Source: Azorinus chamasolen
Lineage: Eukaryota > Mollusca > Bivalvia > Cardiida > Solecurtidae
Direction of reading: 5' to 3'
Length of the DNA: 64,000 nt
Assembly (NCBI GenBank): GCA_963576725.1
Contig: OY755242.1
Coordinates: forward strand, 64,980,324-65,044,323
The notes beneath the pieces were generated by a model that worked only from the letters and a program-made list of their open reading frames with translations, was not told the origin of the DNA and made no database searches. The position numbers and the translations under genes are program-made. This document shows, in pieces, positions 1-64,000 of the stretch (the stretch's first letter is position 1; each line of letters begins with the position of its first letter).

Positions 1-713
1 AGTTTATAATTGGACTTAAATGCAAATCGATATTTCGCCATGTCCCAACAGAGAAAGTGAACGAATTTACTAATTAGACTTTCACCTTGGATAGCATGTG
101 ATGTTTTGTATAATTAGATATCTGTTTTTATCTCTACGATAAATACCAAAACAAGTGTTCTTGACGAACATTTTTTTAAAGCGTTTCCTGTAGATACATG
201 TTGTATGCTGAGTCAATGCGTAGGGGAATCGAACCTTGTCGTTCAGTTGGATGAATTTGACCGAGGTTACGTAATCAGATAATTCAGGTTTGTCTGGGTA
301 ATCGGACATACACTTGAACTTAAAATACATTTTACACGCTTCTTTCGTTTTTACAATTCTAATTTTCGACCAGGACATGATGTCATGTATTAAATGTAGA
401 CAGCGAGATCTGCCAAACAAAATATTGCATGCGAATCACCGAGGTGAATATTATTAGTATTCAGAAACGTAGCGATCCCCCCTATGATATATTTATTTTG
501 ACATGTACAAATACTATTCTTATCCTTAAGGCAAATTTGCAATAATATTGCGTTTTAAAAATGTTAGTATCAATGACTCGCGATAAATTGTATTAAAGCT
601 GATACGATACAGACAAGTTCCGCCATAAATGAGCAATATTTATACATTTCAGACGGTGATCGAGACAGGAACTTATTGGCGCTGTAACGAAGTATGTCAA
701 TGAGCCAAGACAG
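1..713. other. AT-rich stretch, no gene recognised
   Basis: No repeat family of this window and no convincing gene is visible. A 112-codon open frame on the minus strand (82-420) has no family motif I recognise and no other support. About 100 bases near position 40 weakly resemble bases near 63110 (see findings). Confidence 0.5.
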
Positions 714-1168
714 TACAGTAAAACAGTAAAAACCCTCTAAACTGGACGTTCAATTTAACCCTTCACTTGCTATTCACGTCAATATACCTACCTGTAAATA
801 GTGAAAACCCAGATGAGACAGCTCCTGCAGGAGCTGTCTCATCAGGGTCTGCACTATTTACAAGTTGACTATGCAACCAGTGCACTCCACAGCAGTGATT
901 GCACAGCGAAATATTTGTACACAGTGAATATATAATTATGTAATTATACAACAGGGCATGGGTAAAGAAGAAGAAATGTGTTTTAAAATTCAGCAAGCGA
1001 AGGGTTAATATAAATATCGGGTTTGCAGAAAAGTGTAGCTAAATGCAGAGCGAAAGTCATGCAAAAGGCTCCTTTAGGATGACTTCCATCCTGCATAAAG
1101 CAGCAACCTGCCTAAATGTATCTGAATTCTCCCCTACTAGAATTCCAGTTTAGAGGGATTTTACTGTA
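714..1168. mobile_element. Pogo-like MITE family B, copy B1, with family A element nested inside
   Basis: The ends are TACAGTAAAAC... and ...TTTTACTGTA, flanked by TA, with a CTCTAAAC(C/T)GG subterminal block on each side. CAG-starting ends and a TA site are typical of Tc1/mariner/pogo elements (family knowledge). The right half keeps the family interior (GCAGAGCGAAAGTCATGCA, then the tip CTCCTTTAGGA and a degenerate return arm). The left half is split by A1 at a TTAA. The B hairpin is degenerate here compared with B5 at 52608. Confidence 0.75.
755..1008 (-). mobile_element. piggyBac-like MITE family A, copy A1
   Basis: A 254-bp unit bounded by TTAA on both sides, with inverted ends CCCTTC(G/A/T)CTTGCT. 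TTAA target sites and CCC-starting ends are the piggyBac signature (family knowledge). Near one end is a perfect hairpin, stem about 793-862, whose tip is GCTCCTGCAGGAGC at 821-834. The other end is a unique ~140-bp arm also found at 9350 and 59265. It is inserted into B1, so it is younger than B1. No coding capacity, so it needs a transposase from elsewhere. Confidence 0.8.
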
Positions 1169-1366
1169 CATACGTTAGAGATCACGACTGTTAGCATCTG
1201 AAACTGGTTCGCCGATTATAATTAGATATACACTTATCTGATACGTTTTAATTTGCCCATATGACATAGTGGATGAAGATGATAACCAATTTCGTCCATT
1301 TATATCATTCTATTTCGATATTCCAACTGAAGTGGAAGTGTATCGAATTTTGGTGTCGTTTGTACT

Positions 1367-1598
1367 AACCCTTTCTTTCATATGAACGCCTTTCTCACAT
1401 TTGCAAAAAGAGTAGAGCAAGAACAGACTGCTCCTTTTGGAAATGCCTAATCAGGGTCCGCTCTGTGTGCTTATGGTAGAAAAAAATCTCACCATAAACG
1501 TTCTGCATGAGCCACTATTTCGGGTGTTCATATGTTTTATAAAAAAATAAACCAATTCATGTTAGTGACGTCATTAGTTTCAACAGGAAACGGTTTAA
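1367..1598. mobile_element. Degenerate family E TTAA element
   Basis: It opens with AACCCTTTCTTTCATATGAACGCC, close to the E ends at 27349 and 42808, and ends near ACGGTTTAA. The core CAGACTGCTCCTTTTGGAAATG is a decayed version of the E hairpin, followed by the matching AATCAGGGTCCGCTCTG. Arms are substituted and the stem would be weak, so this is an old copy. Confidence 0.55.
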
Positions 1599-1841
1599 TA
1601 TAATGTGCATATCCATACTATAGCTTTCAACACGTACATGTAACATGTATAAGTTTGCATTTTCAGCTAAACACTTTCGATACCTCTGAACAACACTTTG
1701 TTTTCACTGATATCAGCGTGTCATGAATACGACATATACATGTACACTTCAACATTCACAACCACTAATATGCTACTACCACACCTATCACTGGTATGAT
1801 ATCTTCTACTATTCTTAGAACAACTAAAAACTCGACTATTC

Positions 1842-1920
1842 TTAACCCTTTCCTCCATAAATATGCCTTTCTATGCCTTTGCAAACAGAGCAGACCCAGA
1901 TCAGACGGCTCCTAAAGGAG
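1842..1920. mobile_element. Half of a TTAA element with F-type end and E-type core
   Basis: It starts TTAACCCTTTCCTCCATAAA, the end type of the F copy at 11393. Instead of the F stem it carries the E stem (AAACAGAGCAGACCC, then CAGACGGCTCCT). The copy stops about six bases past the dyad (1914/1915) and joins the tRNA-containing sequence at 1921. It is both a chimera and a dyad-broken half element. Confidence 0.65.
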
Positions 1921-1986
1921 CATGGTAAGCCAGAGGCCCTGGGTTCGAGTCCCAGTCCAGTCACAACTTTTTCACCATGTTACATT

Positions 1987-1997
1987 TGGCGCCCAAC
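1987..1997 (+). other. Putative tRNA-Lys primer-binding site
   Basis: TGGCGCCCAAC matches the first 11 bases of the tRNA-Lys(1,2) primer site of LTR retroelements, then diverges. Its position two bases downstream of the LTR-like repeat ending ACA is where such a site belongs. Eleven bases alone are weak evidence. Confidence 0.45.
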
Positions 1998-2177
1998 ATA
2001 AATAACGCACGGGGTGATTTATATGAAGATAATATGGAAATTATATGAAGATAATTTGTAATAATAAGAAACTCGTGGAGTGTTCTTTGAGTTAGAATTC
2101 GGGACGAATTATTGTGTAGAAGGGGTGTGTGTAGCCGGGTAGAGATTATGGTGAAATAAGTTGATAGGCTTTACTGT

Positions 2178-2250
2178 GTGGCTTGGTAGCTCAGTCGGTA
2201 GAGTGTTGGCATTGTAAGCCAGAGGCCTTGGGTTCGAGTTCCAGTCGAGT
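2178..2250 (+). other. tRNA-like domain (Thr-like anticodon TGT)
   Basis: GTGGCTT and GAGTCAC can form a 7-bp acceptor stem including G-T pairs. TAGCTCAGTCGG is an A box and GGTTCGAGTTCC a B box. An anticodon stem TTGGC/GCCAG encloses ATTGTAA, giving anticodon TGT. It fits an RNA polymerase III promoter. The T stem has an irregular B-box side and a copy lies at 1921, so this is treated as the head of a repeat and not as a functional tRNA gene. Confidence 0.6.
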
Positions 2251-2273
2251 CACAACTTGTTCACCATGTTACA

Positions 2274-2990
2274 TTATGGCATCTTGTATACTACTTCGGC
2301 CAACATTCATATCCGTATTGTGTTGCCGTATTTGCAGTATCTCAAAGACAAATATATCGGGGGCTTAATTATTATATGGAGATACGCACATCTTTACAAT
2401 GCATAACTTCCTTTAAATAATTTAATAAATTAATGGTATGGACAACTGGTTAAGCTCATTTATGATGATTAGTTATATTACGTTTCTCATGCTGGTGTTC
2501 ATTCTTAAACATACATATACAATCTGAAACACTTTACTGTGCATTTGAAATCAATCAGAAATTAACATTTCAAATGCAGATTCTGAATTGGTGAAGTAAA
2601 AGAACGAATTTTGTAGTTATGGTTTTATGTAGAATGCCACTATATTCATACTTACATTGTCCGTTTTTAATTCAAACGTCCTAATCAACATTGCATCGAT
2701 TATGGAGTCAATATACGCGTTTGTTTGCATTTAAATTGCTTATAAAGTTATTTGTCTACAGCATTGGTAAATACGTTTAGAGTAGTATATTGTGTTTCCT
2801 GATATTTGCGTAAAATGCAGCGGATAGGCTACTTGGTACGTTCTCATTCATAGACTGACATTGCCACGATTTAGAAAAGAATTGCTGACAAATTAACAAA
2901 CATGTTAACATGTGAATGGCTGATGCCCCACCACTTACATAGGGGATAGATATGCATTCGTCCGTACGTTCGTATGTACCAACGTACGTC
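2274..2990. other. No feature recognised
   Basis: AT-rich sequence without a gene or repeat family I can name. A small inverted repeat around CGTACGTTCG...CGTACG lies at about 2963-2989. Confidence 0.45.
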
Positions 2991-2994
2991 CGGC

Positions 2995-3165
2995 CCGAAT
3001 GTTTTGGCATGCGGTAGGTTGTTGATTCTACTCGGATGCTCTTCCGTGCACGAACCAATGCAATTTGTGCCATGCACAGAAGAGCCTCTGTGGTCTTCCT
3101 CCACCTGTAATCAGCGGGACATCGTGATATGACTAGAATACTGTTAAAGCGACGTAAAACCTTAT
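2995..3165 (+). mobile_element. SINE family X fragment X1 (head missing)
   Basis: It matches the body and tail of the SINE at 58776: a TTCTAC block, paired CGTGCACGAACC/GTGCC motifs, CTTCCTCCACCTGTAATCAG, then TATGACTAGAATACTGTTAAA and CGACGTAAAACC. The tRNA-like head is absent, which is usual for 5'-truncated SINE copies. Four copies in this window share this tail. Confidence 0.7.
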
Positions 3166-3270
3166 AAGAAGCAACCTCTGAAGTTATTTGTCCTAAAAAT
3201 ATGGAACGTCAATAAAATATCATCAGGATGTGAACGAGCGCGCCTTGGTATTTTCAAAATGCAATCGCTA

Positions 3271-3497
3271 TTAACCCTCTGCCTTTTTTATCATTCTACC
3301 CTTTATGAATATTAATTAGGCAAATCTTTACAAACATAATTATACGCGGTTATATTGAAATGATTTCCCGGATAGAGCATGCAGGAATGGATTTTCCATG
3401 GCAAACAGTGCAGACCCAGATGAGAGAGCTCTTATAGGAGCTCTCTCATCTGGGTGTACACTGTTTGTAGATGCAACAACAGTTGTGACTGGGTTAA
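3271..3497. mobile_element. piggyBac-like MITE, E-related with its own core variant
   Basis: It runs TTAACCCTCTGCC to GGGTTAAC, with TTAA at both ends. The hairpin begins GGCAAACAGTGCAGACCC and returns as CTGGGTGTACACTGTTTG. The stem reads GATGAGAGAGCTC and the tip TTATAGGAGC, one base off the GCTCCTNNAGGAGC core. The unique arm (3280-3390) differs from other E copies. Confidence 0.7.
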
Positions 3498-3539
3498 CAT
3501 TGATTGAGGTATTAACCTTGAGCTGGTAAAAATATGGAC

Positions 3540-4130
3540 TTTTAGGATTGTGTTTTTGGTTACGCTGGAGCTATTTGTGCTAATAAAATGACACTTTGGA
3601 TACTTACTAATAAATCACCTGGGTATATTCATTCATCCGCAAGGAACATTGACGGAATTATGGGCTTTAATGATGTGACCGTTGGCAATTTTAGATTTGT
3701 GGACCGTACTTATCAGCATGTAAAATTGAAAATACCCGGGTACTTTCACCTTACTACGATGAAGATTATTTGAGTTATGGGCCTTGGTGTTGTGAAAAGA
3801 TTCTATTTGAAGTCTGTGTCGCATGCATTTCTGTAACAGTTGTTTCTAGAATGATATAACTTCAATCAGCATGAATACTTGTGCTTCTGCATATTTTCGT
3901 CCAACCACAATTAGCATGGGCTTTATTTGTAAAACATGTCATTTTTAATTGTGTGTCGCATAAAAGATTGAAAGTATTATTACTGGAATCTAAAACCTAG
4001 GGAATGTGTTGGTCAGCATATAAATGCGCGCACCCGGACATTTTTTCCAATTGCAATACATGTTGATGGAGTTATGGGCCTTGGTACTGTGGACATTGAT
4101 GATTTGTATTTTAGCTAGAATAAAGCTGCA
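3540..4130 (+). repeat. Old degenerate repeat units with a GAGTTATGGGCCTTG motif
   Basis: Variants of (G/A)ATTATGGGCTTTAATGATGTG, GAGTTATGGGCCTTGGTGTTGTG and GAGTTATGGGCCTTGGTACTGTGGAC recur near 3656, 3772 and 4071. Each follows a partly similar CACCCGG or TACCCGGGTA stretch. Spacing is irregular, so this is a decayed array or a dispersed family. No function is inferred. Confidence 0.4.
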
Positions 4131-4489
4131 CACATTTTTTTGTTTTAATGTCAGTAAAATTTAAAACGCACTACCTCGCGTGCATGTACATTAAATATTA
4201 ATCTGAATAATATTCATGTTTCTTTGAACCCAGAATGCAACGCAGTTGCAGTTGGGAAAATCCATGTCCTCTTGACACAGTTCTGGGTAATCATTAAAAT
4301 GCCATGACATATTGTGTATTGACACATGGCATTACACCTTTAAACTAACTTGATGATAAGTCGAGTCTTCAATATCAGACTTACAACAATAGCACATGTA
4401 CTACTTTTACAATTTGTCTAGCCATAAACGCACATGGATCCAACTACTGCTGTGGTATATTTGGTTCATGTTTGTTAAATGTTCAAGTA

Positions 4490-5045
4490 CGGGCCATGCA
4501 GGAAACACCACATACAAAATACACAGCTGCCCGAGCAGCCCCGCAACAAGAAAACACAGCAAATGTACGTATCTATTAAAACACAAAGAGGCGCACAAAG
4601 ACAAAACAAAGACACTACATGGGAAATTGAAAGTACCGCCTAGGAACGGTCACTAACAATAGTCACTAGGGGTTTAAACCGGTTTCGGGGCGACACACCT
4701 CACACATACTTCATCACCGCCCAAAGACAAACACTGTAAATAAATATATCCCGTCTCTCTTACAACAACGGAGATGACAAACACAATGGTAAATTGCATC
4801 TAGAACAGAAACAGATTTAAGTGGAATAAACTGGATCCACCTATCACTAGTGTACTCAATTATTGATCTTCAACCAGAGTAAGTGTAGAAAAGTAATTAC
4901 GACAAAAACGAGTACAAAGATCTGACGTCCTCCTTTCATTTCTAGATTTTAGAGGGCGTCTTCTTCATATAGTGTTAAGCCTTTCCTGTCGGCGTACATG
5001 CCAGCTGTAAAAGGGTTGACAACTAGACATCTAGTATGAATATAT
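4490..5045 (+). repeat. Dispersed repeat family G, copy G1
   Basis: It starts ATGCAGGAAACACCACATAC and runs through GTACCGCC(T)AGGAACGG, a GGTTTAAACCGGTTT palindrome, CAAACACTGTAAATAAA and GTCGGCGTACATG, ending near GTTGACAACTAGACAT. It aligns along its length with 28965-29500 and 49620-50000. On the minus strand its last 200 bp reads as a peptide with MYADRKGL, similar to the other copies. The superfamily is not recognised and the real element may be longer than any copy here. Confidence 0.7.
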
Positions 5046-5949
5046 TTAAGATTCACTTCCAAATCAAGTGTCTATGGCTGTTCAGAGACGAATAATTACC
5101 GTAAATCGACAGACAATCGTAATACTATGAGAACTGGGTACTTCCAACCCTTGGTGTCGGTTGGTTGTGCGATATATAAATAGAATTTCAATACTGATCA
5201 ATTTAATAGTTCTGCAGATTACAATGGTACTTGATCTTGCAAAATATTATTTTATTTGGAAATACATAATTGAATTTCGTTTAGACTTACATAATCGTAT
5301 TTTCGTTTAAATGAAATATAATAGACATTTATATAAATGTCTGCTTATACTGAATTTTCTGAAAGATAATTGCCACAAATGTTCCTTTGTGTAATCAGTA
5401 TATACTGTTGTATGTACTACAAATAATTCAGAGTAGAAATGATTGTATGACTAATATATTCGGGATATATATGACTATATAAGATGTTTGTTTTGTTTTT
5501 TAAAAAAAAATCATATTTTGTAGTTGTCCGTTTTCTATTTTGGCGGATCTGGATAAACATTTTCAAATTATACAGCACAGCATATGTTTACACCATAAAG
5601 TGTAAACCGCTGACATCGATCAATCATATACGGAACAAAACTGCTAAGGAATGCCAAACTCGATTGCATGTAGCAGACTGGTAAGACGATATTCTATGTG
5701 CGTTATGTACATATGGTCTACATAGTGTCTGCTTTCAGTGTATATGTTTGATAATATGAGACATCCATGATACATCACCAGAAACGCTGGCGTATCCGAC
5801 TACTAAAGATTTGCTCCTTTATCCTTGGAAATTGAATATTTAGAAACAATACAGATGAAAAGTACTTCAAATTGATATTGAATGTTGTTATGGTTGTATA
5901 TAATCATGCGTTGTTATTTCAAAGATCAGTAAGCGAATAATCGAATTTG
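5046..5949. other. No feature recognised
   Basis: Strongly AT-rich, with several short runs such as the A9 near 5503. The open frame at 5484-5684 looks like chance. Confidence 0.45.
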
Positions 5950-6255
5950 CAGGTGGCGGTGGTCTAGTGGTAACGCGTTTGACTATAAGGCCGGAGGTCC
6001 GGGGTTCAAATTCCGGTCCCTCCCAGACATTTCAGAGACGCTTTTCCGTGTCTCCCACCCGCACACCCTCTCCACCCAGGGGTTAAAATGGGTACCTGTG
6101 AGGGTCACTCGCCGGTACTGCGGCTGCATGATTGCGCCATATGTTAGCAGTGCTCAGTATTGTAGGCCAATGACTCAATGACCAGGGGAGTAAATGTACA
6201 GTCGGCTGAGCGGTCATTCGGACTGAAAGTAGACTATAACTAGGTACTTTACTTT
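5950..6255 (+). mobile_element. tRNA-derived SINE (second family)
   Basis: The head has an A box (TGGTCTAGTGGTAACGCG) and a B box (GGGGTTCAAATTCCGG) with GTCCCTCCC following, so it derives from a tRNA. The body (GGGTACCTGTGAGGGTCACT, TATGTTAGCAGTGCTCAG, TGACTCAATGACCAGGGGAG) ends about 6240 with GAAAGTAGACTATAAC. The acceptor stem does not pair well, so it is not a gene. tRNA-headed SINEs with conserved central domains are known in bivalves (family knowledge). I cannot assign a named family from sequence alone. Confidence 0.7.
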
Positions 6256-6498
6256 TTTAATGTATCATTACGATGCACAAAATAAACAATAATACAACAT
6301 AAGTTTATTAAATGAGCAAAACTAATGTTTAGAACCTGCGAGAGAGTTATGAGATAATGACTGGTCTGGTTATTCAATTAGCAGCTTAATTCAAATGTTC
6401 ATATCACGTTTGTAATTGACGGAAATATATTTTATCAAATAAGTAAATCTCTCCATTTAAATACACACTCATATTTAACACAGAAATAAATGCACAAA

Positions 6499-6763
6499 TA
6501 CAGTTGAACTTCGATAACTCGAACTTAAAGGGGCCATACAAATTAGATCGAGATAGCAGGAGTTCGGGTCATCCGATTTCTAATCTGAACGATTTATCAA
6601 TGCTACAGCTTAATACAGGTCTAAAATAATATTAAGCTGCCACCTGGTTTTTCTAGATATATGTACCGATACATTTTAGAGCAATTCTGTATTGTAAGTT
6701 TTGGAAGGACGAAACTTTTTGTTCGAGTTATCCCGAAGTTCGAGATATCGAAGTTCAACTGTA
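6499..6763. mobile_element. Pogo-like MITE family R
   Basis: Inverted ends TACAGTTGAACTTCGATAAC and its reverse complement near 6736-6763 extend through CTCGAACTT with a few mismatches, flanked by TA. The interior keeps GCTTAATAC and TTAAGCTGCCACCTGG, the subterminal module of families B and C. The central GCTCCT hairpin is absent. Left arm 6499-6600 and right arm 6620-6763 would still form an imperfect foldback. Confidence 0.75.
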
Positions 6764-7209
6764 CATATGTAAAACTTATTTTGTAACCGTAGTCACTAAC
6801 TCTATTGTCAATAGCAATAGATTCGGGCAAAATCAAACATTCGGACAATAGTTGATAGCTTTTGTTGTAAAAAGTCCAAATCCAAATGGCATGCTGAAGC
6901 AGTGTTCATCTTGTTAGTACTCAAACTCTTTGACACTGTGACTGCAATTGGTAGAGAGGCATTACACACGTGATGTGTTTCGAACATATAAAGTTGCCAA
7001 TCTGTGCACAGTTCGTCGTCATGTCTAAAAGGGGTCACGTGAAGACAATGTGACTGTATATAGTTCTGCAGTCAGGCTTATACACTTTGAAAAAACTAGT
7101 GTGATTGTTATGGACGTTACGATTAATTACACATACGGTATTGCTAACACATTTACTGGTAAGTCATAAACTACAAGCATCCATATTACATAAGTAATCA
7201 GAAAAAAAA

Positions 7210-7362
7210 CAGATGTATATGCGTACTCACATACGAAAATCGTCATTTCTTCACCTGACCCTACTCGAAGAGACGACTATAAAAGATTGGTCACAACGCA
7301 GGGTTTGATGGAAAAATAATGGAGTTGTTCTTGAAATTGTTTTAATTTACGCATCTTATCTG
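7210..7362. mobile_element. Family D palindromic element, copy D1
   Basis: Ends CAGATG..ATGCGTAC and TTACGCATCTTATCTG match the D ends at 53513 and 26010. The interior holds ATTTCTTCACC..ACCCTACTCGAAGAGACG and the right arm TTGGTCACAACGCAGGGTTTGATGG. Most of the left hairpin arm is deleted next to the CTCGAAGAGACG tip. The CAG-type ends suggest a Tc1/mariner affinity (inference). Confidence 0.65.
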
Positions 7363-7535
7363 GACCTCTGTATAACAATAGCTTTAGCATGTGCAGCCGT
7401 TTATCTAAGGCTACCGCTAATACAGATACAATTTGGAGTCGGAGTGCGTCACAGATAGAACAACACAGGACAAAAAAGTATGCAAAACTCCCATAGGAAC
7501 ATTCTACAGTACGTGCATTAATCAGCGATCTGATG

Positions 7536-7743
7536 TTAACCTTTACAATGCGGGACACCAGTCACTAAAGTCCTTTGGAAACAATGTAGCCCCAGAGGAG
7601 CCCTCTCCTCAGGGTTTGCAATGTTTGTCATGCTACACATTTCTTTAGAACACTCCCTACATATTTCACTATAAGCTTGACCTGTTTGAACTTTGGAATA
7701 GTCCATTTTGAAATTCAGCGTTGTAATGGTTAAACACAACCAT
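7536..7743. mobile_element. TTAA MITE family M (single copy here)
   Basis: Inverted ends TTAACCTTTACAATGC and GCGTTGTAATGGTTAA differ by two bases and include the TTAA target on both sides. The core AGAGGAGCCCTCTCCTCAGG is a short palindrome. The rest is non-coding. It is piggyBac-like by target site only, since the ends start CC and not CCC. Confidence 0.65.
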
Positions 7744-8547
7744 GCTTATTCTTGAAGTGGGCATGTTTTACAAACGTCCAGAAGCTCTCTGCATGACCAT
7801 TAAATAATGGCAACGACAATAAAACAACACTAAAACATGTTGACGTATTTATGCATTATTCCTATGCAAAGTAGCTTTGATACTGGTGTGGTAAAATGTA
7901 CAGTTAGGTACACAGTGTTTATGGCTGTTATCGCCGGGCGCTACAGGACCACCTGGAATACTCTTTTACTTAAATTATTTGAAAGGTTTCTGTTTTACAG
8001 CAAAACAAATATCAGGATGTGCAGCATTGCACATTAAACACTCGTTAAAGAAATGTAATATACACCCGTTGTATAATGTAGTCGTTTGGTCTCCCAGTGT
8101 CTATTAAACTGAAACTATATTACCATATAGATGTTATATATTCAAGAAACAGACATGAATATATGAATTTAGCACACATAACAGTAATTCACGATACATA
8201 AATAGGTATTAACCAGAATATATTCATCATTCTTGCAATTCTTTTATTTCGTTTTATACGTCTGAATATGCATATCCCCTAAGTATAGAATCTAAGTATA
8301 GTTGATATGCATATGATAGAAAATATAAACTAACATAGAATTGGGGGTTATTTCGTAATTCGCTGAGCAAAGCAAAACGACGAATATAGGCTACAGCTGT
8401 TAGTACATGCCGGTAAACGTTAATGTTGGTCAGTCTATGAACGATAACGTTTAACAGTCTAACACCATCAAATCTAAATGACATGTGTCACATTAAGATG
8501 CCTAGATATGTGTTTTCCATTTATGTTCAAAAAGTTGTGTCAGCGTT
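7744..8547. other. No feature recognised
   Basis: AT-rich. Open frames at 7837-8037 and 8254-8484 are short, with no recognisable protein motif. Nothing else visible. Confidence 0.45.
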
Positions 8548-8755
8548 TTAACCCTTTTCCTGTTCTATATTTATTTCCGATTTCAATACCTACTGAATAT
8601 TCCTTGACAAAAAAGAAATATGGACGGTTGAACATTGTAGCTCTTTAAGAAAGTAAAGAAACATATCTATCAACTTCCATTGGCAAACATAGAAGATCCT
8701 GGGTCTACTCTGTTTGCAAATGCGTTAAAACACGTTTATATGAGGGAAAGGGTTA
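8548..8755. mobile_element. Family E TTAA element with deleted hairpin
   Basis: It starts TTAACCCTTTTCCTGTTCTAT and ends TATGAGGGAAAGGGTTA, inverted ends matching the intact copy at 10572. Where the hairpin should be there is only ATAGAAGATCCTGGGTCTACT before CTGTTTGCAAATGCG. The stem has been excised almost completely while both outer arms remain. Confidence 0.7.
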
Positions 8756-9349
8756 CAGAGTGTGGACATATACTAGTGAGCTGCTAAATAACAATGGTTG
8801 CAAGCAATCGCAGATTATCTCATCATATGAAACGAAGTACAGATTATCCGAAGTAGAAAGCAGTTCATTATAATTGCATAAAGGGTGAGTTGACACTAGA
8901 GTGGAACATGTTTGTGAGGGATTGCAATAGATGAACTCACCAGCATATATTTGGTGACGAACAGAATATTCCAAGATGACAGGCAAGGTGAAAGTATACA
9001 TCTAAGTTAAATTCATTTCTTCACTCATTAGTAATGTCCAGTATATAACTTTATATTTAGGTCAATGCGAAGTCAAATCTAAGCCAAAATGTCTGAATTT
9101 TGGAACATGATATACTTACATTGTACATGTATTCAGCATTACATCTTGAATTTAAAGACAGACATCACAATGTGAATTTGCATTTACATGCCAAAACATT
9201 CTATTATTATGATATTGTTTTTGCGTAAATGATCTATGAAAGTATTCATTGGACGAACAGTCCATGGTAAACTTGTACGTTTCGTGTAGTGCTATCAGAT
9301 TGTCAAACCTCAAAGATGCCAAGTTAATATACTCTTGTTGACTCATGTA
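8756..9349. other. No feature recognised
   Basis: AT-rich spacer between the E and A elements. Open frames at 8753-9001 and 9152-9346 on the minus strand have no recognisable motif. Confidence 0.45.
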
Positions 9350-9598
9350 TTAACCCTTCTCTTGCTGAATTTTGAAATACATTTCTTCTTCTTTACCCAT
9401 GCCCTGTTGTATAATTACATATATATTCACTGTGTACAAGTAGTTCGCTGTGCAATCATTGCTGTGGAGTACACTGGTTGCACAATCAATTTGTAAATAG
9501 TGCAGACCCTGCTGAGACAGCTCCTGCAGGAGCTGTCTCATCTGGGTCTTCACTATTTACAGGTATGTATATTGTCGTGAATAGCAAGCGAAGGGTTA
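9350..9598 (+). mobile_element. piggyBac-like MITE family A, copy A2
   Basis: TTAACCCTTCTCTTGCTG at the left and AGCAAGCGAAGGGTTA at the right. The hairpin (9492-9561) has the tip GCTCCTGCAGGAGC at 9520-9533. Opposite orientation to A1 and close to it in sequence, so probably a fairly recent copy. The right flank reads TTAC, so one target-site base has changed. Confidence 0.8.
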
Positions 9599-10223
9599 CA
9601 GGAATGCCCATATTATACCTTGTCCAATTATCAATTGACTATATAAGGGCACCCATAACCCGTGTCAGTAGGTGGGTTTATGTCTATGTGGTAACATTCT
9701 AAAGAAAACAGGACCAGTTATCTTTGCCAATTGGCCAAAAGTGTATGAACGAGAAAATATTCAATATTTGCATGAATAGCGTCTAGCACCAAAGGCTATC
9801 CATGGTGACACATGGTAGCAGCACTGAGAAATGATGCGCCATCATATGCCATCCTTACAAATTAGGGTCGCAAAATTAAAGCTCGGCATGGAGAGCTTTG
9901 AGGAACACCCCGTCATGGAAGGCATGTCGCCATGTCAACTCCCGAAATAGTCAATTCCTTAGTATGGGTATAGGTGACAGACGAGTTACTGGGATAATCG
10001 CTAGTACTGTCGGTATGTCTCCGGAAATAATTCACATCAGAAGTCTGAAAATTTATTAAAAACCCCAAAGGACTGAATATGTGGCGTGCTAAACTTTGAG
10101 ACAAACTGAGGTTTGTGACTCTGGATGAAATATTGGTCCATCATTTCACCCCAGTAAAACCTTCAGTAAAACATTAAAAGATCCATGCTGAGTTTATTTA
10201 GGTATATCATTGTTTAGTTGTAG
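9599..10223. other. No feature recognised
   Basis: Mixed-composition spacer. A short imperfect palindrome lies near 9790-9810 (CCAAAGGCTATCCATGGTG). No gene or repeat family identified. Confidence 0.4.
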
Positions 10224-10280
10224 GCAGTTACTCGGCGTCTCATCGAGATTCAAGATGTTTGTAAATTAGATCCGGGTCCC
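10224..10280. mobile_element. Right half of a family K element, broken at the dyad
   Basis: It begins CAGTTACTCGGCGTCTCATC, which is the K hairpin from its centre outward, then GAGATTCAAGATGTTTG and a decayed GATCCGG stretch corresponding to the right side of the K copy at 25195. Nothing of the left arm precedes it. Confidence 0.55.
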
Positions 10281-10571
10281 GGATAACCGTGTAAGTTTAT
10301 CAATAATAATAATTAAAACATTTGAATCCACTATATTACATGCCGAAAGGTGCGTAATTACATCCTAACGTCCAATTTCATCTCTTCCAATTTCAAGTTT
10401 TGTTGGACATACATGTATCTAATTATCGTGTTCTCTCATTAGACAAAGCAATGCGTTTGTAATTAATATAAATGAGTACCAGGTTCCCAAAATTGCATTA
10501 GTTAATCGGTCCGAGTGGTACTATTATGTTGTGCCTGAGCGTGTAGTACTCGTAAGGATATTCTGTAATAC

Positions 10572-10814
10572 TTAACCCTTTCCCTGTTGAATATTTATAT
10601 CGGAAAAAAATACGTCATAAATATTAATTAGATTTATTTTGGCTTATGGAAACATGACATTTTGGCTCAGGAAGAAGCTGTAAAATGAGTTCTATATTAC
10701 ACAATAAACAAACAGAGCAGACCCTGATCAGACGGCTCCTATAGGAGCCGTCTGATCCGGGTCTAGTCTGTTTGCCGATGCGTCAAAATTAGTTTATATA
10801 AGGGAAAGGGTTAA
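10572..10814. mobile_element. piggyBac-like MITE family E, well preserved copy
   Basis: Perfect TTAA at both ends, with inverted ends CCCTTTCCCT(G/T)T. The unique arm contains GGCTCAGGAAGAAGCTGTA, shared in reverse with 27349. The hairpin is AAACAGAGCAGACCCTGATC, stem CAGACG and tip GCTCCTATAGGAGC (10735-10748), returning to GGGTCTAGTCTGTTTG with two mismatches. Non-coding. This is the best reference copy of E. Confidence 0.85.
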
Positions 10815-11392
10815 AATAACACTATGAATATATACGGACTATTTATGATTACGATTTTTCGCTACATGAACAATATTATAAGGTATAGGGTGACCTTTAT
10901 AATCCAAATTGAAATGAACTGTATATATGACAGTTTTGCTGACCGTTTAATTTCGTCTTTATGTTACACAAATGACGCTATTATATGTAATAACATGATA
11001 TTATAATTATTATTTAGAATGACAAATCAATATATTTTGCAAGTCAAAATAACTTTTCCATTAGCTCATGAAATACCAAATGGCTTTCGTATGTAAAGTG
11101 ACGTCGGCTGTATGTCTAAATTTCATTCCATTGTTTCGAGCGTTAATTTCTCGGTCTCCAACAATGTAAATTCTGAACGACATCTCACAAGTCAACACTA
11201 TTTGAACATATCAATAAATATGATCAATCGCATGATTCTAGATAACATGATGTTGTCATCTGTATGTAGAAGATAGACGTATGCACTTACTTTTTACAAT
11301 TTTGATTTATATTGAAATTAGTATTATATATTTCTGTCATACGTTTCAAACACAAATTCACATTTCTGCATGTTCATATTGATTAAACCCTT
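10815..11392. other. No feature recognised
   Basis: AT-rich spacer. The open frame at 10824-11006 has no recognisable motif. Confidence 0.45.
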
Positions 11393-11613
11393 TCCTCCAT
11401 AAATACGCCTTTCTACTTTTCTGTAAAATTCGCTTTTTGAAACCATTGTGATAAGTAGAGCGTTTGTTCCTAAGGAGCAAATGCTCTATTTATCACAATG
11501 GTTTCAGGACTACAAAATTCTAAAAAAATCCTTTTCTCCACTTAATGCTCCTTTTCGGTAGATTTATTCAAAGAGGTTGAATCTAAAATTAGCATATGAG
11601 GGAATGGGTTTAA
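11393..11613. mobile_element. piggyBac-like MITE family F, copy F1
   Basis: TTAA(A)CCCTTTCCTCCATA at the left and TATGAGGGAATGGGTTTAA at the right. The hairpin GAAACCATTGTGATAA...AGAGC, tip region GTTCCTAAGGAGCAAATGCTC, then TTATCACAATGGTTTC, gives stems of about 35 bp. The centre is slightly decayed: a base is lost relative to GCTCCTATAGGAGC. The unique right arm includes TCCACTTAATGCTCC. Confidence 0.8.
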
Positions 11614-11885
11614 GAAAAAGCGATTGGGCAGTTAATCACCCATCTGAATCACGATTACTACACGCTGTGTGCATTACATTCAGACAATGAATTGAGCAGA
11701 TATGTACAAATAAATATCCACACAGGTCTGCAATACACACAATGGCTTTATAAATTTGAGCGCATATTATGTCCGACACATAACTGTGAAATCCGCTTGG
11801 TTTCAGTAGACCTGTGAAATATTCCTTTAACCACAAAAATGACATGTCCATACCTGTTACTCTATGTATTTACAAAACCCAACAA

Positions 11886-12057
11886 TACAGCAAATCCCTC
11901 TAAACCGGGCGTTAAACTTGGCACCAATGGTTTGGTTTAGACAGGAGGCAGCTTAATGCAGGAGCTTTCTGCATGACTTTCATCCTGCATTAAGCAGCAA
12001 CCTGCCTAAAACAACTTGATATTTATCAACATTCCGGTTGAAAGGGGTTTGACTGTA
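11886..12057. mobile_element. Pogo-like MITE family B, copy B2, left hairpin arm lost
   Basis: Ends TACAG(C)AAATCCCTCTAAACC and GGTTTGACTGTA. From GCTTAATGC the sequence jumps straight to AGGAGCTTTCTGCATGACTT, the right arm of the B hairpin starting at the dyad (about 11960). The left arm that should precede it is missing. Both TIRs and both subterminal blocks survive. Confidence 0.75.
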
Positions 12058-12159
12058 ACTTGGAAATAATTGGTAGTGTGTCACCGGACTTCTTTTAAAA
12101 ATGTGGCCAACAACTCAACCTGTTTCATGTAGTGACTTTAATCAGTGTATGTTACCAAT

Positions 12160-12560
12160 TTATATAATTAGGGCCCCTATAGTAATTAGTTCCTATAGTA
12201 ATTAGATTGCCCGCATGTCCGCCTTTCCGTCCGTCCATCTGTCCGTTCGTCTTTCCATCTGTCCGGTTTTGGTTTCCACACAATATCTCCTCAAGGAATG
12301 GTCCAATTTTCCAAAGAACCTCACCTGTGTTCGTCAATTTCCGCACAGCTTTGTTTACAATTATGGGTGTTTCACTTAGGCTGCTGCAATCTGATCAGCC
12401 GATTTGTATCCGTGCAAATATCTCCTCAAGTAATGGTCCAATTTTCATCAAACGTGCTTGGTGCATGGGTACTGTGGTCGGCAATGTCCACGTGTTGTTT
12501 TTTTAGCCGATTGGTTTTCGTGCAGTATCTCATACAATCTGATTTGCTCAAAGATTTTCT
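12160..12560 (+). repeat. Tandem-array element Z with a CCGTCC head
   Basis: A head of direct repeats of CCTATAGTAATTAG (12176-12206) leads into a pyrimidine tract with CCGTCCGTCC and CTGTCC variants. About three diverged units of ~120 bp follow, centred on (C/T)GTGCAAATATCTCCTCAAG and AATGGTCCAATTTTC. The architecture resembles H and Y at 19.7-22 kb, but the unit sequence differs. It is non-coding; the frames 12207-12506 and 12298-12621 are by-products. Confidence 0.6.
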
Positions 12561-12921
12561 GAAAGATTTGTCCGATTTCTATCAAACTTGCTCACTATAT
12601 GCGTATTATTCAAGTACTTAGCAAGAGTACTCAGTTAATCAAAGTACATGCATATTTAATTATGCCGCTGCAGTTCCGCATTCAGAAAATGCTTACAATA
12701 TGCAGGCGTATGCGATGGTTACTTCTAGTACAAGACTACGCGGGGCCCTTCTTCGACAGTAGTCTAGTTGGACCTTGAAATAAACCGAACAGTCTGATGT
12801 TTTTTTTTCAATAATTAAAACAGAGCAAATTCAGGTCCGGTGACTAATGAATGCATTGTTTAATCGAGATCTACTGTGTTTATCAGGTAAAGGAGTAAGT
12901 GATGCTTTTCTAAAAGTATTG

Positions 12922-13129
12922 TACAGTAAAACCTCTCTATAACGACCACTAGATTACATCAAGTATTTTGTGTTAAAGGCAGATGTATGCTTAAAGTAAG
13001 GTGAAAGTAAAACAGAACGCTCCTATAGGAGCGTTCTGTTTTACTTTCATTTTGCTTTAAGCAACCACCTATCAAAAATACCATCTAATTAACATAATTT
13101 AGTGGTCGTTATAGAGAGGTTTTACTGTA
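12922..13129. mobile_element. Pogo-like MITE family C, copy C1
   Basis: Ends TACAGTAAAACCTCTCTATA and its reverse complement at 13110-13129, continuing CGACCACTA. The interior is a near-complete foldback. The hairpin is GAAAGTAAAACAGAAC, tip GCTCCTATAGGAGC (13019-13032), GTTCTGTTTTACTTTC. CAGGTGG-type blocks flank it (GGCAGATG and CAACCACCT). Non-coding. TA target site. Confidence 0.85.
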
Positions 13130-13662
13130 TATCCAACATTGTCTTTACAGTGTTCATTATAACTGGCCCCAATGCAAGCTACACTGTTATAAAGTATTTA
13201 CGTAAATTGGAAAGATATCATTTAGCAATATATCTTGAATTGATCGGTTGTTCTATAAGTTAAAACGATTTGACCAATTTACTAAAAGGTAGAACATGTA
13301 CACTTCTACTGCGATAACAGTTTCTATATGTTTGATTGTTAAGTATGAATGATCTATAATTAAAGGTGATTTCATAATGGTACCTTGGACTATAATCAGT
13401 GTTCCTGTCTTCAAGCGCACAATAACGCAGCCGTTTCACCATTTAAATACGCGAAATTTGTTTATTAAATTGATATGAATTCAATACGAATTAGTCTAGA
13501 CCAATTTCATTTTCATCAGGTTAAAAAGTAATAATACTAATATAACATTCGACGAGTCTCCAAAGCTTTAGAAGTACAATTGACATCTGGCTTTATTTGC
13601 AATGCTACGAAGCTTATGTCGAGACAACAACGTAAATGTGGAACCTAGAAACCTAGATGCAG

Positions 13663-13746
13663 TTGACATTGCCTTAAGCAACCACCTGCCTTTAACACAA
13701 AGTACTTGATGTAATTTAGCGGCTGTTAGGGAAAGGTTTTACTGTA
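13663..13746. mobile_element. Right half of a family C element
   Basis: GCCTTAAGCAACCACCTGCC, AAAGTACTTGATGTAAT and AAAGGTTTTACTGTA match the right side of C1. Neither the hairpin nor the left end is present. Confidence 0.65.
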
Positions 13747-15657
13747 CATGATAATTTTCCAAGTGTGAAAAAAGTTGTATGAGTTTTATGTGATAATGTA
13801 AGCACAAAATTACATGTACCATGTTCCATTCTACTTAAAATGCACATACATGCTTTTGTGGGTTCTAGTGGATAGTAATCTTGAAAATTCTATATATTTG
13901 TTATTTTATTACATATATTTTTAGTTAATATGATATACTATTCCAAAAATGCACATATATGTTTGTTCTTACACGTGCGTCACCACATTGGCTAAACCTA
14001 GAAGAATTCCGTCATGCAAATTTGGGTTGTTGGATATTATCATGTGTGCATTATCAAGCAAGATACTATTTTTGACATTTGCTTGACTACATGAACTAAG
14101 TCTCGGAAAATGTATGTATGTAGAGTAGGGAGTTGGTCATTTATACGTAGATTATGCATTTTCAGAACTTTGCTAACGATGCTACAAAGCCGAATATCCG
14201 AAAAAACAGCTTCCTATAAATGTATTACCGTCTGTAGCAACTGGAATGACATCTATTATGTTTGTTCAAGCCCTACTGTTGAAATCATGTACTTCCATCT
14301 CTCCCCTACTTTTCGTTTGTTATGTCTTTGTGCGTTTCGTTTTGTCGTTTGATAGGCATGTGCATTTGCTGTACATGTACATAGGCATGTTCGTTTGACT
14401 TGTACATGTATGTTTTACATGATCTTACATAACTTACCTGAATCTCCAGTCATAACTGTCATGAAACTTAGTATAATCAAAACGGGATTTGGTAGGCCTT
14501 CTACATTATTTATTTAGAACTACAGTCTCTTACGGCAAGCCCACGTTTACTTCTAGAGATACAGTGAACATTCAGATATGTCTTCAGTCGTTACAAATTG
14601 TGAAACATTTTGTAATTGTTAGACATGTTTTTTGTGACCCTGGTTTGAAAATTAGAACCGTCAGTGCCCTTTTCAAAGATGTATTTCTTTGTATACGCCC
14701 ATTAACTGTATTGTACTTTATTTGCTAAATTAAATTGTGAAACGACCCGTAGCAATGATTGCAATCATTATTTATCTTAATTGTTGGCGATTATTGTTTT
14801 CAAAATTAAAGGATTTGTTCAGTTGTGTTAGGTCGCTAAAATTGAATCAATATGATTGCTATTTGTCAAATGAGGGTATTTGTACCATGCTGACATTTAG
14901 GTATATTTCGCACATTTATATAAATAAAGCGATTCATTTTCCTCATTTATTAATTGTATGTCTAGGATACTCTAGTTCGAGTGCCACAAAGGAAAAAAAA
15001 CCTTGTTTGATTGCATTTTTCGAATTATGCGATGGTATGGGACACAACTTTAACATACTATTTAGCGTTTTTGAGTATGTCTAATGTTGTATAACGATAG
15101 ATTACTGTTATTATTATCTATTTTCATCAACAACTGTTACTGACAAAAGTTGATTCAGAAAGGAAGGAAACGCATGGCTTATACAAACCGTTTTCAAACA
15201 ACACTACAGTGATTTAAAAACACGATCGATAAAAGCTATTGTTCAATTTCAAATTTAAGTATTTTTTATTTTCTTAATTGCCATCGTCCTGAATTGACAA
15301 ACCGTCTTTATTAACATCGTACTGTTTGCAATTTTTAGATGTACCTGTAGAGTGATACCTTTTGTTTTGGTTCTAAGAACCTATATTAAAGTCTCGTTCA
15401 GGTCCAAAATTACGACTGCTACGAATAATAAAACATATTTTAATAAGTTCCACTATATTTGTACCACATAGAAACAATCCGATGTATCTGAATAATGATG
15501 GTTTGATACTTCCCCAAACATACCCAGATTTAAAATCGTTTCCTTTCACAATTAACCGTGTGTTGCATAATGTCGGATAATAATCTATGTGCATATATTT
15601 TTTTTTATCAGATTCCACATAAGATATGTTAATTTAAAAAAACAAATCAAAAATGAC
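13747..15657. other. Long stretch without recognised genes
   Basis: About 1.9 kb of AT-rich sequence. A short minus-strand match to the G repeat (CATCTCTCCCCTACTTTTCG, then TTATGTCTTTGTGCG) lies at about 14295-14380. Open frames at 14110-14352, 14489-14728, 14737-15084 and 15373-15618 have no motif or codon pattern that supports a gene. Confidence 0.45.
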
Positions 15658-15659
15658 TT

Positions 15660-15732
15660 CTCCACCAAACCTATGTTGTGACCATTCTTCGAGACGATTC
15701 TAAAAAGTGGTCACAACATAGGGTTTAGTGGA
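15660..15732. mobile_element. Family D hairpin, copy D2
   Basis: CTCCACCAAACCTATGTTGT...CGAGACG...AAGTGGTCACAACATAG, then GGTTTAGTGGAG. Arms of about 30 bp pair almost perfectly around a TCGAGACGATTCTAAA centre. The outer D ends (CAG-TAAG-TGCGTA) are not visible, so it is a core without termini. Confidence 0.65.
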
Positions 15733-15850
15733 GACATGATTATTTTAGTATAGTTCGATTTCGAGTGCTGAGCCGCAACCATTCTAATTTATGAGTAAGT
15801 GGACAATGGTTGTCACAAGAAGCTCGTAGTAATCGTGCAGTATAAGTATA

Positions 15851-16032
15851 TACAGTAAAACCTCTCTATAACGGCCACTAAATTACGCCAAATATTTTAT
15901 GATAAAGGCATGTGGCTGCATAACGCAATTTGAAAGTAAAACAGAACGCTCCTATCGGAGCGTTCTGTTTTACTCTCACCTTGCTTTTAGCAGCCACCTG
16001 CCCTAAATACCAACTAATTAACACAACTTATA
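15851..16032. mobile_element. Pogo-like MITE family C, copy C2, right end missing
   Basis: The left end TACAGTAAAACCTCTCTATA and the full hairpin are present (ACAGAAC, GCTCCTATCGGAGC, GTTCTGT). The right arm reads to TAACACAACTTA, then departs to unrelated sequence, so the right TIR is lost. Confidence 0.75.
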
Positions 16033-16487
16033 CATGGTTTGTGACGCGTTTTACATTATAGAATAAATACGTTTCCTATCTGTTGAAACGAAACTGCAAT
16101 TAATTTGGCTACACATGAATCAACAGATAAGATCATGAAAGCAATAAATTACACAGTACACAAGCCTAGCCAGACTGAAGGCTGAGACGTTTAATTACAG
16201 GAAAATATTAAAGGCGCTCGTTCAGCTAACAGCTAACGATATCAGGACAATGAGACATTTTAAAATTGTTTATTGTGTTCTTGTTTTATCAAATCTGAAA
16301 ACATTAATGAGAGTTGTAAACAGCTGTAATAATGCATTTTATTATTATGAATGGCTAACATAAATCTCATCTTATATTAAACGACGTTCTCCCACCGCGA
16401 TCTCACAAAACTGACTTGAAACTGAACTTCGACTGATTTTACAAATACAGCAAACCCAATCTAAACCGGAATTCCAGTAGAGAAGCC

Positions 16488-16702
16488 TTAACCCTTTCGC
16501 TGCCAAACTCTGTCGTCTGCTAACTTTGTCGTCTGCTACAAATTTTCATTCTTTTGATTTTCTTCATTTTAGTTTCAAAAACATAGTAACAGTAACAAAC
16601 AGTTTGAATCCTGCTGAGACGCCCAGTTACTCGGCGTCTCATCTGGATACATATTGTTTGCATAGGTAATCACAGATCCGGCATTGGCAGCGAAACGGTT
16701 AA
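16488..16702 (+). mobile_element. piggyBac-like MITE family K, copy K1, nested in B3
   Basis: TTAACCCTTTCGCTGCCAAAC at the left and TTGGCAGCGAAACGGTTAA at the right. A 17-base direct repeat (GTCGTCTGCTA units) follows the left end. The hairpin is AAACAGTTTGAATCCTG, stem GAGACGCCCAG, TTACTCGGCGTCTC, then ATCTGGATAC. The K core lacks the GCTCCT motif. A few stem mismatches. Confidence 0.8.
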
Positions 16703-16735
16703 GATACGTTTAAGCAGATAGCCGCTTAACCCATT

Positions 16736-16948
16736 ACCTCCTATTTTAAATAAAACCTCTTTGAACAAATCTACTGAAATGGAGCATTAACTAGAGAAAA
16801 GGAAACTGTTAGAATTTTGTAGTTTGAAACTATTGTGATAAACAAAGCATTTGCTACTATAGGAGCAAATTCTCTATTTATCACAATAGTTCAACAAATT
16901 GACTTTTACAGAATCGTCAAAAGTCGTCAACATGAGGGAATGGGTTAA
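16736..16948. mobile_element. piggyBac-like MITE family F, copy F2, nested in B3
   Basis: TTAACCCATTACCTCCTAT at the left and CATGAGGGAATGGGTTAA at the right. It is inverted relative to F1: the unique arm with AATCTACTGAAATGGAGCAT lies on the left. The hairpin GAAACTATTGTGATAAA...TGCTACTATAGGAGCAA, then TTTATCACAATAGTTC, is slightly decayed. It sits 33 bp from K1 inside the same host. Confidence 0.8.
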
Positions 16949-17269
16949 TGCAGGGTGAACGTCCTAGAACTCTTAGAGGAGATTTCTGCATGACTTTCAC
17001 CATTCATTAAACTGCCACCTGTCTGCAAGGCCGATATTTATGCTTATTTGGACGTACGGTTTAGAGGGGTTTTACTGTATTAATATTTGTAAAACTGTTT
17101 AGTCTTTGTACTAGAATTAACCATCTGGTGTTGACACCATGACTTATTTTATGCGAGGTGTGAGTTTCCTATGGATTTGATGCGTGCATATAGCACTATG
17201 ATTATCGTAAAACTTGATAAAAAAAACCATGCAAAGCGCATTGCATTGCAAACTTGAAATAACGCACAA

Positions 17270-17468
17270 CTACAGTAAAACCCCTCTAAACCGGAATTCC
17301 AATAGAAAAGACTTTAGATACTTGTAGGTAGGTGGCTGCCAAATTCATGGTGAAAGTCCTCCTGGAGGAGCTTTCTGCATTATTTTCACCCATCTTTACG
17401 CTGCCACCTGTCTACCAGACCGAGGTTTATGTTTAATTGGATGTGTAGATTAGAGGGTTTTTACTGTA
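17270..17468. mobile_element. Pogo-like MITE family B, copy B4
   Basis: Ends TACAGTAAAACCCCTCTAAA and TAGAGGGTTTTTACTGTA. The interior CATGGTGAAAGTCCTCCTGG, then AGGAGCTTTCTGCATTATTT, shows a partly deleted left stem: the GCAGAAAG portion is missing. GGTGGCTGCC and GCTGCCACCTGTCT flank it. It lies 190 bp from B3. Confidence 0.8.
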
Positions 17469-17910
17469 CATATGTATTGAACCATTCGTACATTCAATCT
17501 ACGACTTTACTGTTATAAAAACCTGCGATAATTCTGATATACATCTGTTCTGATTTATCGAGTTAAAAATAAACTTGACTGTAAAAAAAAACTGTTGGTG
17601 TGCATTTCTTTTTTATATGAACCAAGTCACATTTAACTATATGGACTTGCTCCGATGTTTGCGAATGACTAGCATTTCTTATTCGCATTATTTTTCGGGC
17701 GTTAAAGAAAATGCTTATTGTCGTCAAGTCATTGGAAAAATACCACACGCTATTCTTTGTTTTGTAGTTCATGCCAAGTAGTAATCGCGTGTGTGTTTAT
17801 CCGTGTGTATGTATGGCCGTGTGTCCTTGTAGCCGGTACACCTTGTGCAGAGCATATATCATTTGTTACCAGAGGGTGGACTGCCAAATGAAGTATATAA
17901 GTACATCGTG

Positions 17911-18255
17911 AGACGGCGGAATGTCGCGTACCATCTTCAGGTCACTAATCGAGACATTGACATTTGACCTCAGTTATAGAAACATATTGCCAGGATCATA
18001 GTTCCTATATTACTTGAGGTAGGGATGCCACACATTGTATTGAGTACATTTTGTGGTTGAAGAGTGCCTCGCACTCTTTTCATGCCACTGTTAGCTTGGA
18101 CTCCACATTTTACATCAGCTAAAGAAATGAAAGTCTGGAGCGTATCTCCCGTATTCCATGAGGTAGAAATGTTACAATTGGTGTTCGAGTGCATGGCGGA
18201 GTGTCGGGTAATATGTTCAGGTCACTGTGACATTTACCTTTGACCTCAATGATTC
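17911..18255 (+). repeat. Two diverged direct repeats
   Basis: GGCGGAATGTCGCGTACCAT, then TTCAGGTCACT and TTTGACCTCA (from about 17914), recur at about 18194 as GGCGGAGTGTCGGGTAATAT with the same continuation. A second shared block, TTGAGGTAGGGATGCCACA versus ATGAGGTAGAAATGTTACA, lies between. Old local duplication or array remnant, with AGGTCA-type words. Confidence 0.5.
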
Positions 18256-19334
18256 ACATATACAGTTAAAAATTCGCATTTGACATTATACCCGCATGGT
18301 TGCTTAGCCGTTTCTTGTTTAAGGTAAGCATAGTTCAAATTCAGATCACACTATATACATCTGCCTGCAAAACACAACAATGTGAGTGCATAGATGTGGG
18401 GACATGTCTTACCTTACGTGACACAGGTTTTGTGTTCTGTGTTCGTGATGCTAACGTAGTTATAAAAGTACATTATGAACAAACTGGCCAGATATGATTG
18501 ATCCCCGGCGACATGCGTGCTGAAGAAGAGATTCGGGCAAAGGTACATATATGTATACATAAATAGAAATGTGTAACCCTTGGTCTCTTTCTGAAATATT
18601 TATATATACCTGTATATTGGACGCCTGTATACCATTTACTATACATTCTTTCAATGGGTGTATACCGCAAATGTTCCATCGTAGCTGCCAGTGCATATAC
18701 AATAACCAACTAACATGTGCTAGACATGTTAGGTTTATGGTCCTATGTACTTTACAATTAACATCCGTTAAATACCGTGCAGTTGCAGTTTATCTAGACA
18801 TAAACATACACTGTTGCATCTAAAGGGTAACTATGCAATAGTTTATGGTGTATCCTAAAGTATGAGATAACACGACTTGTTCGTTCACCCCTTCCAATAT
18901 TGATTATGCTGGCTGCAAATTAGTTTATTTCAAACAATATCATAGACATATGAATATGCTACAATACTGGAACACATCCTCTTATTTGGTTTGTGGAAAT
19001 GTGACGCATTAATGAAAATACGCCAGTCAAATGAAAAAACATGTCGGCAAAATAAAGGCGATTCAGTCATGAAAGTGACACAGGATGTTAACTTAAATCA
19101 GTTTTTCAATTATCCTAGAAAATGTAATATCCTGACCGTTTTTTATTGATTTGAACTGTCACGCAATCAATTTCTTAGCAATCACATGTTTTAAACATTA
19201 ACAGCTTAATGTATTAATTGTAATTTATTAGTTCATGGATAGGACGAAGATCAATTTGATGGTTGTCACTAAATAAGACCGTTCGCGTTCCAACACTGTA
19301 TACATATACAAGGTATCATCTATGCCACCTGGTA
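18256..19334. other. No feature recognised
   Basis: AT-rich, about 1.1 kb. Open frames near 18300-18823 overlap each other on both strands and have no recognisable motif. Confidence 0.45.
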
Positions 19335-19552
19335 TACAATAACCCCCGCTAATGCGACCACCTAAAAGAGGTATGATTCTGGGTGTTAGATGCAGATGGT
19401 TGCTTAATACAGGGCAAAAGTAATGCAGAAAGCTCCTAGAGGAGCTTTCTGCATTATTTTTGTCCTGCATTAAACAACCACCTGCTTATAAATACAACCA
19501 TGCTTATTCATTAAGTGGTCGCAATAGAAGGGTTCTACTGTATATTATATCG
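19335..19552. mobile_element. Pogo-like MITE family P, copy P1
   Basis: Ends TACAATAACCCCCGCTAATG and ATAGAAGGGTTCTACTGTA, with GCGACCACC and GTGGTCGC inside. The hairpin is AAAAGTAATGCAGAAA, tip GCTCCTAGAGGAGC (19432-19445), TTTCTGCATTATTTTT. The subterminal GATGGTTGCTTAATACAGGG and CTGCATTAAACAACCACCTG match B and C. The stem resembles B while the ends resemble C. Confidence 0.8.
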
Positions 19553-19737
19553 TGTAAACCAGAAACATAGCGATACTTACTCTGTATGGAGAGACAGACG
19601 CTTTGTATACTGTACAGGCCTATAGACGAAACTCTGGAAAAGCCACTCAAAACTCGTTACACCTGTGAGGACGGATGTTATTATTTTCCAAAATGTTAAC
19701 AACATGTTTATACCATTAGCCGGAAAATGTTAAAAAT

Positions 19738-22027
19738 CTCGGCTTATAGTTTGGCGAAAAATGGGCGGTTGGGCAGGCGGGCGGCGTGCCGTCGTTAACA
19801 AAACTTTAACATTGCCTATAACTTCGGAATCTCTTAAGCTAGATAATTCATAGTTGGTATGCAGATAACTTGGGTTAAGGCCTTTCACCTTATACAGGGA
19901 TACATGAAATCAGGTCAAGGTCAAGGTCACTATTTCTAAAACTGCCATTTTTACAAACTTTAACATTGCTATAATTTCTGAACTACAAATGCTAGGCAAT
20001 TCATCTATGGTATACAGATGGCTTTGGTAATGACCTTTCAGTTGATATAAAGATATTTGAAATTAGGTCAAGGTCAAGGTCACTAGTTTGACAAGTTAGC
20101 CATCATTTAAAAACTTCAATATTTTGTCTACACTTCTGAACCACATATGCTAAAAAATAATATATGATATGAAGATAGCGTTGGATGATACAAGGTTGGA
20201 TGAAATTAGGTCAATGTCAAGGTCACTATTTTGAAAATTTGGCTGTTTTAACAAACTTTAACATTTTGCTATAATTTCCGATCTATGAACGCTAGGCAAT
20301 TCACCTTTGGAATTCAGATTTGGTTAGGACCTTAGAGTTGACATAAAGAAATCTGAAATCAGGTCAAGGTCACTATTTTGAAAACTTGGCTGTCATAAAT
20401 ATTTTGTTATAACTTCTTAACTAAATATGATAGACAATTTATATTTGGTATGCAGATGGCTTGGGTTAAGGTATTTTTAGTTGATACAAGGATACATGAA
20501 ATTTAATAAATTTCAAAATTTTGTTATAACTTATGATCTTCATAAGCTAGGCAATCGATTTTGGACATGCAGATAGAGTGGGTAAAGGCCTTTCAGTTGA
20601 TACAAGTATACATGAAATCAGGTTAGGTCAATGTTAGTTTTGTGAAAAATTGGTCGCCTTTAACGGACTTTAACATTGCTTAAGAACTGTAAATGCAGGG
20701 AATTTATTTGTGGTATGTAGATGGCTTGGTTGAAGGCCTGTCATTTGATATGATATATGACATCAGGTCAAGGTCATTATCTTGAAAATACAGATAACTG
20801 TTTTTATGCCCCCAAAGGCGGGCATATAGTAATCGCATTGTCCGTCTGTCCGTCTGTCCGTCTGTCCGTCCGTCCGTCCGTCTGTCCGGCCGTCCGTCTG
20901 TCCTTCCATCTGTCTGTCCCAAATTCGTGTCCCTACTATAACTTCTTTATCTGTGGATGGATTTCAAAATAACCTTGCACAAATGCTCACCACACAAAGA
21001 CGATGTGTCGCGTTCAACTCCCAGGTCCATGGGTCAAAGGTCAAGGTCACAGGGTACAATTACTTTGTAACAAATTTCGTGTCTGGCCTGTAACTTCTTT
21101 ATCTATCAATGGATTTCAATATAACTTGGCACAAATACAAAGACAATGTGTCGAGTTTAACTCCCAGGTCCATAGGTTAAAGGTCAAGGTCACAGGGTAC
21201 AATTACTTTGTAACAAATTTCGTGTCTGGCCTGTAACCTCTTTATCTATCGATGGATTCTTTATCTATCGATGTATTTCAATATAACTTGGCACAAATGT
21301 TCACCACACAAAGACGACGTGTCGCGTTCAACTCCCAGGTCCATGGGTCAAAGGTCAAGGTCACAGGGTAAAATGACTTTGTAACAAATTTCGTGTGCGG
21401 TCTGTAACTTCTTTATCTATCAATGGATTTCACTATACCTTGGCACAAATGTTCACCACACAAAGACGATGTGTCGCTTTTAACTCCCTGGTCCATAGGT
21501 CAAAGGTCAAGGTCACAGGGTACAATTACTTTGTCACAAATTTCGTGTCCGGTCTGTAACTTCTTTATATATCAATGAATTTCAATATGATTTGGCACAA
21601 ACGTTCACCAAATATGATGTGTCGCTTTCAATTCCCTGGTCCATGGGTCAAATGTCAAGGTCACAGGGTACAATTACTTTGTCACAAATTTCGTGTCTAT
21701 ATGTCAAAGGTCAAGGTCACAGGGTACAATTACTTGTTTATCTGTTAATGGATTTCAAAGGAACCTGGCACAAATGTTCACCACACAAAGACGATGTGTC
21801 AACTCCCTGGTCCATGGGTCAAAGGTCAAGGTCACAGGGTACAATTTTGGGGGCATTTGTCACGTGACTGTGACATCTCTTGTTTTCATTGTGAATTTCA
21901 CATCTGTGTACCTATAAATTCTAAATGCAGTCATCATCTGACGCAAAATCAGCATATTTCCCTAATCATTTGGTAAAATGTTAACACCAAAAAATCCGGC
22001 TTTAATACGGTTTCCGCATTTTTGCTT
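19738..22027 (+). mobile_element. Tandem-array element H, copy H1 (with Y nested)
   Basis: The head TCGGCTTATAGTTTGGCGAA, a GGGCGG tract and GGCGGCGTGCCGTC are shared with 31913. About seven diverged units of ~150 bp follow (starting near 19800, 19956, 20109, 20254, 20396, 20507 and 20664). Each carries AACTTTAACATT..TATAACTTC, CTAGGCAATTCAT and AGGTCAAGGTCACT. The right end has AAAATGTTAACACCAAAAAA, then a small hairpin TACGGTTTCCGCA. Non-coding. The terminal hairpin recalls Helitrons, but no CTRR end is seen, so the class is open. Confidence 0.65.
20807..21870 (+). mobile_element. Tandem-array element Y (TATGCCCCC type), nested in H1
   Basis: Ends ATGCCCCCAAAGGCGGGCAT and TTTTGGGGGCAT form a short inverted repeat. 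A CCGT/CTGT tract (20840-20915) is followed by about six units of 55-170 bp with AACTTCTTTATCTATC, TTGGCACAAATGTTCACC, GACGATGTGTCG, CCATGGGTCAAAGG and TCAAGGTCACAGGGTAC. Similar CCCCC-ended, AGGTCA-rich repeats are common in mollusc genomes (general knowledge). H sequence resumes after CTCTTGTTTT. Non-coding. Confidence 0.7.
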
Positions 22028-22946
22028 GTTTTCATTTATGGATGTGAATGAACAAGATTATCACCAGTATCTCTTAAGACTTTCTTTTCCTTACAGACGT
22101 TACCGTTCCCCCTCGAGCTGCTGGTATTAAGTTAATTTGATTAGATGTGTTATGATGAAACGTCATTATGACATGCCATTTGGCTTACTACCGAAACCTT
22201 TAATAATAATATAGTTTCATTGCTGCGCTATTATATGTTCCTGAAATGTACTGTAAACTGGTAGATAGCTTGAGGTTTATATAATATATGGTCTAAAATT
22301 GATTAATATTTTCGGGCAGGTTTCATTTTGTGTCACAGTCCTTTAACTTGAGTGTTTATAATCCGTAATATCGTGGTTAAACTGACAAACGACACACTCA
22401 ATCCTATCAGAATCGTCTCAGACATTATTTCAAAACATAAGAATTTGGTTGCAACGAAACACTAAAAACGTTCAATACACTGGTCACAAGCGTGATTTTT
22501 TCCGTTAAGGCTTGTTGTCACATAATCTGCCGTGTGGGAGTGCCGTAAATCGCGGCATTACGATAGTGCGTTTTTATGCAAATTAGCAGTAGGAACCCGG
22601 CTATACTAAGCTGTAAACAATGGCCGAAACAGCCGTTAGAAATAGCATGTGTCACTTCTTATGGCACTTTTAAAGGTTAGGTAATATATAGAATCTTTCA
22701 TTCGTATTCATTAAATAATTCATCATGAAACTCGTTTACCATAATGAATATTACACTCGTTAAGGCTCGTGTCATAGTATTATAGTAAACTCGTTTCATA
22801 AAAAAAGTAATTTGTAATGAACACTCATGTAAGAACCTCTATGTAATGACTGACTACAAGTGCGTGGTTTACACGGTACGGATGTCATTGTATTTGATAA
22901 ACATGTCATGCCTACAATACACAGTCATTCGTACACGGGTGGTAAC
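22028..22946. other. No feature recognised
   Basis: AT-rich spacer of about 0.9 kb. No repeat or gene identified. The open frame at 22846-23067 runs into the direct repeats below. Confidence 0.45.
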
Positions 22947-23120
22947 TCTTTCAATGCTGAATTTTCAGAGTGGAATAACCCATATGTGTTTAATTGTAGG
23001 ATTCATTCAGTATTATCGGGTAAGACTTAACTCACTCTTTCAACTCTCGAATTTCGGAGTGGATTAATCCATCATTGCTTAACTATACAGTCAACTCAGT
23101 ATAAAAGGCTTAAACTTGAT
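22947..23120 (+). repeat. Diverged tandem duplication, period 89 bp
   Basis: TCTTTCAATGCTGAATTTTC at 22947 and TCTTTCAACTCTCGAATTTC at 23036 are followed in both by GAGTGGA(A/T)TAA(C/T)CCAT and then CAGTAT. Two copies only. A related TCTTTCTATACTGAATGA lies near 41393. Unknown family. Confidence 0.55.
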
Positions 23121-23692
23121 TAAAGATTATAAATGACAAAACGTGCAGACTCTCGTACATGGATTCCTATTCTATGTACTCTCATACAATGTTTGCTAAA
23201 GCCAATGTTCAGCATTCACTGGGTTAAGGTTGGTCACATCAAAACAACTTCAGGGATTTTGTGTTGTTTAAGCTATGGACTGTCTGGCATCACTACTTTC
23301 TTTTGTTTTTGTTGCGTCTAGCTGAATACAATCACAATATTTCCTCCTATTTGAGCCGATACAATTTAGTAACAACGTTCTAGGGCACTTCAATTTACAT
23401 GATTACAATAATTTTGCGACCGTTACTTTGTATTTTATTGGATTCCCAGAACAATAATTTACCACCAAATGTCACTGTAAAGCGCCAATCCGTAATATAA
23501 AACAAAATTACACTTCGAAGAAGACATCAGTCACAGTTTTTTCAGATGGACAGTTGGGACTTTCTCATGACTCCAGACGTTGACAACCAACGGGCAAAGA
23601 ATGACTAAGAAAATAATAGCTGGTCTGCTCCGTCACATTTACCTTTTGAATCGGATAGGGAAGATGCTATCATCGATCAGCACATACTGATG
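23121..23692. other. No feature recognised
   Basis: Spacer. The 62-codon frame at 23133-23321 has no recognisable motif. Confidence 0.4.
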
Positions 23693-23920
23693 TTAAACCA
23701 TTTGCTCCCAGTTGAGTATTCCATGCTTATATATTGGATTAGTCCATTTTTTATCTAAGGAATGTTTGGTCTAAATTTTCAGTTTTGCTTTGTTTATATT
23801 GCATTTCCTATCAGCAAACAGTGTAGACTCTGATCACACGCTGCATAATGCGGCGTCTGGTCAGAGTCTATACTGTTTGCCTACGTCCCATATATGGGAT
23901 CGTGGGCGCAAATGGGTTAA
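23693..23920. mobile_element. piggyBac-like MITE family L
   Basis: TTAAACCATTTGCTCCCA at the left and GGGCGCAAATGGGTTAA at the right, with TTAA at both. The hairpin GCAAACAGTGTAGACTCTGA, stem CACACGCTGCATAATGCGGCG and return TCTGGTCAGAGTCTATACTG has a CTGCATAATGCGG tip in place of GCTCCT. The outer stem GCAAACAG..GACTCTGATC is close to E. A different core in a related frame. Confidence 0.75.
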
Positions 23921-25194
23921 TGCATTTTGTAACACAAATGCAGTCTATTCTGCGCATGTAACACATACCTGAAATAAAGCTTTATGCCAAAAGTAAGTAT
24001 TGGCAACATAAAAGCACAAATATACATGTACCTATTTACTTTGGAACTTTCCGTTTACTTCAAGCGCAATACAGGTTACTTTAATGCATGGCGCGTTCTT
24101 CTCTAGGTTTCACAACGGTCCAAAATATATGACTTGAGAAAATATAGCTATTGGTCTGGTTGAAGTTCAAAGGAAATGTTTAAGAAAACAAATAAGACAA
24201 TCCCTAATTCTTTATACCGTTTATATCATTTTTGACATTTCAATCATTGCTTACTCTTCGCCATTTAATCACTGAATTTTAGATAGAATATAGTAGTGCC
24301 CCCTCTTAAATGACAATTCAAACGTTATGTATTTCAACTCCATTATGAAGGCATATTTCAGAATTACTCTTATGTTGCATTAGGAAGTAATTGGTTTTTT
24401 TTTTATTTGACATCATTATTGATCAATTTGTGGACACTGTATAACAATTATATTTACACTTCAGTATAACGGAAATTCCGTAATATCATTTGTAAATAAT
24501 CAATGATTTTAATTATGCAAACTCGGACAGAAATACTAGACTACCTCTTCTAAATAATTGACAAACACTTATAAATCTAATAATTAAAATTCAACTACAT
24601 TGCCAAAGAGTACTATTACAGCATTAGGAAATAGCCATATTGCTTGTATTTGATCAAAATGTCTTAAATCTCAATTTATTTTGTTTCTCGTGAACATTGT
24701 TTGTGACGGATATGACCGCTACAATGGAGACTGGTGTCTTCCTACACTGAACACATTTGCTTCACTACGATTATCAATACTGACTGAAATAATCGAAGTG
24801 TTTGGTTTATGCACTTGACAATGGTAAACTATTTAACATTTGTAAATGTAAATATCTAACGACATATATACGACCAAACACGTGTTTTGTCATTTTAGAT
24901 TTAAATTCATGCAAAGCTGTCCGTCAGCATTCCTGGGATAAATGTAATGTTTTGTTTAAACAACGTTACGGTTACGGTTGGATTTCTATAATTAATTTCC
25001 AATATGACAGTTGGAGACATCCAGCCGACACATTCATAATTTTGTAAATTATTTATACTACTAGATCGTTGATTATTTATTTCATATTAAGAACTATTTC
25101 TTAAAAGGCTTATTTATCATATTTGTTTCTAACAATATTCCGCACCAGTATGCATACAATGAATTTGAGAATAAAATGCTTAGTTACGAACTAC
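23921..25194. other. No feature recognised
   Basis: AT-rich, about 1.3 kb. The 81-codon open frame at 24802-25047 has no recognised family and no splice context I can defend. Confidence 0.45.
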
Positions 25195-25411
25195 ATAACC
25201 CTTTCGCTGCCAAACTCTGTCGTCTGCTAACTTTGTCGTCTGCTACAAATTTTCATTTTTTTTATTTTCTTCATTTTGTTTTTAAAAAAACATAGCAACA
25301 GTAACAAACAGTTTGGATCCTGATGAGACACCGAGTTACTCGGCGTCTAATCTGGATCCAAACTGTTTGCATAGGTAACCACAGATCCGGCATTGGCAGC
25401 GAAAGGGTTAA
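25195..25411 (+). mobile_element. piggyBac-like MITE family K, copy K2
   Basis: Inverted ends CCCTTTCGCTGCCAA are perfect over 15 bp, with ATAA at the left and TTAA at the right. Direct repeats of GTCGTCTGCTA follow. The hairpin AAACAGTTTGGATCCTGATG, GACACCGAG, TTACTCGGCGTCT, AATCTGGATCCAAACTGTTT has two mismatches. Best complete K copy in the window. Confidence 0.85.
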
Positions 25412-26009
25412 TATGCTATCCATTAGGATTGCATCTAGTGTTGTTAAAACAGTTGGAATTGGCGATGTATGCATTCGGTGGTATGTTTGAGATCATATGT
25501 ATAAGTAAGTAATGCAGGGATTGGTCACTTCTATCACCCTGCTTACGTAGAATACACACATAGCTTATGCTCTCTTAATTTCTACATTTACCAACAGTGT
25601 CAATAATGTCTAGTTTCGCGATGTCTTTAAAATCATTTATGATGCCATTTGTATTTTGTATCCAAAAAATATGCCAAAAATGCTGACAAAACTTTCCCGA
25701 AGTTGTTTGAGAAATGCATGGTATATAACAAATCGGCAGAGATCTTACTGCCCAACAATGTAAGTCTAAATATGATAAGGATCGGGGGTTATAAAACGTC
25801 TGAGTCTGAGTTCATTCTCAAGCATCGGTTTGCTTAGTTGTTTTACTTGACTAAGTAGTAAATGTTTTACTACATACGACATTAACCTAATTTATGAAAC
25901 TACACATAACGCTAAGGATATAAGAAAGCATAGCCGTGATAAAGTGTCAAATAGTATATGTTATGCTTGATACGTCAGAGGTGCAATACGCCACACTAGT
26001 ACAGAGGTC
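25412..26009. other. No feature recognised
   Basis: Spacer. The frame at 25649-25837 (62 codons) has no recognisable motif. Confidence 0.4.
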
Positions 26010-26187
26010 CAGAAAAGATGCGTAAATTTAAATATTTTCAAAAATAACTCCTTTATTGCTCCACCAAACGCTATACTGTGGCCACACTTTTAAAATCGTC
26101 TCTTCGAGACAATTCTAAAGAGCTGTTACAGTATAGGGTTTGATGAAGAAATGACGATTTTAATATTTGGGTATGCGTCTTTACCTG
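26010..26187. mobile_element. Family D palindromic element, copy D3
   Basis: Ends CAGAAAAGATGCGTAAATTT and GGGTATGCGTCTTTACCTG. The hairpin is TTGCTCCACCAAACGCTATA, CTGTGGCCACACTTTTAAAA, TCGTCTCTTCGAGACAATTC, then TAAAGAGCTGTTACAGTATA and GGGTTTGATG. Stem of about 45 bp with scattered mismatches. The right arm GAAATGACGATTTTAATATT is shared with D1, D4 and D5. Confidence 0.75.
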
Positions 26188-26804
26188 TATCCGAATTATC
26201 CCATATTTCACCATAGCCAAGCTATGGCCATTATTTATAAAAGTGTCCACGTATTCTTGAGTGTGACCTTGTTAAAACATATACATGTATATCTAAGGCA
26301 CATACATTGAGCCATTCTGATTCGGTTGTTTCATCATCGTTTTCAATACCATTTATTTCACATATGCTACTTAAATGAAATAATTGGTGTTCTATGGTGA
26401 ATCCAATGGTGTAGAATTGTATTTGTCAAAAAAACATATAGACTGCCTGTTGCTATAATCACACATAATCAATGACAAATGAAAAATGTTAATTATGTCA
26501 TGTTGATAAATCTAAGCATTCATTCAACATATCTTATAGCCATATACATTTGAACCACATCTTGTTCATTCAACATATATTAAATTTACCGAACGGACAT
26601 TCAATTGCGATTGTCTAAAAGAGTATTGAATTTCGAAGGCGTGTTGTGTAGATAATGTTGAGGCATCAATCGTTTTGAAACTAAGTGTTGATCAAATATA
26701 TCTTCAAAGTGGATCACACACCTGTCGTACCATGCTGAGCTTTTATTGTATTAATCGTATGCACATATGTCTGTTCATCCGTATTCTTAGGATGTTTGCT
26801 CTGT
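26188..26804. other. No feature recognised
   Basis: AT-rich spacer, nothing identified. Confidence 0.4.
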
Positions 26805-26960
26805 CCATATTATACAGGAAATAAATTTCCACTCCTGGCTAATCCAACGATCCATAAACATCAATTTGCTCAGCAAATGTTTGCCCACGAATCAAAGAAA
26901 TGAGAGAGCTATTACTCCATATAGTTGATATATTGCGATAATCAAGTTCAGTTGGCTAGT
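26805..26960 (+). repeat. Dispersed repeat W, copy 1
   Basis: AAATTTCCACTCCTGGCTAA, CCATAAACATCAATTTGCTC and AAATGTTTGC align with 58110-58255. So do TTACTCCATATAGTTGAT and AATCAAGTTCAGTTGGCTAG, without rearrangement. Two copies about 31 kb apart, no coding frame shared. Probably an old interspersed element of unknown class. Confidence 0.6.
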
Positions 26961-27348
26961 TCTATGAACGGCGCCTGGCAAATGGGAGCCGTTACAAATA
27001 TACCGTTCCATATCAATGTCTGAAAAGAAGACATGGATCACTTGATGAATTTTCTAGACTTTGTGCTTCTGTGTATCGGTATTTTACAGCATACTCAATA
27101 TTGCCCGTTATTATTTGTTTTCGAGTTGGTTAAATGACTGTGTTGTGTGCTTGTGTGCGTTAGAACCTAGTTGCCGCTCCAAAGTAACTCCCATCAGTCG
27201 GCTGTATTCTTACAGTGTTTATTATATTGGGAATCATAATAATTATTTTGTGATTGCATACATAACATCCGCTTCTAGATTGTACTTTGAATAGTCTCAA
27301 CGTTAACTGATATCCAGTACAGTTACACGCGGAGTAAGCAAAACCATT

Positions 27349-27600
27349 TTAACTGTTTCCCTTATGTAAGCGCATTTTGACGCATCTGCAAACAGAGTAG
27401 ACCCAGATTAGACGGCTTCTATAGGAGCCGTCTGATCAGGGTCTGCTCTGTTTGCTAATTGGTGTAATATAGATATGGTTCTACAGCTTCTTCCTGAACC
27501 AAAATGTCTTGTGCTCATATGCCATTATAAAACAATATCTTGTTAATATTCTTGACGTCATTATTTCCCACATGAATATTCATCAGAGAGAGCAAACAAT
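27349..27600. mobile_element. piggyBac-like MITE family E, right end decayed
   Basis: TTAACTGTTTCCCTTATGTA at the left. Hairpin AAACAGAGTAGACCCAGATT, CAGACGGCTTCTATAGGAGC, CGTCTGATCAGGGTCTGCTC, TGTTTG. The unique arm CTACAGCTTCTTCCTGAACC is the reverse complement of the arm in the 10572 copy. The expected GGGAAAGGGTTAA end has become AGAGAGAGCAAAC. Confidence 0.75.
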
Positions 27601-28254
27601 ACGTAAATACTGAAACATTAACCATGATATCGTTATAAAGCAGGATATGGTTCACTGTTTCAATATTAAATATACCTTTGGATTCTAACATTAAGTGTCA
27701 CTTAGAATTGATATAAAGACAAAGGAGACCTCTGTTTATCTGTCCAGGACCCGTATTCTTTTCCAAACCCATGGCTGTCACTGGCTTTAGCCTGAAATTA
27801 TTATGTTGTTGTACTCCCCCGAAATGAGAAACATGTAATTGGTTCACGGATAAGATATGGACGTGTTTTTTTAGAACAATATGGGGATAAATGGGTAAAT
27901 ATATTATAATGCTACTATAAGTCTTATCTGTGCTTCTTAACCAATGAATGTAAACACTCATTCATTAATATACACTAATAATATTGGTATATATCAAGTC
28001 AAATATCCCTCGTGCTCTAAGAGACCAACTCCGTTTATTTCCATACAAGACAATAATTTTAATGCTACACTTGCAAGTATTTCAATTCATCGGAGAAAAT
28101 ATACGACAGCATGCCGTTCTTACAATAGGACTGAATAACGTGTATCAACTCTTAACAGCTAATCTTGGCTGTGAAAAATTCTGCCTGCTGAAACATGGAT
28201 TTAACGCAAGTTTGATTGGTTCCGATACGATTTTCTATTGATAGGGTATTAGGT
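27601..28254. other. No feature recognised
   Basis: AT-rich spacer. Overlapping open frames at 27698-27961 (minus) and 27944-28241 (plus) have no recognised motif. Confidence 0.4.
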
Positions 28255-28390
28255 GATAATGTGACCTTTCGAAAGCAAAAACAGCAATGCAAACAGAGAA
28301 AATTGCAGAATCGGTTTTATTGAGTCTGTTCATGGGCAGTCATGAAAAGTGCAACACTACTCACGCCCCCTAGAAATAGCTTAAGGGGTA
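28255..28390 (-). repeat. Dispersed repeat U, copy U1
   Basis: The reverse complement contains CTAGGGGGCGTGAGTAGTGT, TGCACTTTT, GAACAGACTC, TTCTGCAATTTTCTCTGTTT and TTTGCTTTCGAAAGG, matching 35115-35250 block by block. Also partly repeated at 34947. Class unknown. Confidence 0.65.
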
Positions 28391-28439
28391 TTCATTTTTC
28401 AGAACTAATAGCATCAAAACTAATAACCACGAAGGACCA

Positions 28440-28510
28440 GAACATATAACAACACCGAGAAGCTGATTTACTCGACGTTTTGTCCTTGATTCATCTGTTT
28501 GCAAATACTG
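28440..28510. mobile_element. Degenerate K-type hairpin
   Basis: AACACCGAGAAGCTGATTTA, CTCGACGTTTTGTCCTTGAT, then TCATCTGTTTGCAAAT resembles the K core and right arm with many changes. No ends visible. Confidence 0.35.
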
Positions 28511-28964
28511 ATAGAATCGCTGTTTGTGTTATGCATTGCAATATTGTGCTGATAATAAAATGTGTGTTTATGTGCCTACACACATAATATGTTGTTTGTG
28601 TGTTTAACAAAGGTAGTGAAACCCATCAAGCACATTGTGGCACATTGTGGACATCATAACTCATTCAATTAGCATCGGTATGGCATACGAGCTGGTCATA
28701 TATTTATTTTACGTTTTACAATCAAAACATGTCTTTTTCATCTTTAAAAACGTACCTAGCAATATTAAATGTCAACTTGTACATGATCAATGTAAGGAAA
28801 GTCGAGATTATTACGAATAATGTAAGCTAACTTATATAGTACGAAAATCCAGCACGGTTGAAAACTGTTGTGCCATAGACCATTACCTCATTTGGTCTCA
28901 AACTGCCATATTCCGGTGGCATGTCCAGAATCCTGTTATCTCCACGGATATATAAGAAGTACAG

Positions 28965-29688
28965 AAATGGGTAATGCAGGAAACACCACATACAGAACAA
29001 ACAGTCGCCCGAACAGCAACACAAGGAAACAGCAAATGTACACAACTATAAAAACATCAAGAGACGCACAAAGACAAAACAAATATACAATAGGGGGAAG
29101 ATGGAAGTACCGCCTTGGAACGGCCAGTGACAAAAGTCACTGGGGGGTTAAACCGGTTTATGGGCGCCCAACCTCACACTTATTCCATCCCCACCCTAAA
29201 AGACAAACAGTGTAAATAAACGTATCCCCTCTCCGACAAACTACAACAACCGCGATGGCAAATACAGTGGTAAAGTGCATGTATAACGAAAACATTTAAG
29301 TGAACAAACTGTATCCACCTATCGCTAGTGTACTCAGTGATTGAGCTGCAAACAGAATAACTGTAGAAAAGTAATAAAGGGTACGACAGACACGAAATAG
29401 TACAGATATCCGACGTTCTCCTTCCGTTTCTTGATTTAAGAGGTCGCCTTCATAGATTACTAAACCTTTCTTGTCGGCGTACATGCAAAGAGGCCAGCGT
29501 GATTGCCAACTGTAAAAGGGTTGACAACCAAACATGCAGTATGTTGTAGTACTACAAGATCATATCCATTTTAATGATTTTTTTAACATATTTGATGAAC
29601 AAAGTGAGGAAATGGGTATGTCCAATAATTTTACGAAGTTTGTAAATCACATCACCATAACATTCAGGATGTGAAATACCGTGTCGCA
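28965..29688 (+). repeat. Dispersed repeat family G, copy G2 (longest)
   Basis: TAATGCAGGAAACACCACAT to TGAAATACCGTGTCGCA. Shared blocks with G1 and G3 are ACGCACAAAGACAAAACAAA, TACCGCCTTGGAACGG, GGTTAAACCGGTTTATGGGC, AACAGTGTAAATAAACGTAT and CTTGTCGGCGTACATGC. With G3 it extends 150 bp beyond G1 (ATTTTACGAAGTTTGTAAAT, ACATCACCATAACATTCAGG). On the minus strand, 29296-29535 reads as 79 codons with MYADKKGLVIYEGDLLN, echoed in the other copies. This may be a remnant of a coding element. Superfamily unknown. Confidence 0.7.
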
Positions 29689-30484
29689 GACTCAATATAT
29701 CCTCCGTAACCAACAAAACTAGCATCTAAATAAATATTGTGGAATCAAACTACGAAATATTGCATACCTTTGTCTCTGCTATACATGTTACTCGCTTTTA
29801 TCACAACAGTTGTCTGTTGTTTTGATTTTGTAACATAGAAAGGATCGCTGTTGCGCGATATGGATATGTGTGATAAATATTGCAGTGTGCATGTACTCAA
29901 TAATTTTGAAAACTCCACATTTATACAGATTATAATCTCAGCAGGCTACCTTATATGTGGCGGTGAGAGGAATTATACTCGAGCACAACACGATTCCGCA
30001 TCGGTTAACGTGGTCTTTGAAGAAGCAAGCCTCAGTGCGTCTTCATAATATTAAGAGATTAACAGTTATTTGTCCCATGTCGTAAATGTTTTACAACCAT
30101 ATTAAATAGGAGAGCACTTGAAAACTGGATTTGTTCGACAAAATGATCGTACGCTCTAACATACGGAGTTGCGATTGTTTTATGTTAGAACTTACGACAC
30201 TTTCTATTGTACGATCTCGTAAGACCAACCCCAGCGGGGAAAAATGTTGTCTACTGTTGTTTTCAAACTTCATTTATATCGGAATTGTGCTAAAAACGAC
30301 CAGATCCGCAAAATAGTTTTTCTACATACGGAAACACGATGTATAATCTTAAGACTATACAACAATTGACCGATGCATGCAGAACATAAATAAAACTACA
30401 TGTAACCTCTCTAATCAGAATCTACGTGGTCTGGGCAATTTCTTCGATTGTTCTTGTTTAATTGTCCTGCACTTTTCATTCAAA
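29689..30484. other. No feature recognised
   Basis: Spacer. Overlapping short open frames on both strands near 30091-30316 are unsupported. Confidence 0.4.
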
Positions 30485-30628
30485 ATCAGGCGCGTAGCTA
30501 GCGATACGCACTTACGGACGTGCGTAACATTAATTTGAAAGGTGAAAACATTACTATGGCCAAAATGGAACAAAATTCGAAGGCTAAGGGGGTAGACTTT
30601 GATAAACGCTCTATCTTGTAAGGCAATG
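30485..30628 (+). repeat. Repeat J, copy 1 (possible TE terminus)
   Basis: CAGGCGCGTAGCTAGCGATA, CGCACTTACGGACGTGCGTA, ATGGCCAAAATGGAACAAAA and TTCGAAGGCTAAGGGGGTAG recur at 44426. The TACGCAC...GTGCGTA pair makes a small hairpin. GGCTACGCTAC at about 30833 could be the opposite end, with F3 nested between. GCGTAGCTAG-type ends occur in some DNA transposons (general knowledge); class undecided. Confidence 0.55.
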
Positions 30629-30775
30629 TTATCCCATTCCCTCATATTGACGCCTTTTAATATCTTTTGATACCTCTGTACAAGCCATCATGTGAAACCA
30701 TTGTGATAAAAAGAGCATTTGCTCCTACAGGAGCAAAATTAATGCTCTATTTATCACAATGGTTTCAAAACTATG
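30629..30775. mobile_element. piggyBac-like MITE family F, copy F3, next to or inside J
   Basis: The left end TTATCCCATTCCCTCATATT corresponds to the right end of F1 inverted. Hairpin GAAACCATTGTGATAAAAAG, AGCATTT, tip GCTCCTACAGGAGC (30721-30734), AAAATTAATGCTC, TATTTATCACAATGGTTTC. A four-base insertion sits in the right stem. The other TTAA end is not visible after 30775. Confidence 0.7.
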
Positions 30776-30859
30776 CAATTATAAATTTTCCCCAGACCCC
30801 TATAGCCACGGTGCGTACATTACATTTGGATTCGGCTACGCTACTAAAAATACATAGCC

Positions 30860-31912
30860 ATGTACCAAACATATTTTCATAAGATACCACGTTATAAGAC
30901 ACGCTCTGGTCAGTGTGTACTATCCAACATGCAAATATACGTACAAATAGTTTTGTAGTGTAACATTATTTATTTTTATTTCAGTGATTGTGTTCTTTGC
31001 TGAACAAGGTCCCATTGTATAACAACACTCCAGACTTATTATGCGATTTTTACTGCGCCATTCATAGATATCTAGACGGGATATTTTGTATCAAACGCTG
31101 ACAACCGACAGATGTCAGGTCTATCTGCGAAACAGATCTGCCAGACGAAAGATCACACGCATCACCAAGGCGCATATTGTTAGTCATAAAGGCATCCGTA
31201 TTTGAAATGCATCAGGAAATGTTTGCATTTTATTTATTGTACATCATTTTGTATTAATTTTTATTCATGTTTCATCAATGATATCACCAGCTTGAAGGGT
31301 CCATATGCATGGCTGGTTATGCTTCAAGTTTTAAATGAGCGCAATTATTCTTACTCCTATATATACTTGAGTACAATCAACATCAGTTTTATAATAGCTA
31401 ACATGACACAGACACCATTCGCCATAAACATGCAATCTGGATATATTCGTAGACATTGATCCAGACAAGACATGATTACTTCAAACGCCGACACCATAAA
31501 TAATATATCAAAGAGGCAAGACAATATGCGGGCCAGACACCACGAGCTATTAGCAGTAGAAAGGGAGTCCCTAAATATAATATTGTATCCGTGTGATACT
31601 TTATGATTTGAACGTATCTTAAAACATATGTCTTATATCATAGCTTATTCACATTATGATTCGATAGTTGGTGTCTGTTTATTCTAAACAAGGCGGTGCA
31701 TAAACCTAAACAAGAATTTGATAGCGTGCAATCGCCATTGTTCCCGTCAAATGGGTAAATCCACGTTTTGCATTAATAACGCATCAAACAACAATAACAA
31801 CAACAAACACTAATCGATCAATACGAGCAATTATTATCAATATTAATAATGATAACAATACTAACGATATTCTGATATTGCCACTACAAGTGATTTTAAC
31901 AAAACATTTAAA
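30860..31912. other. No feature recognised
   Basis: About 1 kb of AT-rich sequence with a short CAA-rich tract (31785-31812). The open frame 31202-31459 has no motif. Confidence 0.45.
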
Positions 31913-32039
31913 AATATCGGCTTATAGTTTGGCGAAAACCGGGTGGGCGGGCGGACTGTTGGGCGGCCGGGCGGCGTTCGGGTGGTTGGGGTAGGGGGGG
32001 GGGGGGTCGCACGAGCGGCGTGCCGTCTTTAACAAAACT

Positions 32040-32335
32040 TGCCGTCGGGGTTTTGTAGATTAGTCGGAGAGGGGATACGCTTATTTACACTGTTTGTCTT
32101 TTAGGGTGGGGATTGAATAAGTGTGTGGTTGGGCGCCCCTAAACCGGTTTAAACTCCCAGTGATTTTGTCACTGACCATTCCAATGCGGTACTTCCATCT
32201 TCCCCCCTAGTGTATGGATGTTTTGTCTTTGTGTGTCTCTTTATTTTTTTGATAGTTATGTACATTTGCTTGTTTTCTTGTGTTGCTGTTCCGGTGGCTG
32301 TTTGTTTAGTATGTGGTGTTTCCTGCATTACTCAT
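32040..32335 (-). repeat. Dispersed repeat family G, copy G4, inserted in H2
   Basis: The reverse complement matches G2 from TAATGCAGGAAACACCACAT to the GTAAATAAGCGTATCCCCTC block. It splits H between AACAAAACTT and ACTTTTTAACATT, leaving ACTT on both sides, a possible 4-bp target duplication. It covers only the first ~290 bp of G2, so it is truncated or a shorter subtype. Confidence 0.7.
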
Positions 32336-32831
32336 ATTTGTACTTTTTAACATTGCTTATAACTTCTGAATTACTTAAGCCAGACAATTTATATTTGGTA
32401 TGCAGATAGCTGGGGGAAGGTCTTTCAGTTGATATAAAGATATTTGAAATTAGATTAAGGTCAAGGTTACTGTTTTGACAAGTTTGACATCATCGAAAAA
32501 CTTCAACATTTTGTCTTAACTTCTGAACCACATAATATGCTAGACAATTCGCATATGGTATTGAGATAGCTTTAGTAAATGCCCTTCATTTGATACAAGG
32601 ATACATGGAATTGGGTCACGGTCACTGTTTTGAAAACTTGGCTGTTTTTAACAAATTTTAACATTTTGCTATTAATTCTGATCTACGAATGCTAGGCAAT
32701 TCACATTTTGTATTTAGAAAGCTTTGGTAGGGTCCTTACAGATGACATAAAGATACCTGAAATCAGGTCAAGGTTAAGTGATTTTTGAAAACTTGGCTGT
32801 CATTAAAAACAGTATAACTTCTGAACTACGA

Positions 32832-32918
32832 ATGCTTCCGCCACCTGTAATTAGTTGGACGTCATGAATTTAACTGAAACTGTTGAAGCAACGTAAAAAC
32901 CTATATCAATAAAAAGCA
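32832..32918 (+). mobile_element. SINE family X fragment X2, inserted in H2
   Basis: CCGCCACCTGTAATTAGTTG, GACGTCATGAATTTAACTG, AAACTGTTGAAGCAACGTAA and AAACC match the 3' tail of X4 at 58990-59055. Only the tail is present. Confidence 0.65.
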
Positions 32919-33058
32919 TTAGGTAAATTGTTAACACAAAGAAATCTGGCTTAAATGCGATTTCCGCATTTTTTGCTTTTTCATAAATATATAGCTATTT
33001 TAGATATTGGTGTTTGCTTATACATGTAGTTTACATAGCGCTACATCAACCCGACTAT

Positions 33059-33061
33059 CAT

Positions 33062-33154
<93 letters not shown>

Positions 33155-33245
33155 TACTGCTACTTTTATTACTACTATTACTACTAATACTAATACTTTT
33201 ACAACTACTACTACAACAACAACAACAACTACTACTACTACTATC
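33059..33245. repeat. ACT trinucleotide microsatellite
   Basis: About 185 bp of (ACT)n with internal blocks of (GCT)n, (AAC)n and interruptions. The 86-codon leucine-rich frame reported across it is an artefact of the repeat. Confidence 0.95.
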
Positions 33246-33662
33246 TTTACTTCTACTTCTATACTGACACGGAAATGAAAGTATGCACTGTTATACTGGG
33301 GACAGAATTGTTATTACCATTTTTAGAATAAGGGATGTTTCAGTATGAGTGAAAAAAAACCATTCACACATTGCACCCGTTGATTTTTAAGCCCAAATAC
33401 GACATTCAAACTGACGGAAAGCTTTTATGCAACATTTCGCTCGTGCTATCCGTGCAAAGTATGTACATATAAGTGTTGGCCTGACCGATACATTTACCGA
33501 CAGTGTAATAATAAATCAAAATTCACTTTTGAATTTCACTCGAAACGACGATGCCACCAATTCCAGAAAGCTAACAAATTCAAACACGTGTGCTGGACGG
33601 TTTAACATAGAAATGCAGTTATTAACCTCAGACAACGTTAAAATCAGAATGGAAACGTTAGG

Positions 33663-34543
33663 GATCGGGCACGATCCGGTAAACTGAAGGTGACAACGGC
33701 AGGTCAGGGCAGAGTTTTGACGTTGGCGCACTTACGTCATCGATTCGGAATTGCTACATGCACTGCAAGGGAGCTTGGCGTATCTAGAGATACTGTTCTG
33801 AGACGACTACGGGTCACTGCTTACCCGATACCCGATAAGGACTTGGAGATCTTATGTAGGTCAGATCATAATTAACAGACACCGCCTTCTCAGACTGGCT
33901 TGGGTCTGCCGTCAATTACGTTAGAAAAAGTGCAATGTGGTCTAGGGTGCTCGTTATTGATAAGTCGCGATTTAAACGTAGCACTGTTGCCGGTAGAGTT
34001 CGGGTATTTAGACATAGAGGTGAACGTTTTGACCAGAACTGTTTACTAGAGCAAGGTCGTTTTAGAGGGGGTAGTGTAAAGGTCTTGGGGGTATCATGGG
34101 TGGTAGGGAAACGGACCTTGGTAATTTAAATGCCCAAGATAACATTGACCAAAATTTACGCCCAGTTGTGTCCCTTTCCTGCAACAGACCCTGGTTGTCT
34201 AATACATGGTAATTCAAGGCCACATACTGCTGTACTTACCAAGTACTTTATCGCTACACATAACGTTAACGTCTTACCATGGCCGGCTTGCTCTCCAGAC
34301 GTGAAACCCATAGCACATTTATTGGATTTACTTGGCCGGAGAGCAAGGAAAGCCATGTCTTCAGCCTTAGTAGTAGTTCATGAATGGATCCTTATTCCCG
34401 CCGACGTCATACGACATTACGTCAGTTCCATTTGGTCTAGAACACTTGCGTTGATGAACACTTGCGTTGATTCGCAGACGAGGTGGGCACATCAGATACT
34501 AATTAACTGTCACGTAACTAGACAAGTGTCCAGAGGCACATAA
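33663..34543 (+). pseudogene. Dead Tc1-like transposase gene
   Basis: From RSGKLKVTTAGQGR (33672) through a second helix-turn-helix region with TARELGVSRDTVLRRLR (about 33759-33810), the frame then shifts before 33935. The catalytic part continues: VIDKSRF (first D kept), a GERFDQN stretch, GGSVKVLGVSW, then stop TAA at 34127-34129 in the same frame. HGNSRPHTA stands where family members have QDNARPHTA (second D is G). CSPDVKPIAHLLDLLGRR stands where they have PIEH (E is A). So two of three catalytic residues are gone, besides the frameshift and the stop. The N-terminal first helix-turn-helix and terminal inverted repeats are not found. Confidence 0.85.
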
Positions 34544-34946
34544 AATATTTGCAAATGTCACAAGTCTGCAACGTTTACTTTTCACCTGTCCGTTATTTAC
34601 ATGTAAAACAGACTCCTGATAATAATCAAATTCCAATCAAAGGTAAACCTACGTGTAGTCAATACAGTTTTGCACATTTTAATACAAAGTATGCCAACTA
34701 CGAACATCACCGGCAGACTGAGATATTACTGGGGACTAACGCCGCTCGAGGAAGTCTGCATAGCCACCGTTGAGTCCCAATACAGCAAACAAACAACTGA
34801 AATTTCAGCATAATTATTATGTATATATGTCATCATCAGTTTTATTTCTATACAAACAGTACTGGTTATATATTATAATAACCAAACTTTAACGAAACCT
34901 ATATCGATTTATGTATTTATGCAATATTCATCTTAATCATCTGAAA

Positions 34947-35020
34947 ACCGAGTTTGCAATTTTCTCTTTTTGCATTTTTTTGTTGCTTTCGAAGGATCAC
35001 TCTTTCAGAATATATGTACT
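34947..35020 (+). repeat. Dispersed repeat U, copy U2 (partial)
   Basis: ACCGAGTTTGCAATTTTCTC, TTTTTGCATTTTTTTGTTGC, TTTCGAAGGATCACTCTTTC and AGAATATATG match U3 135-235 bp further right. Confidence 0.65.
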
Positions 35021-35114
35021 TCACAACAGTACGTGTTAAGTGCTTGTGTGGCGGTCGTAAAATATCACCCCGTACTTCATTATCAGAGTTGTTATATTTT
35101 GTGAATACTGCTTA

Positions 35115-35253
35115 AGTCGGTGCTAGGGGGCGTGAGTAGTGTTGCACTTTTAATAACTACGCATGAACAGACTCGATAGAACCGAGTCTGCAATTTTCTC
35201 TTTTTGCATTGCTACTTTTGCTTTCAAAGGATCACCCACTTTCAGAATATATT
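35115..35253 (+). repeat. Dispersed repeat U, copy U3
   Basis: CGGTGCTAGGGGGCGTGAGT, AGTGTTGCACTTTTAATAAC, ACCGAGTCTGCAATTTTCTC and TTTCAGAATATATTTA. It matches U1 in reverse and U2 in its second half, so U2 and U3 form a diverged direct pair. Confidence 0.65.
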
Positions 35254-36160
35254 TAGATATCTTAAAAAAGACAAACGACTTGATTACCGGTTTTCTGTGG
35301 GACTATTTCATCACTGATCCGTCGGTGAAATAAAACGAGTGCATGTTTTATTAATTCCGGTCAATTTCTACTGGATCAAGCTATATAACCAGTTTCTATG
35401 TAAACCATGACACCATACTGAGATGTCCCGTTGTTATGATAATATATAGAAGAGTGACGATATACCAAGCACCAAACGTTTCATAAACAAAGTGGCATAC
35501 GTTTATTAACACAGAACAACGGAGTTGAGGAACTTGGAAGTTGCTATCAAAATCGAATTCTTATTTCATCAACAGTTTGAATACGTGATCAACGGTGATG
35601 AATACAATTGTTGATCTTAGCTGAAAGACAAAGTAACACCATTGCACTGCGATGGTTGATTCGACGAGTTGCTACCTTTGCGTTCGAAGGATATGCTATT
35701 TATCAGAAATTAAACAAAACGTTCGTCGAGTCCAATACAGGAATGGATTCCATATCATTTATACATCTGCGGATGATGGAGTTTGTCGTACTCTGCAGTT
35801 GGTATTGACAGTTGTTTAGGTTTTCTATGCACATCATCTTTGATAGCACTCAATTATTACTAGAGTGTTTGGCAGCATATGGGCAAGCTCTGACAGCACG
35901 TTTTAGCTGTGTATACAAACAGTTAATAAAATAATTAAAACAAACGCTTCTGTTTTTACTACGGCAGCATAATCTGTCCCTAACATAGTCATATTGCCAT
36001 ACAGAATACAGATGTTGAACATGCAGACATGCCTAATGATTTTTACATGGATTAAGATTATTTACAATTTATAAAATGCTTAATAAGCTTTTATTTGTGC
36101 AAAAATCGGCCGGTTTCTTTGACACTTAGCCTGGTATTGGAAAATGAGCAAATACATTTG
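35254..36160. other. No feature recognised
   Basis: About 0.9 kb of spacer. The frame 35608-35808 has no recognisable motif. Confidence 0.4.
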
Positions 36161-36225
36161 CAAACAGTTTTGATCCAGATGTGACGTCGAGTAACTCGCG
36201 TCTCATCAGGGTCCAAACTGTTTGA
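36161..36225. mobile_element. Family K hairpin core K4, ends lost
   Basis: GCAAACAGTTTTGATCCAGA, TGTGACGTCGAGTAACTCGC, GTCTCATCAGGGTCCAAACT and GTTTG. The stem matches the K hairpin with about three changes. No CCCTTTCGCTGCC ends nearby. Confidence 0.6.
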
Positions 36226-36363
36226 TGTCCTGATAACAATTTGGTCGAAAAATTGATCTTAGCTTGAAAATAAATATGTAGGTGAAATAAACGGCAACAA
36301 TAATTTACTCAGCAGGCTAAAGGTTAATGATTCATATAGTAACCGGGAATGTGTATAACCACT

Positions 36364-36476
36364 CAACCCTTTCACCACCGAAGTCTCATTAATTCACTAC
36401 GACAAATAGTGCAGTCCCAGATCAGACGCCGCCTTTTCAAGGCGGCGTCTGATCAGGGACTTCACTTTTTGTCTCA
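36364..36476. mobile_element. TTAA-type MITE family N, partial
   Basis: TCAACCCTTTCACCACCGAA at the left, then ACAAATAGTGCAGTCCCAGA, CAGACGCCGCC, TTTTCA, AGGCGGCGTCTGATCAGGGA and CTTCACTTTTTGT. Stem of about 35 bp with a GCCTTTTCAAGGC tip, unlike the other families. The right end is not recognisable. Confidence 0.6.
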
Positions 36477-36726
36477 TTCTCTATTTCTATATATGTGATT
36501 TATTATTTTGAAATTTGCATTGATTTATCCCAATTCCTTACTGTACCGCAATATGTAACAACATTTGGATTGCAGACGACAATTAGAATTTTTAGGTTAA
36601 AGGGTTTTTCTCTTTGTCACCCTTCCTTTTGTTTGCCTTGCGTCTTTGTGCTTGTTATTTGTTCATGTGTGGAACGTTTGTCCCTGGTTCTTGTGTGTCT
36701 TTTGGTGTTTTCTGTGTTCATTTCGT

Positions 36727-36788
36727 GTGTGTGTGTGTGTGTGTGTCTGTCTGTGTGCGTTTGGGTGTGTGGTTGTGTGTGTGTGTGT
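36727..36788. repeat. GT/TG microsatellite
   Basis: GTGTGTGTGTGTGTGTGTGT interrupted by CTGTCTGTGTGCGTTTGGG. The reported frames across it are repeat artefacts. Confidence 0.9.
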
Positions 36789-37269
36789 CATGCTGTCTAT
36801 CGGTGTTTTGGTGGTGGTTGCGTCTTGCATGTGACTTTGCCTGCTTGACTTTACTACGTTTCCAATTAAAGAGAATTAAAGTGTAGTTTATATACAATTG
36901 ATATAAAACGCCAAAACAACAGTTATACAATTATGTATGTCTTGCACTTGGATAAATAGTTTCGCGAATAAAGGACGGCTATAGAAACGGTGTTCTGGTT
37001 AATATTGGCATATAACGTTAAACGAATAATACCAACAGACCTTAACAATACATGGCTTTCCTATGCTAATAGTCAGTCGGGTTTCCTTTAAATTATGCGT
37101 TTATTCAGTTCTGTTCAAATATATCCACAGTTGCAGGTAATTTTGATTCCGAATGTCCCGTCATCTCGTCTCGATCTAAACTGCTTGGAATGTAATGAGG
37201 TATTCGTCCATAGTGTAGACAATGTTCCTCAGAAATTTGAAAGAGGGATTTATGAATGTGAAACACCAA

Positions 37270-37715
37270 ACCAGTGTCTAGGAAAATCCAATCTATTTAT
37301 ATTTGCTTAAAAGGTTTAAAATTATTTCCAAATGATATCTACCAGCACGATACAATGCGTTTGTTATTTAAATGATAAAACGTCTCGACTCGGAAGCGAC
37401 ACAAATAAATGAATATCTGCTTTGCCTGATAGGTGACTCAATGATTTACGAGTCACGTATGTCTGACGATAGTGCGGCCTCATTATTCATTCAATGGTAA
37501 AGTAAGTACATGGAATATATAATTAAAATGCTAAATTGTTTCGAATATGTGAACACGTGAGTGATCTTTTTGCAGAAATAAAGTTATCTAAAAACGACAA
37601 CAACAAAATATCTGACATCCAATACTGTCTGATCCTGAATGAAATTAATACGGTTTCTATTTTAACATAACACGAATCGCTAATGGAAACATGCACTACA
37701 AGCAGAACTAACACT
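37270..37715 (+). repeat. Dispersed or duplicated repeat V, copy V1
   Basis: Collinear with V2: GTCTAGGAAAATCCAATCTA, TTATTTCCAAATGATATCTA, TTTAAATGATAAAACGTCTC, GACTCGGAAGCGACAC, CTGCTTTGCCTGATAGG, GAAATAAAGTTATCTAAAAA, ATACTGTCTGATCCTGAATG and ACATAACACGAATCGCTAAT. V1 holds extra sequence between the blocks. The copies lie 3.6 kb apart. Confidence 0.65.
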
Positions 37716-38269
37716 GAGTGCAAAACCATTAGTTTAATTTGATCCATTTACGCACCAGTATGCTACATTTCCATTCGCAAATATCTCCGGAATATTTGCA
37801 TTTAAAATCAAATAAATATATGCCAATTCGTTACGCTGATTGTATAGACCTTATTGAGAGACAACACACGTATTCATGGTTTTTATATATAAGTTCCAAT
37901 ATTATTCTTCCAGATAGAGTCAACGTATACTGGACCTTAGGCACATAAAGGGTTACACTTGTAAATGATTAAAATAGTTTAGCACGGATTTAGCACGGAT
38001 TATCCATTCATAACGTCTGCAAACTGCAAATCGTATAATGTTTTTTTTCAAACTAGCTTCAAGTTGTTTTGGAAACTGTTACCGTTCATTGCATTGTGAC
38101 GTGCGTGACAAGTCTATATAATATTATGTAATGCATTATATAGGCGTATTTAGTGTCATAACATTTTAAAACCTATACTTACTCACTTGTTTATATAACA
38201 TTGTTCTGTGGTCCTTAAAAACACATTTGTAACAATCAAAACGTTGGTGTTAACATCTAATGGACCCAT
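37716..38269. other. No feature recognised
   Basis: Spacer with TTTAGCACGGAT tandemly doubled at about 37978-38001. Nothing else. Confidence 0.4.
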
Positions 38270-38770
38270 CATAAGGCATCAATATCGGCGATTGCTGTTC
38301 AGTTCACAGGGAACTCAACTGTGGTAATACAAAAACGCGCTTTTGATAGGTTTTAATATAATTACGTGTCATATCTTCAAAGTAATCGCCATTGCTTCGT
38401 ACACAAAGTTTCGAACGCTTAAACAATTGTATTCAGGTATTCCCAGCATACTCGGATCACAGGACCTGGACCTATGATGTCTACCAACTAAATGATTTTC
38501 AGACTGAGAAACAATACATAGTCACATGGGGCTAGGTCTAGGCTACATGTGGAAGAACTCGAACCCTTTCATTCTTCAACCACGCGGTCACAGCAGCAGA
38601 CTTATGCGCAGGGAAATTGTAATACTGCAGGAATAGGCGCTTAAAACCGTTGTGTGGATGATGTTCAAACATGTTGATTACTTTTCTTCAACGCTTTCTG
38701 TTTCACAGTCCTTCTAGGTCGTACAGCAAATTGCATAACTGGACCACGGGTATAAAAAAAAATCAAAAAA
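38270..38770 (-). pseudogene. Dead mariner-like transposase gene, C-terminal half
   Basis: On the minus strand, FPAHKSAAVTAWLKNERVRV, then LPHVA, reads from about 38615 to 38545. After a one-base frame change the mariner motif DLAPCDYVLF follows (about 38510-38539), with the third catalytic aspartate. GRHHRSRS and, in another frame, FKRSKLCVRSNGDYFED mark the C-terminus. The expected HDNAPAH is read as YYNFPAH, so the second catalytic D is lost. At least two frameshifts. Upstream (to 38770) a weak stretch around FLQYYN and a shifted RKR region suggests more of the catalytic domain. TIRs not found. Confidence 0.75.
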
Positions 38771-39089
38771 AAATCCGAGACACTTATAATTACTTTGGCA
38801 ATTGAAGAACGGCAACAGTGTTTGGTAACCCATATATTGTTGTTAATTTTCTGGGTAGGCTATATAATACCCATTATGACGTCAATATCTTTAATTTGGT
38901 AATAGGGGCTAGCAGATTACGAATATTACTAAATATTGTTTAACAAAATTTCAAGGCCTAACTAAAAATTCCGAAAATTATTAAATATGATAGGCGAATG
39001 TGTATGTCAGCAGATGGCTAGTCAAAATATACACCATATGTATGCAAAGACCACTATTCAAGTTTCTATATTGTGTAAGAATGTAAACA
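38771..39089. other. No feature recognised
   Basis: AT-rich spacer between the mariner remnant and P2. Confidence 0.4.
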
Positions 39090-39297
39090 TACAGTAAACT
39101 CCCTCTAATGCGACCACCTAAAATAGGTATCATTCTGAATGGTAGAGGCAGGTGGTAGCTTTATGCATGACAAAAGTAATGCCGATAGCTCCTGGAGTAG
39201 CTTTCTGTATTACTTTTGCCATGCATTAAGCAACCACCTGATTATAAAGACACTTATTTTATTTATTAAGTGGTCGCATTAGAGGGGTTCTACTGTA
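39090..39297. mobile_element. Pogo-like MITE family P, copy P2
   Basis: Ends TACAGTAAACTCCCTCTAAT and ATTAGAGGGGTTCTACTGTA, each followed inside by GCGACCAC. The hairpin ACAAAAGTAATGCCGATAGC, TCCTGGAGTAGCTTTCTGTA, TTACTTTTGCC has a few mismatches at the tip. Complete, including both TA flanks. Confidence 0.85.
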
Positions 39298-39942
39298 ATC
39301 AAGTTGATTTGACACATATCTATTTGTATGGGAAATGTATACCATGCTGTTTTCTTCCATGCTGTCAGTAATGTTTATGATATTGTGTCCACTTTAGGTC
39401 AGTGAATACATTTTACAGTAATATAATATTGGTTCAAATGTCATAATTCATCCGGCTCCTTCATAAAAATGTTTTTCTTTATTTTGCATTGTCAAGTCAA
39501 GCATTGGAATTGGGTTACACTAACGACACGTCCGAATAGATGTACATATACAAATTAGCCCGTCTCCTGTTCGGCATACATATTCACGTAATAAAGACCG
39601 GTTGCACAAGATAGATCAACAAGGAATAATCACATTAAGACAAACATAACCGTTCTTCGTTTACGTAAAGGAATCAGGATTTCGTTTTCTCGACTCTCCC
39701 CGTGTCTTATGGTAGATATATGAAGACAATTTACGCAATCGGTCGTGGAAGTTACCATTGATGAAACGCACCTCAGTCACTTGCAGCTGCTTTCGATGGG
39801 TTAAGGATGCCACCACTTCTGTTCAACTAGTGTCGGATTTTACTCTCTTTAGACAAATCAATCGTAAATGATAAATTGGTAAAACTGTTTTTAAGAGTTT
39901 GCATATGTATATGTGTACCTTCTACCATATTGATCAAATATT
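39298..39942. other. No feature recognised
   Basis: Spacer of about 0.65 kb, nothing identified. Confidence 0.4.
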
Positions 39943-40070
39943 AACCATGGTACAAGGTTAAACAACTTCTGAATCTGAGTCTGAAATCATTCTCAAGTAT
40001 TTGATCGGTCAGATTCTGAGCATTCTTGAGAATGAGCTCAGACTCAAGCAGAAAGTTTTATAACCATGGA
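39943..40070. repeat. Foldback element T, copy T3 (divergent)
   Basis: AACCATGGTACAAGGTTAAA, then TCTGAGTCTGAAATCATTCT, CAAGTATTTGATCGGTCAGA, TTCTGAGCATTCTTGAGAAT and GAGCTCAGACTCAAGCAGAA, then AGTTTTATAACCATGGAG. Arms of about 55 bp pair imperfectly. It shares its outline with T1 and T2 but differs at the centre. Confidence 0.6.
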
Positions 40071-40661
40071 GCAATGTCATGTGTTAACGAAACTGGGAAT
40101 TTAAGGAAATTCGAATACTTCTACTATATAATGTTATCTTCCGGAAAGGTCTCTTTGGGCCTTAGACCGAAACCATATTCCATTTAGGATTCATAAGTTT
40201 AGAATGCAGACACGAAAATATGAATTTAAAACACGCTAGAATGATTCACGATCAATAAACAATATCTTTAAAACCTATATACATTCATGCTTCAGACAGT
40301 ATAAAACATTTCTCTGAGCGTTTCCATAATAATCATAAATATGCATACCATCTGAAAGCGAAACGAGTAGTTTATATACAGCTGGCAAAATAAGATAAAC
40401 ATCATTGATATCATTTGAAACGTCTTATTTTACGTAAATACTTGACCTGGTTAACATTAGTATCGAATGTTAAAAAATGTATAAGAATTAAGATTGTTTC
40501 AACAATAAGTGACTTTCACATGCCAATGTTATTGTGCGCTCCCATTCTCAGAATATATTTTCTTCCATTTGCTTTACAATAAGCTACGGTGTCAAGTAGT
40601 AGTTTGGATCAAAGTAAACTGTCGAGTTTCTCTTAGACGCATCTTAAAGTCTGATAAGATA
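40071..40661. other. No feature recognised
   Basis: AT-rich spacer, nothing identified. Confidence 0.4.
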
Positions 40662-40853
40662 TACGTTAGAACCTGCCTTAAACGGCCATCATAAAGGTCT
40701 AATTTTGAATATGTAAGGCAGGTGGCCGCTTAGACCAGAAGTAATGTTTAAAGTTCCAATAGGATATTGTTGCATTACTGTTGCCTGTATTAAACATCCA
40801 CCTGCGTTTTTATGTTCAGCAAATGAATGGCCGATCAAGACAGGTGTCACTGC
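40662..40853. mobile_element. Family P element, copy P3, degenerate
   Basis: TACGTTAGAACCTGCCTTAA, ACGGCCATCATAAAGG, GGCAGGTGGCCGCTTAGACC, AGTTCCAATAGGATATTGTT, GCATTACTGTTGCCTGTATT, AAACATCCACCTGCG and AATGGCCGATCAAGACAGG. Blocks are in the right order for P, with many substitutions in the hairpin and in both ends. Confidence 0.6.
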
Positions 40854-40957
40854 ACATCCATGATGTATACACAAAACCAAACACAATTTCACAGAACGAA
40901 CGTAAGGGGTTCCTGTATGTATGTGCAACGAAAAAGCAGTGTGATTTGAACTTTTAC

Positions 40958-41310
40958 GTCTAGAAAAATCCCATTTTGTCATCTTTAGATACTTTTGAAA
41001 CAGTTATTTCCAAATGTTATCTACAAAGCAGTTCTTTGGATGTTTTGATTGATTTATTTCCAAATGTTATATCTAAAAAAAAAGTTTGTGTTATTTAAAT
41101 GATGAAACGACTCGATTCGGAATCGGCACAAAAAGAACAAACGTCTGCTTTGCCTGATAGGCGCTTCGCTGATTTATGGGAGAAACAATAAACATCTCGC
41201 AGAAATAAAGTTATCGTTCAGCACTGTTTGATCCGGAATAAACTTGAATATATTTTCTGTATTTACATAACATGAATCACTAATATAGGACTGCAAAAGA
41301 ACACTAGTCT
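40958..41310 (+). repeat. Dispersed or duplicated repeat V, copy V2
   Basis: GTCTAGAAAAATCCCATTTT, TTATTTCCAAATGTTATCTA, TTTAAATGATGAAACGACTC, GATTCGGAATCGGCAC, CTGCTTTGCCTGATAGGCGC and AGAAATAAAGTTATCGTTCA. It continues with GCACTGTTTGATCCGGAATA and ACATAACATGAATCACTAAT. Collinear with V1, shorter between the blocks. Confidence 0.65.
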
Positions 41311-41604
41311 AAATACAGCGAGTAAGAACTATGAGGACAAAATATAATGAAGAGTGTTTAACTCTTACTATGCTGAGTTTTCAAATGAACTCTTTCTATA
41401 CTGAATGACTGATGATCCCTAGGCATTTCTGGACGTGTAACTGTGCCCATTTATCAGTTTAAAAACAAACAAAACGAAAACGTCACACAGGGCTAGGTCT
41501 GAATTTTAAAGCCGTCTGGATTTCGTTAGAATCTGCATGTTTATGTCGCCGGCGAAGCATGGTAAACACAAAGGCATCACCTCTGTCGTTGTTGTCATTG
41601 TTGT

Positions 41605-41885
41605 CGTCGTCATTGAATTCAAACTTCAGTCATGGCACAGGATCGATAATAGAAAGTGTCATGCAAAATGTCCATAACTCTAGCTTCAGTATTTTTGGAG
41701 TTATTCCCCTTTTTAATTTATGTCTGTTCTACTGATGTCTTTGAATTCAAACTTCACATATGGAACAGGCCTGACAAGATGACGTGTCATGCACAAGGTC
41801 AATAACTCTAACATAAGTATTTTTTGTCCGGCCAATAAGTTCTGTTCTACTGATGCCATTGAATTTAAACGTCGCATATGATCAG
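41605..41885 (+). repeat. Degenerate tandem repeat, about 120-bp period
   Basis: CATTGAATTCAAACTTCAGT at 41612, TTTGAATTCAAACTTCACAT at 41741 and CATTGAATTTAAACGTCGCA at 41857. Between them, GTGTCATGCAAAATGTCCAT and GTGTCATGCACAAGGTCAAT precede AACTCTA(G/A)C and AGTATTTTT. Three diverged units, non-coding. Confidence 0.65.
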
Positions 41886-41924
41886 CAAACTTTAAGATTA
41901 CCCTCGTGAACTGACTGGAAGTAG

Positions 41925-41990
41925 CTTGGGTCCAGATGAGACGCCGAGACACCAGGAATCACGCTGTTTGACACTTCGTTAATACATGTA
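41925..41990. mobile_element. Degenerate family K fragment
   Basis: TTGGGTCCAGATGAGACGCC, GAGACACCAGGAATCACGCT, GTTTGACAC. The left K stem is clear, the return arm decayed. Confidence 0.5.
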
Positions 41991-42158
41991 GTTCCTAACA
42001 GTTTGCGTAAATGGGATGAAGGCACTTTCTAACATTTCAGGGTAGTATGTTTTGTTGATAAAAAAATAATGTTTATGCATGTTTATGCATTGTTAAGTGC
42101 ATGCGTCTTTCTAAAGCAAATCCCTGGTTGAAAAATTTAAAGCAATATTGCATATCGT

Positions 42159-42446
42159 TTGACCCTTTTCATGCTGAAAATAAATGACGGCTCAATATTT
42201 GATTTACTGGCATTTTCATTGACTTCCGAAAACAGCATGGATCCTGATGGGAGTTATTTTGCGTCTCATCCGTAGCGAATATATTTACAAATGCTGGCTC
42301 TGTTTGCTTATATAATATATTATAGATATAGCTCTACAGTTCGTGCAATGACCAAAACTTCCCGTGTCCATGTGCTATTATAACAAATTATCTGATTAAT
42401 AATCATGATGTCATTATTTCTTACATGAACATGTGTAAAGGGTTAA
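42159..42446. mobile_element. TTAA element with E body and K-type core (chimera)
   Basis: TTGACCCTTTTCATGCTG at the left and GTAAAGGGTTAA at the right. The long right arm (CTGTTTGCTTATATAATATA, GCTCTACAGTTCGTGC, GACCAAAACTTCCCGTGTCC, GATGTCATTATTTCTTACAT) is that of E at 27349. Its hairpin position holds ACAGCATGGATCCTGATGGG, AGTTATTTTGCGTCTCATCC, which is the K core. Another case of core exchange. Confidence 0.6.
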
Positions 42447-42682
42447 TAATTGGCATATGCAGTGGTTATAAGTCACATGCTCACAATAACTAAAACTTGG
42501 GATTTGCCTAAGTTTGCAAATGTGATACAGACTCCAGTGAAACAGGACGTAAATCACATGTATTCAGTGTTAACTGTTCTTTCTGCTGAATAAAGTGAAG
42601 TTTTACTTGATCCATCTCTGATCTGTCGAACATTTTATTGACTTCAGTTTCGTTCAAGCTTTTACGAACCTATTAAAAGAGT

Positions 42683-42732
42683 GCCAAACAGTTTGGATCC
42701 TAATGAGACGTCGAGCGTCTCGTCCGGATCTG
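42683..42732. mobile_element. Family K hairpin core K5, degenerate
   Basis: CCAAACAGTTTGGATCCTAA, TGAGACGTCGAGCGTCTCGT, CCGGATC. The centre is shortened, with GACGTCGAGCGTC in place of the longer K stem. No ends found. Confidence 0.55.
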
Positions 42733-42807
42733 AAGACCATGTTTAGCACGAGTAGCGTTAATACGGCACATTTTTATTTAAACACATTTATTTTCCATAT
42801 TGTATCT

Positions 42808-42995
42808 GTAACCCTTTTCTTCATATAAACGCTTTTCATGCATCTGCAAACAGAGTAGACCCAGATTATATGGCTCCTATAGGAGCCGTCTGATCAGGGT
42901 CTGCTCTGTTTGCTAATGGAATTTACTTTCTTAATTGACTACAATGGTCTAAGGTATTTAAATTTTGAATTCGTTTAGAACATGGAAATGGTTAA
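42808..42995. mobile_element. Family E element, right arm short or decayed
   Basis: GTAACCCTTTTCTTCATATA, AACGCTTTTCATGCATCTGC, AAACAGAGTAGACCCAGATT, ATATGGCTCCTATAGGAGCC, GTCTGATCAGGGTCTGCTCT and GTTTGCTAATGGAAT match the copy at 27349 closely. After 42925 the E arm is replaced; a possible end GGAAATGGTTAAC lies near 42985. Confidence 0.7.
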
Positions 42996-43584
42996 CTAGT
43001 TTGTCAGATTTATTCCTCTCGGCATAAACGTCAACAGCAAATGGAGAAAGAAATGTGAAGTCCTAACCCATTGTTGACTCGAAAATCGATACATGTAATT
43101 TTAAACATACGAGTGGGTTATGTGGCGTTGACACATCCATTTATGTATGAGACACATCTGATTCTGTGGCAAAGACGTATAATAGAGTATTGTTCCCTTC
43201 ACGTGAATAAGGCGGCATATTGAGAACGCCAATGCTCAGCAATCGTCTCTTAACGCATTATATCGCTAATATAAATTGTTTCTGTATGGAACTGGCTCAG
43301 TGATATTTGCGATTGCGTGTAATTCATGGACTTAATTTCAATTGAGCGTTAAACCGCAGACATGCTGTTGTCTGTAAAATTTGATATGTCTGTACACGTA
43401 TTGTTTTATAAATATTTCAGACGTCGATTCCTCTCATAAATATACATACATCAAAACCGAACAAAGCATGCCTTTCTTTGGAATAGTATGTTTATTTAAT
43501 TGTTCCATGTCAACAAAGAATATGCGAATTATACACTGGATGTAAATCATTCAGTACACGCATGTAGACCACGCACGTGACTTT
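42996..43584. other. No feature recognised
   Basis: AT-rich spacer, nothing identified. Confidence 0.4.
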
Positions 43585-43656
43585 TGTCTAAATATTGTGT
43601 TGTTTTAACCCTTCTCTTGCTGTCTAAATATTGTGTTGTTTTAACCCTTCTCTTGC
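43585..43656 (+). repeat. Exact 36-bp tandem duplication at the start of A3
   Basis: TGTCTAAATATTGTGTTGTT plus TTAACCCTTCTCTTGC occurs twice in a row without change. The unit is flank plus the first bases of the A element, so the duplication postdates insertion of A3. Confidence 0.95.
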
Positions 43657-43821
43657 TGAATTTTAAAATACATTTCTCCTTCTTCACCCATGTCCTGTTG
43701 TATAATTACATACATCTTCACTGTGTACAAGTATTTCGCTGTGAAAATCACTGCTGTGGAATGCACGGGTTGTACAATGAACTTGTAAATAGTGCAGACC
43801 CAGATGAGACAGCTCCTGCAG
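43641..43821 (+). mobile_element. Family A element, copy A3, broken at the hairpin dyad
   Basis: TTAACCCTTCTCTTGCTGAA and the full unique arm are intact, then the left stem TGCAGACCCAGATGAGACAG, CTCCTGCAG. The A sequence stops at 43821, three bases past the dyad (43818/43819), and continues as a TATTAGTATTGTTATTATTA tract. The right stem and right end are absent. Confidence 0.8.
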
Positions 43822-44425
43822 TATTAGTATTGTTATTATTACTATTAGTCAGTAACAATACCACTGTACAAGCGTTTCCAGCGATTGCACAGGGAACAGG
43901 GCTATGCTAAATACAAGTGGCTTTCTAATCTGCTATATATCTCGTTTTCTGTGATTAATGTCTCATTCATGTTTCTGTTTTGCCCGTTTTATCAAATTCG
44001 TTGGAAATAAATAATACTTATAGTACACGTCGCGAAGGTCCGCAATTCGTGATGCAAACCTTTACAATCATTTACCTCAATACCACTGACGTACATTTAT
44101 CTCCATGTAACAATACTGCTGATTTATTTAATACATTTAATACATACATTTCAATACATGCACAGTCTGATTAGATTATAAGAAATAACTTTGAAAATGC
44201 ATTCATGGAAAATAAACTAAATGGACACACAACTGAACTCGTAGGATCGTAACACCATGATGGTAACACTTAAATTTGGCTGCAAAGTAGTTCTACTCGA
44301 TGCCATTTTTGCAACACACTCGTTATGGCCTTTAGTACAAAGGACAGACATGTTCTCAAAATAACGTGAAAGTCCAACCGAAAATGAAATAAAACATTAT
44401 GTTACCAAAACATCATACATTATTG
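43822..44425. other. No feature recognised
   Basis: Spacer starting with an AT trinucleotide-like tract. Nothing else. Confidence 0.4.
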
Positions 44426-44560
44426 GCGTAGCTAGCGATACGCACTTACGCGCGTGCGTAACATCAGTCTAAAGGGTGACATGATAATGGCTAAAATTGA
44501 ACATATATCGAAGGCTATGGGGGATAGACTTTGATAAAGGTTATGTCTTGCCATGTAAGC
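44426..44560 (+). repeat. Repeat J, copy 2
   Basis: TGGCGTAGCTAGCGATACGC, ACTTACGCGCGTGCGTAACA, ATGGCTAAAATTGAACATAT and TCGAAGGCTATGGGGGATAG, then GACTTTGATAAAGG. It matches 30485-30615, and an F element follows at the same place in both copies. Confidence 0.6.
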
Positions 44561-44649
44561 TTTAACCAATTTCTTCTTGGGACCCTTCGACGCCTCTGTA
44601 AAAGTCACCTTTTGAAACCAGTATAACAAATAGAGCATTTGGTCCTATA
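44561..44649. mobile_element. Family F element, copy F4, broken at the dyad
   Basis: TTTAACCAATTTCTTCTTGG, GACGCCTCTGTAAAAGTCAC, TTTTGAAACCAGTATAACAA, ATAGAGCATTTGGTCCTATA, then unrelated sequence. The break is about two bases past the dyad (44647/44648). The whole right stem is missing. Confidence 0.65.
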
Positions 44650-45977
44650 TGATTCAGCTACCTACTGTAAATAAAATGCAGTTGGTAGCACTGATTACTG
44701 GTTCGAACTATATCCTAGGAAGGTAACTCTCGCTAAAAATGGTATCACTACCATCGATGTAAGTATAACAGCCAACATACTGGCAGTGTTTGTATAGACT
44801 AGTGTGACAACATTACTCATCAGCCAAACATGGTAATTAGATTTAACCGAAAAAACTTAAGGACCCAATACACATGTACATACCTTCTTAAAAAGTCTAA
44901 ATAATGCGTATTGTAATTCTGCGTTATAGAGATGTGTTCATTGATTGGATTTTGTAATATACTATTGACTCTTTCCATTATACAAATGCATTAGATACAC
45001 TATGGACTGGTTGATACGATTGATACAATTGTGTTATGTGTGTGTCATTATCAATAATGGATATCTGCAAGCGATTTCTGTAGAACAATACTTCTGAAGT
45101 AATAATATGTAACTTTCAAAGCCACGTTATTGGTTTACAATTACAAAACATTGGCTGTAGTTATTGGCTGTCATCCATAAACACACTTTTATCTAACATT
45201 GATAGTATATACCTGGTCCATGCATATATAGCATGTTTGGGAAATACTATACATATATGTACATATACATACGTGCATTTTGCGAGCATTTGCTTTGTGC
45301 AACAGAAATAACTGACAAGGCCGCCATGTTTCGTGTAGCATTAGACACCAGACAGTCCGTATATATGAATGACGTGTGCAGCAGTGTCTGAATGAATATT
45401 AGCACGTCAAGCATTCTCTGGTATGACAACTAATCTCTACTTAAGCTTGTTTCCTGTGGCTCACCAGTAACAACTGCTACATGTCAGATAATTATCATCA
45501 TTCTTATATAGTATCCAACCAGAAAATTGGAATTCGTAGATATGATCGGGTTTTTTTAAATATCAATTAATACGCTTTTTTGTTTGCTGTTAAAATAACG
45601 TCTTTGAAGTTGAAAATGTTCAATTTATTATAAGTTCCTGTTTATAAATTAGGATAATACGATGCTCATTTATACACGGTTTTCATAATGTATACAGATG
45701 CTTTCAAATATAACTTTCTGTCCTAGGAATATCCTAATGGCGTTTGTAAAACAACAGTGTTCACTTAAATCGCAGTTAGCATCGGAAATATATGGAAACT
45801 ATTGGCGACTTGAAAATCATTCTTCATCTAACGGTTGTGTAACCACTATCAAAAAAACTTTGCGTGAATTCCATCTCGGAATACTGTGTCAATGTGAAAA
45901 CTGTTGGGCCAACAATTCATCAATCGAAAGTCAATGCCGCTCTTCGACGGACATGCGTTCGCGTTAATACTTATTAA
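44650..45977. other. Long stretch without recognised genes
   Basis: About 1.3 kb, AT-rich. The 89-codon frame at 45698-45967 is cysteine-containing but matches no family I know. It is unsupported as a gene. Confidence 0.45.
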
Positions 45978-46250
45978 CCAGGTGTCTCGTGGTCTTGGAC
46001 TGACAATCGCTTAGCCCCTCACCACTGAGGGTTCAAATCCCGGTTTTGGAATTTCGATTTTTATATGAGGATACCTTCCAGCTGGTTTGCAGTACGTCGA
46101 TAGTTCTACCTGGATATTCTTCTGTGCACAAAACAATGCAAATTGTTCCGTGCACAGAACAACATCTGGGATCTTCCTCCACCTGTTATTAGCTTGAAGT
46201 CATTATATGACTGAAATACTGATACTGTTAAAACGGCGTAAATACCGATA
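45978..46250 (+). mobile_element. SINE family X, copy X3
   Basis: The degraded tRNA-like head GTGTCTCGTGGTCTTGGACT, GACAATCGCTTAGCCCCTCA has a B box GGGTTCAAATCCCGG. The body TTCCAGCTGGTTTGCAGTAC, TTCTACCTGGATATTCTTCT, GTGCACAAAACAATGC and tail CTTCCTCCACCTGTTATTAG, ACTGTTAAAACGGCGTAAAT follow. The order is the same as X4. The head is of the long-variable-arm (Leu/Ser) class by its layout (inference). Confidence 0.75.
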
Positions 46251-46417
46251 AAAACAAAACCCATTTTAACCTAGTGACCCACAATTACCTGCATCGATGG
46301 AAACTCAACCGATGTTCGCATTTGCGGTCATTAGATAGTTGTCGTTCATCGATATGGTTGTAACTTATACAGTTAGACATGGGTATTACAAAAGCAAGAA
46401 CCTAATATTAACGTATG

Positions 46418-46558
46418 GCATGTATCCTATCTTATGATTGGTCAAATTTGAGTTCTCAAGCTTTTGATTGGTCAGATTCGAGCCTTTGGCTCAAATCTGA
46501 CCAATCAAAAACTTGAGAACGAACTCAGATTCAACTAAAAAGCTTTATAAGCATGGAC
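46418..46558. repeat. Foldback element T, copy T1
   Basis: TTGAGTTCTCAAGCTTTTGA, TTGGTCAGATTCGAGCC, TTT, GGCTCAAATCTGACCAATCA, AAAACTTGAGAACGAACTC, then AACTAAAAAGCTTTATAAGC and ATGGACC. Arms of about 55 bp around a 3-base centre. Each arm holds ATTGGTCA or TGACCAAT. The outer left arm is decayed (GCATGTATCCTATC). Confidence 0.75.
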
Positions 46559-47790
46559 CCTGACGTCCGTGTTCTATGTTGTAGTATTCAATAAACGTTG
46601 ACAGTAGACTTGATTGTATTGCAGGCTTCTGCACACCTGAAACATAACTTAATAACATTTATCGATGGTGTGTTGCATTTTACTATAGAGCCACTTCAGC
46701 TAACACGTCCACAACGTGAATTAGGAGAAAGGTATTTCATACAAATTTATTGTTTTATGTAAAAAGAAATAGGTATGCATAAGGAATAACTGTCGTGCTG
46801 GATTAAGCAACCGCCTGCATGAAATATATATAGTATTTGTGTTTTTAGTCCTCATTTACAAGTGAACTTAGGGTCCATACATCTATAAAGCATATTCTTG
46901 TTTATTACTAATATTGGACAACAAACCAATGTACGACACATATATCCTACCGACAGTTTTGTTTTCTGTTTATATGCCTTTCTCTTCAGATTTAACGTGC
47001 AGGTTTGTATATTTATTTCACCAGAATATCAAAGTGTTTCGCGATATTGAACAATAAATAGAAAGCGCACATAGTATCTAGTAATCTTATGTTATCATTT
47101 TACAAATGCCACTGAAATCAGTAGACTACATCTGAATCAACAAGGAAGACATGTGCTAATTTCTAACTGTAAATTATACATTAAATAAACTATCAGACTG
47201 GTCGGTTTATTTACAGAAGCCACTAAGATGTAGATTTAGATAAAACTATCTACAAAACAAACACTTTAAACATACGTACATCAATTCTAAAAGCGACAAA
47301 TTATTAACACATCAATATTAACACAGTACTTGAATTATGAAAGCAGACATTAGTCACAGTTTTGGTTAAAACAATTATCACATTCTAACGAATAATGTAG
47401 GGAAAAACAACATTATTACTTCAGTAAAATAAATTGCGTGCTACAAACAACATTGTTTTTACAGGTTTTGTATTCGGAATATATCGTGTTAGACGATGTA
47501 CGTCGGTTATTGTCCAATAACGCAGCTTTTTATAATTTAGCTCGTACACTACGTCCATTTCCGATTACGGCTTTACTATCGCTTGAATAAGACACGTATT
47601 TTTGTAAACGAGTACTGTTAGAGTTTGTTTTACTCTCAGCAAACTAATCAGGGCACTATTAAAGATTTTGTTTGAGTAGTTAATCTCTCAGCAAAATAAA
47701 TAATTATAAACTTTCAGATCATCGAATTATGAATTTCATAGTTGGTCGTAACATGTTGATCATCCGTTGGGATTTGTCTGAGACATGGGT
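46559..47790. other. Stretch with only a family C crumb
   Basis: About 1.2 kb, AT-rich. GCTGGATTAAGCAACCGCCT near 46798 resembles the C/P subterminal module, with nothing around it. Otherwise nothing recognised. Confidence 0.45.
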
Positions 47791-47929
47791 CCATGCTTAT
47801 AAAACCTTTTTTTGGTTAGATTTGAGTTCTCAAGCTTTTGATTGGTCAGATTTGAGCCAAAGGCTCAAATCTGACCAATCAAAAACTTTAGAACGAACTC
47901 AGGCTCAACTAAAAGTTTTATAAGCATGG
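47791..47929. repeat. Foldback element T, copy T2 (best copy)
   Basis: CCATGCTTATAAAACCTTTT at the left and AAAAGTTTTATAAGCATGG at the right. Arms run about 68 bp to a centre GAGCC-AAA-GGCTC. TATAAAA and CCAAT words are present in both arms. Relative to T1 the central triplet is AAA in place of TTT. Non-coding. Confidence 0.8.
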
Positions 47930-48196
47930 ATAATGATCCTGAACATGTTAATTATGTTATAGAATAACAATACAATTTATCACAGTATTTTTTTAGATTC
48001 CACAGAAACGCCAACATAGACTTGTGTCGCCACTGGTGTACTTTGCCAAGTGTGATGATCATCTGACATTTTATTCTGACATATTTATCCCATTGAATCT
48101 GCGAGAAGAATGCACTAGCATCTGTAAACAATGTAGACACAGCTCACATGACTCCTACATCTTATAGCAATTTAAGCCTTCTTAATGACTACTCTA

Positions 48197-48376
48197 TACA
48201 GTAAAATCTCGATTATTCGAACACTAAAATACGTATTATTATCGATCCTTAAGACTAGTGGCAGCTTAATGCTTAAATCTCTTCTGCATGACTTTCACCC
48301 TGCATTAAGCATCCACCTGTCTAAAAGGATCTACATTATTCTATAATAAATTTTCGAATAATCGAGGTTTGACTGT
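48197..48376. mobile_element. Pogo-like MITE family Q
   Basis: Ends TACAGTAAAATCTCGATTAT, TCGAAC and AATAATCGAGGTTTGACTGT. The TIR sequence is unlike B or C, yet the interior has GTGGCAGCTTAATGC, TTCTGCATGACTTTCACCCT, GCATTAAGCATCCACCTGTC as in B. The left hairpin arm is missing up to about the dyad. Confidence 0.8.
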
Positions 48377-48498
48377 GGTTAGATTATGCTGGGTTATTTC
48401 ACTCTAAATATTCGATGTTGAAAGAAATAATGGAATAAATTGAATACAAATAGCAGTACCATCGACGATGAGGTGGCATATGCTGTTCCACATTTATA

Positions 48499-48558
48499 TG
48501 TTCTTAATATTAAACAACGTTCGAACAATGTTCTTAATATTAAACAACGTTCGAACAA
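48499..48558 (+). repeat. Exact 30-bp tandem duplication
   Basis: TGTTCTTAATATTAAACAAC plus GTTCGAACAA occurs twice without change. Local, recent, outside any named element. Confidence 0.95.
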
Positions 48559-49619
48559 ATTGAAAAGCCAAAACACACTCAAATATTAATTTGCAGAGAG
48601 CATTAAATCTCCTAAATCATACACTTGTTATACAATATATTGCAATATACGAATGAATGATAAACAATATGTAACACTATAGACTATACCAACATTCATT
48701 ACAAAGTTTAATTTTCCAAACTAGCCAAACACAGGCAGATCGCTCAAGATGATATGAGTACAGACTGGCTGAGGCAATGTGCAAAATTAGTCTGCTATGA
48801 AATGTTTAAAAATATGTAGTTCAGTTGTTACATTACATTTTGTAGCAAACCTGTCGAGAAAATGCGGTTTTGGGAAATGTACATGTCTAACAGTTTTTAT
48901 GTTTCAGTATTACAGGGTATATTCAAGGACATAGCTGCAAAACTCGGGATTCGATGTTGTGCAATTGCTGAATAGTTTACGTTCACAAGCCACTAGAACG
49001 TTGCATATCAATATTACCAACACAACTTTCATTCATGAACTGAAAGACTTCATAATATTGTATATATAAGAAAGTTGTCGGTTTCAATTTTGTTTCGTTG
49101 AACGACGGAAAAACGATACATTTCAGCTGGAAACTCATGATTGTCAATATAGTATAATACATGTAGTGATGATTGATACTGTGCAAATATTCATAGAAAT
49201 AAGTATGACTGGCTTGTTGTTCTACATATGTACACATTCTAGCACATACGCACTCACCAACCACATACACAATCATATATACATCAATCACTCACACATA
49301 CACACATGCACTACACCGAACCAAACATCACACAAGCAAAAACACATACAGGCAAAGCAAGCCAAACTAAGATCAAGTTTCATTCGTGTTATATGATATC
49401 TAGCGCGAAACAGACTAAATCGTTAATATGTGTATATCGGTGTCCTTTTAGAAAATGAATCGTATAAGATGCGACCTTTGCCAAATGTATTGTCCATATG
49501 CAATGCCTATAAACCAACCATGCGTTTCACATTTCGTGTACTTTAAAATACAAAATGCGATCAATGAAACAAATATATATATGTCGCCTAAACGTGACGA
49601 ACTGCTGAAAAGTACATGT
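48559..49619. other. No feature recognised
   Basis: About 1 kb, AT-rich, with CA-rich words near 49230-49350 (ACACATTC, CACATACACACATGCAC). Open frames there are short and unsupported. Confidence 0.4.
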
Positions 49620-50176
49620 ATGAGTCATGCAGGAAACACCGCATACAAACCACACAACCGCCCGAACAGCGCAACGACGAAAAACATCAAAAATACATGT
49701 ATATATGTATAAGACACAAAGAGACGCACAAAGACATAACAAACAAACAAAAATATGAGGAAGATGGAAGTACTGCCTTGGAAACTGTCACTGGGGTTTA
49801 AGTAAAACAACTGTATCCACATTTCGCTAGTGTACTCAATGATTGAGCTGCAAAAAGAGTAACTATAGAAAAGTTATAAAGGGTACGACAAAAACGATAT
49901 CAGACGTCCTTCGTCCGTTTCCAGATTTAAGAGGTCGCCTTCATAGAGTACTAAACATTTCTTGTCGGCGTACATGTAAAGATTGTCAACTGTCAAAGGG
50001 TTGACTACCAGACATACAGACATACAGTATGTTGTAGTACCATATGATCATATCCCTTTTTAATGAATTTTTAACGTATTTAGGGAACAAAGCGCGAACA
50101 TTGGTATGTCAAATAATTTTACGAAGTTTGTAAATCACATCACCATAACATTCAGGATATGAAATACCGTGTCGCA
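49620..50176 (+). repeat. Dispersed repeat family G, copy G3
   Basis: GTCATGCAGGAAACACCGCA to GTGTCGCA. It lacks the central GGTTTAAACCGGTTT to CCCGTCTC part (about 49800), so it is internally deleted relative to G2. It keeps the 3' part shared with G2. On the minus strand, VVNPLTVDNLYMYADKK, then CLVLYEGDLLNLET, is in frame with the G1 and G2 peptides. Confidence 0.7.
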
Positions 50177-50736
50177 AGTTTGACTGTGTGTTCATTGGTT
50201 TGACGGTGTGTTCATAAGGAAGCGCACGCTCGCTGCATGTGTTCTATTACAGTGGACGTAGTGATCTCATCTGTGTCTTAAGTTGAGTATAATGTTTTAA
50301 CCCGAGTACGTTTAAACATCTGGTAGTTGCACTATCTTGACAAATACTGTAATAAACTTCTTTGTGATGGCTCTGCATTACGTTGCCTTGCTTTGAACTA
50401 CAACCTGTCTTATAGATTCAGATTGATGGTCCCTTAAGACAGGGTATGCTTAATTGCGACTTTTCGATCAAATTAAGCGGTCAATGCAGTCAACGGCATT
50501 TGTCGAAAACTTGGAGCAGATTAATATTGCCAGTTATATTTTCTGAAAGGCGATAACAAAACCTGCTAATAAAAGATGCATAATGTCGTCAGCGAACAGA
50601 CATAATATACAACAGTTTGTGCTGTAAAGGTGAGTCAGTATTGTATGATTGTGTCGTTGATCTGAAACATACCTAACATTATTTTTGAAAACATGATAAA
50701 TGAGTTCGAAATTGAATGTACATAGAGGATCTGTTG
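50177..50736. other. No feature recognised
   Basis: A 21-bp imperfect tandem repeat (TTTGACTGTGTGTTCATTGG, TTTGACGGTGTGTTCATAAG) lies at 50179-50220. Otherwise nothing. Confidence 0.45.
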
Positions 50737-50838
50737 CGAGTTGTCTTTTAAGATCACATGTTCCTAACCGAGCCTTGGCGAGCTTAATAACATTTTCTTG
50801 GTGAGTTTAGGAACATACATGTGAACTAATAAGACAAC
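50737..50838. repeat. Small imperfect foldback
   Basis: TTGTCTTTTAAGATCACATG, TTCCTAACC and GAGTTTAGGAACATACATGT, GAACTAATAAGACAA pair with a few mismatches around a 30-base loop. No family in this window. Could be a palindromic MITE end pair or chance. Confidence 0.5.
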
Positions 50839-51644
50839 GAGCATCAGATTTTTTTTTCACATAACCGAACAGTGTAGATCTATATCTATTTTTGCCCTTT
50901 TAATGACATGTAAACATCGGTTTTCCCCGCGTTTGATGTCAAATATGACGTATGACGTCGTATATATTCTAAAGTGATCTTACACGTGTTACTGATAAGA
51001 GAATCTTAACCCGTTGTTCTAGCCCGAAGATAAGGGAAGTTATGTGAGAAAGTCAATTTCGAGCTCGTTTATCATGTTTTCAAAAACAATGTTAAAAGAT
51101 TTCCTTAAATGCTAAAATAGACAGGATCTTTCAGTCACTGACATTTGCTCGCATGGGGTTGATATTGAACCAGGCGGCAAATAACGATGTATCCAACCAT
51201 GTAAATATTTGCAGACTGTTTGATTACGGTGATTATTGCTGTTCTTCTACAAGTCAACAATGAGTAACAGGCCTGATTATTGCCACCCAGATATAATTTG
51301 ATTTCCAGAATAAACAAGTACTACGGAAATTATTTTGAATACTTGCCATCAACATATCCGTTGGAGGGGCAACCAGTATCCCATACTGGATATCGGAAAA
51401 CAGATACACGTACGACAATAAAGTTAAGGAGACAACACAAAGCAACACCGACGGTAGTTTTAGTATATGTCAATACAGAAACGCATTAATATAGTTGTAG
51501 CTGTTGGGAAATTCGGGAAGAACGTACGTGTATGAATTTGGCGAATTTATATTAAAAATTGCTAATGGTGATCATTGCATTTATGATTTTGTAGGCGTCC
51601 ACTATAGGGGATTTTATTACAATCGAATACATTACCAGAGTTAA
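50839..51644. other. No feature recognised
   Basis: AT-rich spacer, nothing identified. Open frames near 51135-51489 overlap on both strands. Confidence 0.4.
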
Positions 51645-51860
51645 AGATAAGGGTGCGTACCCAATAACTAAAATCGTTATTTCTCCACCAAACCCAATAC
51701 CGCGACCACTCTTTAGAATCGTCTCGAAGAGTCTATTCTAAAGATCAGTGACAGTATACCCTCTTTGGAATCGAATCGTCTCGAGTGGTCACAGTATAGG
51801 GTTTAATGGAGAAATAAAGGGGCTATTCTTGAAAATGGTGCAATTTACGCACCTTATCTG
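51645..51860. mobile_element. Family D palindromic element, copy D4, with rearranged core
   Basis: AGATAAGGGTGCGTACCCAA at the left and TTTACGCACCTTATCTG at the right. The left stem TTTCTCCACCAAACCCAATA, CCACTCTTTAGAATCGTCTC is followed by two partial return arms: TCTATTCTAAAGATCAGTGA, then GAATCGAATCGTCTCGAGTG, GTCACAGTATAGGGTTTAAT. The core looks partly duplicated. Confidence 0.65.
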
Positions 51861-52289
51861 GACATCTGATTACACACGACCTATAGTTTCATGTAACATG
51901 TTTTATATTTCACTACAGTCATACATGCCAGCGAACTGCTCAGACAAATTTGGCAGGGGGTTACACATGGGCCATCATCATAGCGTATATCTGATTACCA
52001 AGCAGCCTGGTAGCTATGTATTTGACCTGTCTTAAACCTTTGAAACAACTAGTAGATGTGCACTCTTGACGCAGAAAATATATCCACATACAGCCAATGA
52101 ACATTTAATAGCTTGTCCATATACATATATTGCTTAACATCACCGCTCCTGACAGTTTTATCGGATGAATATAATTCAAATTTCATTTGTTGAGATCCAC
52201 TTTAGCCACTATGTAATTCAATAACATTTCACAACTAGAATTGTTTTTGATACAAAAACAAAAACATACCCCCCCCCGCCAACCACCGC
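51861..52289. other. No feature recognised
   Basis: Spacer with a C8 run near 52271. Nothing identified. Confidence 0.4.
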
Positions 52290-52560
52290 GCGAACAAAAT
52301 ATTCCATGTAAAACGTCAAAGTCAAAAGTTTCCCAAATGTCTGCAGAAAATTATCAAAACGGAACAGGAAAAGGATATATACAACTAGGCATGGTGCTGC
52401 TCAATCCTATGAAGTTTAATGAAATCCTACAAAAGGTTTTGACATGTAAAAAATTCAAAGTCCCATAATTCTGCAGAAACTCATCAAACCGGAACAGGGA
52501 TAAGATATTCACATCTAGGCATGGTGCTAATCAATCATATGAAGTTTTATGAGGTATTCA
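52290..52560 (+). repeat. Two-unit tandem repeat, about 130 bp each
   Basis: CATGTAAAACGTCAAAGTCA, TCTGCAGAAAATTATCAAAA, CGGAACAGG, ACTAGGCATGGTGCTGCTCA recurs as CATGTAAAAAATTCAAAGTC, TCTGCAGAAACTCATCAAAC, CGGAACAGG, TCTAGGCATGGTGCTAATCA. Non-coding. An array remnant of the kind seen in H, Y and Z, but a different unit. Confidence 0.7.
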
Positions 52561-52607
52561 CCGCTCCATCATAGGTATTCACCGTTCAATTGTGATACAT
52601 GTAAGTA

Positions 52608-52815
52608 TACAGTATAACCTCTCTTAACCGGAATTCTAGTAGATAATAATTTAGATACTTTTAGGCAGGTGGCTGCTTAATGCAGGGTGAAAGTCATGCA
52701 GAAAGCTCCTCTAGGAGCTTTCTGCATGACTTTCACCCTGCATTAAGCTGCCACCTGTCTCCAAGACCGATATTCATACTGAATTTAACTGCCGGTTAAG
52801 AGAGGTTTTACTGTA
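52608..52815. mobile_element. Pogo-like MITE family B, copy B5 (reference copy)
   Basis: Ends TACAGTATAACCTCTCTTAA and GAGAGGTTTTACTGTA, with CCGGAATTC and AACTGCCGG inside. GGCAGGTGGCTGCTTAATGC, AGGGTGAAAGTCATGCAGAA, A, GCTCCTCTAGGAGC (52705-52718), TTTCTGCATGACTTTCACCC, TGCATTAAGCTGCCACCTGT form a hairpin with arms of about 50 bp and no visible mismatch. TA at both ends. Non-coding. Confidence 0.9.
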
Positions 52816-52982
52816 TATGAAAAGGAAACCTGATGAGGTACCAACTAATAAAGCTGGCAACTTTAACCTGCATTGGTAATGAACCCCCATTTTTGCAGTT
52901 AAAACATTGGACAGTGTACGGACCTAAGTTTGCGTATGATTGCAAACTTAAACAAAGACATAAAATGCCTTACTGATTTGAG

Positions 52983-53348
52983 TACAGTGCTCCCTCCCTA
53001 CAACGGCCCTCTCAATAACGATTCCCTCCTTACAACAACGCATGTCACTGTTTCCGAAACAACAAGGCTCCAGAAACAACTTTTTTCTATCGTATTTTCT
53101 TTATGCCTCCATCAAACCCTATGTTGTGACCACTCTTTAGAATCGTCACACTGTGACGATTCTAAAGAGTGGTCACAACATAGGATTTGATGGAGGCATA
53201 ACAGTTTTAGTTCTAGACATACACCTTATCTTGGGATCTGCAAACAAGCTAATTATGTTTGATTTTCCCTCCCTATAAAAACTCCCTCTGAACAACACAT
53301 ACAATCTTCGTATCCCAAAGGGTGTCGTTGAAGAGAGGGAGCATTGTA
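52983..53348. mobile_element. Pogo-like MITE family S, copy S1, with near-perfect 48-bp hairpin
   Basis: Ends TACAGTGCTCCCTCCCTACA and GAGAGGGAGCATTGTA, with ACAACG and CGTTG inside. CCCTCcCTATAAaAACTCCC repeats occur near the right end. The hairpin arms 53103-53150 and 53152-53199 pair with one mismatch around one base. Their sequence (CTCCATCAAACCCTATGTTG, GACCACTCTTTAGAATCG) is that of family D. So a D-type core sits within S-type ends. Confidence 0.85.
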
Positions 53349-53512
53349 TTGGTAACGAATGCACAGCCATTTGCACAGTGTATACCATAATCATAGCAAG
53401 TTTAAGCTGTTCTTTCTGCATGGACCCCATAGTTAAACACTGATGGGATGTTTCACTCTGAACAATTCAGCGTTAGAATGGATGCATAGTCAATGTAGCG
53501 GTGGCAGATGTC

Positions 53513-53703
53513 CAGCTAAGATGCGTAAATTTAAACAGTTTCAAGAGTAAATCCTTTACATCTCCATCAAACCATCTCCATCAAACCATATACTGTGACC
53601 ACCGTTTAGAATCGTCTCTCCGAGACGATTTTAAAGAGTGGTTACAATATAGGGGTTGATGGAGAAATGACGACTTTAGTATTTTGGTACGCACCTTTAT
53701 CTG
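53513..53703. mobile_element. Family D palindromic element, copy D5
   Basis: CAGCTAAGATGCGTAAATTT at the left and GGTACGCACCTTTATCTG at the right. The hairpin includes ATACTGTGACCACCGTTTAG, AATCGTCTCTCCGAGACGAT, TTTAAAGAGTGGTTACAATA. The left part has ATCTCCATCAAACC doubled in tandem (14 bp). Complete outer ends. Confidence 0.75.
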
Positions 53704-54130
53704 TAGCTCTGGAAGGAAATATTGCAATACGACATTCTGCATAATATAAGAGATGAAAACGCTTGCGTACTTCTTAACGTATATTTGTTTATACATTTGC
53801 CATGCTCATTTGACACTGCATTGTGCCCGAGAACAAGATGGTGTGTCAGAATAAAATCAAATGAAGCTATTGACTGAACTCAGAAAGTTGAGTATTGATG
53901 GTTTCCCATTAGTCCTTTACAGTGTGCCATCAGCAGAATGTATTTCACAAACTCACACATAGTAATTAACCTACATGTATCTACAACAATTTGGTTACAT
54001 CTGGACTACCTTTTACACCAAACGCCAATATAAAAATCCAGTGAACATTGTATTGCAGCGCTAATTCCTCAGTTGCAGGTCCGTAAAGTCAGACTGCGCT
54101 GAACTTCGCTCTTTCCGTGTTGACAGATAA

Positions 54131-54335
54131 TACAGAACAGTTGCAAACCGGGATTCTAGTAGATAAGCATTTAGATACTTTTAGGAAGGATACTGCTTAA
54201 TGTATGGTGACAATCATGCAGAAAGCTCATAGAGGAACTTTTTGCATGACTTTTAATCTGCACTAAGCTGCCACCTGTCTCAAAGACCGATATGTTTACT
54301 AAATTGAACGTCTGGTTTAGAGAGGTTTGACTGTA
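54131..54335. mobile_element. Pogo-like MITE family B, copy B6, moderately decayed
   Basis: TACAGAACAGTTGCAAACCG and TTTAGAGAGGTTTGACTGTA. Hairpin CAATCATGCAGAAAGCTCAT, AGAGGAACTTTTTGCATGAC with several changes. The inner modules GATACTGCTTAATG and CTAAGCTGCCACCTGTC are present. Confidence 0.75.
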
Positions 54336-54621
54336 CATCAGTACTACACTTTGCATTTAGGTCACATATTCCAAAAGCAGTTACGTCACAGACACCAAAC
54401 GGATGCCTATAGTCTAGTTCATATGTTTCGTCCTACCATCATTCACCATATGGATTTTGTTGTAGTTACATGTATCTTGTCTAAACGTATCCCCTTATCT
54501 TTAGCAGGAGTTTATCGGAATGACTGGATATAGGTTTGCTCTGCTGCGTTTGCATGTAGGTTCATTTATCTTCATTTTATCACCATCATTGTACTCGTAT
54601 CCATATCATCCACCGGCGCTA
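54336..54621. other. No feature recognised between two B copies
   Basis: Spacer. The frame 54327-54533 has no recognisable motif. Confidence 0.4.
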
Positions 54622-54829
54622 TACAGTAATACCTCTCTAAACCGGAATTCTAGTAGAGAAGAATTGAGATACTTTTAGGCAGATGGCTGCTTAATGCAGA
54701 GTGAAAGTCATGCAGAAAGCTCCTTGAGGAGCTTTCTGCGTGACTTTCACTCTGCATTAAGCTACCACCTGTCTCCAATACCGATATTTACACCAAATTG
54801 GACGTCCGGTTTAGAGAGGTTTTACTGTA
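54622..54829. mobile_element. Pogo-like MITE family B, copy B7, intact
   Basis: TACAGTAATACCTCTCTAAA and TTTAGAGAGGTTTTACTGTA. Core GCTCCTTGAGGAGC with GAAAGTCATGCAGAAA / TTTCTGCGTGACTTTC. The central pair differs from B5 (TG versus CT). Both TA flanks present. Confidence 0.9.
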
Positions 54830-55149
54830 ATATCTTTAGTGCTGCATTGCAGTGACATCGTATGTATTTATTGGACTCGCACTGTTCCAAATAAAGCCTT
54901 GACGACTTTTGTAAGAACAAAATATAGACACAAGATGCAATGTAACATATGACATAATCTAACGACCAAGCAAAACAAAGTTGATACTAGATTACATATC
55001 ATTCTGCGTATTTCATCGAACACTACATCTTATTCATTTTTGTAACAATTGCAAAATCTAAATTGTTAAGGAAATAATGTGTATTCTCTTATTCATAACA
55101 CGCGTGTATCTTTATTTACTTTCTAAAAATACACATGCTATAGGTAAAC
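54830..55149. other. No feature recognised
   Basis: AT-rich spacer. Confidence 0.4.
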
Positions 55150-55353
55150 AACGAGCAGTGAGCCGTGACTGTACTTTACATTTTGGTACGTTCCACGATT
55201 TAGGGGTATCGGCATTGCTGCAGTCCATCTAACTAAGATACGTACTTTACATGCGACAGTCAATCACGATTTTCCCATGCAAGTTTTTATGCTGGCTGAA
55301 TGCTGATTTCCCCAAAAAGTGGACGGCGCTGATTTTTATGGCTCACTGCTCGC
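55150..55353. mobile_element. Possible MITE with 14-bp inverted ends
   Basis: ACGAGCAGTGAGCC at the left and GGCTCACTGCTCGC at the right are inverted repeats 200 bp apart. The interior is unrelated to any family here and has no hairpin. Flanks show no clear target duplication. One copy only, so the assignment is tentative. Confidence 0.45.
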
Positions 55354-55439
55354 TATATTTTTTTTCGGACGTCGTTGGTTCTCTGTAAATATGTTTCTAA
55401 TTTGAGGAAATGGTAAACCATCATATCCCATAGTGATAC

Positions 55440-55535
55440 TTTACTGCTGGAGTATCTATAGTATTTTATACGCCAACAGAGCAGACACTGCTCAGACTGT
55501 TCCTACAGGAGCCGTCTGGTCCCCACCCAGAAGAA
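55440..55535. mobile_element. Degenerate family E hairpin
   Basis: CGCCAACAGAGCAGACACTG, CTCAGACTGTTCCTACAGGA, GCCGTCTGGTCCCCACCCAG. The E stem is readable with several mismatches. Ends not found. Confidence 0.55.
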
Positions 55536-55629
55536 GAGCGTATTCATTTAAATGCAAATTAATGAAAGATAGTGAGATTCCAAAACCAATAATAGGTAGT
55601 AACATTTAACATTTAGCATGTCGTGAGCA

Positions 55630-55715
55630 GGCTGCAAAAAGTTTGGATCCAGATAAGACGCCAAGTAACTCGGCGATTCATCAGGATCCGAACTGTCTGA
55701 TAGCATTTTGATAGA
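55630..55715. mobile_element. Degenerate family K hairpin K6
   Basis: GCAAAAAGTTTGGATCCAGA, TAAGACGCCAAGTAACTCGG, CGATTCATCAGGATCCGAAC, TGTCTGATAG. K stem with about four mismatches. Ends not found. Confidence 0.6.
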
Positions 55716-56189
55716 CACATTTATTATAGCTAGAATTTTGGAAATGTAGTAAAACATCTTATAAAAATATGTTGCATGTTAAACCAATTGTTGATGTAAC
55801 AGCATGCGAACTGGAGCTAACGTAGGCTTGCTAAAAAGAAACAATCTTGATTTGAACAATGTGTTCTCAACATGACACGACTTTGTCCTATATAGATTCG
55901 AAAAACGATCAACAATACACCAATTATTATATGCTGTTCAGTACGAGATAAAACAACAACAAAAACAAATAATGCAGTCAGTCTTACAAACTGATCGATT
56001 AGCCGTAATTGGTTTCGTCTGGACATGGTCATTTTGTCTGTAGTCATACTAATGAGCCAGTTCCGATATTACGTTATATCATAATAACCTTCTATTCAAC
56101 GAAGACCTCCACCAGGAGACAGACAATAAATTCATGAATACGAGCGGAACACCTAATTAGTCACTTTCTTATACAACAACTTATCAATG
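55716..56189. other. No feature recognised
   Basis: Spacer. The minus-strand frame 55817-56047 is unsupported. Confidence 0.4.
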
Positions 56190-56391
56190 TACAATGCCGT
56201 AAAACATCTCTGTAGCGGAATTTTAGAGGGAAGATTTTAGACACGTTTAAACAAGTGGCTGCTTAATGCAGGGTGAAAGTCGTGCAGAAAGTTCCTAGAG
56301 CCGCTTTCGGCATGACTTTCACCCTGCATTAAGCTGCCACCTGTCTCCAAGGCCGATGTTTTAACGTCCGGTTTAGAGGGGTTTTACTGTA
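56190..56391. mobile_element. Pogo-like MITE family B, copy B8
   Basis: TACAATGCCGTAAAACATCT at the decayed left end and TAGAGGGGTTTTACTGTA at the right. Hairpin GGGTGAAAGTCGTGCAGAAA, GTTCCTAGAGCCGCTTTCGG, CATGACTTTCACCC with three tip changes. GTGGCTGCTTAATGCAG and CTGCATTAAGCTGCCACCTG are perfect. Confidence 0.85.
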
Positions 56392-57040
56392 TATCAGCCA
56401 CCAAAGCTGTTGATGCCTGAAAGAGATAAATACATTGTGTTTATATCAGAATCTATTTACGTGAATTAATCATGTTGCATTGAAGTATTTGAGTCATAAT
56501 CATCTACCCAATATATATGTATTTGTCGGTTGTTTTATCAAATAAACCGGTTTTGATGTACATGTATTCAAATTTAGTGATAGATACGACGAAAAAAGAA
56601 ATATACAGTTCCATTTGCATCTCACTTTCCGCGTTTGTTGTCATTGTTTGTTTGTTTGTTTTTATTTTGTTTTTATTTCTGGTTTTGTTAACATATATGC
56701 ATGTACAAATTTACTCCCGTTGTAAAAATGTGTGCGTGTTTCCATTTCATTATATTAAACCGTTTAGTCAGGGATAAACTTTGTTAAGTTGCGAAATAAC
56801 GGCGTTTGTATTATTTATCGGAACAATGACGTGTCATATAAAATTATTATACCTCACGTGAATTTCCTATACATATTTACAGTTTTGTTATATTCCATGC
56901 AACATTATCTCGTGAGGGCAATTTTACGTCTAGATCAGTGAGCGCTTATTACATTGTGTGCGTGACGTCATCCGACGGTTGCAATTTGATCACCGAACGT
57001 CAGTTTGACATTGTTTTGTTTTTGTTTGATAATTTGGGAA
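56392..57040. promoter_or_regulatory. Spacer with a CRE-like palindrome TGACGTCA (56963-56970)
   Basis: Mostly AT-rich. CCTCACG (about 56852) and CGTGAGG (about 56912) form a small inverted pair. A full TGACGTCA lies 71 bp upstream of the ATG at 57041 and could act as a promoter site (inference). The frame 56517-56777 is unsupported. Confidence 0.3.
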
Positions 57041-57121
57041 ATGTCGCGTTTTGTGTCTATTTTGGAGGAGGATCTGTCAAGATTGGACAGTGAAAGGACT
57101 CTATCAGTACCAAACATTTAA
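57041..57121 (+). pseudogene. Short frame like the N-terminus of an invertebrate Crypton/KIAA1958-type protein
   Basis: A 26-codon frame reads MSRFVSILEEDLSRLDSERT, then LSVPNI and stop. The M(S/A)RF..(S/E)EEDL start resembles N-termini of tyrosine-recombinase-like elements common in molluscs (from memory, not searched). It stops right after that motif and is followed by AATAAATAAAAG. At most a 5' remnant, and it may be chance. Confidence 0.25.
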
Positions 57122-57399
57122 TAAATAAAAGTTTGAAGCTGTTCCGTGATTTTAACCACCACTTGGCGTAGCGTTTGTTTCAAAATGTTTGTTGTTGTCC
57201 TTGAATAAATGTTTTACTGATGGAATTCAGTGTGATGATCGGTGGACATTACTAGTCTCTGTTTGACAATACGTGCTGTAATTGAGCTTGATCACCAAGC
57301 CAAAATATTGGAAGAACATTCAAACAGGACGCACCACCCACAAAAGGATACAACACAAACCATCATTAAACATGAACAACACAATTAACATGACAATTG

Positions 57400-57660
57400 C
57401 ACAAAAAGACATACATGACGAAACGCACAAAAAGAAAGACGTGGCAATGACCATAAACAAAACAACAAGGTAGACCATATGGTGAAAGCAAGAGTACCGC
57501 CTTGGAATGGTCAGTAGCCAAACAAACACTACTGGGGGCTTACACCAGGTGTGTAGATAGATAACTTATCACACCTTCACTCAATCCAAAATGCATAGAA
57601 CAATTCCCCTTCCAGAGATACCCCTAGTCTCATGTCAATTCACCATGTTAAAAAAACTGA
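57400..57660 (+). repeat. Dispersed repeat family G, copy G5 (divergent)
   Basis: ACGAAACGCACAAAAAGAAA, CCATATGGTGAAAGCAAGAG, TACCGCCTTGGAATGGTCAG and CACTACTGGGGGCTTACACC correspond to the middle of G2. Flanks differ. On the minus strand it has the LTIPRRYS word like the LAVPRRYF of G2. Confidence 0.5.
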
Positions 57661-58099
57661 ACAGTTTTTTCGGCTGGTCATAGCTAAATGTGTTGAAATG
57701 CATTTTGGTCAATAGGTTTTTGTGTGTGTTTTTTTCTGTGCATGGGTAGTGAGCCACAAAATGTATATCCAAGTTCATAATTATATACATTGAATTATTG
57801 AAATCAGAAACTTGATTACGTTGGTGCGTTTGTCTTAAATAAACATAACTACTATAATGAATAAATATGACTAGTGTCGTAGCATATTCAATACTTTCGG
57901 ATAGAGTTTAATACATTTTAAATTGCGGGGAATGTAATTATTTGTTTTACAACAATGTAAGTAGGCTATCAAAATAATTCAAAAGCAAAACGAGAAACGA
58001 TTTAGGTCAGGGTTTGATTCAACACATTTGGTGCCCTTGCTCTCCCCAACAACGTATATATTTATCTATTTTTTCTGTTTGATATGTGTTTACTGTTCG
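57661..58099. other. No feature recognised
   Basis: AT-rich spacer, nothing identified. Confidence 0.4.
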
Positions 58100-58255
58100 T
58101 TATATAGAGGATTAATTCCCACTCCAACCTAATCTTTCTAGCCATAAACATCGATTTACTCCGAAATGTTTGCTGAGAAATAAAGAACATTGGAGATCCA
58201 TTAGTCCATACTGTTGATGTATAACAGCAATAAAATCAATTCGCCTAGTACTTTG
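58100..58255 (+). repeat. Dispersed repeat W, copy 2
   Basis: TTAATTCCCACTCCAACCTA, CCATAAACATCGATTTACTC, AAATGTTTGCTGAGAA, TTAGTCCATACTGTTGATGT, AATCAATTCGCCTAGT. Collinear with 26815-26960. Confidence 0.6.
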
Positions 58256-58320
58256 TATGGGATTCAGCCATGTTAGAGATACTGAAAATATTCCATATAT
58301 AGATTATATCACATAAAAGA

Positions 58321-58551
58321 TACAGTGCTCCCTCCCTACAACGACCCTCTCAATAACAATTTGTGACAATTCTAAAGAGTGGTCACAACATAGGGTTTGA
58401 TGGAGGCATAAAGGTTTTAGTTCTCGAAATACAACTTATCTGGGGATCTGCAAACAAGCTAATTATGTTTGATTTTCCCTCCCTATAACAACTCCCTCTG
58501 AACAACACGTACGATCTTCGTATCCCTAAGGGTGTCGTTGTAGAGAGGGAA
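58321..58551. mobile_element. Pogo-like MITE family S, copy S2, left hairpin arm deleted to the dyad
   Basis: TACAGTGCTCCCTCCCTACA, ACGACCCTCTCAATAACAAT, then directly TGTGACAATTCTAAAGAGTG, the right arm of the S1 hairpin starting at its centre (58361-58362). The remainder to GTCGTTGTAGAGAGGGA matches S1, and the last bases of the right end are lost. Compared with S1 the deletion removes about 110 bp ending exactly at the dyad. Confidence 0.85.
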
Positions 58552-58775
58552 CCAAACTTGTTGAATACTTTACCGAGCTTAGGATAGAACAACATACATG
58601 TATTCTTGAACTAGTGTAAGTGTGTGATTACTTTAACATAACGCCTGCGACATGGTTTAACTGTGACAGAATTACCAATGACTGTACTGCTGTCTTCACC
58701 CTAGTTTTATGTAGTGTCGACTGCCCGTTCCTTTAAAATGAATATATGCGTGTGTGCGTACATCATTTACTTTGT

Positions 58776-59065
58776 GGCATCCGTGGCGGAGTGGTTATGG
58801 TGTTCGACTGACAATCGATCAGCCCCTCAATGGTGTGGGTTCGAATCCTGGTCTTGGCATTTGGAATGTTCATGTGAGAAAGCCTTCCAGCTGCAGCTGG
58901 CTTGCGATAAGTCGGTGGTTCTACCTGCATGTTCTTCTTTGCATGAAACGGTGCATTTTTACCGTGCACTGAAGAACCTCTGGGGTCTTTCGCCACCTGT
59001 AATTAGCTGGAAGCCGTGGCATGACTGAAATTCCTTTAAAACGACGTAAAGCCCGATACATTGTA
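58776..59065 (+). mobile_element. SINE family X, copy X4 (best copy)
   Basis: tRNA-like head: CCGTGGCGGAGTGGTTATGG (A box), TGTTCGACTGACAATCGATC, AGCCCCTCAATGGTGTG (long variable arm) and GGTTCGAATCCTGG (B box). The body follows: TTCCAGCTGCAGCTGGCTTG, TTCTACCTGCATGTTCTTCT, CCGTGCACTGAAGAACCTCT, GGGGTCTTTCGCCACCTGTA. The tail is AATTCCTTTAAAACGACGTA, AAGCCC. Leu/Ser-class tRNA origin by layout. The frames across it are artefacts. Confidence 0.85.
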
Positions 59066-59264
59066 CTTCTGAGGTTCCTACATAATCGTCTATTGCACAT
59101 ACCCAACCTATCTTATGATCCATAAAAAGAAAGTTTCAGTGTTTTATATGACGCCACTGGCTGATTTAATAGACGGTCAATGATAGGGTCAGAATCTGAC
59201 GTCAAGATCATGCCAATGTGCATAATATCAGTAACATTATAGTAATGCACTTGTGCCCAATGTC

Positions 59265-59508
59265 TTAACCCTTCGCTTCACGTCAATATACCTACCTGTA
59301 AATAGTGAAGACCCAGATGAGACAGCTCCTGCAGGAGCTGTCTCATCAGGGTCTGCACTATTTACTAATTGATTGTGCAACCAGCGCACTCCACATCAGT
59401 CATTGCACAGCGAAATACTTGTACACAGTGAAGATATATGTAATTATACAACAGGGCATGGGTAAAGAAGGAGAAATGCATTTTAAAATTCAGCAAGAGG
59501 AGGGTTAA
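59265..59508 (-). mobile_element. piggyBac-like MITE family A, copy A4
   Basis: TTAACCCTTCGCTTCACGTC and CAGCAAGAGGAGGGTTAA with TTAA at both ends. Hairpin tip GCTCCTGCAGGAGC (59325-59338). Same orientation as A1. A small deletion near the left end (AGCAATT lost relative to A1). Confidence 0.85.
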
Positions 59509-59529
59509 AATAGACATAGATAACTATTA

Positions 59530-59600
59530 TTGACCCAGATCAGGGGTACATAAATGAGAACTCTGATCAGGGTCGACACTGTTTGATGAACCCACCAACA
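59530..59600. mobile_element. Degenerate TTAA-type hairpin
   Basis: TATTGACCCAGATCAGGGGT, ACATAAATGAGAACTCTGAT, CAGGGTCGACACTGTTTG. The return half is of the E/L kind; the left half is decayed. Confidence 0.4.
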
Positions 59601-60261
59601 TCAATGACGTTCATTTTCCAGTAGACATTTGTTTGTCTGTGTCACCCTCCACATGAAAAATGGAGTGAGAAATTGAGTTTTCCAGCATTAATATGGGAAT
59701 AAACCGTATAAATAGATGTGAAATGAAATACGCTGTGTGTCTTTAGTAAACAAATTAGATATTATATGTATAGTGTTTCTTCACCAAATATACATCGATG
59801 TACAAAAGAGTAAATCAATAAAAGATAATCTTATTTCTATATTAGACGCAATACAAAACTCAGCAATCGCATTTGTTTGGAATACCCTTGTGGATAATTG
59901 TCTCCGATACTACGGTTATGTTAGGAGGATGAATTAGCATAAGACGTTGTAGAAGATACACAGAGTTGCATCCTTTGTGCTTGCCTTATTGACAACAAGG
60001 TTACAAATATTACAATAAACAGTGTGCTTACCAGGAGGATGTTTGAGCTGCGTATGTCTACATACAAGATGGCATTAATCTAAAAGCATATCCTTTATAG
60101 ACATCAATGTTTCGTGCCTGTGTTTTAGGCTGAAATAAGCCATTTAAACCACGTTTTTGAAGTCCACTTGCCCATTTACTATATAATGAAGCAATACAAA
60201 TCAATACAAATTTCGTTTGGAGGAGTGTTTCTACAAATGTTCACTTGTGGATGAAATACGT

Positions 60262-60335
60262 CAAGCAAACAGTGCAGATCAGGGTCAGACGGCTCATACA
60301 GGAGCCGTCTAATATGGGTTTGCACTAACTCACTA
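60262..60335. mobile_element. Family E hairpin core without ends
   Basis: AAGCAAACAGTGCAGATCAG, GGTCAGACGGCTCATACAGG, AGCCGTCTAATATGGGTTTG, CAC. The E stem with a GCTCATACAGGAGC tip, one base off the shared core. Confidence 0.6.
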
Positions 60336-60925
60336 TGTCATTTTAGGCAACAACGGTCACGCGTGGGCTAAACTATGTTAAACCTGCAATTGAACTGAAC
60401 CAGGTATTAACTTTAACATGTTAAACCAGACAACAACACTGCGAGATGAACCTGTAAAATATATAAACATTTTAACCCATATTTGAAAAACGGAGAAATT
60501 ATATTATGGAATGGCGTTGGTGATACTGTAATAATATAAGTACCGTATTATATATGCCGATACTATATCAGATATATCAGCACATTCGATAATCATTAAT
60601 GCACAGCTCCTGATTAATCATGAATTAAAATGTAATAGGTAAACGTCGAAAATGGTAGATGCTGTCCGATAGCGGTACGTCTTTCGGGTTGAAAGATTAC
60701 AGACAACAACCCCAAATTTGAATATTTTAACAATTACCAGCTTTGTTTCAACAATAAATCCTAATAGCTTTTCAGCATTGTAGCATTATGAGTATTCACT
60801 GTGTCTCCTGTTTTAATTTTGATTCCACTTTTCATATACACATATCAACTGATATGATACGACCGTTCCGAATCAGTAGCCCTGTCTTCATTCTATTTCT
60901 TGTTTGTATCTATGATATTACAACC
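60336..60925. other. No feature recognised
   Basis: AT-rich spacer, nothing identified. Confidence 0.4.
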
Positions 60926-61135
60926 TACAGTAAAACCTCTCTATAACGACCACTCACTAAATTACATCAAGTATTTTGTGTTAAAGGCAGGTGGATGCTA
61001 AAAACAATGTGAAAGTAAAACAGAACGCTCCTATAGGAGCGTTCTGTTTTACTTTCACATTGCTTTAAGCAACCACCTGCCAAAATACTAACTAATTAAC
61101 ACAATTTAGTGGTCGTTATAGAGAGGTTTTACTGT
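60926..61135. mobile_element. Pogo-like MITE family C, copy C3, intact
   Basis: TACAGTAAAACCTCTCTATA and TATAGAGAGGTTTTACTGTG. ACAGAAC-GCTCCTATAGGAGC-GTTCTGT core within GTGAAAGTAAA / TTTACTTTCAC. GGCAGGTGGATGC and GCAACCACCTGCC flank it. One end base has changed (TG for TA). Confidence 0.9.
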
Positions 61136-63834
61136 GTTTGGACATATCAATATGTGGTGTGTGTTGGGGGTGCTTAAATGTACACTTTGATTTCTGTGAA
61201 TCTGTGTTTTTGTTGTTATTTTATATTCATCATATTTTGGCGCTATGCGATTGATTCATCGTTGCAGAACCTTAAGCTCCAAACAATCTTATAAAGACTC
61301 GATGTGCATAGGACCCGGTCCAACGATAACAATGAGGCGTATATGACAATATATCGTGACTCATTCTTGTGACAGTTATTGCGTCATCTGTTTCTTCTAT
61401 TTTCGATGACATTGGTCGTCTGAGTTTGGTTTAACGGCACTGTTACCCGTCAAGTTCAGTTAACGCCGATGCGCTAAGCAAGTAACAGTTCTGTAAAAAT
61501 TGTGTTGAGGACGTACTTCATTTATGCTTCCGGGGTTGCTGTAGACCTTCATGTGACATTCCTTGCCTGCCATCTGTTCTATGTTGATACCCAATATTCG
61601 TTGGTATACATTCACTGAGTGTCGGGGTGCTGGTTTGACGTATGAATACTGTGATTCAAGATGGCATACAACTATGCTTCAGTATACACACATATTCAAT
61701 GCAGTTCCTGGCCAGCTCATCATAGAAAATAATAATACACATAGCTTACACAGGAGGCGTGATATTGCGTCATAACTTACATAACATAGTAAGAAAGGTT
61801 AAAACGTCATACAACGTCTAACTGAACAGTTTTGTATTACAGACCACTGGATGGTTTGCGTAAAGTGCGCATCGACATTGACTTGGGTGGGCTGGTGTTT
61901 AGATAAGCCTAGTGCATTGCAATACTTGTTTGGATGGTTTGGAGTTAAAATCACTGCGACGTTGAATATATTACGTAGCGAAAATGATGATGATGACTAT
62001 GAAACTTATGCGTCATAAGAAACGAGATGGGCGTGCGTGCGCCCACAAATACCACGACCATCACTATGTTTATTTTCGAAATAGAGAAAAACAATGTTAA
62101 GATGGTTCAAACATGGAGAAGTTCCAAGAATCGGTGACAATAATTATTGTCGCTTTGGGGTTTCATTTCGTCAGGTATGGACTCTGGGATACTATATAGT
62201 ATGCATTTAATTGGTATATTAAATACACCCAGCGTCAGCCGAACAAGTAAAATACCAAGGTCTGCCAGGGATCTATCAGGATCATATCTGTCTAATATAC
62301 GATTACGAATATTTCTATACGCATGTTCTATACATGAGGCATTGTCCATGCCATTTTAATTCGCATAATGTATTATGTCGAAAAATCCAAAGTATGGTTA
62401 TAGAAGATGGTATATTTAATGAGCTTTGTTATTATAAAAAAGTGTGTATCGCAACAACATTTCTCATAAAATGAGTTCGAGAAGTCCAATGACACAAATG
62501 AAGCAGGATCCCTCGTTACATACATACAATTTAAATCTGGTATTATCTACTATTGTCACAAATAAACGATATTGAGTTTTGAGTCCATGTGCTTTTTGGA
62601 CAGCAATGTATTAACCGAAATATTTCCCCTATTACTGAAACTATATTCTGGTTATCATGTGTCATCATTGTCTTGATAATCCCAACTTTCTTTTGCAGCG
62701 TATGAGTGGACCAATGTTGCAATGCTGTAAGCCCACACTCAATAGTCTATTAATCTAGTCAACTTCAAAATCAATGCACAGTTTCTCAAATATAGGAATA
62801 TTGGTTCGAATATGTAGAAGTTCCCGTCATATGTTTAAGCATCGAAATAAATGCTTACAAAGGAGTTAATTTAATATAATGAAACAGTTGTAAATACTTG
62901 TCAGATGTCATAATTTTGTAATTTCAACCCATTGTGGGACATGTATGTTAAAGTGCATCAATTATCAATATAACCATGTTGAAGAATAAATCGTTCAAAC
63001 AATGATAAATGTGTATTCAATCGAGACGCAGTGTAGTTGGTTGACAAATACGAAATTAATGCACATATCGACGGCGAAATATAATTGAAATGAATGGAGA
63101 GTGTTTTTGCAACGTCCCAAAAGAGAAAAGCACGAAATTAAGGAAACAAATTTCACCTCTGATCACTGCTATTAAATGATAAACATGTGATGTGACCAAG
63201 TTCTCTATGAACTATGCTTTAGAGGCCTTAAGGCATTTTACGATGTTTGTAGACAGTTTTTTACACGTGCCCATGGCATTTCCATTATACCGATGTCTAC
63301 GATTAAATTTTGATGTATGTATACTTCTTGATGTCAGAGAATGTTCCCTTGTGCGAATAACTGGTTCCCAAGATTGATTTTAGTTTTAGAAGATACATGT
63401 TTGCATGAGGCTTCTCTCGTATCATAGTTTGTATCATGAGGTAACTAACTTTAGTGGGTTACTTTGTACCTGTTACAGTTCTCGAATAGTGTAAGGCACA
63501 TACACCTTTAGGACAGGGATAACCAATAATTGCCGAATAAAGCAAATACCTAAATTGGGGCTGATTCGTTTCCTTTCTATATTATCCCGCAAAATGCGTG
63601 GGAAGAGACACGCCTATGCGGTACATTTATAGACGATATGAACTTCCTACTTCTCTCTGATTAGATCGTATATTCATGACAGCATCCCTTTGTTGGTTAC
63701 TTGCATTGTTTGTTGCAATTGCAACACATCCTGTGAATTACGTGAAGCATAGTCTATCGTCTCGCACAACATAACTATTGTCTGTCAATTAGTTGACACC
63801 ATTATATGTAATGCTGCAATATATTTAACCCTTT
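61136..63834. other. 2.7 kb almost without features
   Basis: No MITE, SINE or array repeat is visible here, unlike the rest of the window. The 80-codon minus-strand frame at 62107-62349 (ATG to TGA, containing DRYDPDRSLADLGILLVRL) has protein-like composition but no recognised family. It could be an exon or chance. Frames at 61563-61775 and 63192-63377 have nothing in their favour. Confidence 0.45.
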
Positions 63835-64000
63835 CGCTGCCAATGCCGGATCTGTGATTACCTATGCAAACTGTTTGGATCCAGATGAGACGCCGAGTAT
63901 CTCGGCGTCTCATCAGGATCCAAACTGTTTGTTACGGTTACTATGTTTTTGAAACAAAATAAAAAAAATGAAAATTTGTAGCAGACGACAAAGTTAGCAG
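63835..64000 (-). mobile_element. piggyBac-like MITE family K, copy K3, cut by the window end
   Basis: TTAACCCTTTCGCTGCCAAT, GCCGGATCTGTGATTACCTA, TGCAAACTGTTTGGATCCAG, ATGAGACGCCGAG, TATCTCGGCGTCTCATCAGG, ATCCAAACTGTTTG. The hairpin stem is close to perfect. It is inverted relative to K1 and K2, and the direct-repeat arm (GCAGACGACAAAGTTAGCAG) runs off the end. Confidence 0.85.

Follow-up and report, generated by a model that had tools for sequence, protein, structure and literature searches.

One and the same 14-bp hairpin apex, GCTCCTNNAGGAGC, is carried by two unrelated kinds of short mobile elements, which suggests that it was passed between them. The apex stands on three hairpin stems and between two types of ends: families A and E (stem 1) and F (stem 2) have TTAA/CCC ends like those of piggyBac, and families B, C and P (stem 3) have TA/CAG ends like those of pogo/mariner elements. 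Given these different ends, the two groups presumably use different transposases. The history that we favour over coincidence or convergence and over selection in cis, tentatively and as a not quite even proposition, is that nested hairpins exchanged the tip, which ordinary amplification then multiplied.

For single sites, chance is excluded. In the window, by which we mean the whole 64-kb stretch of DNA that was analysed, the exact pattern occurs at 12 sites (mean of 100 shuffles, 0.00) and tips with at most two mismatches at 22, against 0.58 expected. The 1.72-Gb assembly contains 389,419 exact sites, or one per 4.4 kb, compared with 19 and 22 (about 20) predicted by two composition models and 58 for a control in which the pattern was read backwards; forms with the outer bases GACN and GAAN were found 118,715 and 76,605 times genome-wide, the control giving 0 for each. 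A sample of 20 ten-kb stretches at fixed places (200 kb in total) held 38 exact tips, 45 being expected from the genome density. Among the 6-bp dyads with a 2-bp loop in this sample GCTCCT ranks first (38/175, runner-up 8), and when loops of 0–8 bases are allowed it comes second with 39 after TTTTTT with 42 (n=1,301). The comparison with other dyads, proposed in the initial annotation, sets the tip apart for 2-bp loops. Long palindromes in the sample (n=81) have the exact tip in 32 cases, a near version in 22 and neither in 27. The two central bases, earlier described as variable, are so among the 50 tips of sample and window (AT 20, AG/CT 10, GC 8, AC/GT 8, others 4). Every tip coordinate listed initially is right, but that list had missed the sites at 1908–1921 and 42873–42886, making 12 exact tips rather than 10. 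The elements of the window are given in Table 1.

Table 1. Hairpin elements located in the 64-kb window, with their tips
Element	Positions	Strand	Tip	Remarks
A, TTAA ends, stem 1	755–1008	+	821–834, GCTCCTGCAGGAGC	inside TA-group element ~722–1168
TA-group element split by A element	722–1168	+	1068–1081, own, decayed	joined flanks match TA-group copies
E, left part only	1842–1921	+	1908–1921, exact	tRNA-like repeat directly after tip
Stem-1 element, TTAA ends	3271–3497	-	3428–3441, one mismatch	
A	9350–9599	-	9520–9533	
E, both ends	10572–10814	-	10735–10748	
F, TTAA-type ends, stem 2	11383–11612	+	decayed	
C, TA ends, stem 3	12922–13129	+	13019–13032	
C	15851–16054	+	15948–15961, one mismatch	approximate boundary at decayed right end
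F	16726–16948	-	16853–16866, one mismatch	at TTAA in TA-group stem
TA-group element	17271–17468	+	17358–17371, one mismatch	left arm partly missing
P, TA ends, stem 3	19335–19542	+	19432–19445	decayed left end read from letters
H, TTAA-type ends, stem 1	25195–25411	-	different tip, CCGAGT	
E palindrome	27388–27455	+	27415–27428, one mismatch	
F	30629–30770	+	30721–30734	no right end found; examined stretch sets right boundary
G, stem 1	36363–36560	+	CCGCCTT	right boundary is limit of aligned stretch
P	39090–39297	+	39188–39201, one mismatch	
E	42808–42995	+	42873–42886	right end uncertain
B, TA ends, stem 3	52608–52815	+	52705–52718	
B	54178–54335	+	54225–54238, two mismatches	left end decayed
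B	54622–54829	+	54719–54732	
B	56195–56391	+	decayed	
A	59265–59508	+	59325–59338	
C	60926–61136	+	61027–61040	

All of the exact tips that were classified (80/80) have at least one arm of one of the three stems. Beside the tip, the stems of A and E agree at 15 of 20 bases and those of B, C and P at 13–17 of 20; F carries a separate stem, and E and F have in common a homologous 44-bp end (77%) together with the 14-bp tip. The six families with unrelated ends of the initial annotation thus stand in part: the two end types are real, paired ends following the stem, but six independent families had to be rejected, since the stems reduce to three and the E and F ends are homologous. Paired ends of TTAA type were found in 10/12 A, 11/19 E and 9/14 F copies and those of TA type in 3/5 B, 9/12 C and 4/8 P copies, while paired ends of the opposite type also occur in 2/14 F and 1/12 C copies; nesting accounts for the cases at window position 16828 and at L047:1633, the third being L038:1721. 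Most copies with paired ends are ~190–260 bp long (full range 188–436, the longest probably mis-paired or nested). In F both ends were found in the copies at 11383–11612 and 16726–16948, and a single end, TTATCCC at 30629, was detected in the copy with the tip at 30721. As to breaks at the apex, among 314 arms of tip families with at most five mismatches the partner arm was recognisable for 254 and not for 60, some of these partners having decayed.

The tip carriers are MITEs, being short, with inverted ends, present in high copy number and apparently non-coding; in a weak check of coding, the eight longest open reading frames of the window gave one sub-threshold match to DDE_3, located outside the tip elements. 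The rule for piggyBac termini is CCC. Judged by their TTAA target and CCC..GGG termini, A, E, F, G and H would be non-autonomous elements of piggyBac type. Joining the flanks of 29 copies (A, E, F and H) gave a site-spanning match in 10, the clearest, with a single TTAA, being those of window 16726 and L047:798; the single G copy entered the count at the stem-3 TTAA given below. Kolobok elements, which have a TTAA target with 5'-RR..YY-3' termini as described in PMC9587614, were rejected for this group, whose termini are CCC..GGG and not RR..YY. The ends of the TA group read TACAGTA..TACTGTA or close to it, at a length of ~208 bp, and 4/15 joined flanks were spanned (one best with its own flank, L038:3389), a TA duplication being hard to distinguish in AT-rich flanks. 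By their TA flanks and CAG..CTG termini, B, C and P would be non-autonomous members of the pogo/Tc1-mariner-type superfamilies.

Elements of the two groups are found inside one another: by their joined flanks, A, E, F and H have members lying within TA-group elements, and TTAA elements in turn contain C and P. In 5/32 cases TTAA elements are inserted at the stem-3 TTAA, as against 73/2,175 for other TTAA sites (one-sided p 0.0046, for a context picked after examples had been seen). Such mutual nesting puts two apices no more than a few hundred bases apart and may have been the opportunity for their exchange. The apex would have been long established on stem 3, in the TA/CAG group, all seen subfamilies of which have it; it would then have been copied, as a block replacing the resident tip, onto stem 1 in A and E, the remaining subfamilies of this stem bearing other tips, and perhaps also onto stem 2 (F), by means of a short template switch between hairpins or else by gene conversion. 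Ordinary transposition would subsequently have raised it to ~390,000 exact copies. Hairpin apices do rearrange: a doubled apex was found in one stem-3 copy (L053 near 7640), and the apex is missing from some F copies. The clusters of stem 1 have three tips (GCTCCT, CCGAGT and CCGCCT), those of stem 3 a single one. The proposal that the tip is a module moving between elements is thus supported in part, by the variety of tips on stem 1 and by mutual nesting, and weakened by the lack of copies caught in exchange (0 hybrid palindromes, with one arm from each stem, among 79 tips) and by the finding that the tip is not mobile by itself; a freely moving tip was rejected, as an arm of a known stem is present at 80/80 tips.

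All that aligns between the two end types is the block around the tip, and on this ground we uphold the earlier judgement that the elements as wholes are unlikely to share an ancestor; no intermediates linking the TTAA and TA end types were seen. Between E and either C or P the alignment is confined to 26 bp around the tip, with 22/26 identical, and E and stem 3 have in common CAGAnnGCTCCT, 26 bp spanning both arms. CAGA stands beside the tip in the consensus of G as well, the tip of which is CCGCCT, so this portion of the 26-bp match may have another source than an exchanged block. A and E keep common left-right differences (CCCA/CCCT), which indicates that their stem was inherited intact.

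A rather unlikely alternative to exchange is coincidence or stepwise convergence, in which only a few source elements ever gained a tip and two or three of them hit upon the same six bases, stem 1 by drift from CCGCCT to GCTCCT and F from its own GAGC/GCTC repeats, and transposition inflated the match. It gains from the lack of independence among the 390,000 copies, since every one of the 80 classified tips traces to three stems, from the absence of hybrids among 79 tips, and from stem 1 itself, where the G tip differs from GCTCCT at 2/6 positions, 2/21 arms of the G cluster have GCTCCT, and tip and stem vary at similar rates (0.67 versus 0.54 extra states per site). The F tip, which is surrounded by GAGCA/TGCTC repeats and in some older copies reads GCTCC-ATA-GGAGC, one base less than the 14-mer, may have a separate origin. 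Shuffled arms, however, reached the observed score in only 5 of 20,000 trials each for E-C and E-P, and in 37, 50 and 65 for E-F, F-C and F-P; allowing for ~10 stem pairs, this weakens to ~0.003 (E against stem 3) and 0.02–0.03 (F). Six identical bases on three stems are improbable as a chance event even when corrected, with the caveat, bearing on the look-elsewhere factor, that the pattern was itself picked by the initial annotation. The matches of A to stems 3 and 2 are poorer than those of E (A-P 35, A-C 284 and A-F 486 per 20,000 shuffles).

Selection in cis on the source elements, with the apex serving as a recognition site (of a dimeric host DNA-binding protein, for instance, or of an activity in replication or hairpin processing), so that carriers of any kind multiply better, seems to us unlikely. 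It would explain why one dyad with a free 2-bp centre is found on three stems and with two end types, in families whose copies are closely alike (identity 0.96 in A and 0.93 in C) as well as in one where they are less so (E 0.85), and why GCTCCT is the consensus of both stem-3 clusters although 6/28 stem positions differ between them; that the six tip positions are unchanged on stem 3 is, however, weak evidence, about 1 in 4 being expected without selection. Short tips were found in 3 of the 28 F matches listed; the copies concerned agree with the F consensus at 97, 92 and 89%, and their tips seem to have been shortened separately, by slip deletion between the GAGCA repeats, for which reason an ancestral tipless family was set aside. 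Against such selection, the numerous stem-1 family H uses another tip (CCGAGT, the commonest, in 20 of its 75 arms), and after insertion the tip decays no more slowly than the stem, the per-site losses for tip and stem being 0.039 versus 0.055 in C, 0.065–0.089 versus 0.062–0.085 in A, 0.24–0.30 versus 0.15 in E and 0.24 versus 0.06 in F. Constraint on the tip in inserted copies was therefore rejected, and the initial suggestion that it is selected in cis drew no result in its favour, copies losing the tip and stem-1 subfamilies differing in it; selection might act solely on source elements. We likewise regard as doubtful a combined view in which the apex, acquired by exchange or convergence, is a cis-acting site that profits any hairpin transposon of this genome, whatever its transposase, and forms a genome-wide array of ~390,000 binding or processing sites for one host factor. 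That stems 1 and 3 are one ancient palindrome whose ends were swapped is very improbable, for, apart from the 26 bp common to E and stem 3, E and the stem-3 families agree at only 7–9 of the 20 bases beside the tip (CAGA included) as against 13–17 within one stem, and the asymmetry common to A and E speaks for a stem inherited intact.

The usual account of a hairpin MITE is that it arose by deletion from its own autonomous partner. An apex common to two end types would mean either that superfamilies can exchange the interior of a MITE or that any carrier benefits from the apex, and at the present density of tips both readings can be tested by counting. There may be consequences for annotation too: tools that group repeats by the likeness of their interiors could merge unrelated families. 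The tip with AGA flanks occurs in two viral contigs (with phage-like genes) and in four prokaryote contigs, with no stem at the tip in any of them, and the two stem patterns gave 0 matches in viral sequences. A 10-base piece of stem 2 is present elsewhere in both tip-bearing viral contigs. The open reading frame that crosses the A element retrieved one protein in a search, P0001; this protein likewise reads through the A palindrome, and its letters fit the same tip. A second protein search gave one weak match, P0002. Searches of open-licence papers returned an unrelated Arabidopsis paper for forms of the 14-mer and unrelated titles for the stem and stem-plus-tip strings, and titles and abstract openings there yielded no fit, beyond the systems cited here, for a tip or module common to MITE families or unrelated elements; 'MITE' and 'palindrom' are absent from the passages obtained of the Mercenaria genome paper (PMC8905726).

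Similar in plan is a palindromic MITE-like repeat in the haemoglobin genes of the clam Lucina pectinata, 210 bp long with 30-bp imperfect TIRs and a 77-bp central palindrome, which by description, sequence letters aside, resembles B, C and P with their 208 bp; the passages concerned make no mention of a tip common to several families (PMC4732748). A SINE highly conserved domain, a domain shared by retroposed elements, does not fit our case, the carriers having DNA-transposon ends; the resemblance goes no further than the notion of a block in common. Bacterial REP palindromes stand free, whereas 80/80 exact tips here adjoin an arm of a larger element, and a free-standing mobile palindrome of this kind was therefore rejected. 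REP palindromes (moved by RAYT proteins; see PMC2817692) are likewise many and short, with a common core. No insertion of a whole element into an apex was seen here. MER6, a mariner-type MITE with a SINE V domain gained by nested insertion and spread by transposition of the recipient, is, as far as described in passages of PMC6887750, similar in that a block of sequence is common to unrelated transposable elements, but there a whole SINE domain was inserted, whereas here the block is 14 bp at the apex of a hairpin.

In the window there are 12 exact copies of the dyad GCTCCTNNAGGAGC (100 shuffles average 0.00), or 22 against 0.58 when up to two mismatches are allowed, and in the whole 1.72-Gb assembly 389,419, i.e., one every 4.4 kb, where 22 copies are expected from base composition, 19 from a first-order Markov model, and the reversed pattern, taken as a control, is found 58 times. 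Copies with GACN outer bases, the stem-1 form, number 118,715 in the assembly and those with GAAN, the stem-3 form, 76,605, with 0 in the control for either. The window, C8:64980324-65044323 of the assembly, has a GC content of 34-39% (4-kb steps). Site-level chance is excluded as the source of this abundance, and the recurrence of the tip described in the initial annotation is borne out.

Unselected sampling covered 264 kb of this one genome, comprising the window and 200 kb in 20 stretches of 10 kb (labelled L0nn) from the 20-Mb and 40-Mb positions of contigs C1-C10. Among exact dyads of 6 bp around a 2-bp loop in these stretches (n = 175), GCTCCT occurs 38 times and the next arm 8 times, so the idea that it outnumbers other dyads stands for that loop length. 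When loops of 0-8 bases are admitted (n = 1,301), TTTTTT leads with 42 and GCTCCT comes second with 39. The stretches contain 81 long palindromes; the tip is exact in 32 of these, approximate in 22 and absent in 27, which places six of the 38 exact tips in weaker palindromes. Long palindromes number 25 in the window and 0 in one base-shuffled window; single-strand DNA folding of four of the former yields 4-base-loop hairpins with energies from -30 to -56 kcal/mol, lower than in shuffles by 12 to 18 standard deviations. Two further hairpin families, I (tip of GATTTGAGCC type) and J (tip AATCGTCAC or GTCTC), are represented at window 46452-46520, 47826-47894, 53101-53201 and 53575-53665; their loops are mostly of 1 or 3 bases, and paired ends of TTAA or TA type were found in 1/8 I and 0/7 J.

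Each of the 80 exact tips classified (38 from the 20 stretches, 12 from the window and the first 30 of contig C1) is flanked on one or both sides by an arm of stem 1, 2 or 3, an arm being recognised where at least 17 of 28 bases agree. With both arms scored in 79 of them (one tip with short flanks was left out), 48 proved to have stem 1, 21 stem 3 and 5 stem 2, one arm being unrecognised in 5; none of these 79 palindromes joins arms of two different stems. A hybrid apex with stem 1 on the left and stem 3 on the right would read GATNAGACNGCTCCTNNAGGAGCNTTCTGYWT. Stem 1 (GCAAACAGAGTAGACCCAGATCAGACG; families A and E) and stem 2 (TGAAACCATTGTGATAAATAGAGCATTT; family F) are carried by elements with the ends TTAACCC..GGGTTAA, the consensus being 229 bp in F and 250 bp in A and E, where some 35-40 bp separate the palindrome from one end. 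Carriers of stem 3 (TTAATGCAGGGTGAAAGTCATGCAGAAA; families B, C and P), here called the TA group, are 208-209 bp long with a central palindrome and the ends TACAGTA..TACTGTA. Expected paired ends were found in 10/12 A, 11/19 E and 9/14 F, and in 3/5 B, 9/12 C, 4/8 P and 0/2 P2, five palindromes being left unassigned in this count; two F and one C showed a pair of the other type, additionally or instead. We infer the transposases of both groups from the ends alone.

A fragment at window 34130-34540 resembles a transposase that we take to be of Tc1 type; it matches DDE_3 at 14.5 bits, where the Pfam cut-off is 28.6. A pair of A-type TTAA stretches (L049:7543-7901 and L049:7898-8152) abuts with one TTAA in common, and a 36-bp unit containing TTAACCC is repeated at window 43585-43658. 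The E copy at window 1842 is broken directly after the tip and followed by a tRNA-like repeat (window 1908-1990, tip included); a similar copy lies at window 2180-2253 (region 2180-2285; tRNA-Thr by ARAGORN, tRNA by Rfam), and the apparent tRNA gene there may therefore be a SINE head.

Likeness between the stems is narrow. The E consensus aligns with those of C and P over no more than 26 bp (22/26 identical, CAGAnnGCTCCTATAGGAGCnnTCTG) and with B at 20/26, A matches B or P at 20/24, and E and F have in common a 44-bp end (77%) and, beyond that, the 14-bp tip only. Of 20,000 shuffled arms per pair, the observed score was reached by 5 for E-C and for E-P, 37 for E-F, 50 for F-C, 65 for F-P, 35 for A-P, 284 for A-C and 486 for A-F. 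With about five independent stems there are about ten pairs to allow for, giving about 0.003 for E and stem 3 and 0.02-0.03 for the F values. Against stems I and J, E, C and P show no excess likeness (the score is equalled in at least 3,373 of 20,000 shuffles); for F and I the figure is 318 of 20,000. A and H, both on stem 1, give 18,952 of 20,000, so this test may miss true kinship.

In the reading that we tentatively favour as the likeliest of three, nested hairpins would have exchanged the apex. Elements of the TTAA and TA groups nested in one another would offer the opportunity, the apex would have passed from stem 3 to stem 1, and the copies would then have multiplied by ordinary amplification. 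A match spanning the joined flanks was obtained for 10/29 TTAA-type and 4/15 TA-type copies tested; at L038:3389 the best match is the element's own flank.

Nested elements, as judged from joined flanks
Inserted element	Within	Position	Basis
A	TA-group element	window 755-1008	joined flanks
F	TA-group element	window 16726-16948	joined flanks
F	TA-group element	L050:4235	joined flanks
E	TA-group element	L040:296	joined flanks
E	TA-group element	L047:798	joined flanks
H	TA-group element	L053:3324	joined flanks
C	TTAA element	L047:1577	joined flanks
C	TTAA element	L039:5613	joined flanks
P	TTAA element	L042:3320	joined flanks

Five of the 32 complete TTAA elements lie at the TTAA within stem 3, with no more than one mismatch over the seven bases flanking it, compared with 73/2,175 other TTAA sites (one-sided p 0.0046, the context having been picked after examples were seen), and the TTAA of the TA-group stem may, as an after-the-fact observation, be a preferred target. 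This placement is seen at window 16726-16948, L040:296, L047:798, L050:4235 and L053:3324. In L053, at about 7611-7710 (near 7640), a stem-3 palindrome has its apex doubled with a GGTTGGGGTTA-like insert between the copies, and apices therefore do rearrange.

The proposed direction derives solely from uniformity on stem 3 and variety on stem 1. Among arm clusters of five or more, GCTCCT is the consensus tip of E (134 arms), A (28) and another of 5 on stem 1, where H (55) has CCGAGT (17 exact) and G (21) has CCGCCT (8 exact; GCTCCT in 2); the tip is not fixed on this stem and shows 0.67 extra states per site, the stem itself 0.54. GCTCCT is the tip of both stem-3 clusters (71 and 30 arms), which differ from each other at 6/28 stem positions, and this uniformity is weak evidence, since six unchanged positions are expected about one time in four. 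Two observations count against exchange, namely that the CCGCCT of G is only two steps off GCTCCT and that CAGA also accompanies the G tip. Coincidence between few founders, or stepwise convergence, comes second and is in our judgement doubtful. Some older F copies carry GCTCC-ATA-GGAGC in place of the full 14-mer, which may therefore have originated within F.

The initial annotation had also suggested selection of the tip in cis. In inserted copies the tip is not retained by selection: differences per site, with stem divergence held down by the 7-mismatch limit for admitting arms, are 0.039 in the tip and 0.055 in the stem for C, 0.065 and 0.089 against 0.085 and 0.062 for the two arms of A, 0.30 and 0.24 against 0.15 for E, 0.23 against 0.14 for B, 0.21 against 0.14 for P and 0.24 against 0.06 for F. 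F elements without the tip lie at L040:1796, L044:9643 and L047:5431 and in L027 and L053; the copies in L044, L040 and L027 (97, 92 and 89% identity to the F consensus) apparently lost it by an 18-bp deletion, as would be expected of a slip between flanking GAGCA repeats. Selection on the source elements carrying the apex is the least likely of the three readings, and we consider it improbable.

In the open-licence papers searched, no report was found of a hairpin tip common to MITEs of two superfamilies. A bivalve transposon survey, in the portion available, keeps MITEs unclassified (PMC10294476). Kolobok, as described in the accessible text, is alike in its TTAA target and different in its RR..YY ends (PMC9587614). 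A clam MITE-like repeat in print has, in the excerpted account, a plan similar to that of the B, C and P elements (PMC4732748), and MER6, from what the available passages describe, offers a precedent for a block common to unrelated elements via nesting (PMC6887750).
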